A stretch of DNA of 64,000 nucleotides, from the IMG/VR virus record IMGVR_UViG_3300050821_000642, positions 1 to 64,000 of that record. One strand, given 5' to 3'. Positions 1 to 64,000 of this stretch are shown here, one piece after another (within the stretch, counting starts at the first letter, position 1; each line of letters opens with the position of its first letter). The notes below the pieces were generated by a model. The model saw only the letters and a program-made list of their open reading frames with translations, did not search any database and had not been told where the DNA came from. The stretch comes from a virus. Made by a program: the position numbers and the translations under genes.

Positions 1-24
1 TAACGCGAGAGTATGAGGACGCCT

Positions 25-303
25 ATGGTCAGTAAGAACCCGCCGAGCAAAAGGAACTACAAGCATGAATACGCCGAGTATCAGGGCAAGCCCGAGCAGA
101 TTAAGCACCGTGCGGAGCGTAATGAAGCGCGCCGAGAGGAGACTAAAAAGCTGGGTCATGCTCCGTCTGGCGATGTGGCTCATATTAAGCCGCTTGCAGG
201 AGGAGGACGGAACAAGTTGAGCAACGAGCGCGTTGAGTCTATAGCCAAAAACCGTTCGTGGCGTAAAGGTCAAGTTGGCTACAAAGTTCCCATCGACAAG
301 TAA
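25..303 (+). CDS. Small basic HNH-like phage protein
   Basis: A 92-aa, highly charged protein. Its middle, DVAHIKPLAGGGRNKLSN, resembles the D-x-x-H-x-x-P-x-x-x-GG-x-N core of small HNH-type proteins found among late genes of podophages. The usual second histidine and any zinc cysteines are not visible, so nuclease activity is doubtful. The ATG at 25 has GAGG at a good distance; an in-frame ATG at 13 is the alternative. It ends in a TAA that is also the first three bases of a palindrome copy (301-316). Confidence 0.6.
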   Translation: MVSKNPPSKRNYKHEYAEYQGKPEQIKHRAERNEARREETKKLGHAPSGDVAHIKPLAGGGRNKLSNERVESIAKNRSWRKGQVGYKVPIDK

Positions 304-317
304 CTCAGGAGAGTAAG

Positions 318-494
318 GTGTCTACACTTGGCATTATCCTAGTAATTTTACTAGTGGTTATTTTGCTGGGGGGTGTCGGTGGCGAGCGGTGGGGCGTGCC
401 GTATGGTTATGGCGGCGGTCACTACGGCATTGGGCTGGTGGGAATATTGTTAATCGTCGTCATCGTCCTGTTGCTAACAGGGCGTATAGGATAG
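318..494 (+). CDS. Very small hydrophobic protein, DUF3309-like
   Basis: A 58-aa protein starting at GTG 318, just after AGGAGAG in the palindrome copy at 301-316. Two hydrophobic segments (about residues 4-20 and 38-55) flank a Gly/Tyr-rich loop, and it ends LLLTGRIG. This is the layout of DUF3309-type small membrane proteins common in alpha- and betaproteobacteria. Function unknown. Family assignment is by resemblance only. Confidence 0.6.
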   Translation: MSTLGIILVILLVVILLGGVGGERWGVPYGYGGGHYGIGLVGILLIVVIVLLLTGRIG

Positions 495-539
495 AGGTTC
501 GGGCGTACACTTTCGTGCGCCTAACAACGGAGAGGATAC

Positions 540-1277
540 ATGGCACGAGGATATTGGGCTTACATTACCCCGGTCAGCAGGCCGGGTGGCGGCGGGGGTC
601 CGGTGGACCCCGGTTGGGGTATCGAGGAGGGGGTGGACCCCGGTTATGGCGTGGATGAGGGAGGTCACCCCGATCAGGGCCTTCCCGGTGGCGGGCGTCC
701 GCCGCATGTCGGCAATCGGCCTCCGGGTTCTTGGGAGCCGCCTGTGCATCCGGGTCAGGGGCTTCCGCACCCCGGTCGTCCGGTCGATCCCGGCTATGGG
801 GTCGATGAAGGCGACCACATCTGGCCGCGTCCTCCGGGTGGTCGCCCCGGTCGCCCCGGTCATCTTCCGGCGCGTCCTCCGCACACGTGGCCGCGCCCTC
901 CGGGCGGCGGGCTTCCGGTCGATCCGGGTTGGGGTCAGGGAGGTCGTCCCGGTTTTGGCGAGCGCCCCGATCACGGCCTGCCGATCTGGCCAATCGTTCC
1001 GGGCAAGCCCGATCAGGGCCTGCCTCCGATTGATGGCGAGGAGCCGCCGACCGATCCGCCTCCCGGCACGATCTGGCCTCCGATCCCACCCGAGGTTAAC
1101 ATTCCCGAGGGTAAGGCCATCGCCCTCGTGGCGATCAGCGGGCTTGGTTACCGCTATGCGGTGATCACGATCCCGCCGCATGCGCCGGATCAGGGCTTGC
1201 CGGGTGGTGGCGAGGGCGAACAGCCTGAGACGCCGCCGCAGCCGACCCCGACTTCGGCAGTGCGCCGTCCGCGCTAA
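540..1277 (+). CDS. Proline/glycine-rich repeat protein, possibly virion-associated
   Basis: A 245-aa low-complexity protein. Imperfect repeats such as VDPGYGVDEG, PDQGLPGGG and PVDPGWG run from about residue 20 to 180. The C-terminal part (about 185-245) is more ordered and begins IPEGKAIALVAISGLGYRYAVITIPP. There is no signal peptide or membrane segment. SD GGAGAGGA lies ahead of the ATG. It sits in the rightward late operon between two small-gene pairs. Long ORFs on the other strand here are products of the biased composition. Function not recognised. Confidence 0.7.
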   Translation: MARGYWAYITPVSRPGGGGGPVDPGWGIEEGVDPGYGVDEGGHPDQGLPGGGRPPHVGNRPPGSWEPPVHPGQGLPHPGRPVDPGYGVDEGDHIWPRPPGGRPGRPGHLPARPPHTWPRPPGGGLPVDPGWGQGGRPGFGERPDHGLPIWPIVPGKPDQGLPPIDGEEPPTDPPPGTIWPPIPPEVNIPEGKAIALVAISGLGYRYAVITIPPHAPDQGLPGGGEGEQPETPPQPTPTSAVRRPR

Positions 1278-1285
1278 CGACTAGG

Positions 1286-1307
1286 CGGGAGGGGGCGACC
1301 CCTCCCG
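1286..1307 (+). terminator. GC-rich hairpin with GCGA tetraloop
   Basis: A perfect 9-bp stem, CGGGAGGGG/CCCCTCCCG, closed by a GNRA-type GCGA loop, lies between two late genes. There is no clear U-tract, so it may be an attenuator or an mRNA-stability element rather than a full terminator. Confidence 0.5.
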
Positions 1308-1328
1308 TTATCCAAGGAAGTAAGTCGC

Positions 1329-1589
1329 ATGCCGAAGATACTGGACCGTCTGGTTGGGCAGTTGGAAGCGAAGGGCAAACCTAAGTCCTCTGCCTTTGCT
1401 ATCGCCACCAAGGCGCTCCAGAAGTCGGGTAACCTCAAGCCCGGCACGCAAGAGCCAACGGCCAAGGGAACTAAGCGCGGCGAGATGACGCCGGGCGAGC
1501 GCGCCAAGGATCGGCAGGCAAGTTACTCTGGTGGGAAACCATCGGACTTCAAGTACAGCAGCAAGACCAACCGTGCGAGGAAGACATGA
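1329..1589 (+). CDS. Small basic conserved phage protein
   Basis: An 86-aa protein rich in Lys, Ser and Thr. The C-terminal part (GERAKDRQASYSGGKPSDFKYSSKTNRARKT) resembles a family of small basic proteins in podophages whose role is not known. No membrane segment. ATG preceded by AAGGAAG. The TGA stop overlaps the next ATG (ATGA), indicating translational coupling. A weak palindrome copy lies within the gene at 1523. Confidence 0.65.
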   Translation: MPKILDRLVGQLEAKGKPKSSAFAIATKALQKSGNLKPGTQEPTAKGTKRGEMTPGERAKDRQASYSGGKPSDFKYSSKTNRARKT

Positions 1590-1759
1590 ACAAGGGCAAA
1601 GAAGAAAGCTCCGCTCACCAAGCGTTTGAGAACAACAAGGCCGAAGCCCTCATCTATCCCGGCCCCGCCCAAGGACTGAAGAAAGGCGGTACGGTCAAGG
1701 CGATCAGCAAGCCGGTCAAGCCTGCCACGGGCGGCTGGAAACGATGGGGACAAAAGTAA
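1586..1759 (+). CDS. Small basic protein of unknown function
   Basis: A 57-aa ORF between two real genes, overlapping the previous stop (ATGA) and ending TAATG with the endolysin start. The sequence includes LIYPGPAQGLKKGGTVKAI and ends GGWKRWGQK. KKGG-type motifs recur in small structural proteins of this phage class. No recognised domain. The tight junctions on both sides are the main support. Confidence 0.6.
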   Translation: MNKGKEESSAHQAFENNKAEALIYPGPAQGLKKGGTVKAISKPVKPATGGWKRWGQK

Positions 1760-2454
1760 TGCCATACGACCGCAAATTCTTTTTCGACACGGTTCGCAAA
1801 GACTTGTTCAACGGCAACCTGACCCAGAGCCAAGTGGATGGCATGAACTATTTGCTTGAGGTGTGGGAGGAACACTTTGAAGCGAACAACCCCAACGACG
1901 GCACGATGTGGCTTGCTTACGCCTTGGCGACTTTCTACCACGAAACCGCCTACACCATGCAGCCCATCGAGGAGTACGGCAAGGGCAGTGGAAAGAGTTA
2001 CGGCAAACCTGTCGGGCCGTACGGGCAGTGTTACTACGGGCGCGGCCACGTCCAATTGACGTGGGAAGAGAATTATAAAAACGGCCAGAAATTCCTTAAG
2101 GACCGCTACAACGTCCACGCCAACATCCATCCCGAAGCGCACAAGATGCTGCACCCACAGACCAGCGCTCTGATCTCTTATGATGGCATGGTGTATGGGT
2201 GGTTCACGGGCGTGGGCTTGCCCAAGTACCTAAGCAAATCGAAGGGGATCGAAGACCCGGTGAATGCACGGCGGATCGTTAACGGCACCGACAAGGCCAG
2301 CACCATCGCTGGCTACTATTGGAAGTTCAAGGCGGCGCTGAAGCAAGTGCCATCTCTGCCGCCCGAGACGACGGTCGAGGCGCAGCTACCCGACCTGCCC
2401 AAGCATCCTCATATGCCTGACCCGCAGCACCATAGGGAGAACCCCGATGGATAG
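1759..2454 (+). CDS. Endolysin, glycoside hydrolase family 19 type
   Basis: A 231-aa muralytic enzyme expected to cut host peptidoglycan at lysis. Visible GH19 features are HETAYTMQPIEEYG (candidate catalytic Glu62, with Glu71/Glu72 nearby) and the YYGRGHVQLTW block at about 92-102. The C-terminal 30 residues are Pro-rich and may be a tail. No signal peptide, so export would depend on a holin. Start chosen at ATG 1759 (TAATG junction); an in-frame ATG at 1744 would overlap the previous gene. The end overlaps the holin candidate by 8 nt. Confidence 0.85.
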   Translation: MPYDRKFFFDTVRKDLFNGNLTQSQVDGMNYLLEVWEEHFEANNPNDGTMWLAYALATFYHETAYTMQPIEEYGKGSGKSYGKPVGPYGQCYYGRGHVQLTWEENYKNGQKFLKDRYNVHANIHPEAHKMLHPQTSALISYDGMVYGWFTGVGLPKYLSKSKGIEDPVNARRIVNGTDKASTIAGYYWKFKAALKQVPSLPPETTVEAQLPDLPKHPHMPDPQHHRENPDG

Positions 2455-2800
2455 CCTGCTCAGTCAACTACAGACGCTCGCCATCACTTGCATGGGCGCG
2501 GCGGTGACAGCGCTGTGCGGTTACGCTTTTGCGTGGCTGCGCACGTACCTTGGCATCAAGGAGAGCGACAGCAACGAGGCAGAGATACGCAACGCTGCCA
2601 AGACTGAAGCGGGTAAGTTACTCATGGAGGGTAATATCACCAACCAAGATGCAGTGCTGCAAGCAGCAAGCAAGGTCATTGCCGATCTGCTACCGGCAGT
2701 GAAGGCAGAGGAGTACAACACGACCGACATTAAGGACATGATCCTTGGCGCTGCGGCGACATTCTTTCCACCAGCGGGGTTACTCAAACTGCTTAAATGA
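2447..2800 (+). CDS. Holin candidate, LLH (superfamily 6) type
   Basis: A 117-aa protein with one N-terminal membrane segment (about residues 9-31, ITCMGAAVTALCGYAFAWL). A charged, Ala-rich helical part and a hydrophobic C-terminus (AAATFFPPAGLLKLLK) follow. This matches LLH-type holins. It overlaps the endolysin by 8 nt and the next membrane gene by 4 nt (ATGA), the expected place for a holin. A 17-nt palindrome variant lies inside at 2618. The neighbouring membrane genes are alternative holin candidates. Confidence 0.6.
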   Translation: MDSLLSQLQTLAITCMGAAVTALCGYAFAWLRTYLGIKESDSNEAEIRNAAKTEAGKLLMEGNITNQDAVLQAASKVIADLLPAVKAEEYNTTDIKDMILGAAATFFPPAGLLKLLK

Positions 2801-3009
2801 TAGGGATCATCGCTCTATGCGGCTCACTGGCAATCCTCACGATCTTTGCGCTGATGGATTTCTACGCGGTGAGCCAATGTTTCGCTCTCGCTCATACGGG
2901 CGTAGCGCAGACCGACCTGTGCGCGCCCGAGCATATTTTCCGCACGTCGTTAGAGATCGCTGGGATGGCGATAGGTTTGTTCGGCGTCGTCAAGGTGATC
3001 CAAAAGTGA
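2797..3009 (+). CDS. Small two-helix membrane protein of the lysis cassette
   Basis: A 70-aa protein with predicted helices at about 2-24 and 47-67 and a short loop containing two Cys. The start overlaps the previous stop (ATGA) and the end overlaps a GTG start (GTGA). It could be a second holin, an antiholin or a spanin-like part; the sequence does not decide. Confidence 0.6.
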   Translation: MIGIIALCGSLAILTIFALMDFYAVSQCFALAHTGVAQTDLCAPEHIFRTSLEIAGMAIGLFGVVKVIQK

Positions 3010-3311
3010 ATGACCCGTTGGTTGTGCCGCCGCCGATCCCCAAGCTGCTGGACTACCCGGCGTCGATGGGCATCGCCATCGGTATCGTGTTCACCACGGC
3101 GTTGCTCTATGTCGCGGGCAAGTTCGACGCCACGGGCGGCACGCTCACCATCTCGCTTCTGGTGACTGTCGCCTTTCTGGCTACGGTCACGTTCTGTCTG
3201 TTCTTCACTGTGCCGAATGACGAGATCACGTCAGGTGCAGTGGGGGGCCTCATCGCAGCGTTCGGTGCGGTGGTGGCTCATTGGTTAGGCCGAGCGAATA
3301 GAAAGGACTAA
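3006..3311 (+). CDS. Three-helix membrane protein, holin-like
   Basis: A 101-aa protein starting at GTG 3006, overlapping the previous TGA. Three hydrophobic helices lie at about 20-40, 49-72 and 78-97, with a Pro-rich N-terminus (DPLVVPPPIPKLLDYP) and a basic end (GRANRKD). Three helices with a charged tail fit class I holins. An ATG further upstream in the same frame would overlap two genes and is unlikely. Confidence 0.6.
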   Translation: MNDPLVVPPPIPKLLDYPASMGIAIGIVFTTALLYVAGKFDATGGTLTISLLVTVAFLATVTFCLFFTVPNDEITSGAVGGLIAAFGAVVAHWLGRANRKD

Positions 3312-3314
3312 GAC

Positions 3315-3824
3315 ATGGCGCAAGCACCACAGACCCCGAGCCGTCCGCCGCCGCTGACGCGGGGGCAGATGGACAATCCCAATGCGGCAAGGGAGGTTAC
3401 TCGCGAGGGTAACGGCAACGGACCCCCCAAACTGTCTCAGCGGGAGACGTTCAAGCAGCGTATGGAGGAGCAAGCGGCAGCGTTCAAGCGCACCGACGAC
3501 GCCGCGTACGAGCGCGCTACGATGGGCGTGGGCGATGACGAAGACCTGCGCGACAAGCTGTTGGCGCTGGGTTGCGACGTGACCCGCGCCAGCCCGGCAA
3601 GGGAGCAACCGCTTCCCGACGCAGTGCCGGGACTGACCACCACGACCGGCGCGCATGGCTCGCCTATCGACCCGACCACGGCGGCGGTCCCCGCTCCCGA
3701 CGACAGCGAAATGGTTGTCCGTCGCCGGGGGTTTCCTACCGTGGGAAGCGGCAGGGAGGGCGGTGGCCCGGAGAAGCGTTGGATGAAGCGCCAGAGCCAA
3801 GACGCAGTTGCTGCCGAAGAGTAA
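3315..3824 (+). CDS. Polar, probably disordered protein of unknown function
   Basis: A 169-aa protein with no membrane segment. It is Pro/Gly/Glu/Arg-rich, with a possible helix at about 38-78. A palindrome copy at 3397 is translated as REVTREGNGN. It is the last gene before a strong hairpin (3833-3861) and so probably ends the left-hand late transcript. Confidence 0.6.
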   Translation: MAQAPQTPSRPPPLTRGQMDNPNAAREVTREGNGNGPPKLSQRETFKQRMEEQAAAFKRTDDAAYERATMGVGDDEDLRDKLLALGCDVTRASPAREQPLPDAVPGLTTTTGAHGSPIDPTTAAVPAPDDSEMVVRRRGFPTVGSGREGGGPEKRWMKRQSQDAVAAEE

Positions 3825-3832
3825 CAACCTAA

Positions 3833-3861
3833 ACTGGCGGGAAAAACAAATTCCCGCCAGT
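3833..3861 (+). terminator. Perfect 11-bp hairpin ending the lysis operon
   Basis: ACTGGCGGGAA, a 7-nt loop and TTCCCGCCAGT form a perfect stem right after the stop at 3824. No long U-tract follows. It separates the late operon from the promoter of the PEP-CTERM gene. Confidence 0.65.
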
Positions 3862-3864
3862 GTC

Positions 3865-3893
3865 TTGACACATTCACACCAATATGATACGAT
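3865..3893 (+). promoter_or_regulatory. Sigma-70-like promoter of the PEP-CTERM gene
   Basis: TTGACA at 3865-3870, a 17-bp spacer, then TACGAT at 3888-3893 preceded by TGA (extended -10). It lies 46 bp upstream of the ATG at 3940 and directly after a hairpin, so the gene can be expressed independently of the phage operons. Confidence 0.7.
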
Positions 3894-3939
3894 TATGCAT
3901 TGGCGAATGGTTCGTCACTGGGGACATGGAGACGTGGCA

Positions 3940-4599
3940 ATGAAGAGATTTCTACTGAGCGCGGCGCTGCTTGCCGCAGTCGGGGTTACTCCCGTGAGTG
4001 CGGCAACCCTCGGCATCGAGGTGTTCGACAACGGCACGTTGATCGACAACATTTCGGGGGTCACCACCGGCGCGGCCTCGCTCACCGCCAACGACGCCAA
4101 CTTCGCCAACATCACCATCAGCGCTCAAGGCTCACCCATCCTGCCGAATGCGGACTTGTCCAGCGTCACCCTCGACGCCACTGCGGCGGCAGGCTTTACC
4201 GGCGAACACACGCTGACGGTCGATGTTCTGCAAGGGAGTGTGACCGGGCATGGAGGCACGCTCTCCACCTTCACGGTCAACGGTCTGGTCAACGACCCCG
4301 GCCCGACCACCGAAAGTACTTTCGCTGATGGAGCGTTACTCGCTTCGCACGTCTTCCCGGTTGGGTTGCTCGATGGTTCTTTCGGGCCTGTCGCTGCCGG
4401 GGTTGGTGCGTTCTCTTCGGACGAAATTCAGTTTGCGGTGGATTTCACGGCGGCGCGGCAGTCGTTCGGCGGCAGCGCGCAATTGACGACCGGCGTGCCG
4501 GAACCGTCCACGTGGGCGATGCTGTTGCTGGGTATGGGTGGATTGATGTTCGTCGCGCGTCGTCAGAAGAGCCTCAATCGGCTTAACGTCGCGATCTAA
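3940..4599 (+). CDS. Secreted PEP-CTERM sorting-domain protein (phage cargo)
   Basis: A 219-aa protein with a Sec-type signal peptide (MKRFLLSAALLAAVGVTPVSA) and a Ser/Thr/Gly-rich body without recognised catalytic motif. The end is a classical PEP-CTERM signal: VPEPSTWAMLLLGMGGLMFVARRQ, that is, PEP, one transmembrane helix, then Arg residues. In the known system a host exosortase (EpsH/XrtA type) cleaves such proteins for export to the surface or extracellular matrix. No exosortase is seen here, so the host must supply it. Bounded by its own promoter and terminator, it looks like a moron changing the host surface. A palindrome copy (3986) lies in the signal-peptide region. Confidence 0.85.
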   Translation: MKRFLLSAALLAAVGVTPVSAATLGIEVFDNGTLIDNISGVTTGAASLTANDANFANITISAQGSPILPNADLSSVTLDATAAAGFTGEHTLTVDVLQGSVTGHGGTLSTFTVNGLVNDPGPTTESTFADGALLASHVFPVGLLDGSFGPVAAGVGAFSSDEIQFAVDFTAARQSFGGSAQLTTGVPEPSTWAMLLLGMGGLMFVARRQKSLNRLNVAI

Positions 4600-4635
4600 C
4601 TCGTAAGCTTTCGTTCATTGGGGCTTACGTATACT

Positions 4636-4666
4636 GGGTGGGCTACTCCCGTGGCCCACCCTTTTT
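4636..4666 (+). terminator. Intrinsic terminator after the PEP-CTERM gene
   Basis: GGGTGGGC (4636-4643) pairs with GCCCACCC (4654-4661), followed by TTTTT at 4662-4666: a textbook Rho-independent terminator. It lies between convergent genes; the leftward early transcript ends against it. Confidence 0.9.
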
Positions 4667-4667
4667 A

Positions 4668-5045
4668 TTAGTAATGAATTTCGTTAATGACAGGTATTGG
4701 AATGACAGCCGGTGGTTTGTAGTCTGGGTTAATAGCCCTAGGTTCCAAAATTATATTGACACAATGCCAGTCATTAGCAAGAAAGTCCCGCGTGTGTGGT
4801 TTCCACCCCATTGTTAAATTGGGTGTTGAGCCATGTATTCCTCCCTCAAGAAGGATTATATTCTCTACTGCCGGGGAAACAGTTTTATCTGAATGGTGGT
4901 GACGCAATGCCATATAGATGGCAAAACAACTACTCCATCCAACACGCCTGACAAACTCTCCATGTTTTAAGAACGGAAGAATTTCCTCAAAAGTGTAGAG
5001 GCGGACTTCGTTACCTTCATCATCATAGATAGGTTCGTGTCTCAT
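4668..5045 (-). CDS. DUF2829/Tad2-like protein, divergent
   Basis: A 125-aa protein. YTFEEILPFLKHGEFVRRVGW at about 17-37 and FLANDWHCVNII at about 88-99 match the two ends of the DUF2829 fold (F-x-x-x-L-x-x-x-x-G-x-x-V-R-R-x-G-W, then LAxDW). The middle is unlike typical members. Some DUF2829 proteins are Tad2, which binds the signalling nucleotide of Thoeris defence; whether this one does is inference. It is AT-richer than its neighbours and is the last gene of the leftward operon. The start is preceded by AGGAGG within the palindrome copy at 5049 and overlaps the upstream stop (ATGA). Confidence 0.5.
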   Translation of the reverse strand: MRHEPIYDDEGNEVRLYTFEEILPFLKHGEFVRRVGWSSCFAIYMALRHHHSDKTVSPAVENIILLEGGIHGSTPNLTMGWKPHTRDFLANDWHCVNIILEPRAINPDYKPPAVIPIPVINEIHY

Positions 5046-5356
5046 CAGTTACCCTCCTGAGTAAGGAGACGCAACGCCTTGAGGCGCTGCATCCCTTCGA
5101 TCAACTCCAACTCTGCCGGGGTGTCCATTGCCCCGGCCCACGTCGCGCTCATGTCAGGTAGTGGTAGATCAGGTGCAGGACGAACGGGAGGATTAACGCC
5201 GCTTGGTAGAACGCGTACCGGGACGCTCGCCCGCGCATATATGCCACAACGTTGCGGATATGGATAATACCAGCGACTATACTTATGGCAAGCGTAAACT
5301 GGTTGAGCGTGGGCATAGATTACCCCCGTGAGTAACACGGCAGCGAGGGTTCTCAC
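5045..5356 (-). CDS. Small exported protein with signal peptide
   Basis: A 103-aa protein starting at GTG 5356. A hydrophobic N-terminus (about 3-18, ending AHA) is followed by a Cys/Tyr/Pro-rich stretch (VYACHKYSRWYYPYPQRCG), a Pro-rich linker and a C-terminal helix. The two Cys could form a disulfide in the periplasm. No obvious lipobox. Similar small CHKYSRWYYPYPQRC proteins occur in alphaproteobacterial phages, as far as I recall, without known role. A palindrome copy (5320) encodes LLTGV within the signal segment. Confidence 0.6.
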   Translation of the reverse strand: MRTLAAVLLTGVIYAHAQPVYACHKYSRWYYPYPQRCGIYARASVPVRVLPSGVNPPVRPAPDLPLPDMSATWAGAMDTPAELELIEGMQRLKALRLLTQEGN

Positions 5357-5583
5357 GTCGCCCCCGCCACCTTATCCAATAGCTCTATGATCGCCACGAC
5401 GATATCACTCTCTTGCGGAGTAATGTCTTTGCCGTCGCTACCGGCATGGGAGCGGGCCAGCAGCACGGCGTTAATTGCGGCGGCGCGGCGCAGGCTGCGA
5501 TTGGCTACGCTCTTCTTGGCGTCGTCGCCTATGCTGTCGAAGTGGGTCAGTCGAGAAGGCTTGCTAGGAAGCTCGTCGTTCAT
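5353..5583 (-). CDS. Small helical protein of unknown function
   Basis: A 76-aa, mostly helical, soluble protein (LRRAAAINAVLLARSHAGS... IVVAIIELLDKVAGAT). The start follows AGGAGAG inside the palindrome copy at 5587. The TGA overlaps the next GTG start. No recognised domain. Confidence 0.6.
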   Translation of the reverse strand: MNDELPSKPSRLTHFDSIGDDAKKSVANRSLRRAAAINAVLLARSHAGSDGKDITPQESDIVVAIIELLDKVAGAT

Positions 5584-5602
5584 TGGTTACTCTCCTGAGT
5601 TA

Positions 5603-8551
5603 TTATGGGACGTTAGGTTCAAACTTTCCGTGGGCTATGATGTACTCAAGCGTCTCCTCTAATACGGTGCCGGTCGCCTCGATCACCCACGAGTTTTCTT
5701 TAGCGCCAGCCATCTCCGTGCCAGCGCCGATGACGACGTTCAGCATTTTCGCGCTGAGCCGTTTCTTCATTGCCGCTTGCAGGTTTGATTTAGGTCGCCC
5801 CGTCCGCTTGCACCACGAAGTCAGGGCGCTATCGGTGATACGCAATATGAGCGGGCTACCCGATAGCTGCACCTCAAGCGTCCCCCAACTGAAATTCGGC
5901 GGCTTGAAGTTGATGATCTTAATGTCCTTGCTTGGCTTGCCCGCACCCATTTGTGTCTTGTTAAGGATGACGGTGTTGCGTGGCAGCTTCTCGTTGAGGA
6001 ACGCGCCCAACGTACTCACGAGAGCAGTGTCAGTGCCGAAGTCGCTGGGATCGTCCGCCATCTCCTGCTTCATACGGCGGAACTCGTCGTACATATACGC
6101 CTTCATTACGTCGATGGGGAACTTGCAAAACCCTAGCTTGTTAGCGAGGTGAGCGCCCAACAAGATTGTTGCGATGGCGTCAATCCAATAGCGCTCGATC
6201 TTAGGATCAGCGCCTAGCTCTTCTGCGCACTGCTGTTGCGTGGCGACCAACGCCTTGCTGATCTTGGTGTGGTTCTTGCCAAGGAACTCTGCGTACTTGA
6301 GGCCGATCCCGCCAAAGTTAAAGTGCAAGTCCGTCAGGTGTCTGTTGACAGCGTAGGCAAACTCTTTCTCGGTCTTTGGCAAGTCGATGGCTTGCATCTC
6401 AAACATGCGCAACCACGACGCGTCTGTGCCTTTATCCTCTTGCCGTACGGCATCGACAATGGACCCGTTGGCGCAGTACCCGCACAGCGTGCGAAACTCT
6501 TTCACCTCTCGCATCGCGCCCATACGGTTGGCGCGGCCCTTCTCGCGCCCGCCCGTGAGTTGGAACGCCAACTCGGTCATCGCCTTCATCTGCTTCTCGC
6601 CCTTGATCTCGTCATAGAACAGGGGCAAGTGGCGCAACGTGGCGCACTTGGCGAAGGTATAGATTACGGTGTCGCTAAGACCACCCACCACTGGTTTCGA
6701 CCACGCGGCTTGCCCAAACAAGAGCGCGGTTGATTTGCCAATGCCGGATTTACCTGAGACTAACCCAAGGAGTAACCCGGCATGCCCGGTCATGTCCACC
6801 AAGGGAGAAGCGAACGTCGCGGCTCCCATGCAGCACAAGTCAGGGCGTTCAGGCGCCAAGAGGATATTCGCCAGCGCTCGCCACGGCGCTTCGTCGCCAA
6901 GCACCCGGTAATCCTCAACGCCATCGCCCGGACGGTTCGATTTGAACTCACCGGCAGGGGAGAAAAACCTTCCGGCGAAAGCAAAGCCCATCTCGTTTCT
7001 ATAGTCTTGGCTCCAACCGAAGGCTGGCACGTCGATCAAAGTTTCCTTCTTATGCTGCAAGAGCTTGAGGTAGTTTGCCATGAACATTCTCGAAAGTTCG
7101 GGCTTGATCGTGAGCGGCATTGCTTCAGAAGCAAGGGCTTTAGAGAACCCGATGTTGTCGGCAGTGATGGTGCTGTCGAACCGCTTAGTGACGATCTTCT
7201 CACCCTGTATGGTGTCAAACGAAAATCGGAATGGCTTGCCAAACTCTACGCTGGCTGACCCCGGCAGAATAGGGTACTCAAATACGAGGAACTGCTCCAT
7301 GCCGCCTTTGTCGTCAGGCTTTGAGGTATAGATCAGGTCGTCGTTGCCTCGGTAGTAACCTGTCGGCAGGTCTATTGAGTTTGGGCTGGGGTTTCCTTGG
7401 AAGCCAGCGTGAGTACGATTGTGGGGCTGTTTATATTGAACTGATAGTGGGGTGGTGCCGAGAGCAAGATGCGGACAGGTGGCGCACTGGGGTATGCCAA
7501 GGGCATTGATGGTGGCGCACTTCTCGGGGCCAATGCTTGGGCGGTTTGCCCGCGCTTGGAGAGCCACCGCGAGCTTAGCATCTGTATCCGCCTCGCTGTA
7601 ATAACTACTGCCTCGGGATAGCCGGTGAGCAGTTGCACTAGGATCATCACAGTGGCAAGCAAGACCAACAGCAAGTTTCCACTGGGGTTCACCGACGAGA
7701 TTAGCGCCAGCTTTATCCAGCGTTTCTTTAATGAACGGGCAGAACCCCGCCACCACATCGATGTTCGCAGGCGCATAACCACTCTTCATGCCGCCAGACA
7801 GATCGTCGTTGACGCCCGACTTACTCTCTTGAGTACGGCTTCCCGCCCCACCCCCCGGCACCGCGCCTACGATCTTGTACTGGGACAGTCCCTTCTGCAT
7901 ATCTTTTAGCGGAATATGCGTGGTATTGCAATAGAGCATGGTGACCGGCTTGGCCTCAACGTCAGGCCCGCCCTTGAAATTCCACGTCCCCGGCACCCTT
8001 AGCAGGCGGCACGGGTCGTTAGTGCATTGCCGGTCGAACAACACGCCATGCTGGGTCGCCGCCGTCGATAGCTGCGCGGCCATGTGCCGGAACTCACGCG
8101 GCTCAAACTCGGTGTCGAGCGTCCAGTACACATGCACGCCGCCGTTGCCGCTCGCGACGATGATAGTTGGATACGGCAGGCCACACACGAGAGTAAACTT
8201 TTTCAGCGCTACCAGCACCGCCTTATGGTCGGGGTAGGCGCTCTCCTTGACGTCCATATCCATGTAAAGGTTCTTGCAGGCGACGAGGTTTGGCTCCTGC
8301 CGTACCGCCTTCGGGTATATCCGGCCCATCTCCCCGGCGTTACGGAATGCGCCTTGCGCGAGGTACACGCACTGCCCGCGTGACGCCCAGTAGTTCGCGT
8401 CTTCCAGCGCCGCACGGATGCTCTTGTGCGCATTGCCGGGGAAGATAGGCGGGCGACCGTCCTGAAACAATAACCGTCGATGAATGCTGAACCAAGTATC
8501 CTTGTCGGCAAGGGCTACCTGCGTCAGAAAAATATGGCCCTCATTGTCCAC
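5603..8551 (-). CDS. Replicative primase-helicase: AEP primase fused to DUF927-type helicase
   Basis: A 982-aa fusion expected to prime and unwind phage DNA. The N-terminal half shows archaeo-eukaryotic primase motifs: YMDMDV (Asp98, Asp100), SGNGGVHVYW at about 134-143 and DPCRLLRVPGTWNFKGG at about 178-194. A Cys cluster (CATINALGIPQCATCPH) lies near 345-360. The C-terminal half has a DUF927-like ATPase with Walker A SGKSGIGKST near 605 and LPLFYDEIKG near 643, and a C-terminal domain that may bind DNA. It is the largest early gene and is followed by a palindrome copy (5587). Another copy (7821) encodes TQESKS. Confidence 0.85.
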   Translation of the reverse strand: MDNEGHIFLTQVALADKDTWFSIHRRLLFQDGRPPIFPGNAHKSIRAALEDANYWASRGQCVYLAQGAFRNAGEMGRIYPKAVRQEPNLVACKNLYMDMDVKESAYPDHKAVLVALKKFTLVCGLPYPTIIVASGNGGVHVYWTLDTEFEPREFRHMAAQLSTAATQHGVLFDRQCTNDPCRLLRVPGTWNFKGGPDVEAKPVTMLYCNTTHIPLKDMQKGLSQYKIVGAVPGGGAGSRTQESKSGVNDDLSGGMKSGYAPANIDVVAGFCPFIKETLDKAGANLVGEPQWKLAVGLACHCDDPSATAHRLSRGSSYYSEADTDAKLAVALQARANRPSIGPEKCATINALGIPQCATCPHLALGTTPLSVQYKQPHNRTHAGFQGNPSPNSIDLPTGYYRGNDDLIYTSKPDDKGGMEQFLVFEYPILPGSASVEFGKPFRFSFDTIQGEKIVTKRFDSTITADNIGFSKALASEAMPLTIKPELSRMFMANYLKLLQHKKETLIDVPAFGWSQDYRNEMGFAFAGRFFSPAGEFKSNRPGDGVEDYRVLGDEAPWRALANILLAPERPDLCCMGAATFASPLVDMTGHAGLLLGLVSGKSGIGKSTALLFGQAAWSKPVVGGLSDTVIYTFAKCATLRHLPLFYDEIKGEKQMKAMTELAFQLTGGREKGRANRMGAMREVKEFRTLCGYCANGSIVDAVRQEDKGTDASWLRMFEMQAIDLPKTEKEFAYAVNRHLTDLHFNFGGIGLKYAEFLGKNHTKISKALVATQQQCAEELGADPKIERYWIDAIATILLGAHLANKLGFCKFPIDVMKAYMYDEFRRMKQEMADDPSDFGTDTALVSTLGAFLNEKLPRNTVILNKTQMGAGKPSKDIKIINFKPPNFSWGTLEVQLSGSPLILRITDSALTSWCKRTGRPKSNLQAAMKKRLSAKMLNVVIGAGTEMAGAKENSWVIEATGTVLEETLEYIIAHGKFEPNVP

Positions 8552-8607
8552 ATGCGTACTCCCCAGTACCAGTAAGGTGGGGCGGGTTCCATGCCCGCCC
8601 CTATTGT

Positions 8608-9804
8608 TTACTCGCCCATCAACTTGTCGAACATGGCCGACATTCTATCGGCAGGCGATCCTTCTGGCACGGGCGGCGGGGTTTCATCCACCGTCTCGTC
8701 GTCTGTCGCCACGACCACCCGCTTGGGCGGGATGTTGCGCCCTCCAGTAGCATTAGAGGAAGCGTTGACTTGGCGGGTGCTTGGAGGAGGTGCAGCGGGT
8801 TGAGCGACCGCTTCAGCGATGCCGGTATTCACTGCATGCCCCCCCACTCTCGTTGTGGAAGCGGGAGCCGGGGGTGGCGGGGGAGCCACCTCTTGGGGCG
8901 CAGCTTGCGCAGCGGGAGTCGTCTGCGTCTTGGGCGGCATGCCGGTTGACGCCTTCGGCGGCTGTCCCGGCGCACGGGGAGCCTGCACCTGCGACTGACC
9001 CTCCGCACCCTCGCTCGGGTGATCCACCTCGCCGCCATCGACGTTGATCTTGGACACGAGGATGCGATTGACCGCCTCGGCGTCACGCAAGCTCATGATC
9101 ACGTCGCTCTCGGCGTCGTCCAAGGGCTTCATGTACTGGAACACCACCTTGGAGAACTTGAGCAGCGGCTCATAACTCAAGCGAGTAACAACGGCGCAGT
9201 AGGGAACGCCCTTGCTGCCGTCCGCCAACTCCATGATGTTCAGCGCCTCGCTGTAGCGCACCATGTTGGTGAGCGAACCGGGCGGCACGCTCAACAGCAT
9301 GGGTCCGCCCTCGGCTTCGTTGGTGAGGTCGATTCCCGGTGCATACGGCACGATAACGGTGCGCCGACGCTGCTGGCAGGCTTGCGCCTTGGGTGCGGCA
9401 GGAGAAGCGCCAGAACCCCATGCAGAGTTAGGACATGTAGCGCATACCGGGTTGACCGGCTGCGCCACCGTCTCGTCAGGCTTGATGCCGTTGCTCGACC
9501 AGCAGTCGGGCTTCTTCCCGCGCACGCCCTGCACATAGCCGCTGGCGTAGAACACCCGCGACATTTCCTTTTGGGCTTTAAGGATTACAACATCGACAAA
9601 AGGCGCGGGGTAATCGGTGTTGGGGATTTTCACCAACCGATCTTCACCCTTCCACCGCACCACCCACTGGTTGGTGCCAATCGCCAGAATGGGGAAGCTA
9701 AGAGCTACGCCCTGCGCGAGGTCGTCGTTGTCCCGTGGGACGTTCGACCACCGATTGGAGATCGCAACTGGCCCCGTGGGGGGCTTCTGTACAACTTGGT
9801 TCAT
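8608..9804 (-). CDS. Cys-motif early protein, candidate ssDNA-binding/replication accessory
   Basis: A 398-aa protein. The N-terminal 250 residues are globular. They contain CATCPNSAWGSG and a following KAQACQQRRR, a probable metal site with an upstream Cys. A long Pro/Ala/Gln linker (about 270-350) leads to a C-terminal acidic/hydrophobic tip (ADRMSAMFDKLMGE). A folded domain, disordered linker and short C-terminal tip also describes SSB proteins, and the gene lies next to the primase-helicase, hence the guess. SD GAAAGGACAG. I do not recognise a named family. Confidence 0.55.
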   Translation of the reverse strand: MNQVVQKPPTGPVAISNRWSNVPRDNDDLAQGVALSFPILAIGTNQWVVRWKGEDRLVKIPNTDYPAPFVDVVILKAQKEMSRVFYASGYVQGVRGKKPDCWSSNGIKPDETVAQPVNPVCATCPNSAWGSGASPAAPKAQACQQRRRTVIVPYAPGIDLTNEAEGGPMLLSVPPGSLTNMVRYSEALNIMELADGSKGVPYCAVVTRLSYEPLLKFSKVVFQYMKPLDDAESDVIMSLRDAEAVNRILVSKINVDGGEVDHPSEGAEGQSQVQAPRAPGQPPKASTGMPPKTQTTPAAQAAPQEVAPPPPPAPASTTRVGGHAVNTGIAEAVAQPAAPPPSTRQVNASSNATGGRNIPPKRVVVATDDETVDETPPPVPEGSPADRMSAMFDKLMGE

Positions 9805-9835
9805 AGTCTGTCCTTTCGTTGGTTACTCTCGTGGG

Positions 9836-10645
9836 TTAGTCTTGACCAGCCTCTGCCCCGGCTGGCACGCCCAAGTCCTCCGCAAGGGCGTCGTCATCAG
9901 GCGGTTCCGCACCATTGCCGGTGCTGGCCTTCGCCACCTTGGCGCGTGGCTTGACAGGCGGGTTGATGTAGAGGATGTTCACGCTGTTGCGCACGCATCC
10001 GGGTGGCGGCTCGCCATGCTCGTTGGTGAACACCTCGGCGGCGTTGCCCGCCGCGCCCCACGTGACAAGCTCCCACTGCTCCATGCCGATCACGTGACGG
10101 CGGAACTCGTCCTTGTCTTCGACCCGGTAGGTGACCTTCGGCTTCCAATAGGCGGTGCCGAACTCGGTGTTGGCGCTCTTCTGCTTGGTGGCGTTGAGGA
10201 ACTCAAGGATTTCCACTCGTGCTGCGACTGCCCAGTCTTTGGCGTCCTTCAGCTTGGCTTCAAGCGCGGCTTCCTCGGCCTTTATCTTCGCTTCAAGAGC
10301 GCGCACCTGCTTGATGCGGGTGCCTAGATCAAATGTCATTGTATCTGTCCTTTCTATTGGCACCACCCTATGGTGCAGTAACTGTACCCAATTCCCTTTA
10401 TCGTTAAACCCGTAATCGTGTTCCTTTCGTTCAATCCAACGCTTCCTAAGCATTGGGGCCATGCGTGGGGTGATGGAGTCTTTGTCTTCTCCAAGCGCCT
10501 TTGCTATCTGAGGGTTGGTCCGCCACTCACCCCGGCATGAGAAAAGATAACGGTAGACTCTAACCTCCAAAGCTCTGTTAGCCGCCCGCCTTGCCGCAGC
10601 GTGCGATGGACTAGGGTCCGTTCCACGGGCGTAACTCTCGTCCAT
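9836..10645 (-). CDS. HTH protein fused to conserved phage domain; probable internal start
   Basis: A 269-aa ORF in two parts. Residues 1-100 look like a winged helix (VRVYRYLFSCRGEWRTNPQIAKALGEDKDSITPRMAPMLRKRWIER). From Met103 (base 10339) there is a coiled coil and then a conserved phage domain ending AAEVFTNEHGEPPPGCVRNSVNILYI, which resembles stand-alone proteins near ssDNA-binding genes in other phages. The internal ATG has the SD GAAAGGACAG, nearly identical to that of the downstream gene at 9804, so a 167-aa product is likely as well. The TAA stop lies in the palindrome copy at 9823. Confidence 0.65.
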   Translation of the reverse strand: MDESYARGTDPSPSHAAARRAANRALEVRVYRYLFSCRGEWRTNPQIAKALGEDKDSITPRMAPMLRKRWIERKEHDYGFNDKGNWVQLLHHRVVPIERTDTMTFDLGTRIKQVRALEAKIKAEEAALEAKLKDAKDWAVAARVEILEFLNATKQKSANTEFGTAYWKPKVTYRVEDKDEFRRHVIGMEQWELVTWGAAGNAAEVFTNEHGEPPPGCVRNSVNILYINPPVKPRAKVAKASTGNGAEPPDDDALAEDLGVPAGAEAGQD

Positions 10646-10674
10646 TGTTTTTTCTGCCTATTAGGCGCTCAAAT

Positions 10675-10720
10675 CCCCAAAAAATTTTTGGGGCAAAAAA
10701 GTGTTCCACAAATATGTGGA
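10675..10720 (-). terminator. Two adjacent hairpins, leftward terminator/attenuator
   Basis: Read leftward, the stem TCCACA/TGTGGA (10705-10720) is followed by a run of six U (10695-10700), a good intrinsic terminator. Directly after comes an A/T-cored hairpin, CCCCAAAAA/TTTTTGGGG (10675-10693). Together they separate the helicase/nuclease block from the HTH-primase block; read-through would be needed to express the latter from the promoter at 14.98 kb. Confidence 0.6.
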
Positions 10721-10722
10721 GG

Positions 10723-10929
10723 TTAAACCAATCCTTCCTTCTCCACCAACCACTCAGGCGCGCTAATCGTGACCATCGTGCCTCTGGGATAGTGGTTGTC
10801 CTCCCACTCGATCTGCGACTTCGGCAACCACACGCCGCCCTGTAGGTTGCCGGTGATGTTCACCAGAATGGCGCTGTCCGTCTGATGGAGGTAGCAGACT
10901 TCCACCTCCACCATGTCGAACTTACTCAT
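10723..10929 (-). CDS. Small conserved phage protein, unknown function
   Basis: A 68-aa beta-rich protein: an N-terminal strand region, then GGVWLPKSQIEWEDN and a C-terminal SAPEWLVEKEGL. This WLPKSQ...PEWL...KGL pattern is common in small proteins of phage replication regions, with no assigned role. The start lies within the overlapping tandem palindromes at 10922 and 10935, which supply GAGAG/ATGAGAG ahead of it. Confidence 0.65.
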   Translation of the reverse strand: MSKFDMVEVEVCYLHQTDSAILVNITGNLQGGVWLPKSQIEWEDNHYPRGTMVTISAPEWLVEKEGLV

Positions 10930-10934
10930 GAGAG

Positions 10935-12332
10935 TTACTCAAGAGAGTTATCCTCGGTAATCGCTTCCATGATCTCTAGGAACTTGTTTTGCAGCGCCTC
11001 GTTGCGGCCCAACAAATTGTATATCCGCTTCTCTGCCGCAGTGCCGCCCACCATCGCAATCAACGTCCTATGAGATTGTCCGACACGGAAAGTACGGGCG
11101 TTAGCCTGTGCGAACGTCTCCAGCGAGGTCGTCGGCCCGGCCCATATAGTAGTGTTGGCGCGGGTGAGGGTTAAACTATGCGACATGCAGCCGGGGTGAG
11201 CGCAAATGACCTTGTATTGGCGAGTTTCCTGAAACGCGTTGAAAATCTCGTTGCGCTTGCTCAAGAGAGTATCGCCGGTTATCACCGCATGATCGATTTG
11301 GTTGTCTGCCAGCATGGCGCTCAAAGCCGCTACCACGCTCTTGTAGGGCGCGAACAGCAAAACCTTCTGCGAAGCGCTATCGATCAAATCGAGGATCAAT
11401 TGCAGACGTGGGGTGTTCTCCAGATGAACCGTTTTGCCCTGACGGGTGTAAACATAACCAATGGCAATCTGCAACAACTTGGACAGAATAGCACCGGCAT
11501 TGAGAGCGTCGATTTTCTCGCTGCCGACAAGCGCCAACGCCTCCCGGCGCATGGCGTCATAGATAAAGGTCTGCTGGGGCGATAACGGCGCTTCATAGTA
11601 ATTGATCACTCTCGGGGGTAACTCGACCACCTCGTCCAGACGAAACCTTACGGCTGGCTGCATCTTGGAGACGGCTATCTCTTCGGCATGAGGCTTGGGC
11701 TTCCACGAAAACTGGCTCACCTTGATCATCAGTTGGTCGCGGAAGATGGTGAACCACTTCGGCACCGTGTTGGGGGTGATAGCGCTGCACGGCCCCCACA
11801 CATCTGTTACTGCACGAGGGATGGGCGAGCCGGTCAGGCCCCACACACGCGGCTTCGTCAGCACGTAATCACGGAACGTCTTGGTCCGCTCGCTGCGCCC
11901 GTTGCGGTAGACCGCCGCCTCGTCGGCGCACACCACATCGATATCGTGACGTGATGATAGGTGTTCGTACATCACGTTCAACCCGTCATGGTTGATGATA
12001 TAGATGTCCACCTTATTGAGTAATCTTCGCTCGCGCTGAAGCTTGGTGCCATGCAGCACCACGCAAGTGAACCACGGGAACTCGCGCATGATCTCCCGCC
12101 GCCACGTGCGGGTCATCGCCGTCAGTGGGCAGATCACCAGCATCCGGTGCGCGAGGCCAGCCTTCTTGAGCGCGTCGAACGCGAACAGGATCGAGCGCGT
12201 CTTACCAGTGCCGAACTCGTTCAGCACGTAGCCGCGCGGCTCTTCGATCAGCAGCGCCGCCGTCACTCTCTGCGCATGAAAAGCGCTAGGCGGGAACTTA
12301 TAGGTTAGTGGCGAGGGCGAGTGTACGTTCAT
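10935..12332 (-). CDS. SNF2-family DNA helicase/translocase
   Basis: A 465-aa superfamily 2 ATPase. Walker A is NEFGTGKTRS (about 39-48). Motif Ia is LVICPLTAMTRTW, motif II is DVVCADEAAVY (about 136, DEAA instead of DEAH), motif III is WGLTGSPIPR, and motif VI is ANARTFRVGQSHRT (about 414). It is short for SNF2, as is usual in phages, and likely translocates on duplex DNA during replication or recombination. Start chosen at ATG 12332; an in-frame start 12 nt upstream is possible. It overlaps the VRR-NUC gene by 35 nt. Confidence 0.85.
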   Translation of the reverse strand: MNVHSPSPLTYKFPPSAFHAQRVTAALLIEEPRGYVLNEFGTGKTRSILFAFDALKKAGLAHRMLVICPLTAMTRTWRREIMREFPWFTCVVLHGTKLQRERRLLNKVDIYIINHDGLNVMYEHLSSRHDIDVVCADEAAVYRNGRSERTKTFRDYVLTKPRVWGLTGSPIPRAVTDVWGPCSAITPNTVPKWFTIFRDQLMIKVSQFSWKPKPHAEEIAVSKMQPAVRFRLDEVVELPPRVINYYEAPLSPQQTFIYDAMRREALALVGSEKIDALNAGAILSKLLQIAIGYVYTRQGKTVHLENTPRLQLILDLIDSASQKVLLFAPYKSVVAALSAMLADNQIDHAVITGDTLLSKRNEIFNAFQETRQYKVICAHPGCMSHSLTLTRANTTIWAGPTTSLETFAQANARTFRVGQSHRTLIAMVGGTAAEKRIYNLLGRNEALQNKFLEIMEAITEDNSLE

Positions 12333-12672
12333 TTTGGTTCTCAAGCTGCTCCAGCCACTCCACTAACTCATGCAGAGTAACATTGTCGTCGTCAATCACG
12401 AACGTCTTGCAGTGCTGTTTCTCCCGTCGCTCGCGCAGGAAGTTGTTTTGGATAGCGGTCGCTTCGCCCTCGGGTTTCTTCGCCTCGATGAAAAATGCGA
12501 TGGGTAAATTGTGAACCTCGCCATCGATCAGGAACGCTACACCCGCCACGCAATGGTAGTCCACCCCACGCGCGCCGATCCCCATGTTTACTGGCTTGAA
12601 CGCGTACACGAAGTCAAATGCTTTCAGCACTCGGTCAATGCTGCGCTTGGTCCGTCCTTCTGGCGTCGTCAT
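12298..12672 (-). CDS. VRR-NUC domain nuclease
   Basis: A 124-aa single-domain PD-(D/E)XK nuclease of the VRR-NUC type. GARGVDYHC gives a candidate metal-binding Asp, IAFFIEAKKPEGEATAIQ (about 60-77) is the E-x-K core, and QHCKTFVIDD follows. Phage members act as structure-selective nucleases, often beside SNF2 helicases, which is the arrangement here. Start at ATG 12672 with SD GCGAGG; it overlaps the upstream TGA by 3 nt. Confidence 0.8.
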   Translation of the reverse strand: MTTPEGRTKRSIDRVLKAFDFVYAFKPVNMGIGARGVDYHCVAGVAFLIDGEVHNLPIAFFIEAKKPEGEATAIQNNFLRERREKQHCKTFVIDDDNVTLHELVEWLEQLENQNERTLALATNL

Positions 12673-12803
12673 AAAACGACCTCGCCAAACGCAGCTTCGC
12701 AAACATCGTCCACTGTCCAATCCAACACATTCGCTGCATAGCGAATGGACGCCAAGCCTTGGCGAACACGCTCGATTAAGTCTTCAATTTCTTCTGGTGT
12801 CAT
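12669..12803 (-). CDS. 44-aa protein between two overlapping genes
   Basis: MTPEEIEDLIERVRQGLASI and a further 24 residues give a small acidic helical protein. The ATG overlaps the upstream TGA (ATGA) with GGAAGGA upstream, and its TGA overlaps the VRR-NUC ATG. It fills the operon exactly, which is the main support. Function unknown. Confidence 0.55.
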   Translation of the reverse strand: MTPEEIEDLIERVRQGLASIRYAANVLDWTVDDVCEAAFGEVVL

Positions 12804-13009
12804 CGCCGCCACATCCTTCCATACTCGCTTTTCGGCAGGGCGAGCAAGTCATGCCCTGCCTCATCGAACGCGCCCTTGAGTTTCTTCACTTCGATCTTGT
12901 GGTCTTCAATGTGCATGACGATGGCAGGCACCCAATGCGGCATGAAACCCGCGCCTTCCCATCTATAGCGCAACACCTCCACAATGTCGTCTACCCTAAG
13001 CTCAGCCAC
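12800..13009 (-). CDS. Small beta-rich protein, unknown function
   Basis: A 69-aa protein (RVDDIVEVLRYRWEGAGFMPHWVPAIVMHIE...). The layout suggests a small SH3-like barrel. It starts inside the end of the nuclease gene (13002) and ends in an ATGA overlap. No function assigned. Confidence 0.6.
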   Translation of the reverse strand: MAELRVDDIVEVLRYRWEGAGFMPHWVPAIVMHIEDHKIEVKKLKGAFDEAGHDLLALPKSEYGRMWRR

Positions 13010-13721
13010 GCCCCATCCTCTTGCCCCAATGCTCGCAACTCGTCACGTCGCAGTACTCCTCGCACAGCCCGCATGGCTTGGGCGGGAAGACGCCAGTACG
13101 ATGCGCATCCTCCAACGCAGTCACTCGCGGGAGTAAGGCTTCAAACGCTGCCGGGGTTTCTGCTCGGGTGAATATCTCGTGGTTGGTGTCGTTGTACTCG
13201 GTCCACAGATAGTCTACCCGCATCTTGGCGATGCTCTTGTAGTGCTGAAAGATCAGGTAAGCGTTGATCAGCAGTTGGGTGCTGTCCCAGTATTTGGGTG
13301 GTCGCCCGGTCTTGTAGTCCACCACGTGGGCAAAATCTTGGTTCTCGCCTTCGGTCGGCATGAAGCGAAGATAGTCGATCTTAGTGCGCAGCCATGTGGT
13401 CTTGTCGAAGTACCCGGTTGGCTTGCCCTGCCGGTCGGCGCTGAGCTTAAGCTCGCACTGGATAATCTGGAGCGGGTGCAAGACGCGGGTCAGCTTCTCT
13501 GCCCACCGTTCCATATAAATCAGGTGTGGAGGAAGAGGGGTCGTGCCTTGCACCCGGTTCTTCATCGCCTCGTGTAGCTCGTCGCCACGGTCCAGCGCTT
13601 CCGAACGTCCTTGTTCCACCGTCTTGTCCACGTCCACGGCTTGATAGCGCCGGGGGCATGTCTCGTAATTCTTCAGCTTGCTGAAGCTCCAAGCAAAGGG
13701 CTTAGCTATGGTCTTCAGCAT
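13002..13721 (-). CDS. PD-(D/E)XK exonuclease, Cas4/RecB-like
   Basis: A 239-aa nuclease. The N-terminal AWSFSKLKNYETCPRRYQ is the Q/Y-S-x-L-x-x-Y-x-x-C-P motif. GDELHEAM gives the helix His, KIDYLRF and VVDYKTGRPP (about 134) supply the D...DxK core, and STQLLINAYLI is the C-terminal helix motif. Cys22 plus CGLCEEYCDVTSC near the end give the one-plus-three Cys layout of Fe-S-cluster Cas4/AddB nucleases. Probably a 5'-3' exonuclease for recombination or host DNA turnover. A palindrome copy (13121) lies inside. Confidence 0.85.
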   Translation of the reverse strand: MLKTIAKPFAWSFSKLKNYETCPRRYQAVDVDKTVEQGRSEALDRGDELHEAMKNRVQGTTPLPPHLIYMERWAEKLTRVLHPLQIIQCELKLSADRQGKPTGYFDKTTWLRTKIDYLRFMPTEGENQDFAHVVDYKTGRPPKYWDSTQLLINAYLIFQHYKSIAKMRVDYLWTEYNDTNHEIFTRAETPAAFEALLPRVTALEDAHRTGVFPPKPCGLCEEYCDVTSCEHWGKRMGRG

Positions 13722-13926
13722 CGCTTGGCTCTCCCTTCGGTTCTTGGTCTAGGTCGTCCGTCTTGCGGTTGGGCGTGCTGCTGCGCCATATCTCCATCGC
13801 CCGTAGTCTTGTGGCAAAGGGACCAGTGCGCCCGTACGGCTCTTCGTTCAGCTTGTCGTAGTCCAGTATCCACCAGCCCGTGTTAGTCTGATCCAAGTTG
13901 TCTTCGATGTATTCGATCTTGGTCAT
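13702..13926 (-). CDS. Small acidic protein, unknown function
   Basis: A 74-aa protein (MTKIEYIEDNLDQTNTGWWI...) with a disordered acidic C-terminus. It overlaps the nuclease gene by 20 nt. Its start follows AAGAGAG in the palindrome copy at 13928. Confidence 0.55.
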   Translation of the reverse strand: MTKIEYIEDNLDQTNTGWWILDYDKLNEEPYGRTGPFATRLRAMEIWRSSTPNRKTDDLDQEPKGEPSDAEDHS

Positions 13927-13940
13927 GTTACTCTCTTGAG

Positions 13941-14186
13941 TTAAGACTTCAACTTCGGGTCCACATGCACCACCGTATCGGAGCCGATACCCTTCTCCAC
14001 CAGCTTGGCAAGATGCGCCTCTGTTTCGCCAGAGAACAGCAGCACATCAATCGGCAAATTCATGGTCTTGCCATCGATCTTGATGAACGTGTCACCCGGT
14101 TCAGCCCTAAATCTGTCGAGGTTCTTAAAGCTCAGTCCAAGCATAAGCGTTGGCCTGCCGTGTAGGGTAGCGGTTGCTTTAAGCAT
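13941..14186 (-). CDS. Small protein, unknown function
   Basis: An 81-aa alpha/beta protein (LMLGLSFKNLDRFRAEPGDTFIKI...). Its start follows AAGAGAG in the palindrome copy at 14188, and its stop codon lies in the copy at 13928. No recognised domain. Confidence 0.55.
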   Translation of the reverse strand: MLKATATLHGRPTLMLGLSFKNLDRFRAEPGDTFIKIDGKTMNLPIDVLLFSGETEAHLAKLVEKGIGSDTVVHVDPKLKS

Positions 14187-14200
14187 GTTACTCTCTTGAG

Positions 14201-14614
14201 TTAGGACAGGAGCAACCTAAATTGCGTGACCAGCAGGTCGCTTGGAAACAGGTCGATGTTCTCTTTGACCACGCCCTCCCTACCAGAAAAGCAGAAGAAC
14301 ACATATACCGTTTCGGCATGGATGTGGCAGGCAACAAAGTCGCCCAACTTAACTTTCATCTCGGCGCGGATGCCGCCCATGCGCTTGAGGAACAACTCGC
14401 GGGCGCGGTCAGCCAACGGCGGCGGTCTATTCGGCTCCGCTGTCGCCGTGCCGTTCATGATTGCGTACATCTGATCTTTGGAGATGTTCTGCGCCTGCTG
14501 CGCCTGCTGCATCGCATTCGGTAGCTGCGCCGTCAGCATGTCTTCGTGGATGTTGACCATCTTCCACAGGTCGGGCGCTACGCCAAGCGCGCTCAGCGGT
14601 AGGTTGCTCGCCAC
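14201..14614 (-). CDS. Protein of unknown function with Gln/Ala coiled coil
   Basis: 137 aa from GTG 14614, two nt after the upstream TGA, with AAGGGAG (palindrome copy 14620) 8 nt before it. A longer ORF start exists but would overlap the regulator gene. A helical Gln-rich part (QLPNAMQQAQQAQNISKDQMYAIM) precedes a C-terminal domain with CHIHAETVYVFFCFSGREG. The two His and two Cys could bind metal; not recognised. Confidence 0.55.
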   Translation of the reverse strand: MASNLPLSALGVAPDLWKMVNIHEDMLTAQLPNAMQQAQQAQNISKDQMYAIMNGTATAEPNRPPPLADRARELFLKRMGGIRAEMKVKLGDFVACHIHAETVYVFFCFSGREGVVKENIDLFPSDLLVTQFRLLLS

Positions 14615-14615
14615 C

Positions 14616-14933
14616 TCATTCACTCCCTTGAGTGAGCTTTGCTTCGATAAGCATTTTCGCCACGTGCTTGGAGCTAGGAGGGATGCTATAACGCCCACGG
14701 CCATTGTTAATCACCCACACCTTGCGCGGCTCCAGCTTGGCGCGCAGCTTATAGATCATTTGCCGGATCGAAGCGCGCACCACAGGTAGCTCTTCCTTGC
14801 CCACCCAGCCCTTGGTGGACAGCATGGCTTGAAGGAACTTGGCTTCCAGCGGCCCCAGCGTGAAGACGTGTATGAGCGTCTTCTCGTCGCAAGGGACACT
14901 GATGTCCGGTTCCTCAGTCACGAAGTTTAGCAT
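14616..14933 (-). CDS. Winged-helix DNA-binding protein, candidate regulator
   Basis: A 105-aa protein. Residues about 23-86 resemble the C-terminal DNA-binding domain of OmpR/PhoB regulators (LGPLEAKFLQAML... VVRASIRQMIYKLRAKLEPRKVWVINNGRGRYSI) without a receiver domain. It is the first gene after the promoter at 14970-14998, a typical place for an early regulator. It is one of the candidates for the protein binding the dispersed palindrome. The gene's own 3' end carries a copy (14620, encoding LTQGSE). Confidence 0.6.
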   Translation of the reverse strand: MLNFVTEEPDISVPCDEKTLIHVFTLGPLEAKFLQAMLSTKGWVGKEELPVVRASIRQMIYKLRAKLEPRKVWVINNGRGRYSIPPSSKHVAKMLIEAKLTQGSE

Positions 14934-14969
14934 CTCACTTACCCACCTCAGTGTTGCGCGAAAGACACG

Positions 14970-14998
14970 AAACTAACACAAGTGTCAACGGTTGTCAA
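14970..14998 (-). promoter_or_regulatory. Early leftward promoter P1
   Basis: On the minus strand: TTGACA (14993-14998), 17-bp spacer, TAGTTT (14970-14975) preceded by TGT. A second TTGACA lies 10 bp further on. The block from TACAACCTA through both TTGACA repeats is nearly the same as in the promoter at 24.85 kb. It drives the 14.9-to-4.7 kb genes. Confidence 0.7.
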
Positions 14999-15026
14999 TA
15001 CTCGTGTAGGTTGTATTTCACTCAAC

Positions 15027-16907
15027 CTATGGTTTCCATTCCTCCATTTCACCGTAGTTGCGGCCCATCTTCACTTCGGCAGCGAGGGGGAGGGTCAGGC
15101 ACCATTGCTCATTGCGCCGCATTTCCTCCAGCGCGATCTCAGCCAGCGGGATTGCATGCTCGTCAGGCACACAGTGAACGTTCTCGTCGTGGACGTTCAG
15201 CAGCACCCGCCCGTCGATGCCTAGCTCGCGCGCCCGCTGCTCAGTGCGCAGCCCGGCCTCCACCACATGCTGCCGGTCGAGCGCCTGCGTCACGTTCTCC
15301 AGCAACTTTGCGCCATAAATCTTACGCTTGAATTGCGCCGCCTGATACCAGTAGTCGTTGTCTTCCAACCGCAAATTGTCGTAGAACAACTTCAGGCCGC
15401 TCGGCAAAATGATAGTTGTGCCTTCGACATGGCACGGCCCGACGCCCCAGCCATCGCCGTAGCCATTGACGATGGCGTGGATCAAATTACCCAAGTCCTG
15501 CCAGCAGCGCCAGATAGCGGTGTAGGTGGAGCGGTAGGTCTGCACCCACGTCTGGCAATCCTCTAGTGTGATCTCGATATCGATCTTCTGCTCACGCGCA
15601 TCGTTGGTGATGGTGCGGTACAGCTTTGCCGCGCTCATGCCGAACCCAAGCCCAAGGATGCAGGTCTTGCCAACGAACCGTTGCTTCTTACTCACGCGGG
15701 TAACCAGCACCGAATAGATGATCGAGGCGAACGCCTTGTAGGTATCCCCGCCCTGCCGGAATATCTCCAGCAAGTCCTCCTGCCCCGCCAGCCACGCCAC
15801 AATGCGGGCCTCGATCTGCGAGGCGTCCACAGCGACGATAGTGTAACCGGGCGGCGCTTCAATCGCCCTGCGTATCTCCTTGTTCTTGCGTGCCGACAAG
15901 TTCTGTAGGTTCAGCAGCCAGTCGCCACTGTAGCGATGCGTGTGCGCGCCGCCGTACTTGAGCGGCACCGGCAGCAAGGGTTCTTTCAGGAACCCATTGG
16001 TGCATAGCCCAATGTTGATCAGTCGGGTCGAGCGCGTCTCTTCGATGGTTGACTTGATCCCTAAGCGCGCCGCCACCAGCGCCTGCACCTCCTCGTCATC
16101 ATGCACCAACAGGTCGGTGAACGCAAGGTCGGTCTTGGCGAACGCATAGGTCGTCTTGCCGGTAGTGGGCGATACCTTCAATGGCGGATCGACGCCGCGC
16201 TCCAGCAGCAGTTCAGCGAACTTGGGGTTGCTCATCAGCAGGCCGGGGTCGGTCAAGGTAACCCGCGAGAGTAAGTCCCGCTTGCGCTGCCGCACGTCGC
16301 GGCGGTAGTCGTCCAGTATCGGCATATTGACGTAGAACACGGGTTGGGTCGCCATCCTAATAACCCGGTCCATCACATACGCCTCTTGCGCCGGGAAGTC
16401 TTTGCGCAGCCGGAAGAATATCTCGCGGCACCCCTCCACGTCATTGAGCGCGTAGCCGGTGAAGCCCATCATCAGGCCGGGGTCAGCCTCCAAGTCCTTC
16501 CAGTGCTTGCCCTGCATCTGAAGGATGAAGTCCGTCTTCTCGGGTAAGCCCATGACCTTCAGCACGTTCTTCAGCGACAACCTGCCGTTGGGGATGCCAT
16601 GCCAAATCGTCGCCCGCGCCATGCTGAGCGTACAGAACAGGACGGCGGGATGAATGTGGTAGTGGTACGCAAGGATGCACGCATCGAACAGGGCGTTGTG
16701 CGAGATGAAGGCGTACGGTTGCTTGATGCTGCGCAGGTAGCGAGCCACCTCGTCCTTCGGCAGGAGGAAGGGAGTTTCATGCTCGACCGCGATGGCGCAG
16801 CACAACGTCTCCCAGCGCGCGTTGAGGATGTACTCCACAGGGCTTAGATATTTTAGCGAGTACGTCTTGTCGTAATAGGTTTCAAAGTCGCCAAAGATGC
16901 GCAGCAT
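15027..16907 (-). CDS. Family A DNA polymerase with 3'-5' exonuclease domain
   Basis: A 626-aa replicative polymerase. The N-terminal exonuclease has FGDFETYYD (Asp7, Glu9). The polymerase has motif A DASQIEARIVAWLAGQ (about 359), motif B RFVGKTCILGLGFGMSAAKLY (about 409) and motif C NVHDENVH (about 571). It lacks a 5'-3' nuclease domain, as in T7-like enzymes. The start follows GAGGG in the palindrome copy at 16909. Copies at 15688 and 16259 lie inside. Confidence 0.92.
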   Translation of the reverse strand: MLRIFGDFETYYDKTYSLKYLSPVEYILNARWETLCCAIAVEHETPFLLPKDEVARYLRSIKQPYAFISHNALFDACILAYHYHIHPAVLFCTLSMARATIWHGIPNGRLSLKNVLKVMGLPEKTDFILQMQGKHWKDLEADPGLMMGFTGYALNDVEGCREIFFRLRKDFPAQEAYVMDRVIRMATQPVFYVNMPILDDYRRDVRQRKRDLLSRVTLTDPGLLMSNPKFAELLLERGVDPPLKVSPTTGKTTYAFAKTDLAFTDLLVHDDEEVQALVAARLGIKSTIEETRSTRLINIGLCTNGFLKEPLLPVPLKYGGAHTHRYSGDWLLNLQNLSARKNKEIRRAIEAPPGYTIVAVDASQIEARIVAWLAGQEDLLEIFRQGGDTYKAFASIIYSVLVTRVSKKQRFVGKTCILGLGFGMSAAKLYRTITNDAREQKIDIEITLEDCQTWVQTYRSTYTAIWRCWQDLGNLIHAIVNGYGDGWGVGPCHVEGTTIILPSGLKLFYDNLRLEDNDYWYQAAQFKRKIYGAKLLENVTQALDRQHVVEAGLRTEQRARELGIDGRVLLNVHDENVHCVPDEHAIPLAEIALEEMRRNEQWCLTLPLAAEVKMGRNYGEMEEWKP

Positions 16908-16908
16908 A

Positions 16909-17007
16909 TTACCCTCGTGAGTAAGCTAACCACAACACCCACAGCATCCCCGCCACGTTCGCCGCCATGAGTATAATGGCGAGGCGCATGAGGGTGCGTG
17001 GGGTCAA
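16909..17007 (-). CDS. Putative 32-aa single-span membrane peptide
   Basis: Starts at TTG 17007, overlapping the upstream TGA (TTGA), and ends in a TAA inside the palindrome copy. MRLAIILMAANVAGMLWVLWL is one membrane helix, and the copy encodes AYSRG. Support is position and hydrophobicity only. Confidence 0.4.
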   Translation of the reverse strand: MTPRTLMRLAIILMAANVAGMLWVLWLAYSRG

Positions 17008-17294
17008 TGCTTGGTTGGCCCCTTGGCGACGGACGGCTCACCAGTTGATCCATTAATGACTTCGACGCCAATCTCTACACCCTCAAGCTCGGCGGTTGTC
17101 CGCACCACGTTGGCGAGGTACTGCGCCTTACCTTCGTTGTCCAGCTTGGCCATGATGATGGCGCTGATCTTCACGGCGGCATGCACCATGTGGTTGAACG
17201 CCTTCTGGCTATGCTTGCGTTTGCCATACCTAAGCTCAAACGCATGGACGAACGCGCACGAGGGGCAAATCTCATGGTGTTTACGCTTTTTCAT
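17004..17294 (-). CDS. Small protein with CPSC motif, unknown function
   Basis: A 96-aa protein: MKKRKHHEICPSCAFVHAFELRYGK may bind a metal, followed by a long helix and a mixed C-terminus (ELEGVEIGVEVI). Start with GGAGC upstream; overlaps the previous stop by 2 nt. Function unknown. Confidence 0.55.
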   Translation of the reverse strand: MKKRKHHEICPSCAFVHAFELRYGKRKHSQKAFNHMVHAAVKISAIIMAKLDNEGKAQYLANVVRTTAELEGVEIGVEVINGSTGEPSVAKGPTKH

Positions 17295-17467
17295 TTCATG
17301 CTCCGCAGGTTCGTTAGCGTGTGCTGGTGGTAGTCCTCAAGCTTCTCCATGCCGTAAGCCATCCCAGCCTTGTAACCTCTGACGTAGCCCACACCGTAGG
17401 CGACACAACCACAGATGAACAGCACCACGCCGAGAAGGAAGTACGGTGGGCTGAAATACTGCATCAT
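17291..17467 (-). CDS. Small single-span membrane protein
   Basis: A 58-aa protein not otherwise obvious because of its size. A membrane helix (about 8-28, PYFLLGVVLFICGCVAYGVGY) is followed by a Gly-rich turn and an amphipathic helix (YKAGMAYGMEKLEDYHQHTL). Start ATG 17467 overlaps the upstream TGA with SD AGGGG; its own TGA overlaps the next ATG. Confidence 0.6.
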   Translation of the reverse strand: MMQYFSPPYFLLGVVLFICGCVAYGVGYVRGYKAGMAYGMEKLEDYHQHTLTNLRSMK

Positions 17468-17754
17468 CTTTCGCCCCTGAACATCTTGGCCACGCTCTTA
17501 CTCACCGGGGTAACCACGTGGTCGTCCACGTACTCCACCAGCTTCAGGCGTTGGGCGATCTGCCCAAGTTGAAACTCCCACTTGTGCCGGTTCCAAAACC
17601 CACGGCAGCACGCATCCTTGGAGTGATGGCACACACGATAGCCGGAGAAGCCGCCATGTGGGTCGCGTACGCGCGCTTCCAACGCTTTCACGTTGAGCGG
17701 ACTGTCGTCGCGATAGACACAGGTGGCGCATGCCTTACGTTGCACTCTCAACAT
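17464..17754 (-). CDS. Conserved Cys-rich phage protein, probable zinc binding
   Basis: A 96-aa protein with Cys9, Cys12, Cys42, Cys48 and Cys49 in CATCVYRDDSPLNVKALEAR... GYRVCHHSKDACCRGFW. I recall this family from many phage early regions; no function is known to me. Start at ATG 17754 with SD GGAG; the longer frame upstream has no SD. A palindrome copy (17498) is translated VTPVSK near the C-terminus. Confidence 0.65.
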   Translation of the reverse strand: MLRVQRKACATCVYRDDSPLNVKALEARVRDPHGGFSGYRVCHHSKDACCRGFWNRHKWEFQLGQIAQRLKLVEYVDDHVVTPVSKSVAKMFRGER

Positions 17755-17863
17755 GGATGCGTCTCCATACAATAATTTCCACGTAACCGCTACGCTCCCA
17801 TACAGCATCGCGGTAGCCCATTGGCTCAATACAAAAGCGCCAGCTTTGGTCAGTCTCGACCAC
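17735..17863 (-). CDS. 42-aa protein, unknown function
   Basis: Start GTG 17863 with AGAGG about 10 nt upstream. The sequence VETDQSWRFCIEPMGYRDAVWERSGYVEIIVWRRIHVES looks like a folded beta-rich peptide. It overlaps the next gene by 20 nt. The longer in-frame ORF begins inside the upstream gene and is unlikely. Confidence 0.45.
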   Translation of the reverse strand: MVETDQSWRFCIEPMGYRDAVWERSGYVEIIVWRRIHVESAT

Positions 17864-17877
17864 AAAGGTTTTAACCT

Positions 17878-18330
17878 CTACTTTGGGCCAGCCTCGGCAA
17901 TGGCGCTCGGGGGCAAGTAGCGGTCGGTCAGTCTCCACGTGCCGTCCCCCATCCGTTCGACAACGCCCTTCACCTCTAGCTTCTGCAACCGCGAACCGAC
18001 TGAGTTTGCGGAGAAGCCGCCCCTCTTAAGCAAGGGCTTAAAATCGGTCGCAGGCCGCGCCATACCATGCGCCAACGCTTCCAGTATGATCCGATTGATC
18101 CCCTTGGTCAAGTCCATTGGGATGGATGGCTCACGCTTGTATTGTTTGGGCTTAGCCTTGGGTGCATCCAAGTGCCTGACCAACTGCTGCGCCAGCACGC
18201 GCGTGGGCCGTGGCGTCGGCGTGGGTGGTGCTACTTCTTCCACCGTCACGTGGTCTATCGGCAGCAGCTTAGCCATCATAGCGAACAGCACCTCGGCCTC
18301 ACCGACAAACCCAATCTTGTACTTGCTCAC
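17878..18330 (-). CDS. Winged-helix protein, candidate regulator
   Basis: A 150-aa protein. The middle is Pro-rich and basic (PPTPTPRPTRVL). The C-terminal half looks like a winged helix (MARPATDFKPLLKRGGFSANSVGSRLQKLEVKGVVERMGDGTWRLT). Start after AGGAGAG in the palindrome copy at 18333. Another candidate DNA-binding partner of the repeats. Confidence 0.55.
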   Translation of the reverse strand: MSKYKIGFVGEAEVLFAMMAKLLPIDHVTVEEVAPPTPTPRPTRVLAQQLVRHLDAPKAKPKQYKREPSIPMDLTKGINRIILEALAHGMARPATDFKPLLKRGGFSANSVGSRLQKLEVKGVVERMGDGTWRLTDRYLPPSAIAEAGPK

Positions 18331-18345
18331 TGTTACTCTCCTGAG

Positions 18346-18678
18346 TTACTTCGCTCTCCGCTTGTACTTGCTCATCTGCACCACGTGCCGAACTGAGGTC
18401 TTGATCGGCAAGGGCATGGGCGGTATGAATTTGACCGCCTCGCCATTCGGCACGAAGCCAAGCTTGTAGCCCAGCGCCCGCGCAACCGCGTTGATAGTTG
18501 CGGCTTGCGGCTTCTTTGTCTTGCCGCCGAACCAAGCATAGAGCGTCGTAGTCGTGACGCCGGAATGCTCCTCGATCCACTTATAAGATGCGCCACTATC
18601 GCCCACCATCGTGCGCACTTCGTCAATGATCGGGTCTTTATCTTGAAAAGAATAGCTCTTGTAGGTGAACCCTGCCAA
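18346..18678 (-). CDS. HTH protein of Cro/CI (XRE) type
   Basis: A 110-aa protein with an HTH at about 20-70: VRTMVGDSGASYKWIEEHSGVTTTTLYAWFGGKTKKPQAATINAVARALGYKLGF. This is the typical recognition pattern of XRE regulators. The C-terminus is basic. Start after AGGAGAG in the palindrome copy at 18680, so autoregulation is possible. TGATAGTTG (18492) lies within. It could be a lysogeny or early repressor; no integrase is visible to support temperate growth. Confidence 0.65.
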   Translation of the reverse strand: MAGFTYKSYSFQDKDPIIDEVRTMVGDSGASYKWIEEHSGVTTTTLYAWFGGKTKKPQAATINAVARALGYKLGFVPNGEAVKFIPPMPLPIKTSVRHVVQMSKYKRRAK

Positions 18679-18692
18679 CTTACTCTCCTGAG

Positions 18693-19517
18693 TTAGAGTC
18701 TGTGACGGCGGTTGCCCGTCTTGTAAGTGCTAAGCATGTCGCTGCCGTCCTGTCGCGTGATCGCCAGCTTCTCTTCAAACCAATCGGAGATGCACTCGTC
18801 CATGTGTTCAGCCAACCATGCCGGGGCTAGGTTGGTCGCCCGGTCGATGCTCAACGGTGCGCGGGTCAGACTGTCGTTGGACATTGCCGCTTCCAGCATC
18901 CGGTATTGTCCGAACAGGCGCTTGCCGGATTGACACACCCGGTTAAGCTCGATGCTCAGACGCGGGAAAGTCTTGGGTGACGTGCGTCGTTGGATGGCGC
19001 GCACCTCGCGCTCGATCTGCTCACGCTCCTGTTTGCGGGTCGGCAAAAACTCCATGTTGGCTAGGCTGAAGTCCAACATGATCTCGCGCAGCCACGGGAA
19101 CAGGAAGCCCAGCACATGCGGATCAGGCACTGCGCCCTTGAACTTCTCCCACGTCTTGGTCAGCATCTCCCACTCACGCGCGACGTTGAGCGACATTGCC
19201 AACGCTTGCCCCAACGCACTCTCCTGAGTAACATCGAGATCGTACTTCGGCATTAGGAACACGGGATACTTTTCAGTCGGGTCCAGCCGCAACGATGCCA
19301 TCAAGGGTTGCCTGTTGATGCTGATGGTGATGCGGCGGTTGAGCGACGATGACGGCAGGTACTTGCCTGCCTCTTTGAATGCCGCCACTACATGCGGCTC
19401 ACCCACTAAGCCCTCATAGATTTCGTCGGTCGATAGGGTGACCGGCATGTGCCGAAGAACGAAGTCTGCGGCTGCGTTCAGTTTATTGTCGATCAGGGCG
19501 GTTAGGGCGGCATGCAT
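18693..19517 (-). CDS. Protein of unknown function
   Basis: A 274-aa soluble, mainly helical protein with a charged helix around 160-185 (TRKQEREQIEREVRAIQRR). A palindrome copy (19216) encodes DVTQESALG in a tolerant loop. Start after AAGAGAG in the copy at 19519. No domain recognised. Confidence 0.6.
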   Translation of the reverse strand: MHAALTALIDNKLNAAADFVLRHMPVTLSTDEIYEGLVGEPHVVAAFKEAGKYLPSSSLNRRITISINRQPLMASLRLDPTEKYPVFLMPKYDLDVTQESALGQALAMSLNVAREWEMLTKTWEKFKGAVPDPHVLGFLFPWLREIMLDFSLANMEFLPTRKQEREQIEREVRAIQRRTSPKTFPRLSIELNRVCQSGKRLFGQYRMLEAAMSNDSLTRAPLSIDRATNLAPAWLAEHMDECISDWFEEKLAITRQDGSDMLSTYKTGNRRHRL

Positions 19518-19534
19518 CTTACTCTCTTGGGTTA

Positions 19535-19709
19535 GGGGGGAACAAGTATAAAGACGACGGTTTACGTAGTTTCACGGGGTTGGATACCCACCTGCCAAAG
19601 ACCCGAACCACGTCTTGAAGGCTCCACGTTGCCCAGCAGTGAAGCACACTGGGTCGCTACCTAGCCGGTGCCGTCGCGCCCGCTGCCGACCAGAGTTCCT
19701 TGGCAGGAG
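19535..19709 (-). ncRNA. Candidate structured non-coding RNA or leader
   Basis: A 175-nt gap between genes without an ORF. CCTGCCAA (19591-19598) pairs with TTGGCAGG (19700-19707), enclosing about 100 nt with an inner hairpin (CAGTG...CACTG near 19637-19655). If transcribed leftward it would form the 5' leader of the 18693-19517 gene. No family recognised; structure judged by eye. Confidence 0.3.
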
Positions 19710-19874
19710 CTATGGATTGTCTAGGATGGCTACGACCGCGTCGAACTGTTCGACGGACATAGCCTCCTTAATGACTTCAGCAATGGCCTCGGCGGTGAGT
19801 TCTTGCAACGCCTTGACAGCGATCTCCTTGGTCTGCTCTTCGGTCAACGCACCAAAGTCAATCTTGGTTGGCAT
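19710..19874 (-). CDS. 54-aa acidic helical protein
   Basis: MPTKIDFGALTEEQTKEIAV and a further 34 residues ending AVVAILDNP; short helices, no Cys. Start directly after AGGAGAG in the palindrome copy at 19876. Too short to classify. Confidence 0.6.
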   Translation of the reverse strand: MPTKIDFGALTEEQTKEIAVKALQELTAEAIAEVIKEAMSVEQFDAVVAILDNP

Positions 19875-19888
19875 CTTACTCTCCTGAG

Positions 19889-20092
19889 TTAGTCATCGGT
19901 AAATGCATCCATGCGGTGCATGTGAAGCTCGTCCTCAAGGCGTTTGATCCGCACTTCAAGGTCGCGCGCCGTTGGCGTCATGCCCTTGATCATTTTGACG
20001 CCATGCTCGATCTTGATCGCTTCGGTGCGCATGGTTTGGTCGTGTTGACCACGCAACGCCTTAAGCGCCTCGATCTTCTGTTCTAACGTCAT
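19889..20092 (-). CDS. Small coiled-coil protein
   Basis: 67 aa from ATG 20092, with the strong SD GGAGGAAGG. Heptad-like helices (LEQKIEALKALRGQHDQ... LEVRIKRLEDELHMHRM). Overlaps the upstream TGA (ATGA). The palindrome copy at 19876 covers its stop codon. Function unknown. Confidence 0.6.
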   Translation of the reverse strand: MTLEQKIEALKALRGQHDQTMRTEAIKIEHGVKMIKGMTPTARDLEVRIKRLEDELHMHRMDAFTDD

Positions 20093-20880
20093 GCCTTCCT
20101 CCGATCCGGCCACAGCGGACGTGGCAGCAGCACTGTATCGCCTAACCTTTTGCCGGGTTCGCCCACCTCCACGATTGGCTTCTGGTCGTCGCCCATCATC
20201 TCACTCGCCAGCCATGTGTTCACGCGAACGTGAGTGGAGATGGTGTAGGTCACCTCCTTGGCGACCATCAGCGCGCCTGCGAAGCATCCCGGCCCAGCCT
20301 TGATGTAGTGGATATCGTTCATCCGCTCCATCGGCAGCGCTAACAGGTTTACGTGCGCCTCGCGAATGATCGCCTCGGGAGTTAGAAACTGGCTGCGCTC
20401 GACTGCCCGCCCAAGCGCATGGTCTGGCACCTCCAGCGTCCACAAGCCGTCTGCGAGTTCACAGCGATGCGTGCCAGCAACAATGTAGTTCACGCATACG
20501 CAGTCCTGCGTCAACGAGGCGCGCTCGGCATCAGTCACGGTGTCACCAGCTTTGACGAACACGGAGTTGCGTGGCTTGAGGTACGACCAGATCGCCAGCG
20601 CCTTGTTCCTCTCCAGAGTAACACCCTCCAGAAACGCCGCCTTGCCCCATCCGGCATGCAGCTTATCGAACGCTTTGCGTCGGGTCGAGGTCGAGCCGCG
20701 CACCATGTCGGCCACGATCTGCACCCGATCAGGCTTACGGAACACCCGTTCAAACGCGTCGTAGTGTTCGCCCAGCCTTCGTTTCCAGTGCCGTAGCTTG
20801 CCGCGCGTTTCCGCATCGCCATACGTGATAGTTGTTTTCGCTGGCCACGATGGCATCGGGTCTTTAGTCTTGTCGTCCAT
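20089..20880 (-). CDS. Protein of unknown function
   Basis: 263 aa from ATG 20880 (SD GGAGATGG); a 20-residue longer frame exists but would lie inside the upstream gene. A basic N-terminal helix region (LRHWKRRLGEHYDAFERVFRKPD) is followed by a mixed domain with several Cys and His. No motif recognised. TGATAGTTG at 20826 lies near its start. Confidence 0.55.
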   Translation of the reverse strand: MDDKTKDPMPSWPAKTTITYGDAETRGKLRHWKRRLGEHYDAFERVFRKPDRVQIVADMVRGSTSTRRKAFDKLHAGWGKAAFLEGVTLERNKALAIWSYLKPRNSVFVKAGDTVTDAERASLTQDCVCVNYIVAGTHRCELADGLWTLEVPDHALGRAVERSQFLTPEAIIREAHVNLLALPMERMNDIHYIKAGPGCFAGALMVAKEVTYTISTHVRVNTWLASEMMGDDQKPIVEVGEPGKRLGDTVLLPRPLWPDRRKA

Positions 20881-21076
20881 CTTCCATCTCCGTGCAGTCA
20901 ACGACAACCGCTCCGTGGCCGTCATCCTCACCCGGCTCATAGGTGAACTCTAGCAGACCAGTCTTGCGGAAGATGTCTTCCGCCTTGGCGGTAGCTAGCC
21001 CTACACTAGGCGCGTCGATGTGGATGCGGTAGTACTTCCACACCTCTTGACATATCTGCACGTCGTACTTAGGCAT
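20864..21076 (-). CDS. Small protein, unknown function
   Basis: 70 aa from ATG 21076 after GGGAGAG. MPKYDVQICQEVWKYYRIHI suggests a beta-alpha-beta fold of the kind seen in small DpdA/DUF-type phage proteins, but I cannot name it. Overlaps the next start by 17 nt. Confidence 0.55.
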   Translation of the reverse strand: MPKYDVQICQEVWKYYRIHIDAPSVGLATAKAEDIFRKTGLLEFTYEPGEDDGHGAVVVDCTEMEDGRQD

Positions 21077-21078
21077 GC

Positions 21079-21279
21079 TTACTCTCCCAACAATTTGCGC
21101 TCGACATACTCGGTTATCTCGCACTCACCAAATATGCTACCATCGGTTAAGTCTGCCTCGTCACGTAAAGCATTCCGCACTATGTCGGCAGCGAGAAAGA
21201 TCGGAGCGATGGGAGCAAACAACATTGTGCCAATGATTTGCACGGCCATCTTAGTGTTTGATATTGGTTTCTTATCCAT
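21079..21279 (-). CDS. Small membrane protein
   Basis: 66 aa from ATG 21279, directly after AGGAGAG of the palindrome copy at 21281. One hydrophobic segment (about 10-32, MAVQIIGTMLFAPIAPIFLAAD) then an acidic C-terminus. Role unknown. Confidence 0.6.
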   Translation of the reverse strand: MDKKPISNTKMAVQIIGTMLFAPIAPIFLAADIVRNALRDEADLTDGSIFGECEITEYVERKLLGE

Positions 21280-21280
21280 G

Positions 21281-22687
21281 TTACTCTCCTGAGTTACCGA
21301 CTTGCGGCGGGACGCGAACGATCTCACCCCACGGTGCGCCCGCATCCGTGATGCAGCCCCAGATCACTGGATACCTCGGAGCCGCATTGGGGAAGTCACC
21401 GTAAAGGTCTGTCAAGTAAACCAGAAGGTCAGGCTCCAGCCCCTCCTTAGCCACCCGCTCGAATGGCGCTACAAAGCTGGTGCCGCCGCCGCGCTTGAGC
21501 TTGCACTGGTAGAGATCGCTCACCCCATCCATCTCCGTCCACTCTTGAATGTCGGTATCGCATTGAACGAACACGAGGTTCTTCGGCTTGGCCTGCTCCA
21601 GCAGCGCCGTCGTCTCGGCCATGAACACCGCGAAGGTATCCTCGTCAATGGACCCAGACGTGTCCACCACGATCACGATGGTGTCGCAACCGAACGACGC
21701 GCGCCCCGGTGCGCCGATCCCGCGATAGATCAGTTGCGGCTCCAACCGATCCCATGTGTATCGATCATTGCCGATCTTGCGGCTCACCGCCAAGCGATAG
21801 AGATCGCGCCAATCCGCTTTTGGATTAAGGCGCTTAACGAACAGCCGCTCAAGGTTGGCGGGCAGTCTGCCCTGAAGCTTGGCGCTCTCCATCGCCGCGT
21901 TAACCGTCGTGTCCCACTCGGCTTGGCTGCGCTCGCTCATCGCCTTGTTGGGCTTCTTGCCGGAACCACCACCGGGCTTTAATACTTTGTCGAACGCTTT
22001 GCCACTGCCCTCGCCTTGCGTCGTGCCAGCCTTGGTCGTGCGCTTGCACGCATCATCCACCGGCTTACCGCCCGGTCCCGGTTGGTCGCTCTCTTGCTCA
22101 CCTCGCTTGTCACCGGGCTTGCGACCTCGGCTCTTGTTGATCTTGTACAGCAGCCGGTAGGCGTCCAGCACCGCCATATCGCCATTGATAAGACCGGGCC
22201 AGTGCAGTCCGCCGTCAGGCATCTTGCCGATCTTGGCTTGAACCAGTTGATCGTTGATCACGTAGTCGGCAGCGATGTTCAACAACTCACCGTTAGCCGG
22301 GAGAACTAACCCATCGGAGTAACGTATCTCCTCGGCTTTCTGCAACATGTAGAACAGACCGGCATGGCCGTACATCGCGTGCGCGATCTCGTGGCAGGCG
22401 ACGAACAGGCGCTCGTCCAGCGTCAGCTTGAAGAACCAGTCCATGTTGATGTAGAGGAACTTGTCGTCGGTCGCCGCCGTGTCCACTTGGTCGGTGAACC
22501 AAGCTTGCTCGCCGTCGCGATCCACCATCATCGCTAGCCAGATGTCGGCATAGGAGGGGACAGCCCACAGCATGCCAGCCTTGGTTTCGGCCCATAGCTG
22601 ATTGCGGATGGCGTCGAGGCTCAGCTTCTTCCACCTGCCGCTGTCGCCAGCGACCGGGGACTTGAGATCGGTTTGAACGAGGGGCAT
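21281..22687 (-). CDS. VWA protein with metallopeptidase-like domain (DUF2201 type)
   Basis: A 468-aa protein. The N-terminal putative metallopeptidase domain has FVACHEIAHAMYGHAG (HExxH, His99-Glu100-His103). A Lys/Gly-rich linker covers about 195-255. The C-terminal von Willebrand A domain has IVIVVDTSGSIDED (MIDAS DxSxS near 341) and LVYLTDLYGDFP. It is encoded just downstream of a MoxR AAA+ ATPase, the usual chaperone partner of such VWA proteins. Substrate unknown; possibly remodels or removes a host or phage complex. Confidence 0.75.
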   Translation of the reverse strand: MPLVQTDLKSPVAGDSGRWKKLSLDAIRNQLWAETKAGMLWAVPSYADIWLAMMVDRDGEQAWFTDQVDTAATDDKFLYINMDWFFKLTLDERLFVACHEIAHAMYGHAGLFYMLQKAEEIRYSDGLVLPANGELLNIAADYVINDQLVQAKIGKMPDGGLHWPGLINGDMAVLDAYRLLYKINKSRGRKPGDKRGEQESDQPGPGGKPVDDACKRTTKAGTTQGEGSGKAFDKVLKPGGGSGKKPNKAMSERSQAEWDTTVNAAMESAKLQGRLPANLERLFVKRLNPKADWRDLYRLAVSRKIGNDRYTWDRLEPQLIYRGIGAPGRASFGCDTIVIVVDTSGSIDEDTFAVFMAETTALLEQAKPKNLVFVQCDTDIQEWTEMDGVSDLYQCKLKRGGGTSFVAPFERVAKEGLEPDLLVYLTDLYGDFPNAAPRYPVIWGCITDAGAPWGEIVRVPPQVGNSGE

Positions 22688-22689
22688 TG

Positions 22690-22848
22690 TTACTCTCTTG
22701 GGTTAGAGACAAAGCAGAATTTATGGACGATATCGCTATCGTCGCAGCGCATAGCTTCAGTCATTGCGGTGTCGGGGTCAGTAGCAGTAACCTCAATGAC
22801 TAAGATTACAACCCACTTCTGCGGTATGGGTTCGCGCTCAGTCGCCAT
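22690..22848 (-). CDS. 52-aa protein between MoxR and VWA genes
   Basis: Starts at ATG 22848 with AAGAGAG (palindrome copy 22851), overlapping the upstream gene by 11 nt. The sequence PIPQKWVVILVIEVTATDPDTAMTEAMRCDD... ends with a TAA inside the palindrome copy at 22690. Possibly a small beta-alpha protein. Unknown function. Confidence 0.55.
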   Translation of the reverse strand: MATEREPIPQKWVVILVIEVTATDPDTAMTEAMRCDDSDIVHKFCFVSNPRE

Positions 22849-23221
22849 CGTCACTCTCTTGAGTAACTACCTCAAACAGCGGGATATCCTGCTTGCCGGA
22901 TCGCGTGGCCATGCTCACGCTGATGGTCGGCGCGTTCTTCGCCAGCATGACGGTCGGGCCGTACATGTTGCGCGCGGTCTGCGTCACCATATCGATGAAC
23001 GCTTTCTTAAGCGCGTCATCGTTCACGTCGATATCCACGCTCAGTCTTGTCTCGAATACGCATCGCATCTGATCACCTCGTATGGAGCTTAGGGTTTCGG
23101 ATAGTGTGACTTCAATCGCGAGACGCCGCAGTCGCATCGAACGGTGCTTGATCTCGAATAGCTTTGGCACGGTATCGATGGGCAGCAGGTGCTTGGGGAC
23201 GCGCCGCGAGAGCGTACTCAC
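22838..23221 (-). CDS. Protein of unknown function in the MoxR-VWA block
   Basis: 127 aa from GTG 23221, which overlaps the MoxR stop (GTGA) with GAGGA upstream. Beta-rich middle (FETRLSVDIDVNDDALKKAFIDMV) and MYGPTVMLAKNAPTISVSMATRS. The palindrome copy at 22851 is translated VTQESD at the C-terminus. Co-translation suggests it works with the ATPase pair. Confidence 0.6.
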   Translation of the reverse strand: MSTLSRRVPKHLLPIDTVPKLFEIKHRSMRLRRLAIEVTLSETLSSIRGDQMRCVFETRLSVDIDVNDDALKKAFIDMVTQTARNMYGPTVMLAKNAPTISVSMATRSGKQDIPLFEVVTQESDDGD

Positions 23222-24330
23222 TTATCCTCGACCTTGTAGCGGTTGAGTACCGCAATCAGCGCCGTCTTCTTGGCGCACCACTCGGCAAAGTGCGGCTCAA
23301 ACGCCAGTTGATAGTTGCGTTGCACTGCCATACGGACGAACATAACCTGATGCTCTTCCGGCATGCGCGCCATGAACGCCAGCGCTTGCGCCGCATCCTT
23401 GGGCGTCACCCGCGCCGCGATCTTGTAGCTCAACAGCCGTTGCGCGTCGGGCTTACTCGGCAGAGTAACCGTCTTCGGGTTGGAGATGTACTCCTCGTAA
23501 GGCTTAAGCTCCTGACCCAGCCGTATCGTCTTGACCAGTTGCGCGCAGGCAGGCTTGCCAATGCCGCCGTTGATCTCTTCGATTGTGAGCGGGTCGGTCG
23601 GTATCTCGTTGGTGTCGAACGCGCTCATGAGGCTGCGCAGATGAATGTCCACCTGATGCAGGGTTCTGGGTGAACAGCGCGGGCGTTGATCCTCGGGTTG
23701 CGGCTCAAACAGAAGCTGCGGGTTTTCTTCCGCGAACTGGATCACTTCGGGCAGCACGTTGATGCTCCTGAAGTACTCGACCGTGCATTCCACGTCGTCG
23801 GTCACCTCCAGCGAGATGCGCCGCATGATCATGTGGTCAAGATCGCGCGTCGATCCTGAACGATTGGTCAGCCGGTTACCCGCGAACATCACCACCCAGC
23901 CGGGCGGCAGCTTGCGGTTGCCCAGCATCTTGCTGAGCGCGGCCTCGCCAACGATCTTCTTCTCGTCCAGCCCAAGCTTGTCGTACTCGTCAATGAGCAG
24001 GATGCCGCCGCTGAACTCATCGAGCGGCTCGCCGGTATCGTAGTCCTGATACCAATACGGCAGGGTGAACTTGGCAACATCCTGCCCCTTGGCGTCCTTG
24101 CTCGGGATCATAAACCCCATGCCGGTCATCAGGGTGAAGTTCGCGCCATTGATCAAGGCGAAGCCCCACTTGCCAGCGGGGTCAACGCGCTTCATGATCT
24201 TCTTGAAGCGACGAAAGATCGAGGTCTTGCCTCGACCGGGATCGGAGGTGATCAGATACGATGGCCCGCCATCCTCCAATGCACTGTAGTACATCGCAGG
24301 CAAGCGCGCTTCCAGTTGGTTGAGCTTCAT
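23218..24330 (-). CDS. MoxR-type AAA+ ATPase
   Basis: A 370-aa AAA+ protein: Walker A SDPGRGKTS (about 29-37), Walker B GGILLIDEYDKL (about 108), sensor 1 VVMFAGNRLTNRSG and an arginine-rich DLDHMIMRRISLEV. MoxR proteins act with VWA partners to insert cofactors or remodel complexes, and the VWA gene follows two small genes downstream. Start after GAGAG of the palindrome copy at 24338. A copy at 23453 lies inside. Confidence 0.8.
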   Translation of the reverse strand: MKLNQLEARLPAMYYSALEDGGPSYLITSDPGRGKTSIFRRFKKIMKRVDPAGKWGFALINGANFTLMTGMGFMIPSKDAKGQDVAKFTLPYWYQDYDTGEPLDEFSGGILLIDEYDKLGLDEKKIVGEAALSKMLGNRKLPPGWVVMFAGNRLTNRSGSTRDLDHMIMRRISLEVTDDVECTVEYFRSINVLPEVIQFAEENPQLLFEPQPEDQRPRCSPRTLHQVDIHLRSLMSAFDTNEIPTDPLTIEEINGGIGKPACAQLVKTIRLGQELKPYEEYISNPKTVTLPSKPDAQRLLSYKIAARVTPKDAAQALAFMARMPEEHQVMFVRMAVQRNYQLAFEPHFAEWCAKKTALIAVLNRYKVEDK

Positions 24331-24373
24331 GGGTACGTTACTCTCGTGGGTTAGGGGTTAAACACTAGAAAGT

Positions 24374-24468
24374 GCGCCCGCGTCAGGGCGCGAGCGGGGC
24401 GGCAAAGACGGGGGGCTTGTTTGTCTCTGCCGCCCCTAGACGGCTCACGCGGGGGTGCTAGAGCCGTC
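24374..24468 (-). other. Three consecutive strong hairpins upstream of the MoxR gene
   Basis: GCGCCC/GGGCGC (24374-24391) comes first. Next is a 14-bp stem, GGGGCGGCAAAGAC with GTCTCTGCCGCCCC (24396-24436, one G-U). The third is GACGGCTC/GAGCCGTC (24439-24468). The 197-nt gap (24331-24527) has no ORF. There is no U-tract after the long stem, so it looks like a structured leader, attenuator or small RNA rather than a simple terminator. Confidence 0.55.
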
Positions 24469-24527
24469 GTTAGTTTCATGCAAGTTTACATAATATCTCG
24501 TAGACCTCGCATGAATTTACGTAAAGC

Positions 24528-24794
24528 TTATGCGACCTTGCGTCCGCTGTCCTCAAAAGCGGGCTTCATGGTGCGCATGTAGCGAATGGTGTTCTCCCAC
24601 GCGACGGCGATGGCGGCTTTGTCGCCGCTATCCGCCGCCGTCTCGTAGGCGGAAATGATCCTCAACCCGGCATGGGTGAGGTTCGCGTACTTGCGTGCGT
24701 AGTCGAGTGCGCGTGGATGCAAACCCTCGCCTTCAGCCCAGCGCACGGTGCGAGCGATCAAAGCATCGCGCGCCGTGTTGCCTATGTCGTTCAT
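24528..24794 (-). CDS. Helical early protein, unknown function
   Basis: An 88-aa protein, nearly all helix and Ala-rich (ARDALIARTVRWAEGEGLHPRALDYARKYANL...). First gene after promoter P2 (24831-24859), with the palindrome copy at 24802 between promoter and start. A first early gene is often a host-takeover factor; that is inference. Confidence 0.55.
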   Translation of the reverse strand: MNDIGNTARDALIARTVRWAEGEGLHPRALDYARKYANLTHAGLRIISAYETAADSGDKAAIAVAWENTIRYMRTMKPAFEDSGRKVA

Positions 24795-24830
24795 TCGTCG
24801 GTTACTCCCTTGGGTAATGCCACGCAGGAT

Positions 24831-24859
24831 TGCATAGCATACGTGTCAACGCTTGTCAA
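24831..24859 (-). promoter_or_regulatory. Early leftward promoter P2
   Basis: On the minus strand: TTGACA (24854-24859), 17-bp spacer, TATGCA (24831-24836) with extended -10 TGC. It shares the block TACAACCTA...TTGACA...CGTTGACAC with the promoter at 14970-14998. Confidence 0.7.
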
Positions 24860-24882
24860 CACACTTATAGGTTGTACTCGCG

Positions 24883-25074
24883 TTACTCGCCTTCGTCGTG
24901 CTCGGGCGTGTCGGTTTTGTGATAGTTGGCGATGTGCCATCGCAGCCGATCCTCATCGCTGAGTGGGATGGCGCAGCAGCAAACCACGCTGTCGTCCAGC
25001 TTGCACGCTTCGCGCAGCGCGCCCTCGTGGTCGTCGGCCTCCACCTCAACGGTGAGCGTCACTTGCCATAGCAT
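24883..25074 (-). CDS. Small acidic protein, unknown function
   Basis: 63 aa from ATG 25074 (one nt after the upstream TAA, GGA 9 nt before). Beta-alpha start (MLWQVTLTVEVEADDHEGAL), a CCC run, and an acidic His-rich tail. Function unknown. Confidence 0.5.
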   Translation of the reverse strand: MLWQVTLTVEVEADDHEGALREACKLDDSVVCCCAIPLSDEDRLRWHIANYHKTDTPEHDEGE

Positions 25075-25075
25075 C

Positions 25076-25300
25076 TTATTTGTCCAATGCGTTCGGCACG
25101 CCGCACGCGGCGACAAACTTACCTTTGCTGAACTTGGGGTTGTCGGCAGCGAGCGCTTCAACCACTGCGATCACGCAGTCTTTCCACATGCCGTACGCTT
25201 CGCTGTGGTATGTGTAGTCCATATGCTTCATGTCGCCCGCGTACACTGGCTTCTTCGCTTTAAGCGCCAACGCCAGCGCGATGTAGTCTTTCTTGGTCAT
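25076..25300 (-). CDS. Small protein, unknown function
   Basis: 74 aa from ATG 25300 (SD GGAGC), overlapping the upstream TGA (ATGA). TKKDYIALALALKAKKPVYA then aromatic-rich MDYTYHSEAYGMWKDCV and KGKFVAACG. The start ('DYIALALAL' and so on) resembles small early proteins of other phages that I cannot name. Confidence 0.55.
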   Translation of the reverse strand: MTKKDYIALALALKAKKPVYAGDMKHMDYTYHSEAYGMWKDCVIAVVEALAADNPKFSKGKFVAACGVPNALDK

Positions 25301-25527
25301 CGCTTCTTGCTCCACTTCAGAGTTGGGTACAGCTTGAGCGCTCCCGCGCGTGCAGCTTTCACGGTCGTCACGTGCATCCACAACTCGTCATAGATGCGGC
25401 CCGACTTGGTGAACTTGAGAGTGACGAGGTACACGCCCTTGCGCTGCCGCTCGACCGTGGCCGTCATCGGCATGTCGTCCGGTCGTCTAACCGGCATGCG
25501 ATTGAAGATGTGCATTGGGGCGCGCAT
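25297..25527 (-). CDS. Small basic protein, unknown function
   Basis: A 76-aa beta-rich basic protein (MTATVERQRKGVYLVTLKFTKSGRIYDELWMHV). Start after GAGAG in the palindrome copy at 25529. Possibly nucleic-acid-binding from its charge. Unrecognised. Confidence 0.55.
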   Translation of the reverse strand: MRAPMHIFNRMPVRRPDDMPMTATVERQRKGVYLVTLKFTKSGRIYDELWMHVTTVKAARAGALKLYPTLKWSKKR

Positions 25528-25836
25528 GGTACTCTCGTGGGTTAGAAGGAAAGTGGCAGACTATCTCCGGTCTGCCAGCGGCCTGTTTGTCGTACAGGTG
25601 GAACGCCCTTGTGCGGCTAGGGGAGCCAGCTTGTTAACGACGTTGCGTTGTCGCGCCTTCCGGCAATGAATGGTTGCAAACGCGCATTGCGCACGGAGCG
25701 CAAGTCTTGCGAGTGAACCGTTACTCTGTTGAGTGACTTGTCTACTTGCGGCAAGTAGATATGGGGCCGCTATGAAGAGGCGCGTACGCCGTCAACGTTT
25801 CATTTTAGCACGCGCGTTGTTGATAGTTGTGGTCAC
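25528..25836. other. Non-coding gap with hairpins and palindrome copies
   Basis: No convincing ORF. Contains hairpins TGGCAGAC/GTCTGCCA (25554-25577), CCTGT/ACAGG (25582-25598) and CTACTTG-CGG-CAAGTAG (25742-25758), palindrome copies at 25529 and 25721, and TGATAGTTG at 25821. Read leftward it is a structured leader of the 25297-25527 gene; I see no clear promoter in it. Confidence 0.5.
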
Positions 25837-25873
25837 AAAAAGCGGCGGCACCAAGTTAATGATACCGCCGCCA
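25837..25873 (-). terminator. Leftward intrinsic terminator
   Basis: Read leftward: GCGGCGG (25865-25871) pairs with CCGCCGC (25842-25848), extended by two more pairs, followed by UUUUU (25837-25841). It closes the transcript of the 25925-26890 gene. Confidence 0.8.
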
Positions 25874-25924
25874 AGCCCCGCGTCACTGGGGAGGGACGCG
25901 AGGTTACCTTTGTGGGTAAGAAGG

Positions 25925-26890
25925 CTAAGCCGCCTTCTTACCCTTGTTCGCCGCGCGCTCCTCGGCCTCGCGCCGCTTCTGCTCGGCCTCGGCCATCTCC
26001 TTGTCGAACGCGGCCTGCGCCTCGGGCGACGCATCGCCCAACGCCCGGTAGAGCGCGTCGATAGCGTCATCGAGGTTTTTGCTGACCAAGGGAGCGCGGT
26101 AGTTTTTGTCGCTGTGGCTACCCTTCTGCGCGCTAAGCGCCGCATCGAGCGCCTGCCGCACTTTTGTCGCCGCCGTGGTCGGACCCGACTCGGTGACATC
26201 GCGAGCGATATGCTTGTGCATCTGCTCGTCGGTCATCGGTTGCCCCGCGTACTTCTCGCGAAGCTGCTCGGTGACGATGGACCCCAACACCGTGTAGGTT
26301 GACCCTTTCATCACCGCCTTGGGATTAGCAGCCTTGGCGGTGAGGTGGACGCCAATGGCGCGTGAGACGATATCGACCGCCTCCTCCATGCCATTGCCCA
26401 ACTTGATGAAAGTGCGCACCTTGCTCACCTGCTGAGTGAGCGACTCGGGGTCGCCGCCCACCTCGTCGTCGGGGATCAATCCGGCATCGGTGGTGGCGCG
26501 CTTGTCAGCCCGCGCCTTGAAGGTCTTGTACAACTCTTCCGCGTCCGACTCGCCAACCGTACGGTTGACAGCGGCCTCGGTGACCTCCTGCGCCAACTCG
26601 ATCATGCTGGTTTTGCCAGCGCCGTACGCCTCGCCGATCTCGCCGATCTTGCTCATCAGCTTGCGGCGCTGCCGGTTTTTGGCGCGCTTCTCGTCGGCCT
26701 CGTTGACGTTGACGCCTGCGGCCTCCTGATCGGCCTCGGCTTGCGCCTGCTCACTCTCCTGAGTGACTTCGTTCTCGGGCGCAACCGCGTTCGGATCAGC
26801 AGCACTCCACTCCTGATCCACAACCGCTTCGGGATTGTTCTCGTCCTCGATCTCAACCTCGTTGCCGGTCGCCAATGCTTTCTTAACCAT
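25925..26890 (-). CDS. Acidic, charged early protein, unknown function
   Basis: 321 aa from ATG 26890 (SD GAGG); 14 extra residues are possible upstream. A disordered acidic N-terminus (about 1-75) contains a palindrome copy (26751) translated EVTQESEQ. A helical core (about 80-290) and a Lys/Glu-rich coiled tail ending ANKGKKAA follow. It has its own promoter (26975-27003) and terminator, so is made as a single strong early message. Possible scaffold or nucleoprotein; no motif identified. Confidence 0.6.
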   Translation of the reverse strand: MVKKALATGNEVEIEDENNPEAVVDQEWSAADPNAVAPENEVTQESEQAQAEADQEAAGVNVNEADEKRAKNRQRRKLMSKIGEIGEAYGAGKTSMIELAQEVTEAAVNRTVGESDAEELYKTFKARADKRATTDAGLIPDDEVGGDPESLTQQVSKVRTFIKLGNGMEEAVDIVSRAIGVHLTAKAANPKAVMKGSTYTVLGSIVTEQLREKYAGQPMTDEQMHKHIARDVTESGPTTAATKVRQALDAALSAQKGSHSDKNYRAPLVSKNLDDAIDALYRALGDASPEAQAAFDKEMAEAEQKRREAEERAANKGKKAA

Positions 26891-26974
26891 ACGGAACACC
26901 TCATGCTTTCTGTGACTGTAAACGCTCGTCACCAGCGATCCATAACCAGATTGTTAATATCCGGCAGTGGGAAG

Positions 26975-27003
26975 AGTAAAGCATACGCGCGCACGCATGT
27001 CAA
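26975..27003 (-). promoter_or_regulatory. Early leftward promoter P3
   Basis: On the minus strand: TTGACA (26998-27003), 17-bp spacer, TTTACT (26975-26980) preceded by TGC. The GTATGCT before the -10 matches P2. The rest of the 180-nt gap (26891-27070) holds TGATAGTTG at 27043 and no gene. Confidence 0.6.
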
Positions 27004-27070
27004 GCGGATATTGTTACACACGTTGACACACGTGTGGCGTGTTGATAGTTGTTGGTGCGCGCTGTGGTTG

Positions 27071-27319
27071 CTACGAGCCACCACCGGCATACTCATCGAC
27101 AAGGCAGTCGTAGCAGAACGTTTCGTACGGCCCGTTGGTATTCATGCCGGGCTTGAACTCGGACTGACATAGCGCGGCATAGAGGTTAGACCATTGCCCA
27201 CTATGGTAGTGGCACGCAAACCAATAGATCGCCTCCTCGATATCGAAGCGAATGTCCTCGCTGCCCGCGCATGTCTTGGCGAGGAAGTCAAACATCTCTT
27301 GATGCGTTGGATCACGCAT
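27071..27319 (-). CDS. Small acidic Cys/His-containing protein
   Basis: An 82-aa protein (HQEMFDFLAKTC... IYWFACHYHSGQWSNLYAALCQSEF... FCYDCLVDEYAGG). The several Cys and His may bind metal. Start after AGGAGAG of the palindrome copy at 27322. Function unknown. Confidence 0.6.
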   Translation of the reverse strand: MRDPTHQEMFDFLAKTCAGSEDIRFDIEEAIYWFACHYHSGQWSNLYAALCQSEFKPGMNTNGPYETFCYDCLVDEYAGGGS

Positions 27320-27523
27320 AGTTACTCTCCTGAGTTAACTCACTACTGATAGCGCCCATTCGACTGCTCGTGCCGACGTGGACGCTATCAATGCTGAGTT
27401 ACGCTCTTGCTGTCGCGCCAGTGTTTAGCTGGCGAGGTGCATGGTCGCCTCCTGTGTTGGCGCTGCACTCGTTGATTGATTTCAGAGCGCAGGTTGTTAG
27501 CGCGTCGGTCTATCGCGCGGCCC
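27320..27523. other. Short non-coding gap
   Basis: Beyond the palindrome copy at 27322 I see no gene. On the minus strand AGGAGG stands 4 nt before an ATG with only five codons (27430 region), too short to call. Nothing else recognised. Confidence 0.4.
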
Positions 27524-27742
27524 TTATACGAGATACGACAAGCGCTTGCAGTGCTGCCAGTCCACCGCCCATAGCTTGACGCGCCGGGCGTTGTGCGGCA
27601 GCGCATCGAGCTTCACATAGGCATAAGCAGCGATGCCAGTCTTGCCGCCGCGCTTGGAGGTGACGACGCCATAACGCGCGCCGCGCATCCACCAATCGTA
27701 GTGAACGGGTAACTCAATGCGGTCGCCAACGTTGATATGCAT
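27524..27742 (-). CDS. Small SH3-like protein, unknown function
   Basis: A 72-aa protein, MHINVGDRIELPVHYDWWMR...RYGVVTSKRGGKTGIAAYAYVKLD: a short beta-barrel pattern typical of small phage proteins that bind nucleic acid or host enzymes. SD AGGAGAA. No named family. Confidence 0.55.
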   Translation of the reverse strand: MHINVGDRIELPVHYDWWMRGARYGVVTSKRGGKTGIAAYAYVKLDALPHNARRVKLWAVDWQHCKRLSYLV

Positions 27743-27774
27743 TGTGTGTTGTTCTCCTATTGTACGCGCCGTGC

Positions 27775-27792
27775 GGGAGATATATATCTCCC
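27775..27792. repeat. 18-bp perfect palindrome GGGAGATATATATCTCCC
   Basis: Perfectly self-complementary, in the gap between two leftward genes. It can form a hairpin; no U-tract follows, so an operator or RNA-processing site is as likely as a terminator. Confidence 0.6.
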
Positions 27793-27806
27793 CGCCGGTG
27801 AGTGAA

Positions 27807-27995
27807 TTACTCAGGTGAGTAAGTGAGTAGGAGTTGCGAGTGCGCGTGGTTACCGCGCTTCGATTGCCGCCGTGATCCGGCAGGAGAGAGTGGACGATAG
27901 GCGCGGCTGACGCACCACATGAAGGTGAGGCGACCGATCTTAACGAAGCGAAGTCCGCCTACCTTGCGATATGAGATGTTAAACGGTTGGGCCAC
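27807..27995 (-). CDS. Small basic conserved phage protein
   Basis: 62 aa from GTG 27995 with a strong SD (GGAGAGGA, 6 nt). MAQPFNISYRKVGGLRFVKI continues GRLTFMWCVSRAYRPL, resembling small basic proteins of other phages with unknown role. It overlaps the upstream gene end. The TAA is part of the palindrome copy at 27807. Longer in-frame starts would lie inside the neighbour. Confidence 0.6.
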   Translation of the reverse strand: MAQPFNISYRKVGGLRFVKIGRLTFMWCVSRAYRPLSPAGSRRQSKRGNHAHSQLLLTYSPE

Positions 27996-28161
27996 CGATA
28001 ATTCCTCTCCATGCTTTGAGTAAGTCTTGAACCAGTTGAGCAGCAGCGGCGCGCTGTGTTGGCGTGCCATGCTGCTCAGCCCACGCTTGAAGGCCATTGG
28101 CATTGGCGATCATGCGGTTGAGCAGCTTATATTGATAGTCTCTGCTGTAAGTCTTGTTCAC
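27979..28161 (-). CDS. Small helical protein, unknown function
   Basis: 60 aa from GTG 28161 (SD AGGAG). Helical (YQYKLLNRMIANANGLQAWAEQHGTPTQRAAAAQLVQDLLKAW). First gene left of the large palindrome at 28173-28239 and of the TATAAT box within it, so probably an immediate-early gene. Confidence 0.6.
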   Translation of the reverse strand: MNKTYSRDYQYKLLNRMIANANGLQAWAEQHGTPTQRAAAAQLVQDLLKAWRGIIGGPTV

Positions 28162-28172
28162 ACGACACTCCT

Positions 28173-28239
28173 ATATCAATGGGTTAGCTAATTCAGTTAA
28201 TGTAGTTCGTATGAACACTGAATTATAACCCATTGATAT
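28173..28239. repeat. Long interrupted palindrome with embedded TATAAT
   Basis: Arms ATATCAATGGGTTA (28173-28186) and TAACCCATTGATAT (28226-28239) are perfect. Inside them TAATTCAGT (28189-28197) pairs with ACTGAATTA (28217-28225), and GTTC-GTAT-GAAC forms the tip: 23 bp of stem in two parts, then a bulge. The right arm contains TATAAT on the minus strand (28223-28228) about 60 nt before the GTG at 28161. Likely a regulatory or replication-origin structure. Confidence 0.75.
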
Positions 28240-28497
28240 CGTTAGCTTTATGAATTACACAGGGCTATATTCATATTCATATTGGCGAAGTGTGGGCTAT
28301 AGGTCACTCATGAGAGTAAAACGGCCCATAGTGCAAACTTTCTTTTTCAAAAAATTCTCTACAGGAGCCTTATTATTATTATGAATTATGAATTACACTA
28401 TATAGTGTACTCAAACCTATGATAACACCCTGATTTTACTAACTTTTTCGCCCTGCCGGATATTCATAAGCGTCCGGGGGAAGAATAGCATGAATAA
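28240..28497. other. AT-rich non-coding region, candidate replication origin
   Basis: Much AT-richer than the rest of the window. Contains TATGAATTACAC twice (28249-28260 and 28387-28398), the 16-bp perfect palindrome TACACTATATAGTGTA (28394-28409), TATTCATATTCATATT, and a palindrome copy at 28304. It lies where leftward early and rightward late transcription diverge. No gene seen. Origin function is inference from composition and repeats. Confidence 0.45.
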
Positions 28498-28517
28498 GGT
28501 TACTCACGTGAGTAACC
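28498..28517. repeat. Perfect 20-bp copy of the dispersed palindrome
   Basis: GGTTACTCACGTGAGTAACC, fully symmetric. It is one of two perfect copies in the control region and probably shows the ideal binding site. Confidence 0.9.
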
Positions 28518-28537
28518 CCCCAAAGCGCGCAAATTCA

Positions 28538-28555
28538 CTTACTCACGTGAGTAAG
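28538..28555. repeat. Perfect 18-bp copy of the dispersed palindrome
   Basis: CTTACTCACGTGAGTAAG, fully symmetric, with its centre 39 bp from that of the copy at 28498-28517. A tiny minus-strand ORF (28535-28618, 27 codons) reads through it as LTHVSK. Confidence 0.9.
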
Positions 28556-28570
28556 CGCGTCTAACCACCG

Positions 28571-28594
28571 TTGGAGCGCATCGTAGCGCTCCAA
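28571..28594. other. Perfect 9-bp hairpin TTGGAGCGC-N6-GCGCTCCAA
   Basis: Perfect stem with loop ATCGTA, just left of the 28618-28836 gene. Read leftward it could end or attenuate that gene's message, though no U-tract follows. It also lies within the 27-codon ORF, weakening that ORF. Confidence 0.5.
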
Positions 28595-28617
28595 CTCTTG
28601 TTCTGTGCGGTCGTCCA

Positions 28618-28836
28618 TCACTTGAAGCTCACGCGCCGCACCATGCGCGCACCCGACTTCACGAGCTTGCGCTTTGGCGCGTTCACGTCAATCGTCTGGA
28701 CAATCCCGACGATACGATCTTTCGTCGGCGCGGCCATTGTGCGAAGCATCAAGGGCGCACCTTCAGCGCGACCCAGCGACCGCTCGTAGTTACGGGCAAT
28801 CGTAAAGGCGCGCTGCTGTTGCTTGTAGTAGTTCAT
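28618..28836 (-). CDS. Small basic protein, unknown function
   Basis: 72 aa from ATG 28836 with SD AAGGAGA. MNYYKQQQRAFTIARNYERS then PTKDRIVGIVQTIDVNAPKRKLVKSG: basic, with a beta-rich C-terminal half. It is alone in the control region, which suggests a regulatory or origin-linked role; that is inference only. Confidence 0.6.
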   Translation of the reverse strand: MNYYKQQQRAFTIARNYERSLGRAEGAPLMLRTMAAPTKDRIVGIVQTIDVNAPKRKLVKSGARMVRRVSFK

Positions 28837-28845
28837 AGTTTTTCT

Positions 28846-28907
28846 CCTTAGCACGTCAAAGCTCACTCTCAAGATCACTCAAGATAGTAAGTTTTGACAT
28901 GCTAAGG
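28846..28907. repeat. 15-bp inverted repeat around a degenerate palindrome
   Basis: CCTTAGCACGTCAAA (28846-28860) and TTTGACATGCTAAGG (28893-28907) are complementary apart from one position, with a 32-bp spacer that includes the weak copy at 28875. The left arm carries the SD of the leftward gene; the right arm carries a rightward TTGACA. It looks like a divergent control site. Confidence 0.65.
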
Positions 28908-28922
28908 TCCGGGCATTATGGT
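28894..28922 (+). promoter_or_regulatory. Possible rightward promoter
   Basis: TTGACA (28894-28899), 17 bp, TATGGT (28917-28922). No gene starts nearby on this strand; a hairpin CCGGGC/GCCCGG follows at once, so it may make a short RNA or serve late genes after antitermination. Confidence 0.45.
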
Positions 28923-29392
28923 TTAGCCCGGCCCAGCATGTCATTCTTCAGATGCCCGCGTGGTCGGACCCACGGCGATACATCCTACCCGACCATTCCT
29001 CGGGCGTTAGAGGGCGCGGAGGACATCGCACACCACACATGTGGCGTGATCACTGTCCGCGACCCCAATACCTAATTGGGTCTATCCACTAGCGCTCTCG
29101 ATGTTGGGTAGCTAGCCGACAGCTTACTCTCGGGGGTAAGGGGTGGGGGGTGGCTACCCCATCTGGACCGGGGGGTGGCACCGGGGTGGGCGCTTTTAGG
29201 TGACCACGCAACATATTTGGTCCCCCATATAAACCTCCCTCAATCTGTAATATATTTGGTCCCCCAACCCCTTACCCACATCCACTATCCGTAATTTCCC
29301 AAAATCCGTAGAACTACCCATTGACAAGTATTCACCAAGTATCCGCAAGTACATTACCCAACCTGAGTAAGTCGTCAAAACTATTCAACCTC
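28923..29392. other. Long non-coding region with G-rich tract and direct repeats
   Basis: Contains a G-rich tract (about 29130-29195) with runs of 4-6 G, palindrome copies at 29124 and 29354, and the direct repeat ATATTTGGTCCCCCA at 29213-29227 and 29252-29266, 39 bp apart. ORFs here start at TTG, lack an SD and are not convincing. Position between control region and terminase suggests a packaging or origin site; not proven. Confidence 0.45.
29213..29266. repeat. Two 15-bp direct repeats ATATTTGGTCCCCCA
   Basis: Exact copies at 29213-29227 and 29252-29266. The 39-bp period equals the centre distance of the two perfect palindromes nearby. Could be binding sites of a replication or packaging protein. 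Confidence 0.65.
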
Positions 29393-29421
29393 TTGACAGG
29401 AACAAACCACAATGCTATATG
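29393..29421 (+). promoter_or_regulatory. Main late rightward promoter
   Basis: TTGACA (29393-29398), 17-bp spacer, TATATG (29416-29421) preceded by TGC (extended -10). The strongest sigma-70-like match on this strand before the terminase gene. Confidence 0.75.
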
Positions 29422-29736
29422 TTTTGCCCAGCGGACCCAAGCTCCTGCCACGTAGCGACGGTTCGCCTGTGGTGCAATAACGGCTGACGTACGACGATCA
29501 CGGTATACCGGAGATCGTACTCGAAAGAGGTGAAAGCCAAAGACCACAGAAGCGCGCGAGTATGCCCCCGTTCCCAAGATGTCTGTCCCTTGGGGCGGGG
29601 GTTCTCGTGTTTCTTCTCCCTGCCGAATTAAGGGGTTCGGCGGCGGGAGTAGCGCTGGTATGGCGCAGGGAGAGCACGGGCGCATCAGCCCGTGATTACC
29701 CGCGTGAGTAAGGACCGTGAGTAGGGACGTGGCGCA
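29422..29736 (+). other. Structured 5' leader of the terminase message
   Basis: 315 nt without a convincing gene. Holds the nested hairpin CCCCCG-tt-CCCAAG...CTTGGG-g-CGGGGG (29565-29601), CCGAA/TTCGG (near 29625) and a palindrome copy at 29696. May control late expression by attenuation, or be a packaging signal. No tRNA-like fold recognised. Confidence 0.45.
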
Positions 29737-31242
29737 ATGAGAACCGGGAACACGAAGCAGTCGTGGGTGTACACCGCGCCCCCGACGATAGCACGGTTCA
29801 TAGAAAGTGACGCTTTTGGGCGGTTAATCTGGGGCCCGGTCGGGTCTGGCAAGAGTACAGCTTGTATCGTAGAAACTGCCAGAAGGATGGCGCAACAGGC
29901 TCCCGGTGAAGATGGGTTACGCCATACCCGGTTCGCTATCATCCGCCAGAGCCTTAAAGACCTTAAGGGTACAATCCTCAAAGACATTAGGCAATGGTTC
30001 GGTCCTCTCGCGGATTGGAAGGTGTCTGAGTCTACTCTCTATCTTCGTTTTGGCGACGTAGACAGTGAATGGCCTTTTATCCCTCTCGATGAACCGGATG
30101 ACATTAAACGCTTGCTCAGCTTACAGCTAACCGGCGCATTCATAAACGAGTGTATTGAAACCGACGTGGATATCTTGAGCGATATCGCGGGGCGCGTCGG
30201 CAGATACCCGAACAATGAGTATGGGGCGTGTACGTGGTCGGGCATCTGGATGGACACCAACGCGCCGATCATTCACACCCCGTGGGCGAAATTCATCGAT
30301 GCGCCGCCGCCCGAGTGGCAGGTGTTCCACCAACCGGGGGGTCATACTGATGAAGCAGAAAATCTTGCGCACCTCAACCAGACTGCCGAGACGATGCTCC
30401 TCCCCGAGGATGACCCGAGGCGTATTGAGCAGGGTCGTGGTTACTATAATCGTCTTCTTAGCGTGGGTTCCCCTGACTACGTTCGCCGTTATGTTTGGTC
30501 GCAGTTTGGTCGCGATCCTTCTGGCGCTGCCGTCTTTGCCGAGAGTTTTAAGTACGACTACCACGTCAGCCCCACTCCTCTGGACCCTGTGTATAGCCGC
30601 ATGCTTGTGGTTGGGCAGGATTTCGGGCGCTCTCCTTGGTCCCTCATCACGCAACTCGACCACTCTGGCCGTCTCTTGGTCCTAGAGGAGGTTCCCGGCA
30701 GGGGGCCTACGGGTGAAAATATAGGGTTGCAATTGCATGCGCGGCAAAATCTCATTCCAGTATTGCTACAACAGCGATACGCTGGCCGTCCATTTGTGCT
30801 TGTCGGAGACCCCACCGGAATGGCCCGAGACAGTCTGTTTGAACTCAATGCTTTCGATTTGCTTAAGTCCTGCGGACTGAACGCGGAGCCAGCGCCCACG
30901 AACGACCTTGACCCGCGCATACGAGGTGTGGAGAGCTTCTTCGGGCGCAACGTCGCGGGCGGTCCCGCCATCCTGATCGACGGCACAAGATGTCCAACGT
31001 TAGTCGCCGCACTCAACGGCCAGTACAAGTTCGCCGTCACTCCCGACGCATCTGGAGGGACGTTCCAAAAAACCGTACCGGAAAAGCTTCATCCGTGGTC
31101 CGACGTGGCGGACTGCCTGCAATATGTCTGTCTGGTCACCGGCAATCAGGGGGCTTACGCGTGGGTGTTGGGGCGGGTGGTGGATCGCTTACGCCCTCGA
31201 CGCCCGACGCGGCGACCGATTTCTTCTCTAGCATGGACCTAG
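29737..31242 (+). CDS. terL: Terminase large subunit
   Basis: A 501-aa DNA-packaging motor. The ATPase half has Walker A GPVGSGKST (33-41) and a Walker B-like LTGAFINECIE. The nuclease half has VVGQDFGRSP (about 290) and VLVGDPTGMARD (about 353) as acidic metal-site segments. Start ATG 29737 with AGGGA upstream. Followed by a hairpin and two convergent genes. The C-terminal Arg/Pro-rich tail is variable. Confidence 0.9.
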   Translation: MRTGNTKQSWVYTAPPTIARFIESDAFGRLIWGPVGSGKSTACIVETARRMAQQAPGEDGLRHTRFAIIRQSLKDLKGTILKDIRQWFGPLADWKVSESTLYLRFGDVDSEWPFIPLDEPDDIKRLLSLQLTGAFINECIETDVDILSDIAGRVGRYPNNEYGACTWSGIWMDTNAPIIHTPWAKFIDAPPPEWQVFHQPGGHTDEAENLAHLNQTAETMLLPEDDPRRIEQGRGYYNRLLSVGSPDYVRRYVWSQFGRDPSGAAVFAESFKYDYHVSPTPLDPVYSRMLVVGQDFGRSPWSLITQLDHSGRLLVLEEVPGRGPTGENIGLQLHARQNLIPVLLQQRYAGRPFVLVGDPTGMARDSLFELNAFDLLKSCGLNAEPAPTNDLDPRIRGVESFFGRNVAGGPAILIDGTRCPTLVAALNGQYKFAVTPDASGGTFQKTVPEKLHPWSDVADCLQYVCLVTGNQGAYAWVLGRVVDRLRPRRPTRRPISSLAWT

Positions 31243-31264
31243 GCGCGCGAGGGAGCGCAACAAA

Positions 31265-31282
31265 CCCCGGCTCAAGCCGGGG
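31265..31282. terminator. Bidirectional hairpin between convergent genes
   Basis: CCCCGGCT-CA-AGCCGGGG, perfect 8-bp arms. Read leftward it is followed by GUUUGUUG, acting as terminator for the antisense TerS-like pair; read rightward it follows the TerL stop. Confidence 0.7.
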
Positions 31283-31328
31283 GTCGTTGTCCTCCGAGTA
31301 GATCGTCATCCGGTGTTCGACTTCTTCC

Positions 31329-31637
31329 CTACTCATCGTCGGGCTTCATTTCCGCCACTGGCAGAGGGGAGCCGTGTGCGTAGCGCTCGTAGTTGAGGCG
31401 AAACGCCAGCCCGTTCACCGCGCACGCCAGTGAGTGCGCCCATCCCGGCGTATACGACAGGATGCTCTCGGTCGCTCGCGCCCCATCCGAGTCAGGGTCG
31501 TCGCTGACCACCGCCACCGCCAAACCGAGTGCATGCACTCGGCCTTCTTTTGCATCGCGCAGGCACTCGCGCAGCAGGTTGATTATTTTCTGGTTTGGCT
31601 CCAACGCGCGGGGGATGGCTTTGAGTTTGGGCATCAT
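31329..31637 (-). CDS. Small protein encoded antisense beside the TerS candidate
   Basis: 102 aa from ATG 31637 (SD GGAAG). Helical start (PNQKIINLLRECLRDAKEGRVHALGLAVAVVSDD) and a Gly/Trp-containing C-terminal half. Translationally coupled to the upstream gene (4-nt overlap). Function unknown; it shares the only leftward operon in the late region. Confidence 0.6.
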   Translation of the reverse strand: MMPKLKAIPRALEPNQKIINLLRECLRDAKEGRVHALGLAVAVVSDDPDSDGARATESILSYTPGWAHSLACAVNGLAFRLNYERYAHGSPLPVAEMKPDDE

Positions 31638-32206
31638 AGGTCTTCCTTTTCCATATCTCTCCATATCGCGCTGATGCGCGGGCGGGAGTCCTCCACATCG
31701 CGCGTCGCGTACGCTGACGCGCCTACGCTATCGGGTAACTCACGCGAGTAAGTCTCACTCTCCCCCGGCCCCGTCTGCTCGATCAGCACCGTCTCGCGCC
31801 GCCCCTGCCCGAGGTTGATCTCCAGCTTGAAGAACTGGCCCCCGCCCGGTGGCAGCACGTCCGGGTTACCCAAATTGCCGATCCGGGCGACGATCTCCAA
31901 CGCCTTCACCTTGGAGCTTAGCGGCTCTTTCGGATTGGTCATCTCCTGAAAGAAATGCGGCAGGGCCTGCTCGACGTTGACCGCCGCCTTCAAACGTATC
32001 CGCTTGTGGGTGTTGCTCGCTCCCTCCCACTCGCTGGTGGCTTGGTTGAGGATCAGTTTGAACGTGCGAGTTTCCGCCAGTTCGTTGTAGTCTTCGCGTG
32101 TAAACCCTAGTCGCTTGAACAGTTCATCCTCGTCCTCGACCCCCTTAGCGATGCCGGTCGCCAACTCGCGCAGCAGTTGTTCGTCGTGAATGGTCAGAGA
32201 AGACAT
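31634..32206 (-). CDS. Terminase small subunit-like DNA-binding protein
   Basis: A 190-aa protein. The HTH-like helical N-terminus DEDELFKRLGFTREDYNELAETRTFKLILNQATSEW and the central NVEQALPHFFQEMTNPKEPLSSKVKALEIVARIGNLG match the layout of small terminases in podophages. Encoded on the strand opposite to TerL and portal, which is unusual. A palindrome copy (31736) encodes YSRELP. Start ATG 32206, a few nt after a 10-codon leader ORF. Confidence 0.6.
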   Translation of the reverse strand: MSSLTIHDEQLLRELATGIAKGVEDEDELFKRLGFTREDYNELAETRTFKLILNQATSEWEGASNTHKRIRLKAAVNVEQALPHFFQEMTNPKEPLSSKVKALEIVARIGNLGNPDVLPPGGGQFFKLEINLGQGRRETVLIEQTGPGESETYSRELPDSVGASAYATRDVEDSRPRISAIWRDMEKEDL

Positions 32207-32209
32207 TTT

Positions 32210-32242
32210 TTAATCACCCTCTTGACAGTGATATGACGACAT
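32210..32242 (-). CDS. Possible 10-aa leader peptide ahead of the TerS-like gene
   Basis: AGGAGG, 6 nt, then ATG encoding MSSYHCQEGD and a TAA three nt before the next ATG. The perfect SD and the junction suggest translational coupling or control; too short to be sure. Confidence 0.4.
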   Translation of the reverse strand: MSSYHCQEGD

Positions 32243-32277
32243 GGTATACCTCCTATGTTCACGTGGCAAGTGATTAA
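32210..32277. promoter_or_regulatory. Divergent control region: rightward promoter and inverted repeat
   Basis: Rightward promoter TTGACA (32222-32227), 17 bp, TATACC (32245-32250) with extended -10 TGG, for the portal operon. The region is flanked by TTAATCAC (32210-32217) and GTGATTAA (32270-32277), an inverted repeat that could be an operator for both directions. Confidence 0.65.
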
Positions 32278-32288
32278 GGATAGACGGG

Positions 32289-34856
32289 ATGGCGGCGCTG
32301 CCGGGCGCACCGGCTTTGCGCGTCGTAGGGCGGGACGGCACAGCGCAAGCTCAACAGGTCATGGATGCGGCGCGGGCGCAAGCCTATGCGCCACCTGAGA
32401 ACGCACCTCCGCAAGGTCTAGCCGGTTTCGTAACCGACCAATATACATTGATGCGTCGGCATCGCGACACCGTGGGGCGCGGTTGGTCGGATCGTCTATT
32501 AGCAGCGTTGCGCGCGTTCGATGGGGTGTACGAACCCAACATCATCGAAGAGATCAAACGCTTTGGCGGGAGTAATGTTTACGCCCGTACTATTGCGATG
32601 AAGTGCCGGGGAACCAGTTCCCTTCTTAGAGACGTGTATTTAGGCACCGACCGCCCGTGGGGTATAGAGCCTAGCCCCGACCCCGACGTTCCCGACGAGA
32701 TCGTGCAGGCGATAGGCGAGCATATCTCGGGCGAAGTGACGCAGGCGGTGCAGGCGCATTTCCAAGCGGCGCAGGCCCAGCAAGCGCACGCGATAGGCAC
32801 GGCAGCAGCGCATGCATACGGAGCCGCTACAGGGCAGCACCCATCGTTCGTGGATGCAAGCATCCCCTCACATCAAAGCGGCCCATCTCAAGGCATGCAT
32901 ACGGGTGCTATACCTCCGGGCATACCTCCACCTCCCGGTCAAGGTGCGGGTCTTCCTCCACCCCCGCCGCCCCCTCCGCTGCCCGATCCCTCCGCGATAA
33001 GGCAGCGCTACGAAGACATGATGGAGGATGCGCGCGACCTCGCTAAGCGCCACGCCTCCGACCAAGCAAAGGTGGCCGAAGACAAGTTGGAGGAAAAGCT
33101 GGCGCAGGGCGGGTTCTACACCGCCTTGGCTGAGTTTTTGGTTGACCTGCCGTTGTTCCCCTATGCGGTGATTAAAGGCCCCACCGTTCGTATTAAAACT
33201 CAGGTGAAGTGGTCGAAAGACGTAGCGCCGTGGTCGGGGACTCCCCAAATGCCCCCGCCGCCTCAAGCTCCACCCAACATGCAGGGGCCGCAAGGTAACT
33301 CACTTACACCCTCCCCGCTTACTCAGGGGAGTAACCTTCCCGGCACGCCTCCCCGAACTCCTCCCAAGCAACCCCAGATCGCCAAGCCCATCGTTCAAGA
33401 CGTGCCGATGCTGTGCTGGGAGCGGGTATCGCCTTTCGACATTTATTGGACCCCCGGCGTTGCGGATATAGCCGATGCCAACGTTGTTCAGCGCTCGCGC
33501 CTCACACGTGCCGAAATTAACGACCTTCTCGATCTACCGGGCTTCATCACTGACGAAGTGCGGGCAGTGCTGGACGAGTACGGTAGAGGAGGGTTGGTCG
33601 ATAACTGGGACCAGACCGACGCCGAGCGCGCCATCCTTGAAAGCCGCGAAGACCCAAGGTTCAATCAGTCGGGCTTGATCGCTTGCTTAGAGTTTCAGGG
33701 TAACGCTCAGGGAAGATATCTTCTCGATCTGGGCATGGACCCCACCCTCATTCCCGACCCGCTTAGAGACTACTTTATCAACGCGTGGCTGATTGGGCGG
33801 CACATCATTAAGGTCCAGCTTGCCCCCTCGCCGCGCAAGCGCCACCAATATTACGCCACCAGTTTCGAGAAGGTTCCGGGCAATCCTTGCGGCAATGGCC
33901 TGCCGGATTTGCTGGCGGATATTTCAAGTGTGATGAATGCGACCCTGCGGTCGCTGGTCAACAATCTCTCGATCTCCTCCGGTCCTCAAGCGGTCATCAA
34001 CGATGATCGCTTGAGCGATGGCGAGGATGGCGAGCAGATGTACCCGTGGAAGCGCTGGCATGTCAAATCTGATCCGTTCGGGAACAACACCGAAAAAGCG
34101 GTCGAGTTCTTCTCGCCTGCTAGCAATTCTCAGGAGCTTCTTCAGGTCTATATGGCGTTCTCTGGTTTGGCTGACGAACACTCAGCGATCCCGAAGTTCA
34201 TGACCGGCAACCCGCCTGCGGGCGGGCTGGGGCGCACTGCATCAGGGCTGAGCATGCTGATGCAGAACAGTTCCAAGATACTTCAGACTGTCGCTAGCAA
34301 CATCGACCGGGACGTGATCGAGCCGGTGCTGATGAGCCTGTACGACATGGTGATGCTGACCGACGAGACGGGGATACTGACCGGCGAAGAAAAGGTGCGG
34401 GTGTTGGGTGTGCAAGTCGCGCAACAGCGCGAAACCCAACGCGCCCGTCAGCTTGAGTTCCTGCAACTGACTGGCAACCCCATCGACATGCAGATCATTG
34501 GACCGAAGGGCCGGGCGCAGGTGTTGCGCAATGTCGCTACCGAAATTGGGTTACCCGGCGAGAACATCGTGCCATCTGACGAAGAGATGGATGCGAAGGA
34601 AAAACAAGCACAAATGATGGCCCAACAGCAGGGGATGGTTGGGCATGCGATGGGGCCAAATGGACCGCCCGGACAAGGTGGACAGCCCGGCACACCGCAA
34701 GCAGGGCCTCCATCGGGCGGTGCGCCGGGCGGTGGTGGACCCCCTCAACCGCCGCCCGGTCAGCCGCAAGGGCAGACCCGTGATCAAGGGCCGAGGACAA
34801 ACTTGGTCAACACCAATGCGGGCGGCGGTGCGCCCATAGCGGGAGGTCCACAATGA
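32289..34856 (+). CDS. Portal protein
   Basis: An 855-aa podovirus-type portal with the dodecameric-connector role at the capsid vertex. The core begins about 60 (RHRDTVGRGWSDRLLAALRAFDGVYEPNIIEEIKRFGGSNVYARTIAMKCR), and a later part includes SGLSMLMQNSSKILQTVASNIDRDVIEPVLMSLYDMVM. It carries two Pro/Gly-rich insertions (about 195-235 and 320-360, the second with a palindrome copy at 33319 read LTQGSN) and a disordered Pro-rich C-terminus. SD AAGGA. Overlaps the next gene by 4 nt. Confidence 0.8.
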   Translation: MAALPGAPALRVVGRDGTAQAQQVMDAARAQAYAPPENAPPQGLAGFVTDQYTLMRRHRDTVGRGWSDRLLAALRAFDGVYEPNIIEEIKRFGGSNVYARTIAMKCRGTSSLLRDVYLGTDRPWGIEPSPDPDVPDEIVQAIGEHISGEVTQAVQAHFQAAQAQQAHAIGTAAAHAYGAATGQHPSFVDASIPSHQSGPSQGMHTGAIPPGIPPPPGQGAGLPPPPPPPPLPDPSAIRQRYEDMMEDARDLAKRHASDQAKVAEDKLEEKLAQGGFYTALAEFLVDLPLFPYAVIKGPTVRIKTQVKWSKDVAPWSGTPQMPPPPQAPPNMQGPQGNSLTPSPLTQGSNLPGTPPRTPPKQPQIAKPIVQDVPMLCWERVSPFDIYWTPGVADIADANVVQRSRLTRAEINDLLDLPGFITDEVRAVLDEYGRGGLVDNWDQTDAERAILESREDPRFNQSGLIACLEFQGNAQGRYLLDLGMDPTLIPDPLRDYFINAWLIGRHIIKVQLAPSPRKRHQYYATSFEKVPGNPCGNGLPDLLADISSVMNATLRSLVNNLSISSGPQAVINDDRLSDGEDGEQMYPWKRWHVKSDPFGNNTEKAVEFFSPASNSQELLQVYMAFSGLADEHSAIPKFMTGNPPAGGLGRTASGLSMLMQNSSKILQTVASNIDRDVIEPVLMSLYDMVMLTDETGILTGEEKVRVLGVQVAQQRETQRARQLEFLQLTGNPIDMQIIGPKGRAQVLRNVATEIGLPGENIVPSDEEMDAKEKQAQMMAQQQGMVGHAMGPNGPPGQGGQPGTPQAGPPSGGAPGGGGPPQPPPGQPQGQTRDQGPRTNLVNTNAGGGAPIAGGPQ

Positions 34857-35236
34857 AGGACGAGCAGCTACGCCAGCAAGCCGAAGCGCGCCGCCCGCTG
34901 ATCGAGCAATGGCCGGAAGCGATCCCGTCTGGCTACATCGCGTCAGATGACGCGGTTTTGTACCTCAGACAACGGTTTGGCAAGGCGCTGACCACGGAAA
35001 AACTGAACGCGTTTGAGAGCGGGCAATCAGGGCCGCGCCCGCTCAGAGTGGGCAAACTGATCTGTTACGCCTTCGATGAGGTCGATCTATGGGCCTACCG
35101 CATGCTGACCGGCGTGCCTGCGTCGTGGCGGGAGACGGAGGGCCGGGTCAGCATGGTGCCGCGACTGAAGTGGGAAGACTTGCCAGTGGAGGAACGGCGC
35201 TCGTTGCCGCCCCTCGTGGACGAGGACGAGGAGTAA
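34853..35236 (+). CDS. Small protein, unknown function (MerR-like fold possible)
   Basis: A 127-aa protein. YIASDDAVLYLRQRFGKALTTEKLNAFESGQSGPRPLRVGKLICYAFDEVDLWAYRML looks like an excisionase/MerR-type HTH that reads an argument from a helper domain. ATGA overlap with the portal. In a late operon it may be a head-assembly or packaging accessory; unknown. Confidence 0.6.
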   Translation: MKDEQLRQQAEARRPLIEQWPEAIPSGYIASDDAVLYLRQRFGKALTTEKLNAFESGQSGPRPLRVGKLICYAFDEVDLWAYRMLTGVPASWRETEGRVSMVPRLKWEDLPVEERRSLPPLVDEDEE

Positions 35237-35241
35237 CCCAG

Positions 35242-35604
35242 ATGCCAAGGATCAGAGGAATGAAGGGACCGGGCGCAGCAAAAATGGGCGGCGGCGGGCG
35301 TAAGCCGGGAGCGCCGCCGACGATGATGGCGGGTAAGCCTGCTGGCGGTCCCCCCGCTGGCATTGGCGCTGCCCCGCCGCCGCGTCCAATGCCGCCCAAG
35401 CCGCCGATGGGCGCGGGTGCGCCTCCTCCCATGCCGGGTGGCAGCGGCGGGGGTTTAGGTCCTCCGGGCGGCGGTGGCGGTATGGGCGGCTCAGGCGGGT
35501 TTCAAAAGGGTGGCCCCGCCAAGCGGTTTGAGAAGGGCGGTGCGGTCGGTATCGGTGGCGCGGACACCAAGCCGCGTGTCAAGGGTGGACGCGACCACGA
35601 GTAA
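35242..35604 (+). CDS. Gly/Pro-rich low-complexity protein
   Basis: 120 aa. Gly/Pro/Met runs (about 8-90), then repeated GGPAKRFEKGGAV motifs. KGG...KRFEKGG motifs recur in the next gene and in the two large virion proteins (GGPVTRFDDGG, GGPIQRFNRGG), suggesting a shared short interaction motif. SD GAGGAG. Probably disordered. Confidence 0.6.
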   Translation: MPRIRGMKGPGAAKMGGGGRKPGAPPTMMAGKPAGGPPAGIGAAPPPRPMPPKPPMGAGAPPPMPGGSGGGLGPPGGGGGMGGSGGFQKGGPAKRFEKGGAVGIGGADTKPRVKGGRDHE

Positions 35605-35673
35605 CGAACTCACGTGAGTAACTTTTTCCAGTATGACGACCTTCAACTGGAACTCGATCTAGGAGATAGGAAC

Positions 35674-35961
35674 ATGGGTAAAGAGATGAGCCGGTCGGAG
35701 AAGCCCGATTTTTTCGCCAAGGGCGGCACTGGCAAGATGTTTGAGAAAGGCACTGCGCACGAGGCGCTGTCGGGCGTATCGGGCAAGGCCAGCAATGGCG
35801 GCGCTTCGGGCGAGGTGGCTGACCGGATCGGCCCGGAGAAGGAAGCCTACACCGAAGGCGTGCGGATGGCTGAAGGTGGCGGCTCCAACGAGATGTTCGG
35901 CAAGGGCCACGCGGGTAAGAAGGTGCCGAATATCAGTGGAAAAGCCTCACAAGAGGGTTGA
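35674..35961 (+). CDS. Small Gly/Lys-rich structural-module protein
   Basis: 95 aa from ATG 35674 (SD AGGAGATAGG). FFAKGGTGKMFEKGTAHEALSGVSGKASN and GGGSNEMFGKGHAGKKV are repeats of the KGG/MF-KG type, common in small late proteins near portal genes. Palindrome copy 35606 lies upstream. Role unknown. Confidence 0.6.
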   Translation: MGKEMSRSEKPDFFAKGGTGKMFEKGTAHEALSGVSGKASNGGASGEVADRIGPEKEAYTEGVRMAEGGGSNEMFGKGHAGKKVPNISGKASQEG

Positions 35962-36054
35962 CTTTTAACTCAATCCATGCGTGTAGCGTAGGTTCCTGAT
36001 TTGGTCCCGTTCGTTCCCGTACTGTTCACGGGCAGAAACTTTTAGGGTGACGAC

Positions 36055-36600
36055 ATGACGATCCCGTACAATACGGACCACGGCACCCGTAACGCCGTGC
36101 TGGCGGAACTGGCGGCGGACGTGGTTGCCGCTGGCGGGACAGTGCAGGGCATTATCGCCTCCACTGCCGGGGAGACGCAGCCGAATTGGGTGCTGTTCCT
36201 CAATCGGATCATTGCCGGGGCGAATGGGGTTGGCGGCGGCGCGGCCATCCCGACTTATGTCAGTCTGGACTATAGCGCTTTTCAATCGGTAGTTAAGGCG
36301 GTTCAAGCTAAGCTCTCTACCCCGCCGCCCGCGCCGACCAACACGGTGCTGCCGGTGGCTTCGTTCACCAGCGGCACTGGCGCGTTGGGTTCTGTCGCTA
36401 CTTCCACCAACGGCACGTGGACCGGCTCGCCCACGTTCACGTTCCAATGGCTGCGCAGCGGCGCGAACATCGCCGGGGCGACGGGGGTGAGTTATACTTT
36501 TGTCGCGGCGGACAGCGGCAACACCATCTCACGTCGAACCACCGGCACTAATGCGGGCGGCACGCTGTCAGTGGTGTCGAACACGCTGGATGCGACATGA
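36055..36600 (+). CDS. Protein with C-terminal Ig-like domain
   Basis: 181 aa. Helical N-terminal half (about 1-90), Pro-rich hinge, then an Ig-like domain (about 100-178): GTWTGSPTFTFQWLRSGANIAGATGVSYTFVAADSGNTISRRTTGTNAGGT. Such domains decorate virions and bind surfaces. SD AGGGTGA. Located between portal and scaffold genes, so a head decoration or fibre is plausible. Confidence 0.65.
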   Translation: MTIPYNTDHGTRNAVLAELAADVVAAGGTVQGIIASTAGETQPNWVLFLNRIIAGANGVGGGAAIPTYVSLDYSAFQSVVKAVQAKLSTPPPAPTNTVLPVASFTSGTGALGSVATSTNGTWTGSPTFTFQWLRSGANIAGATGVSYTFVAADSGNTISRRTTGTNAGGTLSVVSNTLDAT

Positions 36601-36956
36601 ACGTGGTGCTTAGAAATTTCCCCAAGCCGCCGCTGGCGGTGGTTCACGCGGACTGCGGTCTGAGTGAGCGCCGGGAGATCGTGGCGCGGATATGCGACCG
36701 GACCAACGAGATTTTGGAGTACTGCTTTGGGCTGGAAAGCTCCAAGGTGCTGGTTCCGGCGCAATCGAACATTGACGAGCGCATGCCCTTGTATTTCCTG
36801 CGTCCGTGTGTTGAGTATATCAATATGATCATCATGACGCAGGGTTTGGATGTTCCGTTGCTGGCGATGCCCGGCGACAACATGGACTACCATCGCTTCG
36901 TGCCGCTGACGCGGGAGATCGCGGAAGCGTTGAACGCGATCATTGAGGAACTGTGA
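36597..36956 (+). CDS. Protein of unknown function
   Basis: A 119-aa alpha/beta protein (ERREIVARICDRTNEILEYCFGL... VEYINMIIMTQGLDVPLLAMPGDNMDYHRF). ATGA overlap with the gene before and a tight junction with the DUF2829 gene after. Not recognised. Confidence 0.55.
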   Translation: MNVVLRNFPKPPLAVVHADCGLSERREIVARICDRTNEILEYCFGLESSKVLVPAQSNIDERMPLYFLRPCVEYINMIIMTQGLDVPLLAMPGDNMDYHRFVPLTREIAEALNAIIEEL

Positions 36957-37249
36957 TGTACGTGGGGGACAAGATGGATATTGGGCAGGCGGTTCGACGG
37001 CTTCTGAGTGGCGGGCGCATCCGGCGCGCGGGGTGGAACGGCAAGGGGGTGTACCTCTTTCTTGTCCCCGGCTCCACGTTCACCGTTGAGGCCGACAGGC
37101 CGATGGGCAAGGCATGCCCCGAGTTGGTCGGCAAGGAGATCGACTACCATGCCCATGTGGACATGAAGACGGCACAGGGGTATGTGGTGCCGTGGCTTTG
37201 CTCGCAGGCCGACCTGCTGGCGGACGATTGGGAGAATGTGGATGGATAA
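36956..37249 (+). CDS. DUF2829 (Tad2-family) protein, candidate anti-Thoeris
   Basis: 97 aa with all the landmarks of the family: MDIGQAVRRLLSGGRIRRAGWNGKGVYLFLVPGS, then IDYHAHVDMKTAQGYVVPWLCSQADLLADDWEN. Tad2 proteins of this fold sequester the gcADPR-type signal of Thoeris defence. The membership is clear; the anti-defence role is inferred. It lies among late genes, and a second divergent copy is at 4668-5045. Confidence 0.8.
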   Translation: MYVGDKMDIGQAVRRLLSGGRIRRAGWNGKGVYLFLVPGSTFTVEADRPMGKACPELVGKEIDYHAHVDMKTAQGYVVPWLCSQADLLADDWENVDG

Positions 37250-37520
37250 GAAATCTGAGCAACGCAAAGATCACAAAGAATGCGGCGACACCGATATCGG
37301 GGTTCACGACTATGGCGCGGGCGGCAAGCGCGAGCAGTTAGCCGGGCTGTGGAGCATCCCCGGCAAGGAGGTGGTTGGGCTTGGCCCCGAGCGGATCATG
37401 ACCAACTGCTACTGCAAGGAGGAGCCGGGCGAGAAGAAAGACAAGCCTGACCTGATGGATCAGATTATCGAGCATGGCCCGCCGCTCCTCAATACCTCAA
37501 AGCCTCATCGAGTGTTTTGA
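37242..37520 (+). CDS. Small protein, unknown function
   Basis: 92 aa from ATG 37242, overlapping the DUF2829 gene by 8 nt. Charged N-terminus, then GVHDYGAGGKREQLAGLWSIPGKEVVGLGPERIMTNCYCKEEPGEKKDK. The C-terminal 15 codons overlap the next gene. Possibly metal binding through CYC; unknown. Confidence 0.5.
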   Translation: MDKKSEQRKDHKECGDTDIGVHDYGAGGKREQLAGLWSIPGKEVVGLGPERIMTNCYCKEEPGEKKDKPDLMDQIIEHGPPLLNTSKPHRVF

Positions 37521-37770
37521 TGCGGGTTACGACGTGAGCGAGGAGCGGGATGAATATATCAGGGCGACTTACTCACTGAGTAAGGTTAGCCCGGATGCGT
37601 GGGCGACGTTCATAGAAGCGTTCAAGATGTTTACGTTGTACGAGTACGAGCGGTCGTTATCGGCTCCTGCACATGAGGTGCAGATCAATATTGGGCAGAA
37701 CAGGCGGATGCGGGATTTGCGGGACGACTTTATCCATATCGAAAATCTGGCGAACAAACTGAAGAAGTAA
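37474..37770 (+). CDS. Small helical protein, unknown function
   Basis: 98 aa; overlaps the previous gene by 47 nt, more than usual here, so the true start may be later. SPDAWATFIEAFKMFTLYEYERSL and RRMRDLRDDFIHIENLANKLKK are helices. A 15-nt palindrome variant (37569) encodes ATYSLSKV. Confidence 0.55.
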   Translation: MARRSSIPQSLIECFDAGYDVSEERDEYIRATYSLSKVSPDAWATFIEAFKMFTLYEYERSLSAPAHEVQINIGQNRRMRDLRDDFIHIENLANKLKK

Positions 37771-37771
37771 A

Positions 37772-38959
37772 ATGGCGGACACGATCCAAGGGCATGAGGC
37801 AGTCGGTGGCGCAACCAAGCGGGGAGCGCCCGACCAAAGTGTGAAGGTTCCTGACGGGGTGCGCGCCGCGTCAGAGCGCGCCAACGCGCTGATTGCGCAA
37901 GCCAAGGAGGCGAAAGCCGCCAACGCTGCGTCTGGCGCGGATCAACCGATTGGCGCAACCGCCCGCCCTCCAGTGCCGAATAGTCCGCCGAGCGGCGTGA
38001 TTATGGAGAATTTCGACCCGCACAATCCGCGCCCGCCCGAGCCGGGCGATCCGCGCCTGACCACGGTGCAGTCGCAGACTACGGCTCCCCCCGCGCCGAC
38101 CCCGCCAACGCCCCAAACCCCAGAGGATTGGGAGCATCAGTTCCGGTCGCTGAAGGGGCGTTACGACCGCGAAGCCGAAGAGAAGCGCAGGCTGAACCAG
38201 CAGATCGTTGACATGCAGCGGCTGATTGCGCAGGTCGCCCCGCCGTCTCAGCAAGAGGGATCGGGGGTAAGGTTTAATGTCCAACCCCCGCCACCCGGCA
38301 GACGGGTGACGCAGAAAGAGATTGACGAGTTTGGTCAAGAGTTGATGGATGTGGTGGGGCGGCGCGCGGCAGAGGTGTACGAGCCTTTGCTGGCGCAAGT
38401 CGCTCAAGAGCTTCAACAGGTGAAGCGTCAGGTTGGCGGGGTGCAGAACACCGTCGTCTACGACGCTCGCGTGAAGATGTACGAAGACCTAGCAAAGGAG
38501 GTGCCGAACTGGGATGCGATAAATAATAGCCCACAGTTTGGCGCGTGGCTGGATCAGATTGATCCGATCTCGCGTCAGACGAGACGTAGCTTTTTGAATG
38601 CTGCTCACAACTCAAACCTGACGGGTCAGGTTGTGGACATTTTCAGAGGCTTCCTATCTGATGTGGCGGTACGACAACCTGCGAACGGCGCAGGTCAGCA
38701 ACCGGGCAACGGGGCGGTTACTCACGTGGGTAACCCTACCACCCCGCAGGTTGACCTCATGCAATTCGCAGCACCGGGCCGAGCCAAGACGGGGCAAACG
38801 AATGTCCCCCCCGAGAAGCCGATCTTCAACGCGACGGACGTTACCCAATTTTACCGCGATAAGACGGCTGGCAGGTATGCCGGGCGAGAGGCAGAGGCGG
38901 CGGCAATCGAAGCCGCTTTGTTTGCAGCGGGAAATGAGGGGCGCATCATCCGTCGTTAG
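37772..38959 (+). CDS. Scaffolding protein
   Basis: 395 aa directly upstream of the capsid gene, the standard place for a scaffold. Pro/Ala-rich N-terminal 110 residues, a coiled coil (about 110-155, WEHQFRSLKGRYDREAEEKRRLNQQIVDMQRLIAQ), a helical centre and a C-terminal region with FNATDVTQFYRDKTAGRYAGREAEAAAIEAAL. A palindrome copy (38718) is read AVTHVGNPTT. Confidence 0.75.
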   Translation: MADTIQGHEAVGGATKRGAPDQSVKVPDGVRAASERANALIAQAKEAKAANAASGADQPIGATARPPVPNSPPSGVIMENFDPHNPRPPEPGDPRLTTVQSQTTAPPAPTPPTPQTPEDWEHQFRSLKGRYDREAEEKRRLNQQIVDMQRLIAQVAPPSQQEGSGVRFNVQPPPPGRRVTQKEIDEFGQELMDVVGRRAAEVYEPLLAQVAQELQQVKRQVGGVQNTVVYDARVKMYEDLAKEVPNWDAINNSPQFGAWLDQIDPISRQTRRSFLNAAHNSNLTGQVVDIFRGFLSDVAVRQPANGAGQQPGNGAVTHVGNPTTPQVDLMQFAAPGRAKTGQTNVPPEKPIFNATDVTQFYRDKTAGRYAGREAEAAAIEAALFAAGNEGRIIRR

Positions 38960-38987
38960 GATCAATCGAGCCTAACGGAGATGACAA

Positions 38988-39980
38988 ATGGCTCTCGGAC
39001 TTGCCGGTTCCGGCACAACCCCTCCTATCTACCCTCCGGGTAGTACTTCGACTGACTATGTAGCTGCTGGTTTTATCCCCGAAATCTGGTCGGGTAAGCT
39101 GATCGAAAAGTTTTACGCCGCCACGGTTCTGGCGGCGATCAGCAACACCGACTACGAAGGCGAAATCAAAAGCTACGGCGACCGGGTTAAAATCCGCACC
39201 AAGCCGACGCTGGTGATCAACAACTACTTGGTCAACGGCGACTTGGCCCTTCAACGCCCCGCTGGCAATGCGGTGGAGTTGACCATCGATCAAGGCAAGT
39301 ATTTCGCCGCGATCCTTGACGACGTGATCGAGAAGCAGTCGGACATCAACAACCTCTCCATCTGGGCGGACGACGCGTCCGAGCAGATGAAGATCACGGT
39401 CGATACCGACGTGCTGTTGTTCCTGATGAACCAAGCCAACCCCGCCAACATGGGCGTGGCGGCTGGGGCGATCTCGGGCAACATCAACCTCGGCGTCACC
39501 GGCACCCCCGTGGCGACGGTGGGGCGCAACCCGGCGACGGGGCAGGTCGAGATCATCGACGTGCTGTTGCGCATCGGGCAGGCGCTGGACGAACTCAACA
39601 TCCCTGAGACGGGGCGTTGGATCGTCATGCCGACATGGGCGACGTTCCAACTCAAGCGTTCGGAACTGCGCGAAGTGTTCGTCTCGGGCGATCAGGTTTC
39701 TATCCTGCGCAACGGCAAGTTCGGCCAGATCGATAGGTTCACCATCTACGCATCCAACCTGCTTCCGTTCGGCGTTGCTGCCGGATTGGCGGCGGGCGAG
39801 TGGGTGATCTATGGCGGTCACGCGCATGGGCTGACCTTCGCTTCGCAGATGACCAACGTCGAGACGATCCGTTCGGAACGTACGTTCGGTCAAATCTTGC
39901 GTGGGTTGCAGGTGTATGGCAGGCAGGTTCTCGATAATAAGGCGATCTGCCAAGCCATCGTGACGCAGGCGGGTCCGTAG
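38988..39980 (+). CDS. Major capsid protein
   Basis: 330 aa. IPEIWSGKLIEKFYAATVLAAISNTDYEGEIKSYGDRVKIRTKPT is typical of the HK97-fold coat proteins of podophages. VTVDTDVLLFLMNQA-like spine helix and GRWIVMPTWATFQLKRSELREVF follow. Preceded by scaffold, followed by a strong hairpin. Long ORFs on the opposite strand are shadows. Confidence 0.88.
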   Translation: MALGLAGSGTTPPIYPPGSTSTDYVAAGFIPEIWSGKLIEKFYAATVLAAISNTDYEGEIKSYGDRVKIRTKPTLVINNYLVNGDLALQRPAGNAVELTIDQGKYFAAILDDVIEKQSDINNLSIWADDASEQMKITVDTDVLLFLMNQANPANMGVAAGAISGNINLGVTGTPVATVGRNPATGQVEIIDVLLRIGQALDELNIPETGRWIVMPTWATFQLKRSELREVFVSGDQVSILRNGKFGQIDRFTIYASNLLPFGVAAGLAAGEWVIYGGHAHGLTFASQMTNVETIRSERTFGQILRGLQVYGRQVLDNKAICQAIVTQAGP

Positions 39981-40013
39981 CGCTCCCGTAGTGCTACTCC
40001 CAGTACCTGCTAG

Positions 40014-40047
40014 GCCCCGACGCACACGGCCTTCCGTGCGTCGGGGC
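40014..40047 (+). terminator. Perfect 12-bp hairpin after the capsid gene
   Basis: GCCCCGACGCAC (40014-40025) and GTGCGTCGGGGC (40036-40047) with a 10-nt loop; no U-tract. Such a hairpin after the capsid gene usually lowers downstream expression or protects the 3' end of an abundant message. The palindrome copy at 40064 follows. Confidence 0.8.
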
Positions 40048-40082
40048 TGATTACACGATGGGCTAACTCTTGGGAGTAAGTT

Positions 40083-40514
40083 GTGGCGCAGTTCTATTTC
40101 ACCGCCACAAGTTATGTGGCTCAAGCGCGGCTGACGCTGCAAGATATGGTTTCGCCCTACCGCTATCCCGATGCGGATGTGGTGGGTGCGCTTAATATCG
40201 CGCTGGCTGAGATGGGGCGGTTGCGCCCCGATATGTTCCTCGACTTGAAATACCAGCGCCCGCTGACCAAGGGCGACTTTGGCGATGGCGTGCCGGGGCC
40301 ATACACCACCGACGATATCGTGGTCAACACCGATGGCAGCTACAGCACTAGCGAAGGGACGATGGTCCCGGTGCCAACCAAATATTACCAAGTGCTGAAC
40401 TGGTTCATTCCCGGCTGGCTGCAAATGTACGATGTAGCCGACACGCAAGATGCGCGGGCGCAAGGCTTCATGGCGAAGCTCCAGCAGCATCTTGTAACGT
40501 TGAACGCGGCATGA
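40083..40514 (+). CDS. Head-tail connector protein, candidate
   Basis: 143 aa from GTG 40083, with GGGAG in the palindrome copy 40064. AQARLTLQDMVSPYRYPDADVVGALNIALAEMGRLRPDMFLD resembles gp6-like adaptor proteins that attach to the portal. Position right after the capsid gene agrees. Confidence 0.65.
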   Translation: MAQFYFTATSYVAQARLTLQDMVSPYRYPDADVVGALNIALAEMGRLRPDMFLDLKYQRPLTKGDFGDGVPGPYTTDDIVVNTDGSYSTSEGTMVPVPTKYYQVLNWFIPGWLQMYDVADTQDARAQGFMAKLQQHLVTLNAA

Positions 40515-40521
40515 GGGCGCG

Positions 40522-41277
40522 ATGACCACCACCAACATGGCGCGCTTAAACGACATGGTGCGGATGAAAGCGCCGGGTGCGCTCGATGGCATTATCCGCA
40601 TGGAGATTTTCAATACGCTGAAGGAGTTCTTTCAGAGAACCAACATATGGATGCTTGAGCTACCGATCTATATTGTTCCGCAGACCAACGACTATCAGCT
40701 AACGACCGGACAGAATGTCGTGGTCAACCGGCTGATGGCGTTGGATCGTCCGCGCTCGCCCCCGCCGCCTAATGGGCCTTGGCCTGCTCACTACGTTCCG
40801 ACCTGTCCTCCCCAGTACCTCTCGGTGACGCAGAGTGAGAACCAGCCATATACAGAGGCTCAGAACCCGATCTTTCGGACGCGGCGCGCGGGGGCACTTT
40901 TGAACACCGGCAAGTGTCCGATCCTAAGAATTTTCGATAATCCGTATGTCAACGAGACGTGGATCGCCACGGTGGCGTTGAACACTTGCGATCCGACCGA
41001 CCCGGACGGTTTTGTCACCCCGCCCGATTGGATCATGGACAAGTACCTCTCCGGGCTGTCGTCAGGCGTGCTGGCCCAATTGTATCTGCAACCGGGCAAG
41101 CCTTACTCCTCCGTGCCGGGATCGCAATACCACGGGCGTAAGTTCAACGAGGCGGTGGGCCTCGCGCGCACCGAGGTGCGCGATATGTTCACTTACGGCG
41201 CACAGCGCTGGAACTTCCCCACCGGGTGGAACAGTAGGTTCCGCTACTTCGGAAGTTATACCGGATATGTTGGTTGA
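40522..41277 (+). CDS. Tail adaptor/tubular protein, candidate
   Basis: 251 aa. Helical start (LDGIIRMEIFNTLKEFFQRTNIWMLELPIYIVPQTNDYQL) and a C-terminal EAVGLARTEVRDMFTYGAQRWNFPTGW. It resembles tail-tubular A-type proteins of podophages in size, order and this helical ending. Directly before the first inserted HNH gene. Confidence 0.6.
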   Translation: MTTTNMARLNDMVRMKAPGALDGIIRMEIFNTLKEFFQRTNIWMLELPIYIVPQTNDYQLTTGQNVVVNRLMALDRPRSPPPPNGPWPAHYVPTCPPQYLSVTQSENQPYTEAQNPIFRTRRAGALLNTGKCPILRIFDNPYVNETWIATVALNTCDPTDPDGFVTPPDWIMDKYLSGLSSGVLAQLYLQPGKPYSSVPGSQYHGRKFNEAVGLARTEVRDMFTYGAQRWNFPTGWNSRFRYFGSYTGYVG

Positions 41278-41280
41278 GCT

Positions 41281-41721
41281 ATGAGTACTTTTATACCAGT
41301 TACCCAGTGTAATACTTGTCGGCAGATAAAGCCGAGAACGGAGTTCTATTCGATTAACCGTCATCGGCAGTGCAAGGTGTGCCAAAATGCTGCGAACAAA
41401 GTGTGGCATGCGAAAAATCCGGGTGCGCACTCTAGGTTTAGTAAGAAGGCGAAGCTAAAGAGTAAGTATGGATTGACTGTCGAAGCGCATACCGCAATGC
41501 TCCAAGTGCAGTTTTATAAGTGTGCTGCATGTGGGGATAAGTTTGAGTTGGAGAATAAGTGGGAGCAACCATGTGTTGACCACGATCACGAGACAGGTAA
41601 GGTTCGTGAGTTACTGTGCCGCCGTTGCAACGTTACGCTTGGGCATGTTGAGGATGATGTTGGCCGACTTGAAAAGTTGATTGCTTACTTGAGGAGGCAC
41701 CAATCAATTACCCCTATTTGA
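41281..41721 (+). CDS. HNH homing endonuclease, endonuclease VII type (first copy)
   Basis: 146 aa. Zinc Cys pairs (CNTCRQIK, CKVCQN; CAACGDKF, CRRCN) and the core YGLTVEAHTAMLQVQFYKCAAC... CVDHDHETGKVRELLC match recombination endonuclease VII-type HNH proteins. AT-richer than its neighbours, so probably a mobile gene inserted among tail genes. Starts 3 nt after the previous stop; its end carries the SD for the next gene. Confidence 0.85.
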   Translation: MSTFIPVTQCNTCRQIKPRTEFYSINRHRQCKVCQNAANKVWHAKNPGAHSRFSKKAKLKSKYGLTVEAHTAMLQVQFYKCAACGDKFELENKWEQPCVDHDHETGKVRELLCRRCNVTLGHVEDDVGRLEKLIAYLRRHQSITPI

Positions 41722-42566
41722 TCCCCGGTCAGCAAGCCGATCCGACGCTGTTCACTGCTAGCGCGTTGGGTCAGCTTGGCGCATACAACAAGCCGCTTGA
41801 CGCTCGCACCCTTCTAAGTGTGGAGTATAGCAGCCTTACGCCTTCAGTTACTCTCGTGGGTTACTCGTTCCGGGTTAGGCCGGGAGGCGAGCCGCAGCTA
41901 TGGCTTGACACTGCCGCCATCGACAGCACGTCCACTATGCTGTCGTTTTATGTCGGGGGTGGGATCGCCGGGCAGGCTTACGAGATTGTCATTAACGCCA
42001 TGCTGGCTGATAGCGAGATACGTTCTGACGTGCTTACGGTGAATGTGTTGGGCGACGATGGTTGCGGCTGCATGGTTCTTTCCTTGCCGCAGACGCCGCC
42101 CGGCAGCGTGAGCGGCGACGGTTCGGTGACCGTCAACACTGCGCCCCGGTTCTTTGTCAGCGCGACGACGCCAATTGGCGCAAACGTGCTGGATCGCTGG
42201 TACAATTCGGTTACTGGCAACATTTATGACTACGTGTCCAACGGCCTGACGACGTGGTGGGAGGAAGCGACGATTGGCGGCGGTGGCGGCTACGGCGCGA
42301 ACATCGTCAAGATGAACCCGATTACGCCGGATGGGTTCACTGTCGAGTTTACCTTGACGGCGACGGACGGCACGGAAGTCGATATTCAGACTTCAAACAA
42401 CTTGCTGGTATCGGTCGATGGCGTGTGGCAGGAGCCGACCCTGCAATATGCTGCTTCGGTGGATGTGGTTGAGTTTGCGCAAGCGCCGTTTGCTGATAGT
42501 GTAATCTTCATGTTGTGGCTGTCGCCGCCGCCACCTACGCCGCCAGCACCACTAGCGGGGTTGTGA
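41718..42566 (+). CDS. Tail fibre/attachment protein, first of a paralogous pair
   Basis: 282 aa. Residues about 35-115 (YSSLTPSVTLVGYSFRVRPG... GGIAGQAYEIVINAMLADSEIRSDVLTVNV) repeat in the next gene (FSHVTPPHTVTGYSFTIDVS... GGIAGQQYNINFTTNVDINARTDVLTINI). A DRWYNSVTGNIYDYVSNGLTTWWEEA segment follows, then a Pro-rich end. Start unclear: TTG 41718 overlaps the HNH stop but lies 20 nt from AGGAGG (41692-41697); the codon best placed for that SD is ATC 41703, reading INYPYLIPGQQ. The HNH insertion may have replaced the original ATG. Confidence 0.65.
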   Translation: MIPGQQADPTLFTASALGQLGAYNKPLDARTLLSVEYSSLTPSVTLVGYSFRVRPGGEPQLWLDTAAIDSTSTMLSFYVGGGIAGQAYEIVINAMLADSEIRSDVLTVNVLGDDGCGCMVLSLPQTPPGSVSGDGSVTVNTAPRFFVSATTPIGANVLDRWYNSVTGNIYDYVSNGLTTWWEEATIGGGGGYGANIVKMNPITPDGFTVEFTLTATDGTEVDIQTSNNLLVSVDGVWQEPTLQYAASVDVVEFAQAPFADSVIFMLWLSPPPPTPPAPLAGL

Positions 42567-42567
42567 G

Positions 42568-44508
42568 ATGGACTATGTGCTTCCTTCCGGCGTCGTCAAC
42601 ACGGACAGCGTGTACTTCTTTGCTGACAGCACGCTGACGCTTGGCCCGCTGGTCAAGCAAATTAAGGACCAGACGCTGGTCATCGTTGACTTTAGTCATG
42701 TCACCCCGCCGCATACGGTCACTGGTTACAGTTTTACCATCGACGTGTCGAGCAATCCGGCGCTGGTGGTGAGCTACCCGAAGGTTGACCTCGCGGGCGA
42801 CATCGTGACGTTCTTGGTTAGCGGCGGGATCGCTGGGCAGCAGTACAACATCAATTTCACTACCAACGTGGATATCAACGCGCGCACGGACGTTTTGACG
42901 ATCAATATCCCTTCGGCGGCGGGTGACTGCTCGCAGATCAATCCGGTGCCGCAAATCTACACACAACTTCCTTTAGGAGAGCCGACGCAGGGCTATGTGA
43001 ACAGCGCCGTGCGTTACTTCTGGGGCGCTGCCCCACCGATGAACCCGAATGTGATGGATCAATGGTACGATCCGACCGCCGACACTTTGTATGAGTGGGT
43101 GACGAACGGCACGGATTTCTTTTGGCAGATTATCATGTCCGATAATCTGGTGCCGGAAGCGCCGCTCAGCAGTCTCATTTATGGGCGCTATAACGGCGCA
43201 TGGGTGGTCGAGCCTATCCAATCTGACGCGCCTGCTGATGGCACGGCGTACACGCGTCGGAACAATGCGTGGTACTCGCTGCCGCAATACGTCATGGAAG
43301 CGCCGGGCGGCGGGGTTCGGTTTGGGCGCTATAATGGCACGTGGCAACCCGACGCGATCCAACTCGATGCGCCGGTCAATGGCAATACCTATGGGCGCAA
43401 CAATGGCGGCTGGATAGCATTGCCGCCGTACATTGTTGAAGCGCCAATGACTGGGCTATTGTATTCGCGTAGCAACAGCAACTGGCTAGCGACCCCTATA
43501 CAATCTGACGCTCCTGCTGACGGCCAGTTTTATGCTCGCAACAATCGGGCGTGGTTGCCGATAGATATTTTGGACCTGCTGACGGACGCGCCGACCGATG
43601 GCACATTGTACGGTCGTCAAGACGGCGCGTGGGCGGCGGCTTACCCAGCGAGTAACCCGGCGAACTACACTACTGCGGCGCAACTTGCAGCGTCGGTGGC
43701 GTTGCTGATGCCCCGGCAGGGCGGCACTTTTACTGGCGCTATCAGTGTTCCGGGGTTTATTGTACCCAATGGTCCGCAGTCGATGCAGATTGCTGGCGGG
43801 CAGGTAGGACAACCTCTTGTCGCGAACAATACCTCAAGCACGTTAGCTTGGGGGGCAGTTCCCATCCCCGAGCCGCCGAACGATGGCACTGCTTATGCGC
43901 GCCAGAACGGTCTGTGGGTGCCGACTGCCAGTGGTGCAGGTGTGCCGGAAGCGCCGAACGACGGCACGGCTTATGTGCGGATAGACGCTACATGGTCGCA
44001 TATCGTCCACACTGATATTACTGATTGGGATGCGACACTCAACTCGCTGTTAGCGCCCTATGCGCTGCTAACACAAGTGCCGCTTGGCTCGATTAGCTTC
44101 CCGTTGATGGACGGCACGAACGCCATCGGTACGTCGCTGAACTGGGCGCGGGCTGATCACGTGCATCCGACCGACACGTCGCGCTACGCCGCGAGCAACC
44201 CTTCCGGCTACCAGACAGCGGCGCAGGTGACGGCAGCGCTTGGCCCCTACGCGCTGGCCAGCGCGGTGCCGGTGGCGTCGAATGCTGTGCCTGCAATGAA
44301 TGGAGCGGGTGCGTCGGGTGCTTCTGTTGCGTTTTCGCGTGGTGACCATGTGCATCCGACCGACACCACTCGCTTGGCGGTGGCGGGCGGGACGATGACC
44401 GGCTTGCTTACTCTCGTGAGTGACCCTAGCGCCAATCTACAAGCGGCTACGAAACAGTATGTCGATAATGCTTCTGCCAATGCCAATATTGACTGCGGCA
44501 CGTACTAG
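42568..44508 (+). CDS. Tail fibre with APxDGxxYxRxxxxW repeats
   Basis: 646 aa. The N-terminal domain is paralogous to the gene before. From about 205 to 480 come at least six repeats of the type DAPADGTAYTRRNNAWY, separated by 20-50 residues; then MDGTNAIGTSLNWARADHVHPTD and GASVAFSRGDHVHPTD; the end is GGTMTGLLTLVSDPSANLQAATKQYVDNA. All are typical of tail-fibre shafts. Palindrome copies 43641 and 44408 lie inside. Confidence 0.8.
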   Translation: MDYVLPSGVVNTDSVYFFADSTLTLGPLVKQIKDQTLVIVDFSHVTPPHTVTGYSFTIDVSSNPALVVSYPKVDLAGDIVTFLVSGGIAGQQYNINFTTNVDINARTDVLTINIPSAAGDCSQINPVPQIYTQLPLGEPTQGYVNSAVRYFWGAAPPMNPNVMDQWYDPTADTLYEWVTNGTDFFWQIIMSDNLVPEAPLSSLIYGRYNGAWVVEPIQSDAPADGTAYTRRNNAWYSLPQYVMEAPGGGVRFGRYNGTWQPDAIQLDAPVNGNTYGRNNGGWIALPPYIVEAPMTGLLYSRSNSNWLATPIQSDAPADGQFYARNNRAWLPIDILDLLTDAPTDGTLYGRQDGAWAAAYPASNPANYTTAAQLAASVALLMPRQGGTFTGAISVPGFIVPNGPQSMQIAGGQVGQPLVANNTSSTLAWGAVPIPEPPNDGTAYARQNGLWVPTASGAGVPEAPNDGTAYVRIDATWSHIVHTDITDWDATLNSLLAPYALLTQVPLGSISFPLMDGTNAIGTSLNWARADHVHPTDTSRYAASNPSGYQTAAQVTAALGPYALASAVPVASNAVPAMNGAGASGASVAFSRGDHVHPTDTTRLAVAGGTMTGLLTLVSDPSANLQAATKQYVDNASANANIDCGTY

Positions 44509-44523
44509 AAGGGCTAGATAGCC

Positions 44524-46035
44524 ATGACCGGACGCGTTCAATCTCTTCGTTCCAGTGTAGCAGGGAGCCGCCCGACCGGGCGTCAGCCGGGGGAGCTTTA
44601 TGTCAACTGGGCCGACAATCAGCTTGGTGTGATCAACGCAAGTTCTGCGGCGCAAGACTTGATCGCGGTAAGATTTTTTAGCGCGGCGGCGAGCTATAAT
44701 GTTGGCGACTTCGCCATTCAGGCGGGGCAGCTTTATCGTTGTGTGACTGCTGTCGGCCCCAGTTCCTTTACTCCAGCCAATTGGGCGCAGATCGGCGGCT
44801 CGGTTGGCATTGGCGACAACTCGCCTAGTAATCCGCAACCGGGAACCCTATGGTGGGACAGCGTAGGAGGGCAGCTTTACGTTTGGTTCGTGGACGCTAA
44901 CTCGTCGCAGTGGGTGGTGGCGAACAACGCTGCGTCAGTGTTGGCTTCGGGGTATCTGCCGCTCTCTGGAGGTACGCTGACTGGCCCGCTTACTCTGCCG
45001 GGTAACCCGACAACACCACTTCAGTCAGTGCCGAAGCAATATGTTGACTCTTTGCCGGTGGCGATGAATGACAATCGCATCATCAACGGCGACATGCGGT
45101 GGGATCAGAGGAACAACGGCGCGAGCGGGACAGGGGGTGGCTATACCGTTGATCGGTGGCTCTATGGCCCATCGCAGGCGAGTAAGGGAACGTGGCAGCG
45201 TATTCTTGCTAATGCTGGTGGGCCTATTCAAATAGCTGGGTTCAATTATTACCTTTCGTTTATTTCTTCGTCTGCCTACGCTGTGTTGGCGAGCGATGCT
45301 TTCTACTTCACGCAGCTGGTCGAGGCCGATATGGTCGGCGATCTGGCTTGGGGAACGGCAAGCGCGCAGCCGGTGACGCTTTCGTTCTGGGCGCTCTCAA
45401 GCTTGGCTGGGACATTTGGCGGTGCAATCCGCAATTATCCAACTCCTTCCACGCGCTCTTATCCGTTCATTTTTACGCTCGCTGCGGACACTTGGACGAA
45501 GGTCGTCATCACCATCCCCGGCGATACTGCCGGGACGTGGGTATTGAACGGCAACGCCGCTGCGTTTGGGCTTTGTTTCGATCTTGGGGCTGGAGCGACC
45601 TACCGCGCTCCCGCTGGCGCATGGGCGGCGGGGAATTTCGTTGGCGCGAACGGCGCGGTCAGCGTCGTGGCGACGAACGGTGCAACTTTCTACCTGACCG
45701 GCGTCAAGCTGGAGGTTGGCAGCGTAGCAACGCCGTTCAACCGGCAGTCGTTGGCGAAGTCTCTGGCCGATTGCCAGCGGTATTACTCGGGGTTGCTACA
45801 AATCTACGGCGCAGGGTCCGGTCAAGTTGCTGGTCAACCCTTCGTCCACGGCTCGTTATCACCAATTTGGATGCGCGCTGCTCCAACTACAGTGAACCTC
45901 AATACCGCCAATAGCAGTAATTGGACGTTGGTCAGTGTAACAAGTAATAATTCTTCCATCACGGCTAACGGGAACGCAACGGCGGCTGGCCTCGTCGTTT
46001 TGAATGTTCTCTTTGCCCTTAATGCGGAGCTTTGA
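44524..46035 (+). CDS. Tail fibre, receptor-binding candidate (paralogue A)
   Basis: 503 aa. The shaft part includes GELYVNWADNQLGVINASS and GGTLTGPLTLPGNPTTPLQSVPKQYVDSL (palindrome copy 44990). Then a C-terminal domain of about 300 residues: NRIINGDMRWDQRNNGAS...YTVDRWLYG through LTGVKLEVGSVATPFNRQSLAKSLADCQRYYSG and a variable tip. The C-terminal domain repeats in the next gene, so these are alternative or joint adhesins. Confidence 0.8.
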   Translation: MTGRVQSLRSSVAGSRPTGRQPGELYVNWADNQLGVINASSAAQDLIAVRFFSAAASYNVGDFAIQAGQLYRCVTAVGPSSFTPANWAQIGGSVGIGDNSPSNPQPGTLWWDSVGGQLYVWFVDANSSQWVVANNAASVLASGYLPLSGGTLTGPLTLPGNPTTPLQSVPKQYVDSLPVAMNDNRIINGDMRWDQRNNGASGTGGGYTVDRWLYGPSQASKGTWQRILANAGGPIQIAGFNYYLSFISSSAYAVLASDAFYFTQLVEADMVGDLAWGTASAQPVTLSFWALSSLAGTFGGAIRNYPTPSTRSYPFIFTLAADTWTKVVITIPGDTAGTWVLNGNAAAFGLCFDLGAGATYRAPAGAWAAGNFVGANGAVSVVATNGATFYLTGVKLEVGSVATPFNRQSLAKSLADCQRYYSGLLQIYGAGSGQVAGQPFVHGSLSPIWMRAAPTTVNLNTANSSNWTLVSVTSNNSSITANGNATAAGLVVLNVLFALNAEL

Positions 46036-46037
46036 TC

Positions 46038-47216
46038 ATGATCGACTTTCCTAACAACCCCACAGTCGGTCAGACTTTTACCGCCGCAGGCGTGACGTGG
46101 ACGTGGGATGGAACCAAGTGGACATCGAACGGGCTGAACGTGCCATACTTGCCGCTGGCGGGCGGCACGATGAGCGGGCCGATTACTCTACAGAGTGACC
46201 CGGCTGCGCCGCTACAACCGGCGACTAAGCAGTATGTTGACTTCATTGAGGCGTCATATTCGCTTGGTAGTAACCGCATCATCAACGGCGACATGCGGAT
46301 TTGTCAGCGCGCGGGGAGTGGAAATGCTGCCGGATACATGGTTGATCGCTGGCGGATCGCCATGAGTCAGCCGGGCAAGCTCAGTTGGAATACCGCCCCT
46401 AGCGCTGCGATGGCTCCCAACGGCTTTCCGACAGTCATCACCCTTAACTCGCTGTCGGCTTATTCGCCAGCGGCGACTGACAGTTTTTGCTTCTTTCAAC
46501 CTATCGAAGCCGACATGATCAGCGACTTCGCATTCGGCACGGCCAATGCGCAGCCGATCACGTTGTCGTTTTGGGTTATGGCTTCCGTCGCAGGAACGTA
46601 TTCCGGCGCGCTCGGCAACTCACCCAACAATCGCTGCTACCCCTTTACCTTCACCCTCGCTGCCGCGACCACTTGGCAGAAATTCGTCATCACTGTTCCC
46701 GGCGACACGAGCGGGACATGGACGATGAGCGGTAACGGCGGGGGGATGTTCGTCACTTTCGATCTTGGCAGCGGCCCGAGTTTACGTGCTCCAGCGGGAT
46801 CGTGGCAGAGCGTCAGCGTGAATGGCGCGACCGGCGCGGCGGGCGTCGTCACTACCAATGGCGCGCTGATGCAGTTTACGGGCGTCAAGCTGGAGGTCGG
46901 CAGCATAGCAACGCCCTACAATCGGCAGTCGCTGGCGAAGTCTTTGGCGGATTGCCAGCGATACTACAGTGTTGGGTCACTAGTTGTAGGTGGATATACT
47001 ACAGCGGGTGGTTCTATTATTACAACAGGCTTCTATCCTGTAGCTATGCGTGCTGCTCCGACTATAACGCCTAGTTACGTCTCTATGATAAATGTTACTG
47101 CTGGCAATCTTACAGTAAATAATGTAAGTCCAACCTCTTTCTACAATACAGGTGGCGGTAGTGCTGTTGGATATACGCAGTGGCAGAACAACTGGACAGC
47201 GAACGCGGAGCTTTGA
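46038..47216 (+). CDS. Tail fibre, receptor-binding candidate (paralogue B)
   Basis: 392 aa from ATG 46038 (SD GGAG); TTG 46032 is in frame upstream. N-terminal FPNNPTVGQTFTAAGVTWTWDGTKWTSN, then the shaft motif GGTMSGPITLQSDPAAPLQPATKQYVD (palindrome copy 46183), and a C-terminal domain homologous to the previous gene (RIINGDMRICQRAGSG... VKLEVGSIATPYNRQSLAKSLADCQRYYS). The last 70 residues are AT-richer and different, as expected of a host-range tip. Confidence 0.8.
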   Translation: MIDFPNNPTVGQTFTAAGVTWTWDGTKWTSNGLNVPYLPLAGGTMSGPITLQSDPAAPLQPATKQYVDFIEASYSLGSNRIINGDMRICQRAGSGNAAGYMVDRWRIAMSQPGKLSWNTAPSAAMAPNGFPTVITLNSLSAYSPAATDSFCFFQPIEADMISDFAFGTANAQPITLSFWVMASVAGTYSGALGNSPNNRCYPFTFTLAAATTWQKFVITVPGDTSGTWTMSGNGGGMFVTFDLGSGPSLRAPAGSWQSVSVNGATGAAGVVTTNGALMQFTGVKLEVGSIATPYNRQSLAKSLADCQRYYSVGSLVVGGYTTAGGSIITTGFYPVAMRAAPTITPSYVSMINVTAGNLTVNNVSPTSFYNTGGGSAVGYTQWQNNWTANAEL

Positions 47217-47218
47217 CC

Positions 47219-47551
47219 ATGACCTATACACAAGTTTGGGATCACATGCGAAATCAGCCTCACGACGGTATAATACAGCGCGACGAGGACGGCGCGTTCA
47301 TTCCGATGGACCCTGACAACATTGACTGTCAGGAATATCTGGCGTGGCTTGACGACGGCAATGAACCGAAGTCTGCTGAAGCGCCAACGATGACCCTACC
47401 GGAAACTGTTCCGGTGGAGGATCGTGTGAGTGATCTTGAAGACCGGGTGAACGCCTTGGAGGGTGCGCCGCCCGAACCGCCGGAAGAAACCCCGGAGCAA
47501 GTTCCGATCCAAGTCACCACCACCCGCACAATCACCAAAGGAAAGAAGTAA
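47219..47551 (+). CDS. Tail fibre assembly-like/accessory protein
   Basis: 110 aa from ATG 47219 (SD GGAG). Includes DPDNIDCQEYLAWLDDGNEP, the D-x-x-N-x-x-x-Q-x-Y-L-x-W-L-x-x-G-N-x-P signature of small proteins encoded next to tail fibres (often fibre-assembly or chaperone proteins), followed by a helix and an acidic Pro-rich region. Confidence 0.6.
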   Translation: MTYTQVWDHMRNQPHDGIIQRDEDGAFIPMDPDNIDCQEYLAWLDDGNEPKSAEAPTMTLPETVPVEDRVSDLEDRVNALEGAPPEPPEETPEQVPIQVTTTRTITKGKK

Positions 47552-47907
47552 TGGCGCAACCTCCGAGGCCCAACCCGTTGCACGGCGCGACCCACGTCGC
47601 GCCGCCCCCCGCACGATCCCCCGCAGCGCCGCTTACGGGCGCGCATGTTGCGGCAGCGACCGTGCCGCCCGAGCAACCGCCGCCGACGCGGGTGAACATC
47701 CACGGCATTCCGCCGAAGCCGAATATGGCCCCGCCTCCGAACGTGAACGACGAAATTGTCAACGAAGCGACCGAAGCGGAGATGGCGGCAGGCAAGGAGG
47801 CGTTGTCGGTATACGCCAAGCGCACCCAAGCTGAGCATGACTATGGAGCCAAGATGCTGGCTCGTCGCAACAAGGTTACTCACGAGAGTGACAAGGAAGA
47901 GGAGTAA
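47551..47907 (+). CDS. Pro-rich small protein, unknown function
   Basis: 118 aa. Disordered Pro/Ala N-terminal 75 residues, a helix (VNEATEAEMAAGKEALSVYAKRTQAEHDYGAKMLARRN), and VTHESDKEEE encoded by the palindrome copy at 47876. TAATG junction with the previous gene. Confidence 0.55.
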   Translation: MAQPPRPNPLHGATHVAPPPARSPAAPLTGAHVAAATVPPEQPPPTRVNIHGIPPKPNMAPPPNVNDEIVNEATEAEMAAGKEALSVYAKRTQAEHDYGAKMLARRNKVTHESDKEEE

Positions 47908-47924
47908 CTCTAGTTCCGACGATC

Positions 47925-50219
47925 ATGGTAGCTGACTTCAGCGGCATGCTGCCGCTGCGCGATCCGATCCTCCTGCCGGATAACAACGCGCAGTTAGCGA
48001 ATAACGCGTGGCTGTACCGGGGGCAGGTACGCGGCTTTCGAGCCGCTAATGCGGTGTACGATGGGGTCTACGACGACACGCAACAGGTCTATCGGATACC
48101 GTTGAATACCGACAACCCGCCCGACTTTACTGACGCGGGGTCGCTGTGGCTGGAGCTTCCTGATCCGTTCATGACCACCATCCGCAACCCTACAGTTGGC
48201 GACACTTACAACCGATACTATTTCTTTCCTAGCGACCAATACGACAGCACGGGCGTGAACCCGTCATGGCCAGTGACTTCGCCGGGGCCGGTCTACAATA
48301 CCTTGGCGCGGCTGCAACTCGATCCGCCGTCGCCCAATTATATTCTCGGCATCCCCGCGCCGACCAACCCGACCACGGTCACCCCGCCGTCGTCTTCCAT
48401 CGTGCTGAACACCACCGCGCCTACGCCGGTAGGCTCTGAACTCTTGCAATTCGCCGCCAACTCGCTGGGGGCTGTCACGGTTGGTATGAACGTCGTTGAC
48501 CTGACTGACCACCGGCTGACGGCGGCGGTGACATTGGCTTCGGCGCTGGGGTCAACGTTGCTGACCTTCTCTAGCACTGGCACCGCGCCGAACAACATCG
48601 TTGCGGGTATGACGTGCAAATGCACCTCTAATCCGGCAGTGGTGTTCCCCGGCACGACAGTATCGGTTGTCACGGCTACCACGGTGACGGTCAGCATCGC
48701 GCTCATCGGCAATGTGGTCGCTGGCGACACGTTCCAGTTTGACAACGCCAACCAAATCGTCACTGGCTGCACGGTGGCGACTATCGCCAACGCGGCTGGA
48801 CAGATCACGCTGAGCAACGCCGTGGTGGCGGGTGGCGTCAATACCGGCGACACCATTCAGTTTCTCACCAGCTTGCCTGAGACGCGCGCTTACGTCTATA
48901 CTTACGTCAATGACTTTTCCGAGGAGGGCCAACCCTCGCCTGCGACGGTGGCGTCAGGCGACGGCAACGGGACGTGGACGATAGTCATTCCGGCTCCCCC
49001 GGCTGGCTACAATACTGGGCGGGCGATGAACCCCGGTCACTATAGGTTGTATCGTACGGTCACCGACGCGTCTGGCAACGCCACTTACTTTCAGGTTACC
49101 GAGGTGCCGATCAACCCGGTCGGGTCGGTGACCATCCACGATAGCGCATCCGACGCCAGCATCACCGGCAATAATATTCTCAGCACCATCGGCTTTGCTC
49201 CTCCCCCTGCCGGGTTGCAGGGCGTGGTGATGATGGCTAACGGCATTGCAGCCGGGTACACCAATGAGCGCGAAGTGTGGTTCTCGGCGGCTTACCTGCC
49301 GCATGCGTGGCCTCCTCAATATGCGTTGACAGTGGACTACCCCATTGTGGGTCTGACTGCCAACGGTACTTCGCTCAACGTGATGACCGAGGGCAGTCCC
49401 TTTATTGCGACCGGCGTGACGCCTGACACGATGACGATAGGGAAGATTACCGCCAACGAGCCGTGTATCTCGCGTGGCTCTATCGTCAGTGCAGGCGAGG
49501 GCGCATACTACGCTTCGCCCAACGGCATCCAGCTTTTGAATACGGGCGGCACTGAGAACATCACCATCGGCATTTATGAGAAAGAGTTTCATTACTCGCT
49601 TCTTCCTCCCCAGTGGGCGGCGGGCAAGTACGGATCGAGTTACGCCAGCTTTATTAAAGGTCAGCCCATTCCTAGTGTCGATCTGTTGGGGTATCTGGGG
49701 TTCGTGCTGGACAACTCGGTGGCGAACGTACCCTTTACCTATTTGCGGCCTACCCCTCCCGGCATCGAGGTCATTAACTGTTACTCTGATGAGTTATCGG
49801 GACAGCTTTTTGTCTTGGTTGAGGGTGGGGCGGTGATGCAATGGAACCCGCCACAAAGCACGCCGGGGGCGACGACGCTGCGAAGCTGGCAGTGGAAGAC
49901 CAAGAAGTTTCGCTTTACTGCGCCGCAGCTATTCAAAGCGTTCATGGTGCTGTTTGAAGTTCCGCCCGAGGTGACGATTACGCTTGGGGCGAGAAACACC
50001 GATCAGGGGCAGACCTTTGATCCTGCCACTCAGTACCTGATCATCCGGGTGTATGCAGACGGTAGACCCGTGGTGGTGCGAGAAATTCAGAAGTCGGGCG
50101 AGGTGCTGCTCATACCGGGCGACTTCAAGGCTGAGCTATGGGAATTTCAATTTGAGGGGCAGATTGGCCTGCGGTTCTTTAAGTGCGCTTCGTCGGTGAA
50201 AGAGTTGAAGGCTGCATAA
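47925..50219 (+). CDS. Large tail/stabilisation protein (tail tubular B-like)
   Basis: 764 aa. MVADFSGMLPLRDPILLPDNNAQLANNAWLYRGQVRGFR is the opening of a family of podovirus tail nozzle/stabilisation proteins. The body is beta-rich and Thr/Val/Gly-rich (residues 130-330) with a later part that includes VWFSAAYLPHAWPPQYALTVDYPIVGL. Palindrome copy 49781 inside. Role by family: nozzle or stopper of the short tail. Confidence 0.65.
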   Translation: MVADFSGMLPLRDPILLPDNNAQLANNAWLYRGQVRGFRAANAVYDGVYDDTQQVYRIPLNTDNPPDFTDAGSLWLELPDPFMTTIRNPTVGDTYNRYYFFPSDQYDSTGVNPSWPVTSPGPVYNTLARLQLDPPSPNYILGIPAPTNPTTVTPPSSSIVLNTTAPTPVGSELLQFAANSLGAVTVGMNVVDLTDHRLTAAVTLASALGSTLLTFSSTGTAPNNIVAGMTCKCTSNPAVVFPGTTVSVVTATTVTVSIALIGNVVAGDTFQFDNANQIVTGCTVATIANAAGQITLSNAVVAGGVNTGDTIQFLTSLPETRAYVYTYVNDFSEEGQPSPATVASGDGNGTWTIVIPAPPAGYNTGRAMNPGHYRLYRTVTDASGNATYFQVTEVPINPVGSVTIHDSASDASITGNNILSTIGFAPPPAGLQGVVMMANGIAAGYTNEREVWFSAAYLPHAWPPQYALTVDYPIVGLTANGTSLNVMTEGSPFIATGVTPDTMTIGKITANEPCISRGSIVSAGEGAYYASPNGIQLLNTGGTENITIGIYEKEFHYSLLPPQWAAGKYGSSYASFIKGQPIPSVDLLGYLGFVLDNSVANVPFTYLRPTPPGIEVINCYSDELSGQLFVLVEGGAVMQWNPPQSTPGATTLRSWQWKTKKFRFTAPQLFKAFMVLFEVPPEVTITLGARNTDQGQTFDPATQYLIIRVYADGRPVVVREIQKSGEVLLIPGDFKAELWEFQFEGQIGLRFFKCASSVKELKAA

Positions 50220-50552
50220 ATGGCTGGCAAGAGCATCTACCCAAGCATTCCGTCGCCGGGCAATGACGCCCGGTCGATGCGCGCCACGCTGGACGCGATC
50301 CAGCAGTCGATGACCATGATCATTATGAACGCGCAGTCGCCCAGCCCGAACTACACGCCGTCGTCGGCGGCGCAAATCTTCGTCACCAACGCGGGCCTGA
50401 GCACATTTGTCGCCAACCAGATCGCCATCAGTAAGCAGGCGGTCGGCACGGCGGGGAATGCTGCCGCCGCGCGAGCGGCATTGGCGAGCGCGCCAGCGCC
50501 GCAACCCGTAGTCCCTTCGACGCTGCAAGTTAAGACGACGAGGGTGTCATGA
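50220..50552 (+). CDS. Small helical protein, unknown function
   Basis: 110 aa; starts right after the previous stop. Helix NDARSMRATLDAIQQSMTMIIMNAQ, then Ala-rich segments. The HNH gene starts with an ATGA overlap at its end, so the C-terminus may have been altered by that insertion. Confidence 0.55.
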   Translation: MAGKSIYPSIPSPGNDARSMRATLDAIQQSMTMIIMNAQSPSPNYTPSSAAQIFVTNAGLSTFVANQIAISKQAVGTAGNAAAARAALASAPAPQPVVPSTLQVKTTRVS

Positions 50553-50995
50553 TTACTTACACTAAATGTTGTGGCAGGTGTGGAGAGGTAAAGTCGGCAG
50601 ATGATTTTGCTTATAACGCGCGTGCGTCAGATGGGTGTCAGTCGCGGTGTAAGCAGTGTGATAATAAGCTACATCGTGAGCGACGGTTGGCAAATCCGGA
50701 ACACCATCGAAGGATTGTACGCCGGTCGAATTTTAAGCAACGGCATAAAATTACTGGTTTAGATGATTGGGTAGATACGCAGTATGAGAAGCAACAGGGC
50801 GTGTGTGCTATGGTCGATTGTAACAAGCGGCTATCTGATGGTGGACGTGCGCTTTGTGTTGACCACAACCACGCGACAAATAAATTGCGTGGTTTGTTGT
50901 GCGTAGAGTGTAATCTAGCGTTAGATTGGTATGAACGTAACAAACATCGTCTTCCTGCTTTTGATACTTATTTGAAGGAGAATGACGATTATTAG
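50549..50995 (+). CDS. HNH homing endonuclease, endonuclease VII type (second copy)
   Basis: 148 aa. Zinc pairs CCGRCGEVK, CKQCDN, CAMVDCNKR, CVECN, and CVDHNHATNKLRGLLC core. Related in layout to the copy at 41281-41721 but clearly diverged. AT-richer than the flanking genes. Overlaps both neighbours by a few nt. Confidence 0.85.
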   Translation: MITYTKCCGRCGEVKSADDFAYNARASDGCQSRCKQCDNKLHRERRLANPEHHRRIVRRSNFKQRHKITGLDDWVDTQYEKQQGVCAMVDCNKRLSDGGRALCVDHNHATNKLRGLLCVECNLALDWYERNKHRLPAFDTYLKENDDY

Positions 50996-51503
50996 GATCG
51001 ATGACGTTCATGCCATCCGGGCGATATCGGCGGCAGCGCATATGCAGTTCGTGCCGAAAATTCATCACTGCATCGCGTCCTACGACGAGAACGACAAGCT
51101 GTTGGGCGGCAACATCTACACCGACTATTGGGGCAATGGCGGCTCCTGTCAGGTGCATACCGCCTGCTTCAACAAGCACTGGGCGTCGAAGGCGATGCTC
51201 TATTTGGCGTTCGACTATCCGTTCCGGCAGTTGATGGTGAAGAAGATGTTCGGGCTGGTGCCGGAACGCAACGTGGCGGCGCGCAACTTCGATCTGCGTT
51301 TAGGTTTCAAGATCGAGTATCTGGCCGAGGATGTGTTTAACCATCCAGACGGGGTCAATGGCATGTACTTAATGAGCATGCGGGCCGACGAGTGTAAGTG
51401 GCTGAGCATGAAGATGCCGTATATTGAGTATGCGCCACGGGAGCGGACGAACGATATCAACCTGCCGCTGGCGACGATGCAAACGGTCGGAGCGATGCAG
51501 TAA
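50982..51503 (+). CDS. GNAT-fold acetyltransferase-like protein
   Basis: 173 aa. Beta strands with CIASYDENDKLLGGNIYTDYW, then a helix, and LVPERNVAARNFDLRLGFKIEY, the N-x-x-A-x-x-F-x-x-x-L-G-F pattern of GNAT enzymes near the acetyl-CoA site. Such genes are seen among tail genes of podophages; substrate unknown. SD AAGGAG lies unusually close to ATG 50982. Confidence 0.65.
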   Translation: MTIIRIDDVHAIRAISAAAHMQFVPKIHHCIASYDENDKLLGGNIYTDYWGNGGSCQVHTACFNKHWASKAMLYLAFDYPFRQLMVKKMFGLVPERNVAARNFDLRLGFKIEYLAEDVFNHPDGVNGMYLMSMRADECKWLSMKMPYIEYAPRERTNDINLPLATMQTVGAMQ

Positions 51504-51521
51504 CTCACGAGAGTAACTAAG

Positions 51522-53000
51522 ATGGGCGGCGATAAAGGCAGCGCAGACAGTTCCGGTATGATGGAAGCGATGGCGTCTGCGCAAGCCGCGCAGGAGGCGT
51601 ATGCGCTTGGCGAGCAGCAGCTTCAGTGGACGCAGCAGGTCTGGAACCAAGAGCAGCCGCTTGTCGATGCGTCCGAGCAGGCGCAGATCAATCTCGCTAC
51701 CCAAGAAACCCAGTCGCTCACTCAATCTCAGGACGAGAGCGCCGCGCAATGGCAGGAGTACGAGAGTACCTTTCTGCCGCTGGAAACCCAGTTCGCAGGC
51801 CAAGCCGAGAACTGGGCTTCGCCAAGCGCCATTGCCGAGGCGCGTGGCCAAGCCATGTCCGACGTGGCCGAGCAGGGCATGGCGGGGATCAACTCTGCTG
51901 CCGAGACGCTTAGAAGCTACGGGGTGAACCCGGCATCGGGCAAGTATGCTTCGCTTTACACCTCCGCGCAACCTATGCTGGGCGCTGCCGAAGCTGCCGC
52001 AGGCACGACCGCCGCACAAAACTTGCGCATGCAGCAAATGGGGCTGGAGGGTCAGGCGCTCAACACTGGCATGGGGCTGGCGAACTCGACGGCAGGGCTG
52101 ACCCAAGCAGGCACAGGCGCGGCTGGCACCGCAGGCGGGCTGGCGTCTGGGGCGGCAGGGACAGCGCAGAGCAACTTATCCACAGGCTCTACGGCTATGA
52201 CCAACCCGACAGCGTGGTTCAACGCTGGCGCGAACAACATGAACAGCTATGTGAACGCTGTCAACGGGTACAATCAGAGCCAAGCCGAGTTCGCTCAAGC
52301 GGGCGCATCCGAGATGGCCGGGTTGGGCAGCGCGCTGGGAAGCGTGGTCGGCATGGGCTTCTTGGGCGCGCACATCGCCAAGGGCGGGCCGGTCACCCGC
52401 TTTGACGACGGCGGCAGCGTGGGCGACGGCTCCACTGGCATACCGCCAGCGCCGTCAGGCATGCCGGGCGGCATGGTCCGCATATCGCCCCCGCCAGCCC
52501 AACCCAACCCCGCCGCGACGATGGCGCGGCAAGCGCCGATGTTGATGCGCGCTGCCGGGGGCTATGACGACGGCGGGCCTGCCGATCCGCAGCTTACGCC
52601 TACACAGGGGGGCGGCGCGACCGGGATACCGCCCGCTCCCATTCCGCCCGCGCAATACCCGCCCGGCGCGTTGCCTTCTGACGCCACGCCCGGTGGCGGC
52701 GTGCCAGCCCACGCCAGCCCGTCCAATGGCGCGGTGACCGACGACGTTCCGGCGATGCTCACCGCCAACGAGTTTGTCATCCCCAAGGACGTGGCGACGT
52801 GGAAAGGCCACGAGTACTTCGCCAAGCAGATCGACGCGGCGCGCAGGGGGCAGCAGCAGTTTGCCCAACGCGGCGATGTGGGCGGCGAACCCGCCGACGT
52901 TGCGCCTCAACAGCCAAGATTTGTATCCCGGCCCACTCATATGGCGACAACGCGGGGCGCGATCCCCGGTATGCCGCAGCAACAAATGATGCCCGCCTAA
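51522..53000 (+). CDS. Internal virion protein, candidate
   Basis: 492 aa. Gln/Ala-rich helical first half (AQAAQEAYALGEQQLQWTQQVWNQEQPLVDASEQAQINLAT...), then Gly-rich AKGGPVTRFDDGGSV and Pro-rich linkers, and a conserved VPAMLTANEFVIPKDVATWKGHEYFAKQIDAARRG near the C-terminus. That segment is typical of internal virion or tape-measure-related proteins of podophages. SD GAGAG in the palindrome copy 51501. Next to two giant virion proteins. Confidence 0.65.
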   Translation: MGGDKGSADSSGMMEAMASAQAAQEAYALGEQQLQWTQQVWNQEQPLVDASEQAQINLATQETQSLTQSQDESAAQWQEYESTFLPLETQFAGQAENWASPSAIAEARGQAMSDVAEQGMAGINSAAETLRSYGVNPASGKYASLYTSAQPMLGAAEAAAGTTAAQNLRMQQMGLEGQALNTGMGLANSTAGLTQAGTGAAGTAGGLASGAAGTAQSNLSTGSTAMTNPTAWFNAGANNMNSYVNAVNGYNQSQAEFAQAGASEMAGLGSALGSVVGMGFLGAHIAKGGPVTRFDDGGSVGDGSTGIPPAPSGMPGGMVRISPPPAQPNPAATMARQAPMLMRAAGGYDDGGPADPQLTPTQGGGATGIPPAPIPPAQYPPGALPSDATPGGGVPAHASPSNGAVTDDVPAMLTANEFVIPKDVATWKGHEYFAKQIDAARRGQQQFAQRGDVGGEPADVAPQQPRFVSRPTHMATTRGAIPGMPQQQMMPA

Positions 53001-53018
53001 CCCACGAGAGTAACCCTG

Positions 53019-56000
53019 ATGGCAATGGGCAAACACTATGGATCGTTCGGCAAGGGCTTCGCTGACGCCCTGATTGCAATGATCAAGCTGTCCTACATGC
53101 GTGACTACTACAAGTCGCGCCGCGACTATTACGAGTCGCGCGCCGCCGCTTATGGCCAGCCAAAGCCCGGCAGCAAGGCGGCGCTCGACGCCGAAGGCAA
53201 TCGGATACGTCTTGACGCCGAGGGTCGCCCCCTGCCGGATACAGCCTATGGCGGCGGCAAGCAAGAGACGCCCGCAGCGGGCAAAGTGCCAATGGCCGAT
53301 ATGGTCAAGATGGCGGAAAAGGCCGGGTTCAAGGGTGACGACGCGGCGCACATGGCGGCGCTAGCGCAGGCTGAGAGCGGCGGCAATCCCGGCGCAGTTG
53401 GCAAGGCGGGCGAGATCGGCCTGACCCAGATCAATCCGCACGCGTGGCCTGCTGAGATGGTAAGCGCTGCGCGTGATCCGCAGGGTGCGTTTAACGCCGC
53501 TTACAAGGTGTATCAGCAACAGGGCTGGAAGGCGTGGTCAACCGATCCGTCGTCACCCAATTTTACTCCCGGCAATAATGGGATGCGGTTTTTCGACGCG
53601 GCGCGGGGATACGTTACCGGGGAAAAGCCTACGACCAAGGTAGCGGCTACACCGGATACAGCTAAGCCAGTCAAGCCGGGAACGGAGAAGACCAAGGTCG
53701 GTGCAACGGGTGGGCCAGACGTAAAGGTTGGCGGTAAGACCTACCACACTGACGCCGATGGCCGTATTCTTGGCGATGACGGCAAGCCGACGCAGGCGCA
53801 AGCTGGACCTTCTCCCGGCTCCTATCAGGTGGCGGGCGACAGCACTATTGCCTTGTCGCCGGAAGAGGCAGAGAGGGCGCGGGCGGACTTGGAAGCGCAT
53901 CGAGTCGCGCCGAGCGACACGCGAAGCTTGGACAGCCCGATCAAGCAGCACCCCGAACGTACGGGTGGCGTCGATACACAAAGTGCGCCCGATCCGGTTG
54001 CAGTGCCGGATGAAAGTTCAGAGCGACCACCGTCACTGACGCCGCCACCACCCGAACGCGGGCCGGAATTGGCGGGGCAACGACAGTGGAGTGAGGAAGA
54101 CCAACCTGCGCTTCCTCCGGTGCCGTCACCGAGGCCGATCCAAGGTCCGCCCCAGCGCACGGGTGCGCCGCCGAACGTAGGGATTACGCCATCATCTGTG
54201 CCTGAGCCAGTATCGACGCAGAACACGGTGCGCCCCGAACCGCCTGTATCTGTGCCTGTGTCGCATACGCCAATTGGTGGCGGCGAAGGCAATAGGATGG
54301 AGGGGCCGAGGGGGACGTCAGTGGCGGACGCGCCGTCGCGCGCCGCGCAGCCGGTTAGCGCCACGCGGGCGATACCCAGCACGCCGGTTACCCCAGTGAG
54401 TAACCAACCCAGCGGCGGGCGGTTCGTGCCAATTGAGCGGCCCAATCTCGATCAGGCGGGTGGCGCGCAGGGGCGCAGCGGTGGCCCGCCGACGATGACG
54501 GCGCTCAATCTGGGTAGCCTGTTTGGTCCGAACCCGCCCCTCTCACAACGTGGCGGGGGTGGGGGCGGGGGCGGGCAGGCTGCGCCTTCGTCGCCGCCAC
54601 AGGGGCAAATTCTGTCGCCACCGGGGGGAGGGCCGACGCCTTACCCCGGCCCGACGATGAACCCATCTGGCAATATCGTTTTGTCGGAAGGGCAGGGCGC
54701 ACGCGGCGGGCAATCGGTGCCTGCTCCCATGCCGCCTATTCGTCCTGACGATCTGGATGTTGCCACGGCGTCACGCAAGGGCGGGCCGATCCAGCGCTTT
54801 AATCGGGGTGGTATCCCTACCCGTCCGACGATAGGGTTAGCGGCAGGCGGGGATGCGCCTGCGTCTTCGCAATACCCATCCTATACGCCAAAGGCCGCAG
54901 CGGCTCAGCCGGGGCTGCAAGGCAATGTACTGGCGGCGGACGAGTATATGACCGGCTTGCCCGGCATGACGGCAGTCGATCTGCACAACCCCAACTCAAT
55001 GTACTATACCTCTTATGGTCCGGGGCAAGGCGGGATCGGCGGGCAGACTTTGACTACTGATTGGTCACGGATGACCCCGGATCAAAAGGCGCAATATGCC
55101 GCAATGACGGCTGGCACATGGCAACCGCCAGCGGCAACCCCCGCTCCGACGCCTGCACCTGCCCCCGCCACGCCGACTGTAATCAATCCGCCATCGGTGC
55201 AGAACATCACCAACATGCCTGCGGCGACGACGATCACTGACCCGACCACGACGACCACCACGGGTACGCCGGGAGTACCCAACGCCATCCAAGCCAAGAG
55301 CTACGATCCAAACGTGGACGCCACCACTGGGGCCGGGTTTGCCAACACCTCTAACACAGGTGGAACGAACTACAGCGTTGGCACCGACGACAAGCTTAAC
55401 CAGACTACCCCCGGTACGATATCCGGCACGGGCGACGGTACGATCTTGTCGCGTGGGGGAGGCCCGATCCCACGCCGCCAAGCTTTTGCCCGAGGCGGCA
55501 TTCCCTCGCGTCCGACGCTGCGGCTTCAGGCAGGCGGCAACGCCGCCATAGCGGCGATGAACAGCCCCAGTTACATTGGCCCCACGCTACAGGGCGGTTG
55601 GCAAGGCACGCCCGAGAGCCAGCTTGCGCCGAACCAGCAGGCATGGGCCAATACCGAACAGGGTATTCTCGCGCAAGAGCTTAGCGCCGCGCATAAAGAC
55701 GCTGCCTATTGGGGCGCGGGCGGGACGAACCCGACCGGCGGCAACGATACGATGCAGTATTGGAACCAGTTGACCACCATGCCAGCCGCCGTGTGGCCAA
55801 CTACGACAACCACGCCGACACCGATTGCCGAGCCTGCGCCTACGGTACAGAACGTCGTCAATCAGGGTCAGCCCATCGTTGATATCGCCACCATCGATCC
55901 CACGGCGACCACCACCACGGGTGCGCCCGGCATCCCGAACGCGATCCAAGCGAAGAGCTACGACCCGAACGTGGACGCCACGACCGGCGCAGGGTTCACC

Positions 56001-58778
56001 AACACCTCAAGCACCGGAGGGACTGACTATAGCGTTGGCGGCGACGACAAGCTGCAAACCACCAGCGACAACCAGATATCCGGCACCGGCAATGCGACCA
56101 TTCTGTCGGCCAAGGGCGGCTCGATCCCGCGCCGGAACCGCCGTCCTCCCCCGAGGAAGAACTACACCCGCTACGATCTCGGCGGCGCGGCAGGCGATCA
56201 GTCGGGCGATGTCTCGCCGTCCGCGCTGGGCATGCCGCCCGGTCTTAGCTCCGGGGGGCAACAGCAAATCCCGCCCTATTATTACAACCCGGCGACTTAT
56301 GCTGGCGCAGGCGCACCCGTGGGCAAGGGGGTGACCCAGACCAGCGTTCCCACCTTTAGCGCTGGCGCTATCCCCTCCCTGCCGATGGCGCGCGGTGGTA
56401 CGGTGTATAAGTTTGATGACGGCGGCGATGTGCCTGACGAGAGCGCGGCGGCGATGCCCTCGCCCATTATGGACGAGATGCAGGACCAGCGCGACGAGGC
56501 CGAGGACGCGCAGCGCGATCAGGTCAGCGCGCAAGCGGCGGCGGCTCCCGGCGCGGGCGCGGGCGCGTACGATCAGGGTGGCAAGTACTTCACGCCGCCC
56601 GACGACACGGCGGCTCCCCCTGTTACTCAAGCGGGTAACCAAGATGGGCAAGCTCAGCATGGGCCGTACCGGCGCACCGACCAGCTTACGCCGCAGATCA
56701 AGGACAACGACGGCAACCCGTCGCGCGGCTTGGTTGACGCGATCTCCGGTGGGCTACAGTGGATCGCTTCGCATCTGGGGCTGGGCAGCGCGCAGGCCGC
56801 AGGCATTGCGGGCGACCCAAACACCCAGACGGCGCGGATGAACTTTTCTTCCGGCAAGCAACCGGATGGCGATGCGGTGATCTCTCATGCTGCTTATCAT
56901 GAAGCGGGCGATATCCAAGACCCGGCCAATGCGCTCAACACCGTCGAGCATAAGATCGCAGGCATGGAAGGCATGCGGTTGTGGATGCTGAACCGTGGCG
57001 ACGTGGTGGGCGCGAACAAGATGGCGGCGTCGATGATGCAATACAGCGCCATCGCCAACGCCCCTATCGGTGAAGAGGCCGCGCGCCGGTACTACGACGG
57101 CGACCTTAAGGGCGCGGTCGATGCGCTCAACGAAGCCAGCGCCAACGTGGTTGATGGCAGGCACATCGTCGCCTCTCTGGTGCCGGATGGCAAGGGCGGT
57201 CAGATGGTGCATGTCGAGGGCAGCACGCTCGATGGGCGCACGTTGTGGCAGCAGATGGTGGCTCCGCACGCCATCCTCGCGGCGGCGCTGGGGTTCAAGG
57301 ATCAGTCGTACACGTGGAAGCGCTACGAGGATCAAGCGGTCAAGTACGACCCGGAGATGAAAGCCGAGTACGACGCTCGCATTGCCGAACAAAAACAACA
57401 GCGCAAAGAGGCCGACGCGCAAGCCAAGGCCACTGCGTCAGAGACGGCGCTTGGCCCGACCGACAGGCCCTATGCGCCGAGCGCCAACGCAACCATGCCA
57501 ACGCCCGCGCAGCCGTCAGCGCCAGCGCCTACGCTGACTCCGGTGGGTGCGCCTGCCGCCCCTGCTGCGCCGACTGCGCCGTCACCCGGTCGCAGCCCCG
57601 ACACCACGACGGCGCAGACCGCCGCGCCTCCTCCCACTTCCGATGGCTCTTTATTGGCGCGGGGGCCGACCGGGCATGGCGGCGCGATCCCGTCGCAGGC
57701 CGGTCCTAACATTGCTACGCCCGACGCACAGGAAGCCGCAGCGGATACCGACTTTCAGAAGATCGCCGCTTCGCTGGACAAGCAGGAGACTGACGGCTAC
57801 GCGACGATCCGCAGTAACCATATCAGCCCCGCTGGCAATCCGATATTGGGCGGCAATGAAATCCTCCCTGCCGACCCGAACCACCCGCGCGATGCGGCAT
57901 GGCAGGCGCGTGACGCCCGTTGGCGCGAGGCGATGCAGACCGTCAACCAGACCATTGCCTCCGAAGGTCACGACCTGACGGTGCGGATCGCTTCGCAACG
58001 ACAGGCGTTGGCGCAGTCTTATGCGGCAGCGAAAGAGCAGCGTGGCGCTGAGCGCGCCGCCGCCAAGACCGCCGCTGGACAGGTCCAAGCGCAGACGATG
58101 GAGACGACGCGCGAGGAAGGGCGGCAGAAGTTTGAAACCGGCAAGGAGATGAGCAGCCGCGAGTGGGACTCGACCAAGCCGCGCGCCAGCGAGGAGGTGG
58201 AGCGGGAGATCAACATGACGCCCGACCCACAGACGCCTAGCCCGAAAGACCCGAACGTGATCATGGCGCACTCGCTGGGCTACACCGACAGCCGGGGCAG
58301 GCCGCAGATCGACCGGCTCAACAACCTTCTGACGGCGCAAGAGCAGACCGTCATGTCGCAGGCGCTGGTCAGCGGTTTTCATTACTCGCCCACCCAGAGC
58401 CTTGCGGCGGTGGCCGACATGGTGACCGGCGCAGTGACCAACAAAAACTACGAGATGTCTGGCGAGCCGTTGAGCGCCGACAAGACCTATGGCGTGCCGC
58501 GCGTTCTGGTCACGGTCAACCGGCTGAACGACAACGGCGAGGGGGTCACCAGCGGCAAGATGGCGATGCCGACCGAGGACTACCGCAACCTGAGAGGGCT
58601 GATCAAGCAGCGCGCCGCCGCCGAAGCTAAGCGCAACCAAGCCCCGCCGCCCGAGGTGGCTGCGCCGCCTAGAGGTCCAGACCCTGCGCCCCTGCCGTTG
58701 GGTCCGCAGGGCATACCCGCACGGCCAAACTTAGTGCCGCAGTTTGGTCCCCGTCTCGTACCCCGTCCAGCCGCATGA
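53019..58778 (+). CDS. Giant internal virion protein with lytic transglycosylase domain
   Basis: 1919 aa. An SLT domain lies near the N-terminus (about 95-190): MADMVKMAEKAGFKGDDAAHMAALAQAESGGNPGAVG (catalytic Glu about 120), EIGLTQINPHAW, and AYKVYQQQGWKAWS. The middle (200-1150) is Pro/Gly-rich and disordered, with a 75-aa exact-length repeat and RGGIP(S/T)RPT(L/I) motifs; the C-terminal 600 are helical. Probably ejected with DNA to open the cell wall. Palindrome copies 54388 (VTPVSN) and 56623 (VTQAGN) are inside. Confidence 0.8.
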   Translation: MAMGKHYGSFGKGFADALIAMIKLSYMRDYYKSRRDYYESRAAAYGQPKPGSKAALDAEGNRIRLDAEGRPLPDTAYGGGKQETPAAGKVPMADMVKMAEKAGFKGDDAAHMAALAQAESGGNPGAVGKAGEIGLTQINPHAWPAEMVSAARDPQGAFNAAYKVYQQQGWKAWSTDPSSPNFTPGNNGMRFFDAARGYVTGEKPTTKVAATPDTAKPVKPGTEKTKVGATGGPDVKVGGKTYHTDADGRILGDDGKPTQAQAGPSPGSYQVAGDSTIALSPEEAERARADLEAHRVAPSDTRSLDSPIKQHPERTGGVDTQSAPDPVAVPDESSERPPSLTPPPPERGPELAGQRQWSEEDQPALPPVPSPRPIQGPPQRTGAPPNVGITPSSVPEPVSTQNTVRPEPPVSVPVSHTPIGGGEGNRMEGPRGTSVADAPSRAAQPVSATRAIPSTPVTPVSNQPSGGRFVPIERPNLDQAGGAQGRSGGPPTMTALNLGSLFGPNPPLSQRGGGGGGGGQAAPSSPPQGQILSPPGGGPTPYPGPTMNPSGNIVLSEGQGARGGQSVPAPMPPIRPDDLDVATASRKGGPIQRFNRGGIPTRPTIGLAAGGDAPASSQYPSYTPKAAAAQPGLQGNVLAADEYMTGLPGMTAVDLHNPNSMYYTSYGPGQGGIGGQTLTTDWSRMTPDQKAQYAAMTAGTWQPPAATPAPTPAPAPATPTVINPPSVQNITNMPAATTITDPTTTTTTGTPGVPNAIQAKSYDPNVDATTGAGFANTSNTGGTNYSVGTDDKLNQTTPGTISGTGDGTILSRGGGPIPRRQAFARGGIPSRPTLRLQAGGNAAIAAMNSPSYIGPTLQGGWQGTPESQLAPNQQAWANTEQGILAQELSAAHKDAAYWGAGGTNPTGGNDTMQYWNQLTTMPAAVWPTTTTTPTPIAEPAPTVQNVVNQGQPIVDIATIDPTATTTTGAPGIPNAIQAKSYDPNVDATTGAGFTNTSSTGGTDYSVGGDDKLQTTSDNQISGTGNATILSAKGGSIPRRNRRPPPRKNYTRYDLGGAAGDQSGDVSPSALGMPPGLSSGGQQQIPPYYYNPATYAGAGAPVGKGVTQTSVPTFSAGAIPSLPMARGGTVYKFDDGGDVPDESAAAMPSPIMDEMQDQRDEAEDAQRDQVSAQAAAAPGAGAGAYDQGGKYFTPPDDTAAPPVTQAGNQDGQAQHGPYRRTDQLTPQIKDNDGNPSRGLVDAISGGLQWIASHLGLGSAQAAGIAGDPNTQTARMNFSSGKQPDGDAVISHAAYHEAGDIQDPANALNTVEHKIAGMEGMRLWMLNRGDVVGANKMAASMMQYSAIANAPIGEEAARRYYDGDLKGAVDALNEASANVVDGRHIVASLVPDGKGGQMVHVEGSTLDGRTLWQQMVAPHAILAAALGFKDQSYTWKRYEDQAVKYDPEMKAEYDARIAEQKQQRKEADAQAKATASETALGPTDRPYAPSANATMPTPAQPSAPAPTLTPVGAPAAPAAPTAPSPGRSPDTTTAQTAAPPPTSDGSLLARGPTGHGGAIPSQAGPNIATPDAQEAAADTDFQKIAASLDKQETDGYATIRSNHISPAGNPILGGNEILPADPNHPRDAAWQARDARWREAMQTVNQTIASEGHDLTVRIASQRQALAQSYAAAKEQRGAERAAAKTAAGQVQAQTMETTREEGRQKFETGKEMSSREWDSTKPRASEEVEREINMTPDPQTPSPKDPNVIMAHSLGYTDSRGRPQIDRLNNLLTAQEQTVMSQALVSGFHYSPTQSLAAVADMVTGAVTNKNYEMSGEPLSADKTYGVPRVLVTVNRLNDNGEGVTSGKMAMPTEDYRNLRGLIKQRAAAEAKRNQAPPPEVAAPPRGPDPAPLPLGPQGIPARPNLVPQFGPRLVPRPAA
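55254..56135 (+). repeat. Internal 225-bp repeat, two copies 657 bp apart
   Basis: 55254-55478 and 55911-56135 encode 75-aa segments, both holding PNAIQAKSYDPNVDATTGAGF and an ending close to SGTG...ATILS...PIPRR. Around two thirds of the residues agree by eye. A duplication in the disordered part of the giant virion protein. Confidence 0.8.
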
Positions 58779-58802
58779 GAGGCTTACCCACGCGAGTAAC
58801 TG

Positions 58803-61800
58803 ATGGCTGACGTAGACGCCGATCTGTACGCACCCATTCGCGGGGTCGGTCCCGATAGCGCTTCTGCGTCTACGCCTACGCCTGCGCCGCCGACGCAAGC
58901 GGGCGACGACGATCTGTATGCGCCCATTCGTGGCGCAGGCCCGCCCATCAGTCCGTCTCCGAGGGACTTGGGGCCGGTGCCGTGGAGCGACGTGGGCGCG
59001 GGCTTGGCGGCTGGCTACCACGAAGGCATGTCCGACATTGGCGGGTTTGGCTCGCGCTTCGCCGGGTCGCCCGAGATGCAGCGCTACTACGCTGACCAAG
59101 CGTTGCGCGAGCGCACACTCGGGCAACGCGACGTACAGAGCATGACCCCTGCCGGTCAGCAGGGCCGCGAGCAGGGGTTCTGGAGCCATCCCATCCTACA
59201 GGGCGCAGAGGCGGCTCCGAGCATGGCCGGGGCGGCGGCTCCCGCCATCGTGGGCGGCGCGATAGCGGGGCCACCGGGCGCAATCGCAGGCGGCGCGCTG
59301 GGGTTTGGCGCGCAGGCGGCAGGCCAGACGGCGGCGGACGTGCATGGCAATATCGCTGACGCGAACGACGCGGCGCTGCAAAAGGCCAACCCGGACTACG
59401 CCGCCAAGCGCGTCTATATGTCGGAGGCCGACGCGAAATACGCCATCGCCCAAGAGAGCCTGAACAAGACCCACGCGGCAGAAATCTCAGGCGCGCTGGG
59501 CATGCTGTCGGGCGCGGTCGGACCCATTGCGGAAATTGGCGGTTCTGGGGTAGTAGGCAAGATCGTAGGCGATAGCCTCGTGCGTAAAGCGCTCGCCGGG
59601 GGCGTGTTTGAAGGCACGAATTTAGGCGCGCAGGCGGCAGGTCAAACCGCGTTCACCGCCAAGGCCGAGCAGCAAGCAGGCACGCGCGGCGCGGTGGCCC
59701 CCGGCGAGATCGCTGAAAGCTTTGGCGAAGGCTTCAAGACCGGGGCCGAACTCTCCCTGCCGGGGGTATTGTTCCACGGTAAGACCCGGCTCCCTCAAGG
59801 GGGTGTGAGCGCCGAGCCGACACGCTCTGACACCCAAGGGTTTAAGCCGGGAGTGCGCGGCAATGCGGGCAAAGGGCCAACCACTGCGCCAACTGACGAA
59901 GCAACTACGGGGACAAAAAGCGTCCCTAGTTCACCCATCACCCCCGACATTAAGGCCGCGACGGACGGCAAGCCTATTACTCCCGTGGGTAAGCCACAGG
60001 AAACACCTGTACAACCACCCCCTCCGGTTGCACAACCTACAGGTGTGCCCGCACAGGAGCCTCAAGGAAGGCCGCCAGAGGCCCAAGTCGCTGCCGGGCC
60101 ACCACCCCCACCCCCAGCCCCGGAAGGCCAGCCAGCGCCAACCCCTGCCGCGCCTGCTGCGGCTCCCATCGATCCCGTCGCCCTAGCGGCGCAGCACGCG
60201 GAGCTTGTGGACCCAAGCCACCCACGCGATGCGATGATCATCCCCAAAGGGGCGCAAGTCCCTGATATCACTACAGATAAGTGGCGCTACGGCAATCTCA
60301 AGCTGCCCGACGACCAAGGCGTCGTCCGCTACGATCATAGTCGAGGAAACAAGTGGACTAAAGACAGCTTGAAGGCGGCGGCGAAGGATGGCACGCTGCA
60401 AGACAAGATCGACGCGCAGGCGGCGAAGCCTGCGGCAGAGTCCGTGGTAGGAGCGCAACCGGCAGCGGCGGCGGCAGAGCCTGTAAAGGCCGAGCCTGCC
60501 GCTGCCGAGGCGGCTCCCAGCCCTGCGGAAGCCCCAAGCGTAGGCGACCGGATCAAGGCCGATATCGCGAAGCAACCAGAGGATGTACAACCTAAAGGTG
60601 TACAACCAGAAGGTGCAGGGGTTACTCAAGAGAGTACGCCCCCCGACCCGCTGGCGGGCGGGACCAAGGTCGCAGAGAACAAAGCCGGGGTGGCGATCTA
60701 CCGCATGCCTGACGGCAGCTTAATGAAAGCGGGCCTTGGCAAGGACGTGAGGCCGGTCACCGAGGCGACCGCCAAGATCATCTTCCCCAAGGAGTTCGGC
60801 GGCGAGGGCTACGTCCCGGCTGAAAAATCCGAGGCTGACAAAATCCGTGAGGCGGCAGACGCCGAGGCGGCGCGGCTCAAGCTGGCGAAGGAAACGCCTC
60901 CCCCCACTGCCGAAGCGGAAGCGCCCAAGGGAAGGGTCTTGCGCTCCGAAACACCCGAGGAGCAGGAAGCCGCCGCGCGCCAAGCCGAGGCGGATCGCCT
61001 CGCTGCCGAACGAGTGGCGACCGAGCAGCCCGCCAAGCCCGTCACCCGGCAGACAAAGGAACCCGAAGAACAGAAGCCCGGCAAGAAGAGCGAGCCTGAG
61101 AAAGAGGCGATGCGCGCCTCTAACGCCGTCGCTGACGACATTGTGCGTAACAACCTGCCTCAAGCGGGCGACGAGCATGCGCCCGATCCGGCCCGAGGAT
61201 CGGGGGGCAAGGGAGCGCGCGAGCAGGTCAAGGCGCGCGTACAAAAGATGGTGAAAGAAGCCAACGACGGTGGCTTCAAATTCATGAAGATGCTCAAGGA
61301 CCGCAAAGACCCGGAGCTTGCGCACTCGGCTAGCTCTGTGTTGTTGCACGAGGCCAAGCGTCTCGCTGACATCAAGGTCGCCAAGACCTCCGACTACAAG
61401 CGCTTCTTGGATCGCGAGCGCGATCTGTTAAAGGGTGAAGCCGCCAAAGAAGGTGTACTCAAAGAGCGCCGCGCCGCAGGCAAGGAGTTCGCTGCGGCAG
61501 CGGGCAAGGGGGTCAAGGAAGCCGCCGCCGAGGATGTCGATACGGCAAGAAGGGTGGGGGAAGAAGACGTACCTGACGTAGCCGAAGAGTACGAGAAGGC
61601 CAAGGAGCGGGTTGCAGAAGAGAAAGTCGCTAAAGCTCCGGGGGAAAAACGAGAGAAGACCGACACTGAGAAGCGTGCAGAGGAAGCTGGCAAGCGCGCC
61701 GCTGAGCGAGCCAAGCAATTCGAGTTGCCCGAGGGCGCGTCAAAGGGTGATATCCTACGCAAGCTGGAAGCTGCCAAGCGCATGGCGCGCGACCAAAGTA

Positions 61801-64000
61801 TCGGTGAGGAAGAACGTGACGCCGCGATGCGGGGCGTGCAACGCCTGCAAGACTCACTACGAAGCGCGATAGAGCGCGAGGAAGCGCCGCGCGAACGGCC
61901 TACGGTTACTCACGAGAGTGATGAACCTGCCGTCAAGGGCTACTCGATGGCGACCGGGTTCAAGGTCGAAGCGCGTAGAGGCCGCGCCCCTCCTAAACTG
62001 CCGGAGCGTCCAGCACAACGGGCGCTGGCGGGTGAAGAGTACGGCGGCGAGGCGTTTGAGCACCCCGAAGAGATGGTGGGGCCGGAAACTTATCTTCATG
62101 GCGCACGTCCGACTGAGGCCGAAGGCGTCGAGATGACCGACAAGAACGGCGATAAGTTCACCGTGCATCCGTTTGAAACGACAGACGCCGAAGAATTGCT
62201 TCGAAGACATTTCTATCCAGAGTACCATGACGAAGCTTACCGCGAGCCGCTTAAACGATTGCGTGATGCGCTTTTGACAATGGCGGGCGATGTCAAAGTT
62301 TACATTGTCTCTTCGCGAGATATAGACCGGCTGTACCCCGGCGTCGAGGGCTATTACGATGGTGATAGAAACCACATCGTCTTGGATGGCAGCGCGTTTT
62401 CATCCGACGCTCCCATACACGAAGTGTTTCATGCGGCGACATATCACGCCATACGACAGAACCCCGACCTCGACAGGTTGCTGCACCGGCTGCACCTAGA
62501 AGCCAAACAATGGGCAAAACTGGACCCGGAAGAATGGGATAAAATTCATTATTTTTTCGGCAACCGCGAGGAATTTCTCACTGGATTAATGACAAACCCA
62601 GACATGCAGCAGTTGCTTAAAAAGATGAAAATCAGTTCGCAACTGGCGGGTGATATCGGCATCCCCAAGTGGCGCAAGATGACCATGTGGAACGGCATGG
62701 TCGAGCTTATTCGACAGGCGCTGGGGATGGGTAAGCGCGACGTGAGCGCGATAGAAGCCGCGATGGCGTTGAGCGAGAACTTAATGTGGCGCGATCCGCG
62801 TGGCGCAGGCATGCTGATGGGGGCGGCGGGTAAACTATCGCGTGCGCAGTTGCGCGGCTCCCGGTTAGCCAGAGCGCGTGAGCTACCCGAGCGGGCGGGG
62901 AGGGTGCGCGAGGCGACCGAAGACCCAGAGAAGGCGGGACGCGACTACGGGCGTGAGCATAAGGGATGGGTGAACAAGATCAACGACGCGGTGAAGACCA
63001 CGCTGACTGACAAGAACCCGACCTTCAAGCAAGCCGCCGAGCGCTTCGCCAGCGAGCCGCAGATGTACGAACTGCACCGCGACAAGTTTAAAGACGGAAA
63101 AAGCGATCCACTTAGGGACCGCCTCGATGCGATGCAGCAGCGCGGGGGCCGGGCTGAAGAGCTAGCCGAGCCGGGCATGCGGCTGGCGCATGAGTGGATT
63201 GGGCTAGCCGACAAGCATGGCCCCGACAGCATGGCGAAGCTGCAAGACGTGATGCGGATGGCGAACGAGTTCGGCGTCTACCCGCACCACCCGCTGGGCG
63301 AGGGGGTGAACGCGCATCTGGCGAGCGACACGCTCGACCACATCCAAGCGCGGGCGGTTCACCCGGAGATCAGCGCCAAGTTCAACGCGCTACACAAAGA
63401 TTTACAAGCGCACTTCCTCGCGCAGGACAAGCACTTCAAGGACGACCTCAACGCGATCAGAAAGCTCAACGCCAAAAACTTTATCGAGGGCATCGACCCT
63501 CCTGCCGGATCGACTACGCTGGACGTGCTGGACCGGATGCTGGCGGGCAAGCTGACCGACGCTGACAAGGCGCATTACGCGCGCTATGGCGTCGAGGGGC
63601 TGGACGCGGACGTGTTTCAGCGCCGCAAGGGGCCATACTTTCCTGCCGCCCGGCATGGAGATTTTGTCGTCCGGGCTGAGCATGACGTGCTTACGCCCAA
63701 AGGCTCCGACCGGGATTACCACGGTAATTTGTTGGAGCCGAACGTTCGAAGGTTTAATACTCGCGCCGAGCTTGAGAAGTATCTGGGTGAGGTGAACTTA
63801 CCCGCGCGAGTAAGCCTCAAATACTACTTCGACAATCCGGCAGGGGGGAGGATATATCAGGTCGATGACGGGCAGGGGGGCGTGCGCAACGTCGCTCACG
63901 ACGAGGCGGGTATTGGGTATGGCAAGCCGCAGCCTGAGTATTGGGCGACGATGCAGCACAAGCGGGTCGAGTTCGCCAAGAGCCTGAGCGAGGGGCAGGA
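58803..64000 (+). CDS. Giant polyvalent virion protein with HExxH motif, cut by window end
   Basis: Open frame from ATG 58803 to the window edge with no stop (more than 1730 aa). ADVDADLYAPIRG is repeated as DDLYAPIRG in the first 45 residues. Then an Ala/Gly-rich helical part, a long Pro/Glu/Lys-rich charged part (about 330-1050), and APIHEVFHAATYHAI (His1206-Glu1207-His1210) with YFFGNREEFLTGLMTNPDMQQLL. The last resembles metallopeptidase/polyvalent-protein domains ejected with phage DNA. Palindrome copies at 59977, 60622, 61906 and 63798 (VTQEST, VTHESD). The C-terminus is outside the window. Confidence 0.8.
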   Translation, partial: MADVDADLYAPIRGVGPDSASASTPTPAPPTQAGDDDLYAPIRGAGPPISPSPRDLGPVPWSDVGAGLAAGYHEGMSDIGGFGSRFAGSPEMQRYYADQALRERTLGQRDVQSMTPAGQQGREQGFWSHPILQGAEAAPSMAGAAAPAIVGGAIAGPPGAIAGGALGFGAQAAGQTAADVHGNIADANDAALQKANPDYAAKRVYMSEADAKYAIAQESLNKTHAAEISGALGMLSGAVGPIAEIGGSGVVGKIVGDSLVRKALAGGVFEGTNLGAQAAGQTAFTAKAEQQAGTRGAVAPGEIAESFGEGFKTGAELSLPGVLFHGKTRLPQGGVSAEPTRSDTQGFKPGVRGNAGKGPTTAPTDEATTGTKSVPSSPITPDIKAATDGKPITPVGKPQETPVQPPPPVAQPTGVPAQEPQGRPPEAQVAAGPPPPPPAPEGQPAPTPAAPAAAPIDPVALAAQHAELVDPSHPRDAMIIPKGAQVPDITTDKWRYGNLKLPDDQGVVRYDHSRGNKWTKDSLKAAAKDGTLQDKIDAQAAKPAAESVVGAQPAAAAAEPVKAEPAAAEAAPSPAEAPSVGDRIKADIAKQPEDVQPKGVQPEGAGVTQESTPPDPLAGGTKVAENKAGVAIYRMPDGSLMKAGLGKDVRPVTEATAKIIFPKEFGGEGYVPAEKSEADKIREAADAEAARLKLAKETPPPTAEAEAPKGRVLRSETPEEQEAAARQAEADRLAAERVATEQPAKPVTRQTKEPEEQKPGKKSEPEKEAMRASNAVADDIVRNNLPQAGDEHAPDPARGSGGKGAREQVKARVQKMVKEANDGGFKFMKMLKDRKDPELAHSASSVLLHEAKRLADIKVAKTSDYKRFLDRERDLLKGEAAKEGVLKERRAAGKEFAAAAGKGVKEAAAEDVDTARRVGEEDVPDVAEEYEKAKERVAEEKVAKAPGEKREKTDTEKRAEEAGKRAAERAKQFELPEGASKGDILRKLEAAKRMARDQSIGEEERDAAMRGVQRLQDSLRSAIEREEAPRERPTVTHESDEPAVKGYSMATGFKVEARRGRAPPKLPERPAQRALAGEEYGGEAFEHPEEMVGPETYLHGARPTEAEGVEMTDKNGDKFTVHPFETTDAEELLRRHFYPEYHDEAYREPLKRLRDALLTMAGDVKVYIVSSRDIDRLYPGVEGYYDGDRNHIVLDGSAFSSDAPIHEVFHAATYHAIRQNPDLDRLLHRLHLEAKQWAKLDPEEWDKIHYFFGNREEFLTGLMTNPDMQQLLKKMKISSQLAGDIGIPKWRKMTMWNGMVELIRQALGMGKRDVSAIEAAMALSENLMWRDPRGAGMLMGAAGKLSRAQLRGSRLARARELPERAGRVREATEDPEKAGRDYGREHKGWVNKINDAVKTTLTDKNPTFKQAAERFASEPQMYELHRDKFKDGKSDPLRDRLDAMQQRGGRAEELAEPGMRLAHEWIGLADKHGPDSMAKLQDVMRMANEFGVYPHHPLGEGVNAHLASDTLDHIQARAVHPEISAKFNALHKDLQAHFLAQDKHFKDDLNAIRKLNAKNFIEGIDPPAGSTTLDVLDRMLAGKLTDADKAHYARYGVEGLDADVFQRRKGPYFPAARHGDFVVRAEHDVLTPKGSDRDYHGNLLEPNVRRFNTRAELEKYLGEVNLPARVSLKYYFDNPAGGRIYQVDDGQGGVRNVAHDEAGIGYGKPQPEYWATMQHKRVEFAKSLSEGQ

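Follow-up and report, generated by a model that had tools for sequence, protein, structure and literature searches.

What could be the role of a short palindrome that recurs from one end of a phage genome to the other? The question is raised by the window analysed here, a 64-kb stretch of soil-phage DNA, in which a sequence-only reading had noticed about 70 copies of TTACTC-N4-GAGTAA, more than chance could explain. The count has been borne out, since the window contains 5 exact copies, 48 with at most one mismatch, 67 with at most two and 80 with at most three, whereas dinucleotide shuffles yielded 10.6±3.3 matches at this last threshold. The sites with at most two mismatches, about 66-67 in the window, are listed in Table 1. 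The six positions at which TTACTCTCCTGAGTTA had been reported as exact (5587, 18333, 18680, 19876, 21281 and 27322) were all correct, its reverse complement also occurs at 301, and the control region holds the two perfect long copies ascribed to it. When spacers of 0 to 12 were scanned, N4 gave 67 matches and any other length at most 6, and the defined palindrome bases are 88% conserved vs. 73% for the flanks. The array survives a codon-preserving shuffle, the test named beforehand as able to refute it: synonymous-codon shuffling gave 1.9±1.4 intragenic sites (at most two mismatches), compared with 33 in the real window.

Table 1. Palindromic sites and candidate binder proteins in the window; all sites are unstranded (.).
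Feature	Position	Strand	Remarks
Site TAACTCAGGAGAGTAA, 1 mismatch	301-316	.	at stop codon of 13-303(+)
Site, 2 mismatches	1523-1538	.	
Site, 1 mismatch	3397-3412	.	intragenic
Site, 2 mismatches	3986-4001	.	intragenic
Site, 1 mismatch	5049-5064	.	
Site, 1 mismatch	5320-5335	.	
Site	5587-5602	.	start-associated, SD of 5353-5583(-)
Site	7821-7836	.	within primase/helicase gene
Site	9173-9188	.	within 8608-9804(-)
Site	9823-9838	.	start-associated, 8608-9804(-)
Site	10922-10937	.	start-associated; overlaps copy 10935-10950
Site	10935-10950	.	overlaps copy 10922-10937
Site	11257-11272	.	within helicase gene
Site	11606-11621	.	within helicase gene; TTACCC-type site at orthologous place of G003/G006
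Site	13121-13136	.	within exonuclease gene; G006 orthologue TTACCC-N3-GGGTAA
Site	13928-13943	.	start-associated
Site	14188-14203	.	intergenic/start-associated
Second candidate binder, 105-aa winged-helix protein	14616-14933	-	in 16/16 TTAC-type genomes compared
Site	14620-14635	.	start-associated, 14201-14614(-)
Site	15688-15703	.	within DNA polymerase gene; position kept, sequence switched in G003/G006
Site	16259-16274	.	within DNA polymerase gene; position kept in G003/G006
Site	16909-16924	.	start-associated, DNA polymerase
Site	17498-17513	.	start-associated
Fourth candidate, 150-aa protein, C-terminal winged helix	17878-18330	-	in 8/16 genomes
Site	18333-18348	.	stop codon of 18346-18678(-) and SD AGGAG; 2 nt from 17878-18330(-) start
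Third candidate, 110-aa XRE-type HTH protein	18346-18678	-	in 8/16 genomes
Site	18680-18695	.	start-associated, 18346-18678(-)
Site	19216-19231	.	intragenic
Site	19519-19534	.	start-associated
Site	19876-19891	.	start-associated
Site	20606-20621	.	intragenic
Site	21281-21296	.	start-associated; includes stop of 21281-22687(-)
Site	22307-22322	.	within VWA-protein gene
Site	22690-22705	.	start-associated, VWA protein
Site	22851-22866	.	
Exact site	23453-23468	.	within ATPase gene; G003 has TTACCCGGCAGGGTAA at equivalent place
Site	24338-24353	.	start-associated, ATPase
Site	24802-24817	.	start-associated
Site	25721-25736	.	intergenic
Leading candidate binder, 335-aa all-helical protein	25925-26932	-	near control region; in 16/16 TTAC-type genomes compared and G017, G019, G020
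Site	26751-26766	.	within 25925-26932(-)
Site	27322-27337	.	start-associated
Exact site	27807-27822	.	intergenic
Control-region site	28304-28319	.	
Perfect 20-bp copy GGTTACTCACGTGAGTAACC	28498-28517	.	first of operator pair (putative); G002 orthologous region compared
Perfect 18-bp copy CTTACTCACGTGAGTAAG	28538-28555	.	39 bp from first copy; genome's only gap <150 bp
Control-region site	28875-28890	.	
Control-region site	29124-29139	.	
Site	29696-29711	.	upstream of terminase gene
Site	31736-31751	.	within 31634-32206(-)
Exact site	33319-33334	.	within portal gene
Site	35606-35621	.	start-associated
Site	38718-38733	.	intragenic; position kept in G006
Site	40064-40079	.	start-associated; position kept in G003/G006
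Site	41848-41863	.	intragenic
Site	44408-44423	.	intragenic; position kept in G003
Site	44990-45005	.	intragenic; position kept in G003
Site	46183-46198	.	intragenic
Site	47876-47891	.	start-associated
Site	49781-49796	.	within internal virion protein gene
Site	51501-51516	.	stop codon and SD, start-associated; kept in G003/G006
Site	52998-53013	.	stop codon and SD, start-associated; kept in G003/G006
Site	53563-53578	.	intragenic
Site	54388-54403	.	intragenic
Site	56623-56638	.	intragenic
Site	58784-58799	.	start-associated, 2357-aa protein
Site	59977-59992	.	intragenic; position kept in G006
Site	60622-60637	.	intragenic
Site	61906-61921	.	intragenic
Weak site, 2 mismatches	62574-62589	.	
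Site	63798-63813	.	intragenic

The frequency of the motif in host DNA was checked in two Bradyrhizobium genomes that carry relatives of the window phage. The sites of these relatives (GTTACC-N6-GGTAAC) are concentrated on phage DNA and absent from the adjacent chromosome. The Bradyrhizobium relative has 42 sites (at most two mismatches), which stop at the prophage ends, and it carries a large serine recombinase and 17-bp end repeats; we infer that this relative, pieced together across two contigs of a cultured Bradyrhizobium (sp. 139), is a prophage. A host motif was rejected because the sites are confined to phage DNA. The sites might also be read by a host protein, e.g., a regulator or a nucleoid protein, with versions that differ with the hosts, and the motif classes could indeed follow the hosts of the metagenomic phages. 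Nevertheless, the absence of sites from the adjacent chromosome, together with a motif distance that follows one phage protein beyond others, makes a host reader very unlikely.

The large related soil phages each have their own version of the palindrome, i.e., TTACCC-N3/4, TTAACTGC-N2, CAACTAT-N2 or GTTACCT-N3/4, with a common A-C core and diverged half-sites and spacers; in several cases the spacer differs by 1 nt within a single genome. About half of the mappable sites hold their position between phages. In G016, which has the same motif as the window phage, 39 of 52 positions are kept (1.5 expected), and half-site and spacer have been switched together at kept positions in 14 of 25 (G003), 16 of 33 (G006) and 13 of 24 sites (G004), where about one was expected. 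Because the sites change in concert between relatives, a single trans-acting protein must read all of them, and the pattern, as judged from sequence comparison, is one of concerted co-evolution of the sites with that protein. Bipartite palindromes also resemble restriction sites, and the copies could be targets of a methyltransferase or restriction enzyme of phage or host, but neither tolerated mismatches and a 1-bp spacer variation within one genome nor even spacing and position conservation are expected of such modification marks, which we consider extremely unlikely. Palindrome arrays are also present in four isolated Rhizobium phages, and in distant aquatic relatives the sites are confined to part of the contig. 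Isolated Rhizobium phages include RHph_TM3_14A/TM27/TM29, for which the homologue of 25925-26932 is placed at 18372-19100. HMO-2011, phiM6, CHOED and Rollin, related through the portal only, have no such palindrome, and scans of viral contigs for the wHTH and VWA proteins added few loci.

Concerning their placement, 26 of the 66 sites are start-associated (5.5 expected), 30 (about 45%) are intragenic, and some 40% overlap ribosome-binding sites or stop codons, several copies spanning stop codon, Shine-Dalgarno and start region. Sites that directly precede start codons and include the Shine-Dalgarno, as well as the spacer variation of 1 nt in several genomes, would suit an RNA element, in which the transcribed palindrome forms a hairpin that covers the ribosome-binding site and serves as the target of an RNA-binding regulator. 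However, transcription-oriented mismatches are G-U about as often as A-C (161 vs. 158), and therefore no RNA pairing is indicated; moreover, stop-codon variants (TAACTC..GAGTAA) break the stem, and perfect copies lie in the intergenic control region and others deep within genes. The hairpin reading was rejected by the mismatch test, is largely refuted and retains hardly any probability. The array is a phage-specific, DNA-level feature under selection.

Regarding its function, the palindrome array is probably a genome-wide switch, by analogy with the mycobacteriophage stoperators. We somewhat favor a model in which the palindromes are predicted sites of a dimeric phage regulator, with an operator at 28.50-28.56 kb and dispersed stoperator or silencer sites elsewhere. 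One phage-encoded, dimeric, sequence-specific DNA-binding protein would control the entire phage genome. In this model, the early promoter region would have its true operators in the perfect copies grouped at 28.50-28.56 kb. The remaining ~64 copies, which stand alone at a density of one per ~1 kb, would work like stoperators: protein bound there may block or attenuate RNA polymerase and thereby silence the genome or pace its expression. Where a copy overlaps stop codon, Shine-Dalgarno and start region, such a roadblock would turn off the gene that follows. The orthologous control region of G002 has four perfect copies at steps of 50, 21 and 21 bp. A promoter search in the control region gave a signal at the shuffle level only.

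Some observations count against the stoperator reading. Integrase and ParA/ParB are both missing from the window phage and from nearly all of its relatives, so that lysogeny, which commonly explains stoperators, would be no more than presumptive for it; the even spacing into late structural genes suits DNA organisation equally; and no DNA-binding fold can be recognised in the leading candidate binder.

An abundant phage protein on evenly spaced sites might instead form a phage nucleoid, in which the genome is folded, compacted, protected or packaged while transcription is hardly affected directly. In fact, most large soil relatives have their sites spaced more evenly than expected at random (CV 0.57-0.78 vs. 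0.97), even with start-associated sites drawn from gene starts (P≤0.001), the sites, one per ~1 kb in the window, extend across the late structural genes, and the ends of the candidate binder, an early protein, are disordered and charged. A lytic role is also plausible because integrase is absent from most members. On the other hand, the operator-like clustering of perfect copies at 21-50 bp in the G002 control region, the enrichment of sites at gene starts and the restriction of sites to part of the contig in the aquatic relatives speak against genome organisation, which we regard as possible but on balance unlikely. A nucleoid-like system in which the early 335-aa protein reads position-conserved palindromes (one per ~0.7-1.4 kb), organising and gating the genome in lytic growth, with specificity classes diversified across soil and possibly aquatic phages, appears unlikely as well, and is put forward with some doubt.

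Which protein reads the sites? The sequence-only reading had named three HTH proteins for a binding test, but these are not the best candidates. The XRE-type protein and the 150-aa wHTH protein were rejected, being missing from several array-carrying genomes. The 105-aa wHTH protein, a generic winged helix by structure search, occurs in all 16 genomes, yet its tracking of motif divergence does not exceed the background (partial r 0.11, p=0.22); it stands as the runner-up. Motif divergence tracks the 335-aa protein best among the universal proteins (partial r 0.65, p=0.0005), which makes it the likeliest candidate binder, although linkage could be an alternative cause of the correlation. A structure search with this protein returned no match, and it is not a known repressor. 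The HTH-DUF6378 proteins of the aquatic relatives were discarded too, since two loci, L148 and L166, share a motif but differ in their recognition helices.

Sites of the ParB/parS or Noc type, which serve in partition or as centromeres, are also palindromic, multi-copy and genome-wide. However, ParA/ParB family proteins were found in none of the 16 genomes, with positive controls detected, the copy number is far above that of parS clusters, and sequence and spacer diverge freely; we hold a partition role to be barely conceivable. The giant virion proteins and the ATPase/VWA pair of the phage had suggested hairpin promoters used by a virion RNA polymerase of the N4 type, an idea that was dismissed as the giant virion proteins have no polymerase motifs.

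Previously, repressor-like sites dispersed over a genome had been a peculiarity of a small number of phages, most of them actinobacterial, and no function was known for the palindromic (Corndog) kind. This kind of array now extends to a wide group of soil phages that fall into many specificity classes, to the Bradyrhizobium prophage relative and to the isolated Rhizobium phages. The dozens of sites that switched sequence and spacer in place constitute a natural experiment on the co-evolution of one protein with ~60 sites. Two questions thus become testable, i.e., the role of palindromic genome-wide arrays and the existence of immunity groups in rhizobial phages.

Several known systems can be compared with the array. 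The SPbeta repeated element (SPBRE), predicted in silico decades ahead of the discovery of the master repressor, is bound by MrpR, a protein with a tyrosine-recombinase fold, at nine ChAP-seq peaks with a 15-bp motif (PMC10516654). It is also a dispersed prophage element, but has far fewer sites than the window phage. The start-associated sequences (SAS) of Cluster K, named in PMC4351075, are linked to translation starts; the likeness lies in the sites right before start codons, and the difference in that nearly half of the sites here are intragenic. The array is not tied to translation starts in the manner of SAS. The CIBs of phiC31, targets of the c repressor, are conserved inverted repeats found in many intergenic regions, with ~18 copies mostly in the early region; their sequence and phage are unrelated to the window phage, and the part-genome arrays of the aquatic relatives resemble them more than the window array does.

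The Cluster A stoperators (L5 gp71 and relatives) comprise 20-30 genome-wide sites with operators at the early promoter; they are asymmetric, 13-14 bp long and aligned with the direction of transcription, a monomer binds them, and repressor and motif diverge together, defining immunity groups (PMC6550527, PMC9283540). The window shares with them many sites and a control region with putative operators (67 sites and paired perfect copies, four in G002). In contrast, its sites are 6-N4-6 palindromes with symmetric oriented mismatches, which cannot be oriented with transcription as in L5 because they are palindromic; they are two to three times more numerous, and their spacer is flexible. In the soil phages, the motif diverges in concert, and the protein that correlates best with it is outside the known repressors.

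The phage-wide DNA-binding system proposed from sequence is strongly supported, i.e., phage-specific, position-conserved and switching in concert, but the claim that no known parallel matches it overlooked the palindromes of Cluster O mycobacteriophages (Corndog), which have the same architecture (PMC4351075). These are 34 nearly invariant copies of TGTTCGG-N3-CCGAACA, genome-wide and denser at one end, many intergenic and about one third intragenic, with no meaningful orientation, in one cluster of close relatives without integrase (PMC4351075). Both arrays consist of inverted half-sites with a short spacer (6-N4-6 here, 7-N3-7 there) in more than 30 unoriented, partly intragenic copies. The consensus TTACTC-N4-GAGTAA is unrelated, and so are the phages, the portal and primase of the window matching Rhizobium and other proteobacterial phages, with no mycobacteriophage among the matches listed. 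In addition, the ~66 copies here are more variable, evenly spaced and often overlap starts, and they belong to a family of diverged motifs and spacers with position-preserving switches. With these differences, the Cluster O palindromes and the Cluster A stoperators come closest among the known kinds.

The virus record is 65,878 bp in full, of which the window covers positions 1-64000. TTACTC-N4-GAGTAA occurs there 5 times exactly; tolerating up to one, two or three mismatches raises the count to 48, 67 and 80, respectively, the last of which compares with 10.6±3.3 in dinucleotide shuffles. Only the spacer of 4 is enriched (67 matches versus at most 6 for each other spacer from 0 to 12). The sequence-only reading had reported about 70 such palindromes, at coordinates that proved correct, and had proposed a phage-wide DNA-binding system. 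The excess survives the codon-preserving shuffle that had been set beforehand as the refuting test, with 33 sites inside genes versus 1.9±1.4 (maximum 6) in 300 within-gene synonymous-codon shuffles. The suggested comparison with host frequency also agrees: when up to one mismatch is allowed, the sites of the relatives present in two Bradyrhizobium genomes, of 8.7 and 7.9 Mb, fall mostly on the phage contigs (7 of 11 and 19 of 22, respectively).

Using gene calls from a simple script, whose start positions are approximate, we have placed 26 of the 66 non-overlapping sites at gene starts (5.5 expected under random placement), 30 inside genes, and 10 otherwise in intergenic regions or at gene edges. 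The typical start-associated site reads TAACTCAGGAGAGTAA on the coding strand, where the preceding gene ends with the TAA and AGGAG is the Shine-Dalgarno sequence, the start codon following 1-7 bases on. The spacing is more even than random (gap CV 0.69 versus 0.97±0.11), also when start-associated sites are sampled from real gene starts (P=0.001), and the same evenness is observed in the relatives G016, G006, G011, G003 and RHph_TM3_14A. It favours the main rival explanation, i.e., that the array organises the phage genome in lytic growth. The two perfect copies of the control region enclose the window's sole inter-site gap of under 150 bp, and the close relative G002 has at the equivalent place four perfect copies in steps of 50, 21 and 21 bp. 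Promoter scans of this region gave nothing above shuffles.

Features of the window phage and of two relatives
Feature	Position (strand)	Remarks
PEP-CTERM protein	3940-4599(+)	219 aa; motif at its end, an unusual feature in a phage; several relatives have homologues
Primase/helicase-like protein	5603-8551	
First winged-helix protein	14616-14933	
Second winged-helix protein	17878-18330	
Stop codon/Shine-Dalgarno sites (examples)	18333-18348, 51501-51516	start-associated
XRE protein	18346-18678	
VWA/metallopeptidase protein (DUF2201)	21281-22687(-)	PHROGs label 'HNH endonuclease', without Pfam support
66-aa protein	22838-23038	
ATPase	23218-24330(-)	neighbour of the VWA gene
Site in ATPase gene	23453	TTACTCGGCAGAGTAA; TTACCCGGCAGGGTAA in G003
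335-aa protein	25925-26932	
Perfect copies, 39 bp apart	28498-28517 and 28538-28555	control region; early genes leftward, late genes rightward
Virion-type protein	58803-65876(+), past window end	2357 aa; HEVFH zinc-peptidase-like motif; polymerase motifs absent; nearest family an unnamed 2639-aa PHROG
Prophage of Bradyrhizobium sp. 139 (G037)	C111 25004 to end; C166 1-25158	loci L354-L360
'Putative integrase' of RHph_TM3_14A	MN988472.1 42239-45322	homologue of the primase/helicase-like protein

Portal-based and DNA-polymerase-based scans found relatives that are mostly metagenomic contigs, the named ones being four Rhizobium phages (RHph_TM3_14A, TM27A, TM27B and TM29). Every large relative from soil carries a dominant palindrome of its own: TTACTC with N4 (G001, G002, G016), mainly N4 but also N3 (G013), or N3/4 (G010); TTACCC-N3/4 (G003, G004, G006); TTAACTGC-N2 (G011); CAACTAT-N2 (G034); GTTACCT-N3/4 (G021, G023, RHph_TM3_14A and the Bradyrhizobium records G036 and G037); and GTTACC-N6 (G019, G020), further versions existing beyond these. 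A half-site alignment of 16 genomes shows a nearly invariant A-C core with differing surrounding bases. Fewer sites, restricted to part of the contig, occur in the aquatic relatives, whose motifs include GTTAGC-N6 and GTTAGTG-N3. Some aquatic palindromes (TTTCGGGCA-N2) might be terminators; the 9-10 copies of TTTCGGGCA-N2-TGCCCGAAA in loci L148 and L166/G028, a G+C-rich palindrome between T/A runs, may be a repeated terminator and not a binding site. Next to the DNA polymerase, some 40 aquatic loci have a gene for a small variable HTH domain joined to DUF6378 (directly upstream in L203, L178, L158, L166 and others); in L204 the fusion is to DUF3310.

When the window sites were placed on relatives by alignment, 39 of 52 mapped sites had a counterpart within 12 bp in G016, whose motif is that of the window (1.5 expected), with 88% identity at the twelve defined bases versus 73% in the flanks. 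In the TTACCC relatives, a site of their own motif lies at the same place in 14/25 (G003), 16/33 (G006) and 13/24 (G004) cases, about 1 being expected, frequently with a spacer of 3 in place of 4. As judged from these alignments, the joint shift of dozens of position-holding sites to a new consensus is the imprint of one diverging DNA-binding protein. An RNA hairpin should show more G-U than A-C mismatches when read along transcription; the counts over 14 genomes (161 and 158) argue strongly against it, and the element works as DNA, not RNA. The results show that a single trans-acting factor with sequence specificity acts on the DNA throughout the phage genome.

Three HTH proteins had been suggested as the binder, and none of them is the best candidate. 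The XRE and second winged-helix proteins are missing from several array-bearing genomes. The first winged-helix protein is present in 16/16 compared genomes, in the cases inspected a short way downstream of the DNA polymerase gene. AlphaFold models it with confidence as a winged helix (pLDDT 88.5), for which Foldseek gave no significant match. Common descent makes motif distance correlate with most proteins. Once the average over the remaining universal proteins was controlled for in 16 genomes, the partial correlation of the first winged-helix protein was 0.11 (p=0.22). Only the 335-aa protein (partial r 0.65, p=0.0005), the VWA protein (0.49) and the 66-aa protein (0.41) kept their correlation, to which linkage may contribute since the three genes share one early region. 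The 335-aa protein, found in 16/16 compared genomes plus G017, G019 and G020, has a purely helical predicted fold in which N-terminal parts are disordered (pLDDT 75.7), and it matched no solved structure; it is a candidate binder. The VWA/ATPase pair occurs in 16/16 soil genomes compared and in the majority of those distant aquatic loci that have this DNA polymerase.

Regarding lifestyle, a tyrosine integrase was found in only one (G017) of the 20 records searched, the window phage being among the 19 without it, a serine recombinase in 0/20, and ParA or ParB in none of 16. This lack of integrases also favours genome organisation in lytic growth. The 'integrase' label in RHph_TM3_14A is no evidence for integration, given its homology to the primase/helicase-like protein. 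In Bradyrhizobium sp. 139, phage genes lie on two contigs, the late ones from about 25 kb to the end of one contig and the early ones within the initial 25 kb of the second. Because their gene content is complementary and a 17-bp direct repeat (GGCCATGCCGTTACCTC) lies at both outer ends, we infer that they join as one prophage of about 61 kb, which carries no annotation. It encodes a 576-aa large serine recombinase at its right end, and therefore at least one relative is probably temperate. All 42 sites (14 + 28; spacers 5 or 6, at most two mismatches) lie within the prophage, with none in the adjacent chromosome read (25 and 35 kb). The second Bradyrhizobium relative is the whole contig 42 of Bradyrhizobium genosp. 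SA-3 (L217).

The palindrome suggests that the binder is a dimer, and the more likely role of the array is regulatory: the control-region copies would be true operators, and sites elsewhere would silence or act as roadblocks, as mycobacteriophage stoperators do. The CIBs of phiC31 are another system for comparison. Cluster A stoperators are asymmetric, monomer-bound and oriented with transcription (PMC6550527, PMC9283540), which places the window array outside that group even if its mode of action may be similar. Among described arrays, the Cluster O (Corndog) palindrome, with 34 copies and no function assigned (PMC4351075), comes closest, and the SPBRE of SPbeta, with its repressor MrpR, exemplifies such an element explained later (PMC10516654). 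New here are the many diverged specificity classes, the switches with position preserved, the evenness of the spacing and the wide occurrence in phages of proteobacteria.

Follow-up and report, generated by a model that had tools for sequence, protein, structure and literature searches.

A virus-only family of PEP-CTERM proteins appears to be carried as an exchangeable cassette by unrelated phages

A 64,000-base stretch of viral DNA (the window), taken from a virus record 65,878 bases long, carries a genuine phage gene for a PEP-CTERM protein, and this is well supported. We found that its ectodomain belongs to a widespread virus-only family, here called family 1, which sequence comparison places on unrelated phages and not as a one-off. 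The phage origin of family 1 and its sorting tail are both well supported. As to function we infer, with a probability of roughly 0.4, that the gene serves as a mobile cassette by which the phage supplies a surface or matrix protein of glycan-binding type, which would be sorted by the host exosortase and would bring about superinfection exclusion and less re-adsorption.

Results

The window gene has a signal peptide, an ectodomain and a PEP-CTERM sorting tail

A preliminary description of this DNA had reported a signal peptide and a PEP-CTERM tail in the gene at 3940-4599 (Table 1). Both were borne out, the tail by PF07589 and TIGR02595 and the signal peptide on reading by eye, which also found the same signal-peptide layout in homologues. 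The Pfam PEP-CTERM profile PF07589 matched residues 186-208 with 30.2 bits (cut-off 20.7) and TIGR02595 matched the protein with 26.8 bits (cut-off 16). Thus the C-terminal motif, hydrophobic segment and basic end of PEP-CTERM proteins are present above the curated cut-offs. A PEP-CTERM search of the whole 65,878-base record gave a match of 34.2 bits and the same search of 14 control genomes gave none. The PEPxxWA-CTERM subtype profile NF035944 scored 29.4 bits, under its cut-off of 35, though the motif reads PEPSTWA. For the whole protein the top NCBIfam match was the FxDxF family PEP-CTERM protein NF038126, whose 38.8 bits fall under the curated cut-off of 50 and so do not place the protein in the FxDxF family. 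The ectodomain alone had zero matches in NCBIfam, and a Pfam scan of the whole protein at E values up to 1 returned PEP-CTERM only, with no CBM family matched.

Table 1. Features in and around the PEP-CTERM gene of the window
Feature	Position	Strand	Remarks
Endolysin gene	1744..2454	+	PHROG 181
Lysis-block membrane protein, holin candidate	2745..3311	+	from sequence; true start probably later
Hydrophilic protein g3315	3315..3824	+	left border of junction slot
Perfect 11-bp inverted repeat	3833..3861		directly upstream of promoter; read by eye; also in L002
Sigma-70-type promoter-like site	3865..3893	+	TTGACA-17-TACGAT, TG before -10; sequence scan
PEP-CTERM protein gene, family 1	3940..4599	+	219 aa
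N-terminal signal peptide	3940..4005	+	residues 1-22; by eye: basic n-region, hydrophobic core, VSA/A-type site
Mature ectodomain	4003..4497	+	predicted beta-sandwich, 12 strands (AlphaFold2)
PEP-CTERM sorting tail	4495..4563	+	VPEPSTWAM motif, transmembrane segment, basic residues
Intrinsic terminator-like stem-loop and T-rich tail	4636..4671	+	stem 4636-4661: 11 pairs, 8 GC
Small protein m5045	5045..5356	-	signal-peptide-like N-terminus; right border of junction slot
Primase/helicase-like protein	5603..8551	-	PHROG 25314, 8841; first large gene of opposed operon
Two tandem tail-fibre genes	44524..47216	+	PHROG 4492

The gene lies between two opposed operons

The PEP-CTERM gene (PEP gene) is found at the junction of two opposed operons. 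Upstream of it are plus-strand genes for the endolysin and membrane proteins, and downstream are minus-strand genes for the primase/helicase-like protein, a helicase, an exonuclease and a DNA polymerase. The earlier claim that the gene breaks the pattern of the surrounding operons agrees with its place between a plus-strand lysis block and minus-strand replication genes. The window phage also encodes terminase, portal-type adaptor, capsid, internal virion and fibre genes. On other backbones we found endolysin-like segments that are 72-88% identical and, near the PEP gene, relatives of the holin candidate.

Among dinucleotide-shuffled versions of the 150 bases that precede the PEP gene, 1.7% contained a promoter-like site scoring at least 10 of 12 (p 0.017), and the stem-loop at 4636-4661 was the strongest terminator-like site within window positions 1-8000. 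For the window gene, these two sites confirm the proposal that it has its own promoter and its own terminator. The inverted repeat, which is absent from the terminator-scan list, may perhaps mark the end of the upstream operon. The outer bounds first drawn around the gene fit these features: the inverted repeat starts at 3833 and the terminator ends at 4666. A Pro/Gly/Asp-rich protein (window 540-1277) also has relatives close to the PEP gene: at 12 of 39 loci, spread over several backbones, one is encoded no more than 5 kb away, as in L012, L018, L024, L029, L046 and L052.

A chimeric assembly at about 3.8 or 4.7 kb, which the preliminary description had named as the finding that would overturn its reading, is contradicted by L002, a 64,144-base contig from a different metagenome. 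In L002 the order is g3315 (+), PEP gene (+), m5045 (-) and primase-like gene (-), and these genes are 65-81% identical to those of the window. The L002 promoter is near-identical (TTGACA-17-TATACT) and the terminator stem and T-tail are also kept. Because this independent contig shows the same order, we conclude that the window junction is not chimeric.

Family 1 is found on viral contigs

The family 1 ectodomain was found on 65 viral contigs, namely 62 (L002-L063), three of which are cut by the contig end, plus L138, L143 and L144. The gene is a genuine phage gene, as proposed, and the 65 contigs show that it is no single case. A pattern scan of 84,980 bacterial and archaeal species genomes gave 39 pattern matches and no relative of the ectodomain, and a search with the family 1 profile of 397 genomes from the order to which Bradyrhizobium algeriense belongs (Rhizobiales) was likewise negative. 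As a control, the profile picked up all viral records known to be positive (7 of 7) and gave no hit in 28 records whose PEP proteins belong to other families. A bacterial origin of the ectodomain was rejected on these two null results. The ectodomain had no match among 50,697 phage records, and no match to the window PEP protein was found in the cultured phage RHph_TM3_14A.

The motif [VI]PExxTW is kept in 61 of 62 complete-ended family 1 proteins, as VPEPSTW in 47 and in another form in 14. The remaining protein (L057 1339-1995) has a family 1 ectodomain followed by VPGPVVGAGLPG-type sequence in place of both the PEP motif and the membrane segment, possibly a switch of sorting signal. A likeness of the L057 tail to a Bradyrhizobium type was considered and dropped when a protein search and a pattern search of 15 bacterial genomes gave no match.

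The ectodomain is the constrained part of the protein

Selection was estimated on 39 sequences, the window's and 38 of 59 after removal at 97% identity. The ectodomain has a median identity of 87% and a dN/dS of 0.127 (738 of 741 pairs), or 0.145 for the 417 pairs with ectodomain dS of 0.05-1. The corresponding values are 48% and 0.338 for the tail (510 of 741 pairs) and 50% and 0.305 for the signal peptide (488 of 741 pairs). This indicates that constraint falls on the ectodomain and not on the tail, and that the ectodomain is under strong purifying selection.

The ectodomain is predicted to be a beta-sandwich

An AlphaFold2 model of the ectodomain (on A6) is an all-beta sandwich with pLDDT 92.7 and pTM 0.90; the five models reached pLDDT 92.7, 90.6, 80.8, 56.9 and 49.1, two of them being poor. 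A full-length model was set aside (pLDDT 49.6). Comparison with VIA-align matched the ectodomain to an Epf adhesin domain (Z 9.6, rmsd 3.5, 137 aligned), surface glycan-binding protein B (Z 8.9, rmsd 3.1, 127 aligned), Bd1399 (Z 8.4, rmsd 3.6, 135 aligned), CBM61 (Z 8.0, rmsd 3.1, 114 aligned) and the K2-2 tailspike (Z 7.7, rmsd 3.5, 119 aligned), with CBM4, 16 and 51 near Z 7; most of the matches have Z scores of 7-8, a range in which, by the tool's own warning, the likeness may reflect no more than a common arrangement, and few lie above. In a viral structure library, tail-fibre and other tail proteins account for many of the matches that carry a name. The ectodomain is thus confidently predicted to be a beta-sandwich loosely like carbohydrate-binding modules and adhesins, and the model suggests that it may bind glycan.

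Family 1 genes have moved between phage backbones

Family 1 is present on at least five phage backbones whose terminases are unrelated or barely related. The window terminase is 61% identical to that of G006, but the terminases of G003, G012, G021 and G025 show no significant similarity to it; the G003 and G012 terminases match each other at 25%. By family, G003 and G012 have PHROG 38 terminases and the window, G021 and G025 have PHROG 2 terminases. Over their best-matching segments, the PEP proteins of G003, G012, G021 and G025 (L008, L018, L033 and L038) share 74-79% identity with that of the window. The position of the gene varies between the lysis block, the terminase-portal interval and the portal-capsid interval: on several other backbones it is found beside the endolysin gene, and on the G025 (portal-capsid) backbone it lies between the portal and capsid genes on one strand, inside the structural operon.

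Phage morons, among them lysogenic-conversion surface genes, are optional single genes with a promoter and a terminator that lie at module borders and are swapped between phages. The window gene resembles them in its optionality, its promoter and terminator, its insertion at a module border and its swapping. At this junction close relatives either lack it or carry something else in its place, and both the window and L002 have a promoter and terminator belonging to the gene, which the portal-capsid backbone does not. Strong promoter-like sites were found at 6 of 39 family 1 loci (0.25 expected) and at none of 14 portal-capsid backbone loci, and we therefore dropped an own promoter as a conserved general feature of family 1; the earlier claim of an own promoter stands for the window and L002 and fails as a general rule. 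The PEP-gene carriers also differ from phage morons in that they look virulent and that some backbones lack an own promoter for the gene. The moron-like nature proposed at the outset nonetheless holds for a gene that is optional, is replaced in relatives and has its own promoter and terminator in the window. By gene order and sequence comparison the PEP gene is an exchangeable, moron-type cassette, and its mobility across unrelated phages is well supported.

Relatives of the PHROG 4492 fibres, about 45-66% identical, occur on several backbones that are unrelated to one another and likewise have PEP-CTERM genes, which suggests a shared host range. We claim no association of PEP genes with these fibres: 15 of 25 fibre-bearing records had a PEP-CTERM gene, a figure that has no background rate (the set comprises records of at least 20 kb and at least 42% identity from 69 loci, with L434 left out as a partial match). 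A separate arrangement was seen in G012 (L018 10001-13471), where four consecutive exported-type genes, encoding a family 1 PEP-CTERM protein, two small proteins of secreted type and another PEP-CTERM protein unlike the first, are followed by an endolysin gene.

Phages carry other PEP-CTERM families at the same junction

The preliminary description had advised a search of phage records for PEP-CTERM tails, and this brought up the further families A3 (15 proteins aligned), A4 (4) and A5 (7). Representatives of A3 and A5 had no match in the cultured-phage collection. Profile comparison of family 1 with A3, A4 and A5 gave no significant match, the sequences compared being few and similar, so that they may or may not form one superfamily. 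Among the remaining single PEP proteins, some may be host DNA inside provirus records.

The Pfam PEP-CTERM scan covered 50 of 78 family-search loci in a first set and, in a second, 29 of 80 capsid loci (contigs above about 25 kb), 13 of 69 fibre loci and 4 distant fibre relatives. It under-counts PEP tails, having missed L024/G015 (VPELSTW) and G495 (VPETSTW). Among the matches listed, the number of phage PEP-CTERM genes is a lower bound. A Pfam match was found in 6 of the 29 records with a window-like capsid gene, or 8 of 29 with the PEP-type proteins of G015 and G495, and all 8 fall among the 18 records with a capsid identity of at least 76%.

At the junction bounded by m5045 on one side and by g3315 or the lysis genes on the other, G067 carries an A3 protein and G488 an A4 protein and a second PEP protein, and G496 has an A3 protein close to a window-type junction. 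Two phages have no PEP gene there: G486 encodes a pair of small proteins of exported type, and G483 a protein of 629 aa whose N-terminus resembles a signal peptide (L552 11419-13305), perhaps a secreted polysaccharide-active protein. In G493 and G495 the PEP gene lies between terminase and portal. From these gene orders the junction appears to be a hot spot for exported proteins. An A4-type PEP-CTERM gene in tandem with a second PEP-CTERM family (CYTTGC motif) was also seen in L536 901-2519 (G493) and L171 2390-4246.

Sorting tails and phage kinship point to a Rhizobiales host

No exosortase was found in any of 45 phage records, the window's included, which were chosen mainly for length. When the A3 profile was compared with bacteria, the matches came mostly through the PEP tail. 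The matches listed, a biased sample, include 77 loci: 73 from Rhizobiales/Hyphomicrobiales, some of which we place there by presumed genus membership, 2 from Frankia sp. RB7 and 2 from sphingomonads. The A3 and family 1 ectodomains had no match in these 77 bacterial loci. We found an exosortase in 14 of 15 tail-matched bacteria, mostly Rhizobiales, and in 22 of 397 genomes of the order at large. The nearest cultured relatives of the window capsid are Rhizobium phages at 67% identity (RHph_TM3_14A and three others), and the portal agrees. Because nearly all of the tail-matched bacteria are exosortase-positive and the phage is kin to Rhizobium phages, the sequences point to an exosortase-positive member of Rhizobiales as the putative host. 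The previous suggestion that the host must be an exosortase-positive Gram-negative presumably holds. The two Frankia sp. RB7 loci (L275 and L281, JAUEPE010000017.1) have Bradyrhizobium-type PEP tails and an exosortase; this genome (G056) falls in the order of Bradyrhizobium algeriense and is probably mislabelled.

A search for integrases of the tyrosine-integrase family PF00589, the one family covered, found none in the window's record or in 28 family 1 records; 2 of 39 searched records, chosen mainly for length, had one, and neither carries family 1. Since PF00589 is missing from all of these family 1 records, lysogenic conversion by the carriers is unlikely on genomic grounds. The carriers, uncultivated phages of soil type, are apparently virulent and the protein most likely acts during lytic infection. 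Of the suggestion that the protein alters the surface of infected or lysogenic cells, the lysogenic part is thus unlikely. In RHph_TM3_14A a gene annotated as 'putative integrase' (MN988472.1 42239-45322) encodes a 30% homologue (995 columns) of the window primase/helicase-like protein and is probably misannotated.

Discussion

PEP-CTERM/exosortase sorting is widespread in soil and biofilm bacteria. To our knowledge, the roles of most PEP-CTERM substrates are not established. The window protein shares with the PEP-CTERM/EpsH (exosortase) proteins, as far as the consulted text of Haft et al. 2006 (PMC1569441) describes them, the signal peptide, the C-terminal PEP motif, transmembrane segment and basic end, an ectodomain of little homology, and a single-gene unit with its own promoter-like site. 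However, it is phage-encoded, its ectodomain is virus-only and its genome has no exosortase. The main text of that paper, in the portion available, contains no word beginning with phage or viral. The preliminary description knew of no well-described phage PEP-CTERM protein, and our literature search on PEP-CTERM or exosortase with phages, prophages and viral contigs agrees, since the titles and abstract openings described none. The nearest report we found is of 13 TIGR03118 proteins (putative exosortase-interaction C-terminus) among the cell-derived proteins of a Yellowstone hot-spring virus community (PMC11003980, consulted in part). That report also places exosortase-type C-termini in viral sequences; it differs, in the portion consulted, in giving a family count only, with no analysis of sorting tail, ectodomain or spread.

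We propose that after injection the window phage would express the gene from its own promoter and that the protein would be exported by Sec and held in the inner membrane by its PEP-CTERM tail. The host exosortase would then recognise and process the tail, as the model of Haft et al. (PMC1569441, as far as consulted) has it for the host's own PEP-CTERM proteins, and the ectodomain would be handed on to the cell surface or the exopolysaccharide matrix. There the CBM- or adhesin-like beta-sandwich would bind a host surface glycan. The infected cell and the debris after lysis would become a poor target, giving superinfection exclusion and fewer progeny lost to re-adsorption. Envelope exclusion proteins of lytic phages, such as the T5 lipoprotein Llp, are known, and proteins of this kind are also held to limit adsorption to fragments of lysed cells (PMC9586334, in the portion consulted). 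Exclusion by the window protein would be in the manner of Llp, delivered by the exosortase route. According to the same portion, Llp-type proteins are likewise small exported phage proteins that reach the host envelope through host machinery during lytic infection, as would the window protein; Llp is a lipoprotein that blocks a TonB-dependent transporter, whereas the window protein is an exosortase-type substrate with a predicted glycan-binding-like fold. The PEP protein may block other phages, as first suggested.

Some findings speak against parts of this proposal. The portal-capsid backbone has its PEP gene in a structural operon without an own promoter, and expression there may be late, which suits exclusion less than an early role. 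The loss of the PEP motif by L057, one of 62 proteins, speaks against the sorting reading.

The main rival is that the protein alters exopolysaccharide binding or release, loosening or tightening aggregates so that progeny spread or hosts are gathered. Host PEP-CTERM proteins such as PepA of floc-forming bacteria take part in building flocs and can alter how exopolysaccharide is retained (PMC9850573, in the portion consulted), the predicted fold is CBM-like, and G483 carries a large exported-type protein at the same junction. However, the ectodomain alone has no NCBIfam match, no catalytic feature was recognised, and the predicted fold suggests binding only; we regard this reading as unlikely, though it keeps some weight. 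A part in the virion or in lysis, with the protein decorating particles or helping to rupture the envelope, would fit a gene that on several backbones adjoins the endolysin gene or lies between portal and capsid genes. It is improbable, given a signal peptide and sorting tail that point away from the cytoplasm where heads are built, a gene position that is not fixed, and close relatives that have lysis and head genes and no PEP gene. The host-like tails on many phage proteins would also suit a decoy, whose abundant tail saturates the host exosortase and blocks the host's own PEP-CTERM proteins. A decoy would need the tail only, and it is the ectodomain that is by far the more strongly selected of the two parts, which makes this very improbable. 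That the gene is a recently captured host gene or an assembly or contamination artefact without phage function, as might be thought of a typical host product, is hardly credible given the matching gene order in L002, the portal and capsid genes that flank the PEP gene in other phages and a virus-only ectodomain under strong purifying selection.

More widely, we see not far short of an even chance that virulent phages of exosortase-positive bacteria share a pool of interchangeable, virus-invented surface proteins with host-matched tails. These would be traded between otherwise unrelated phages at fixed insertion points and would give the infected cell or its matrix a new coat, which would amount to seroconversion in a lytic setting by way of PEP-CTERM and exosortase. 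That a virus-only family is strongly selected and traded implies that some PEP-CTERM/exosortase function is worth hijacking during infection. Family 1 offers phage-made probes of this pathway, and for uncultivated soil phages a PEP-CTERM tail is a host-range clue that marks an exosortase-positive host. It also presents a testable case of surface alteration by phages that apparently do not form lysogens.
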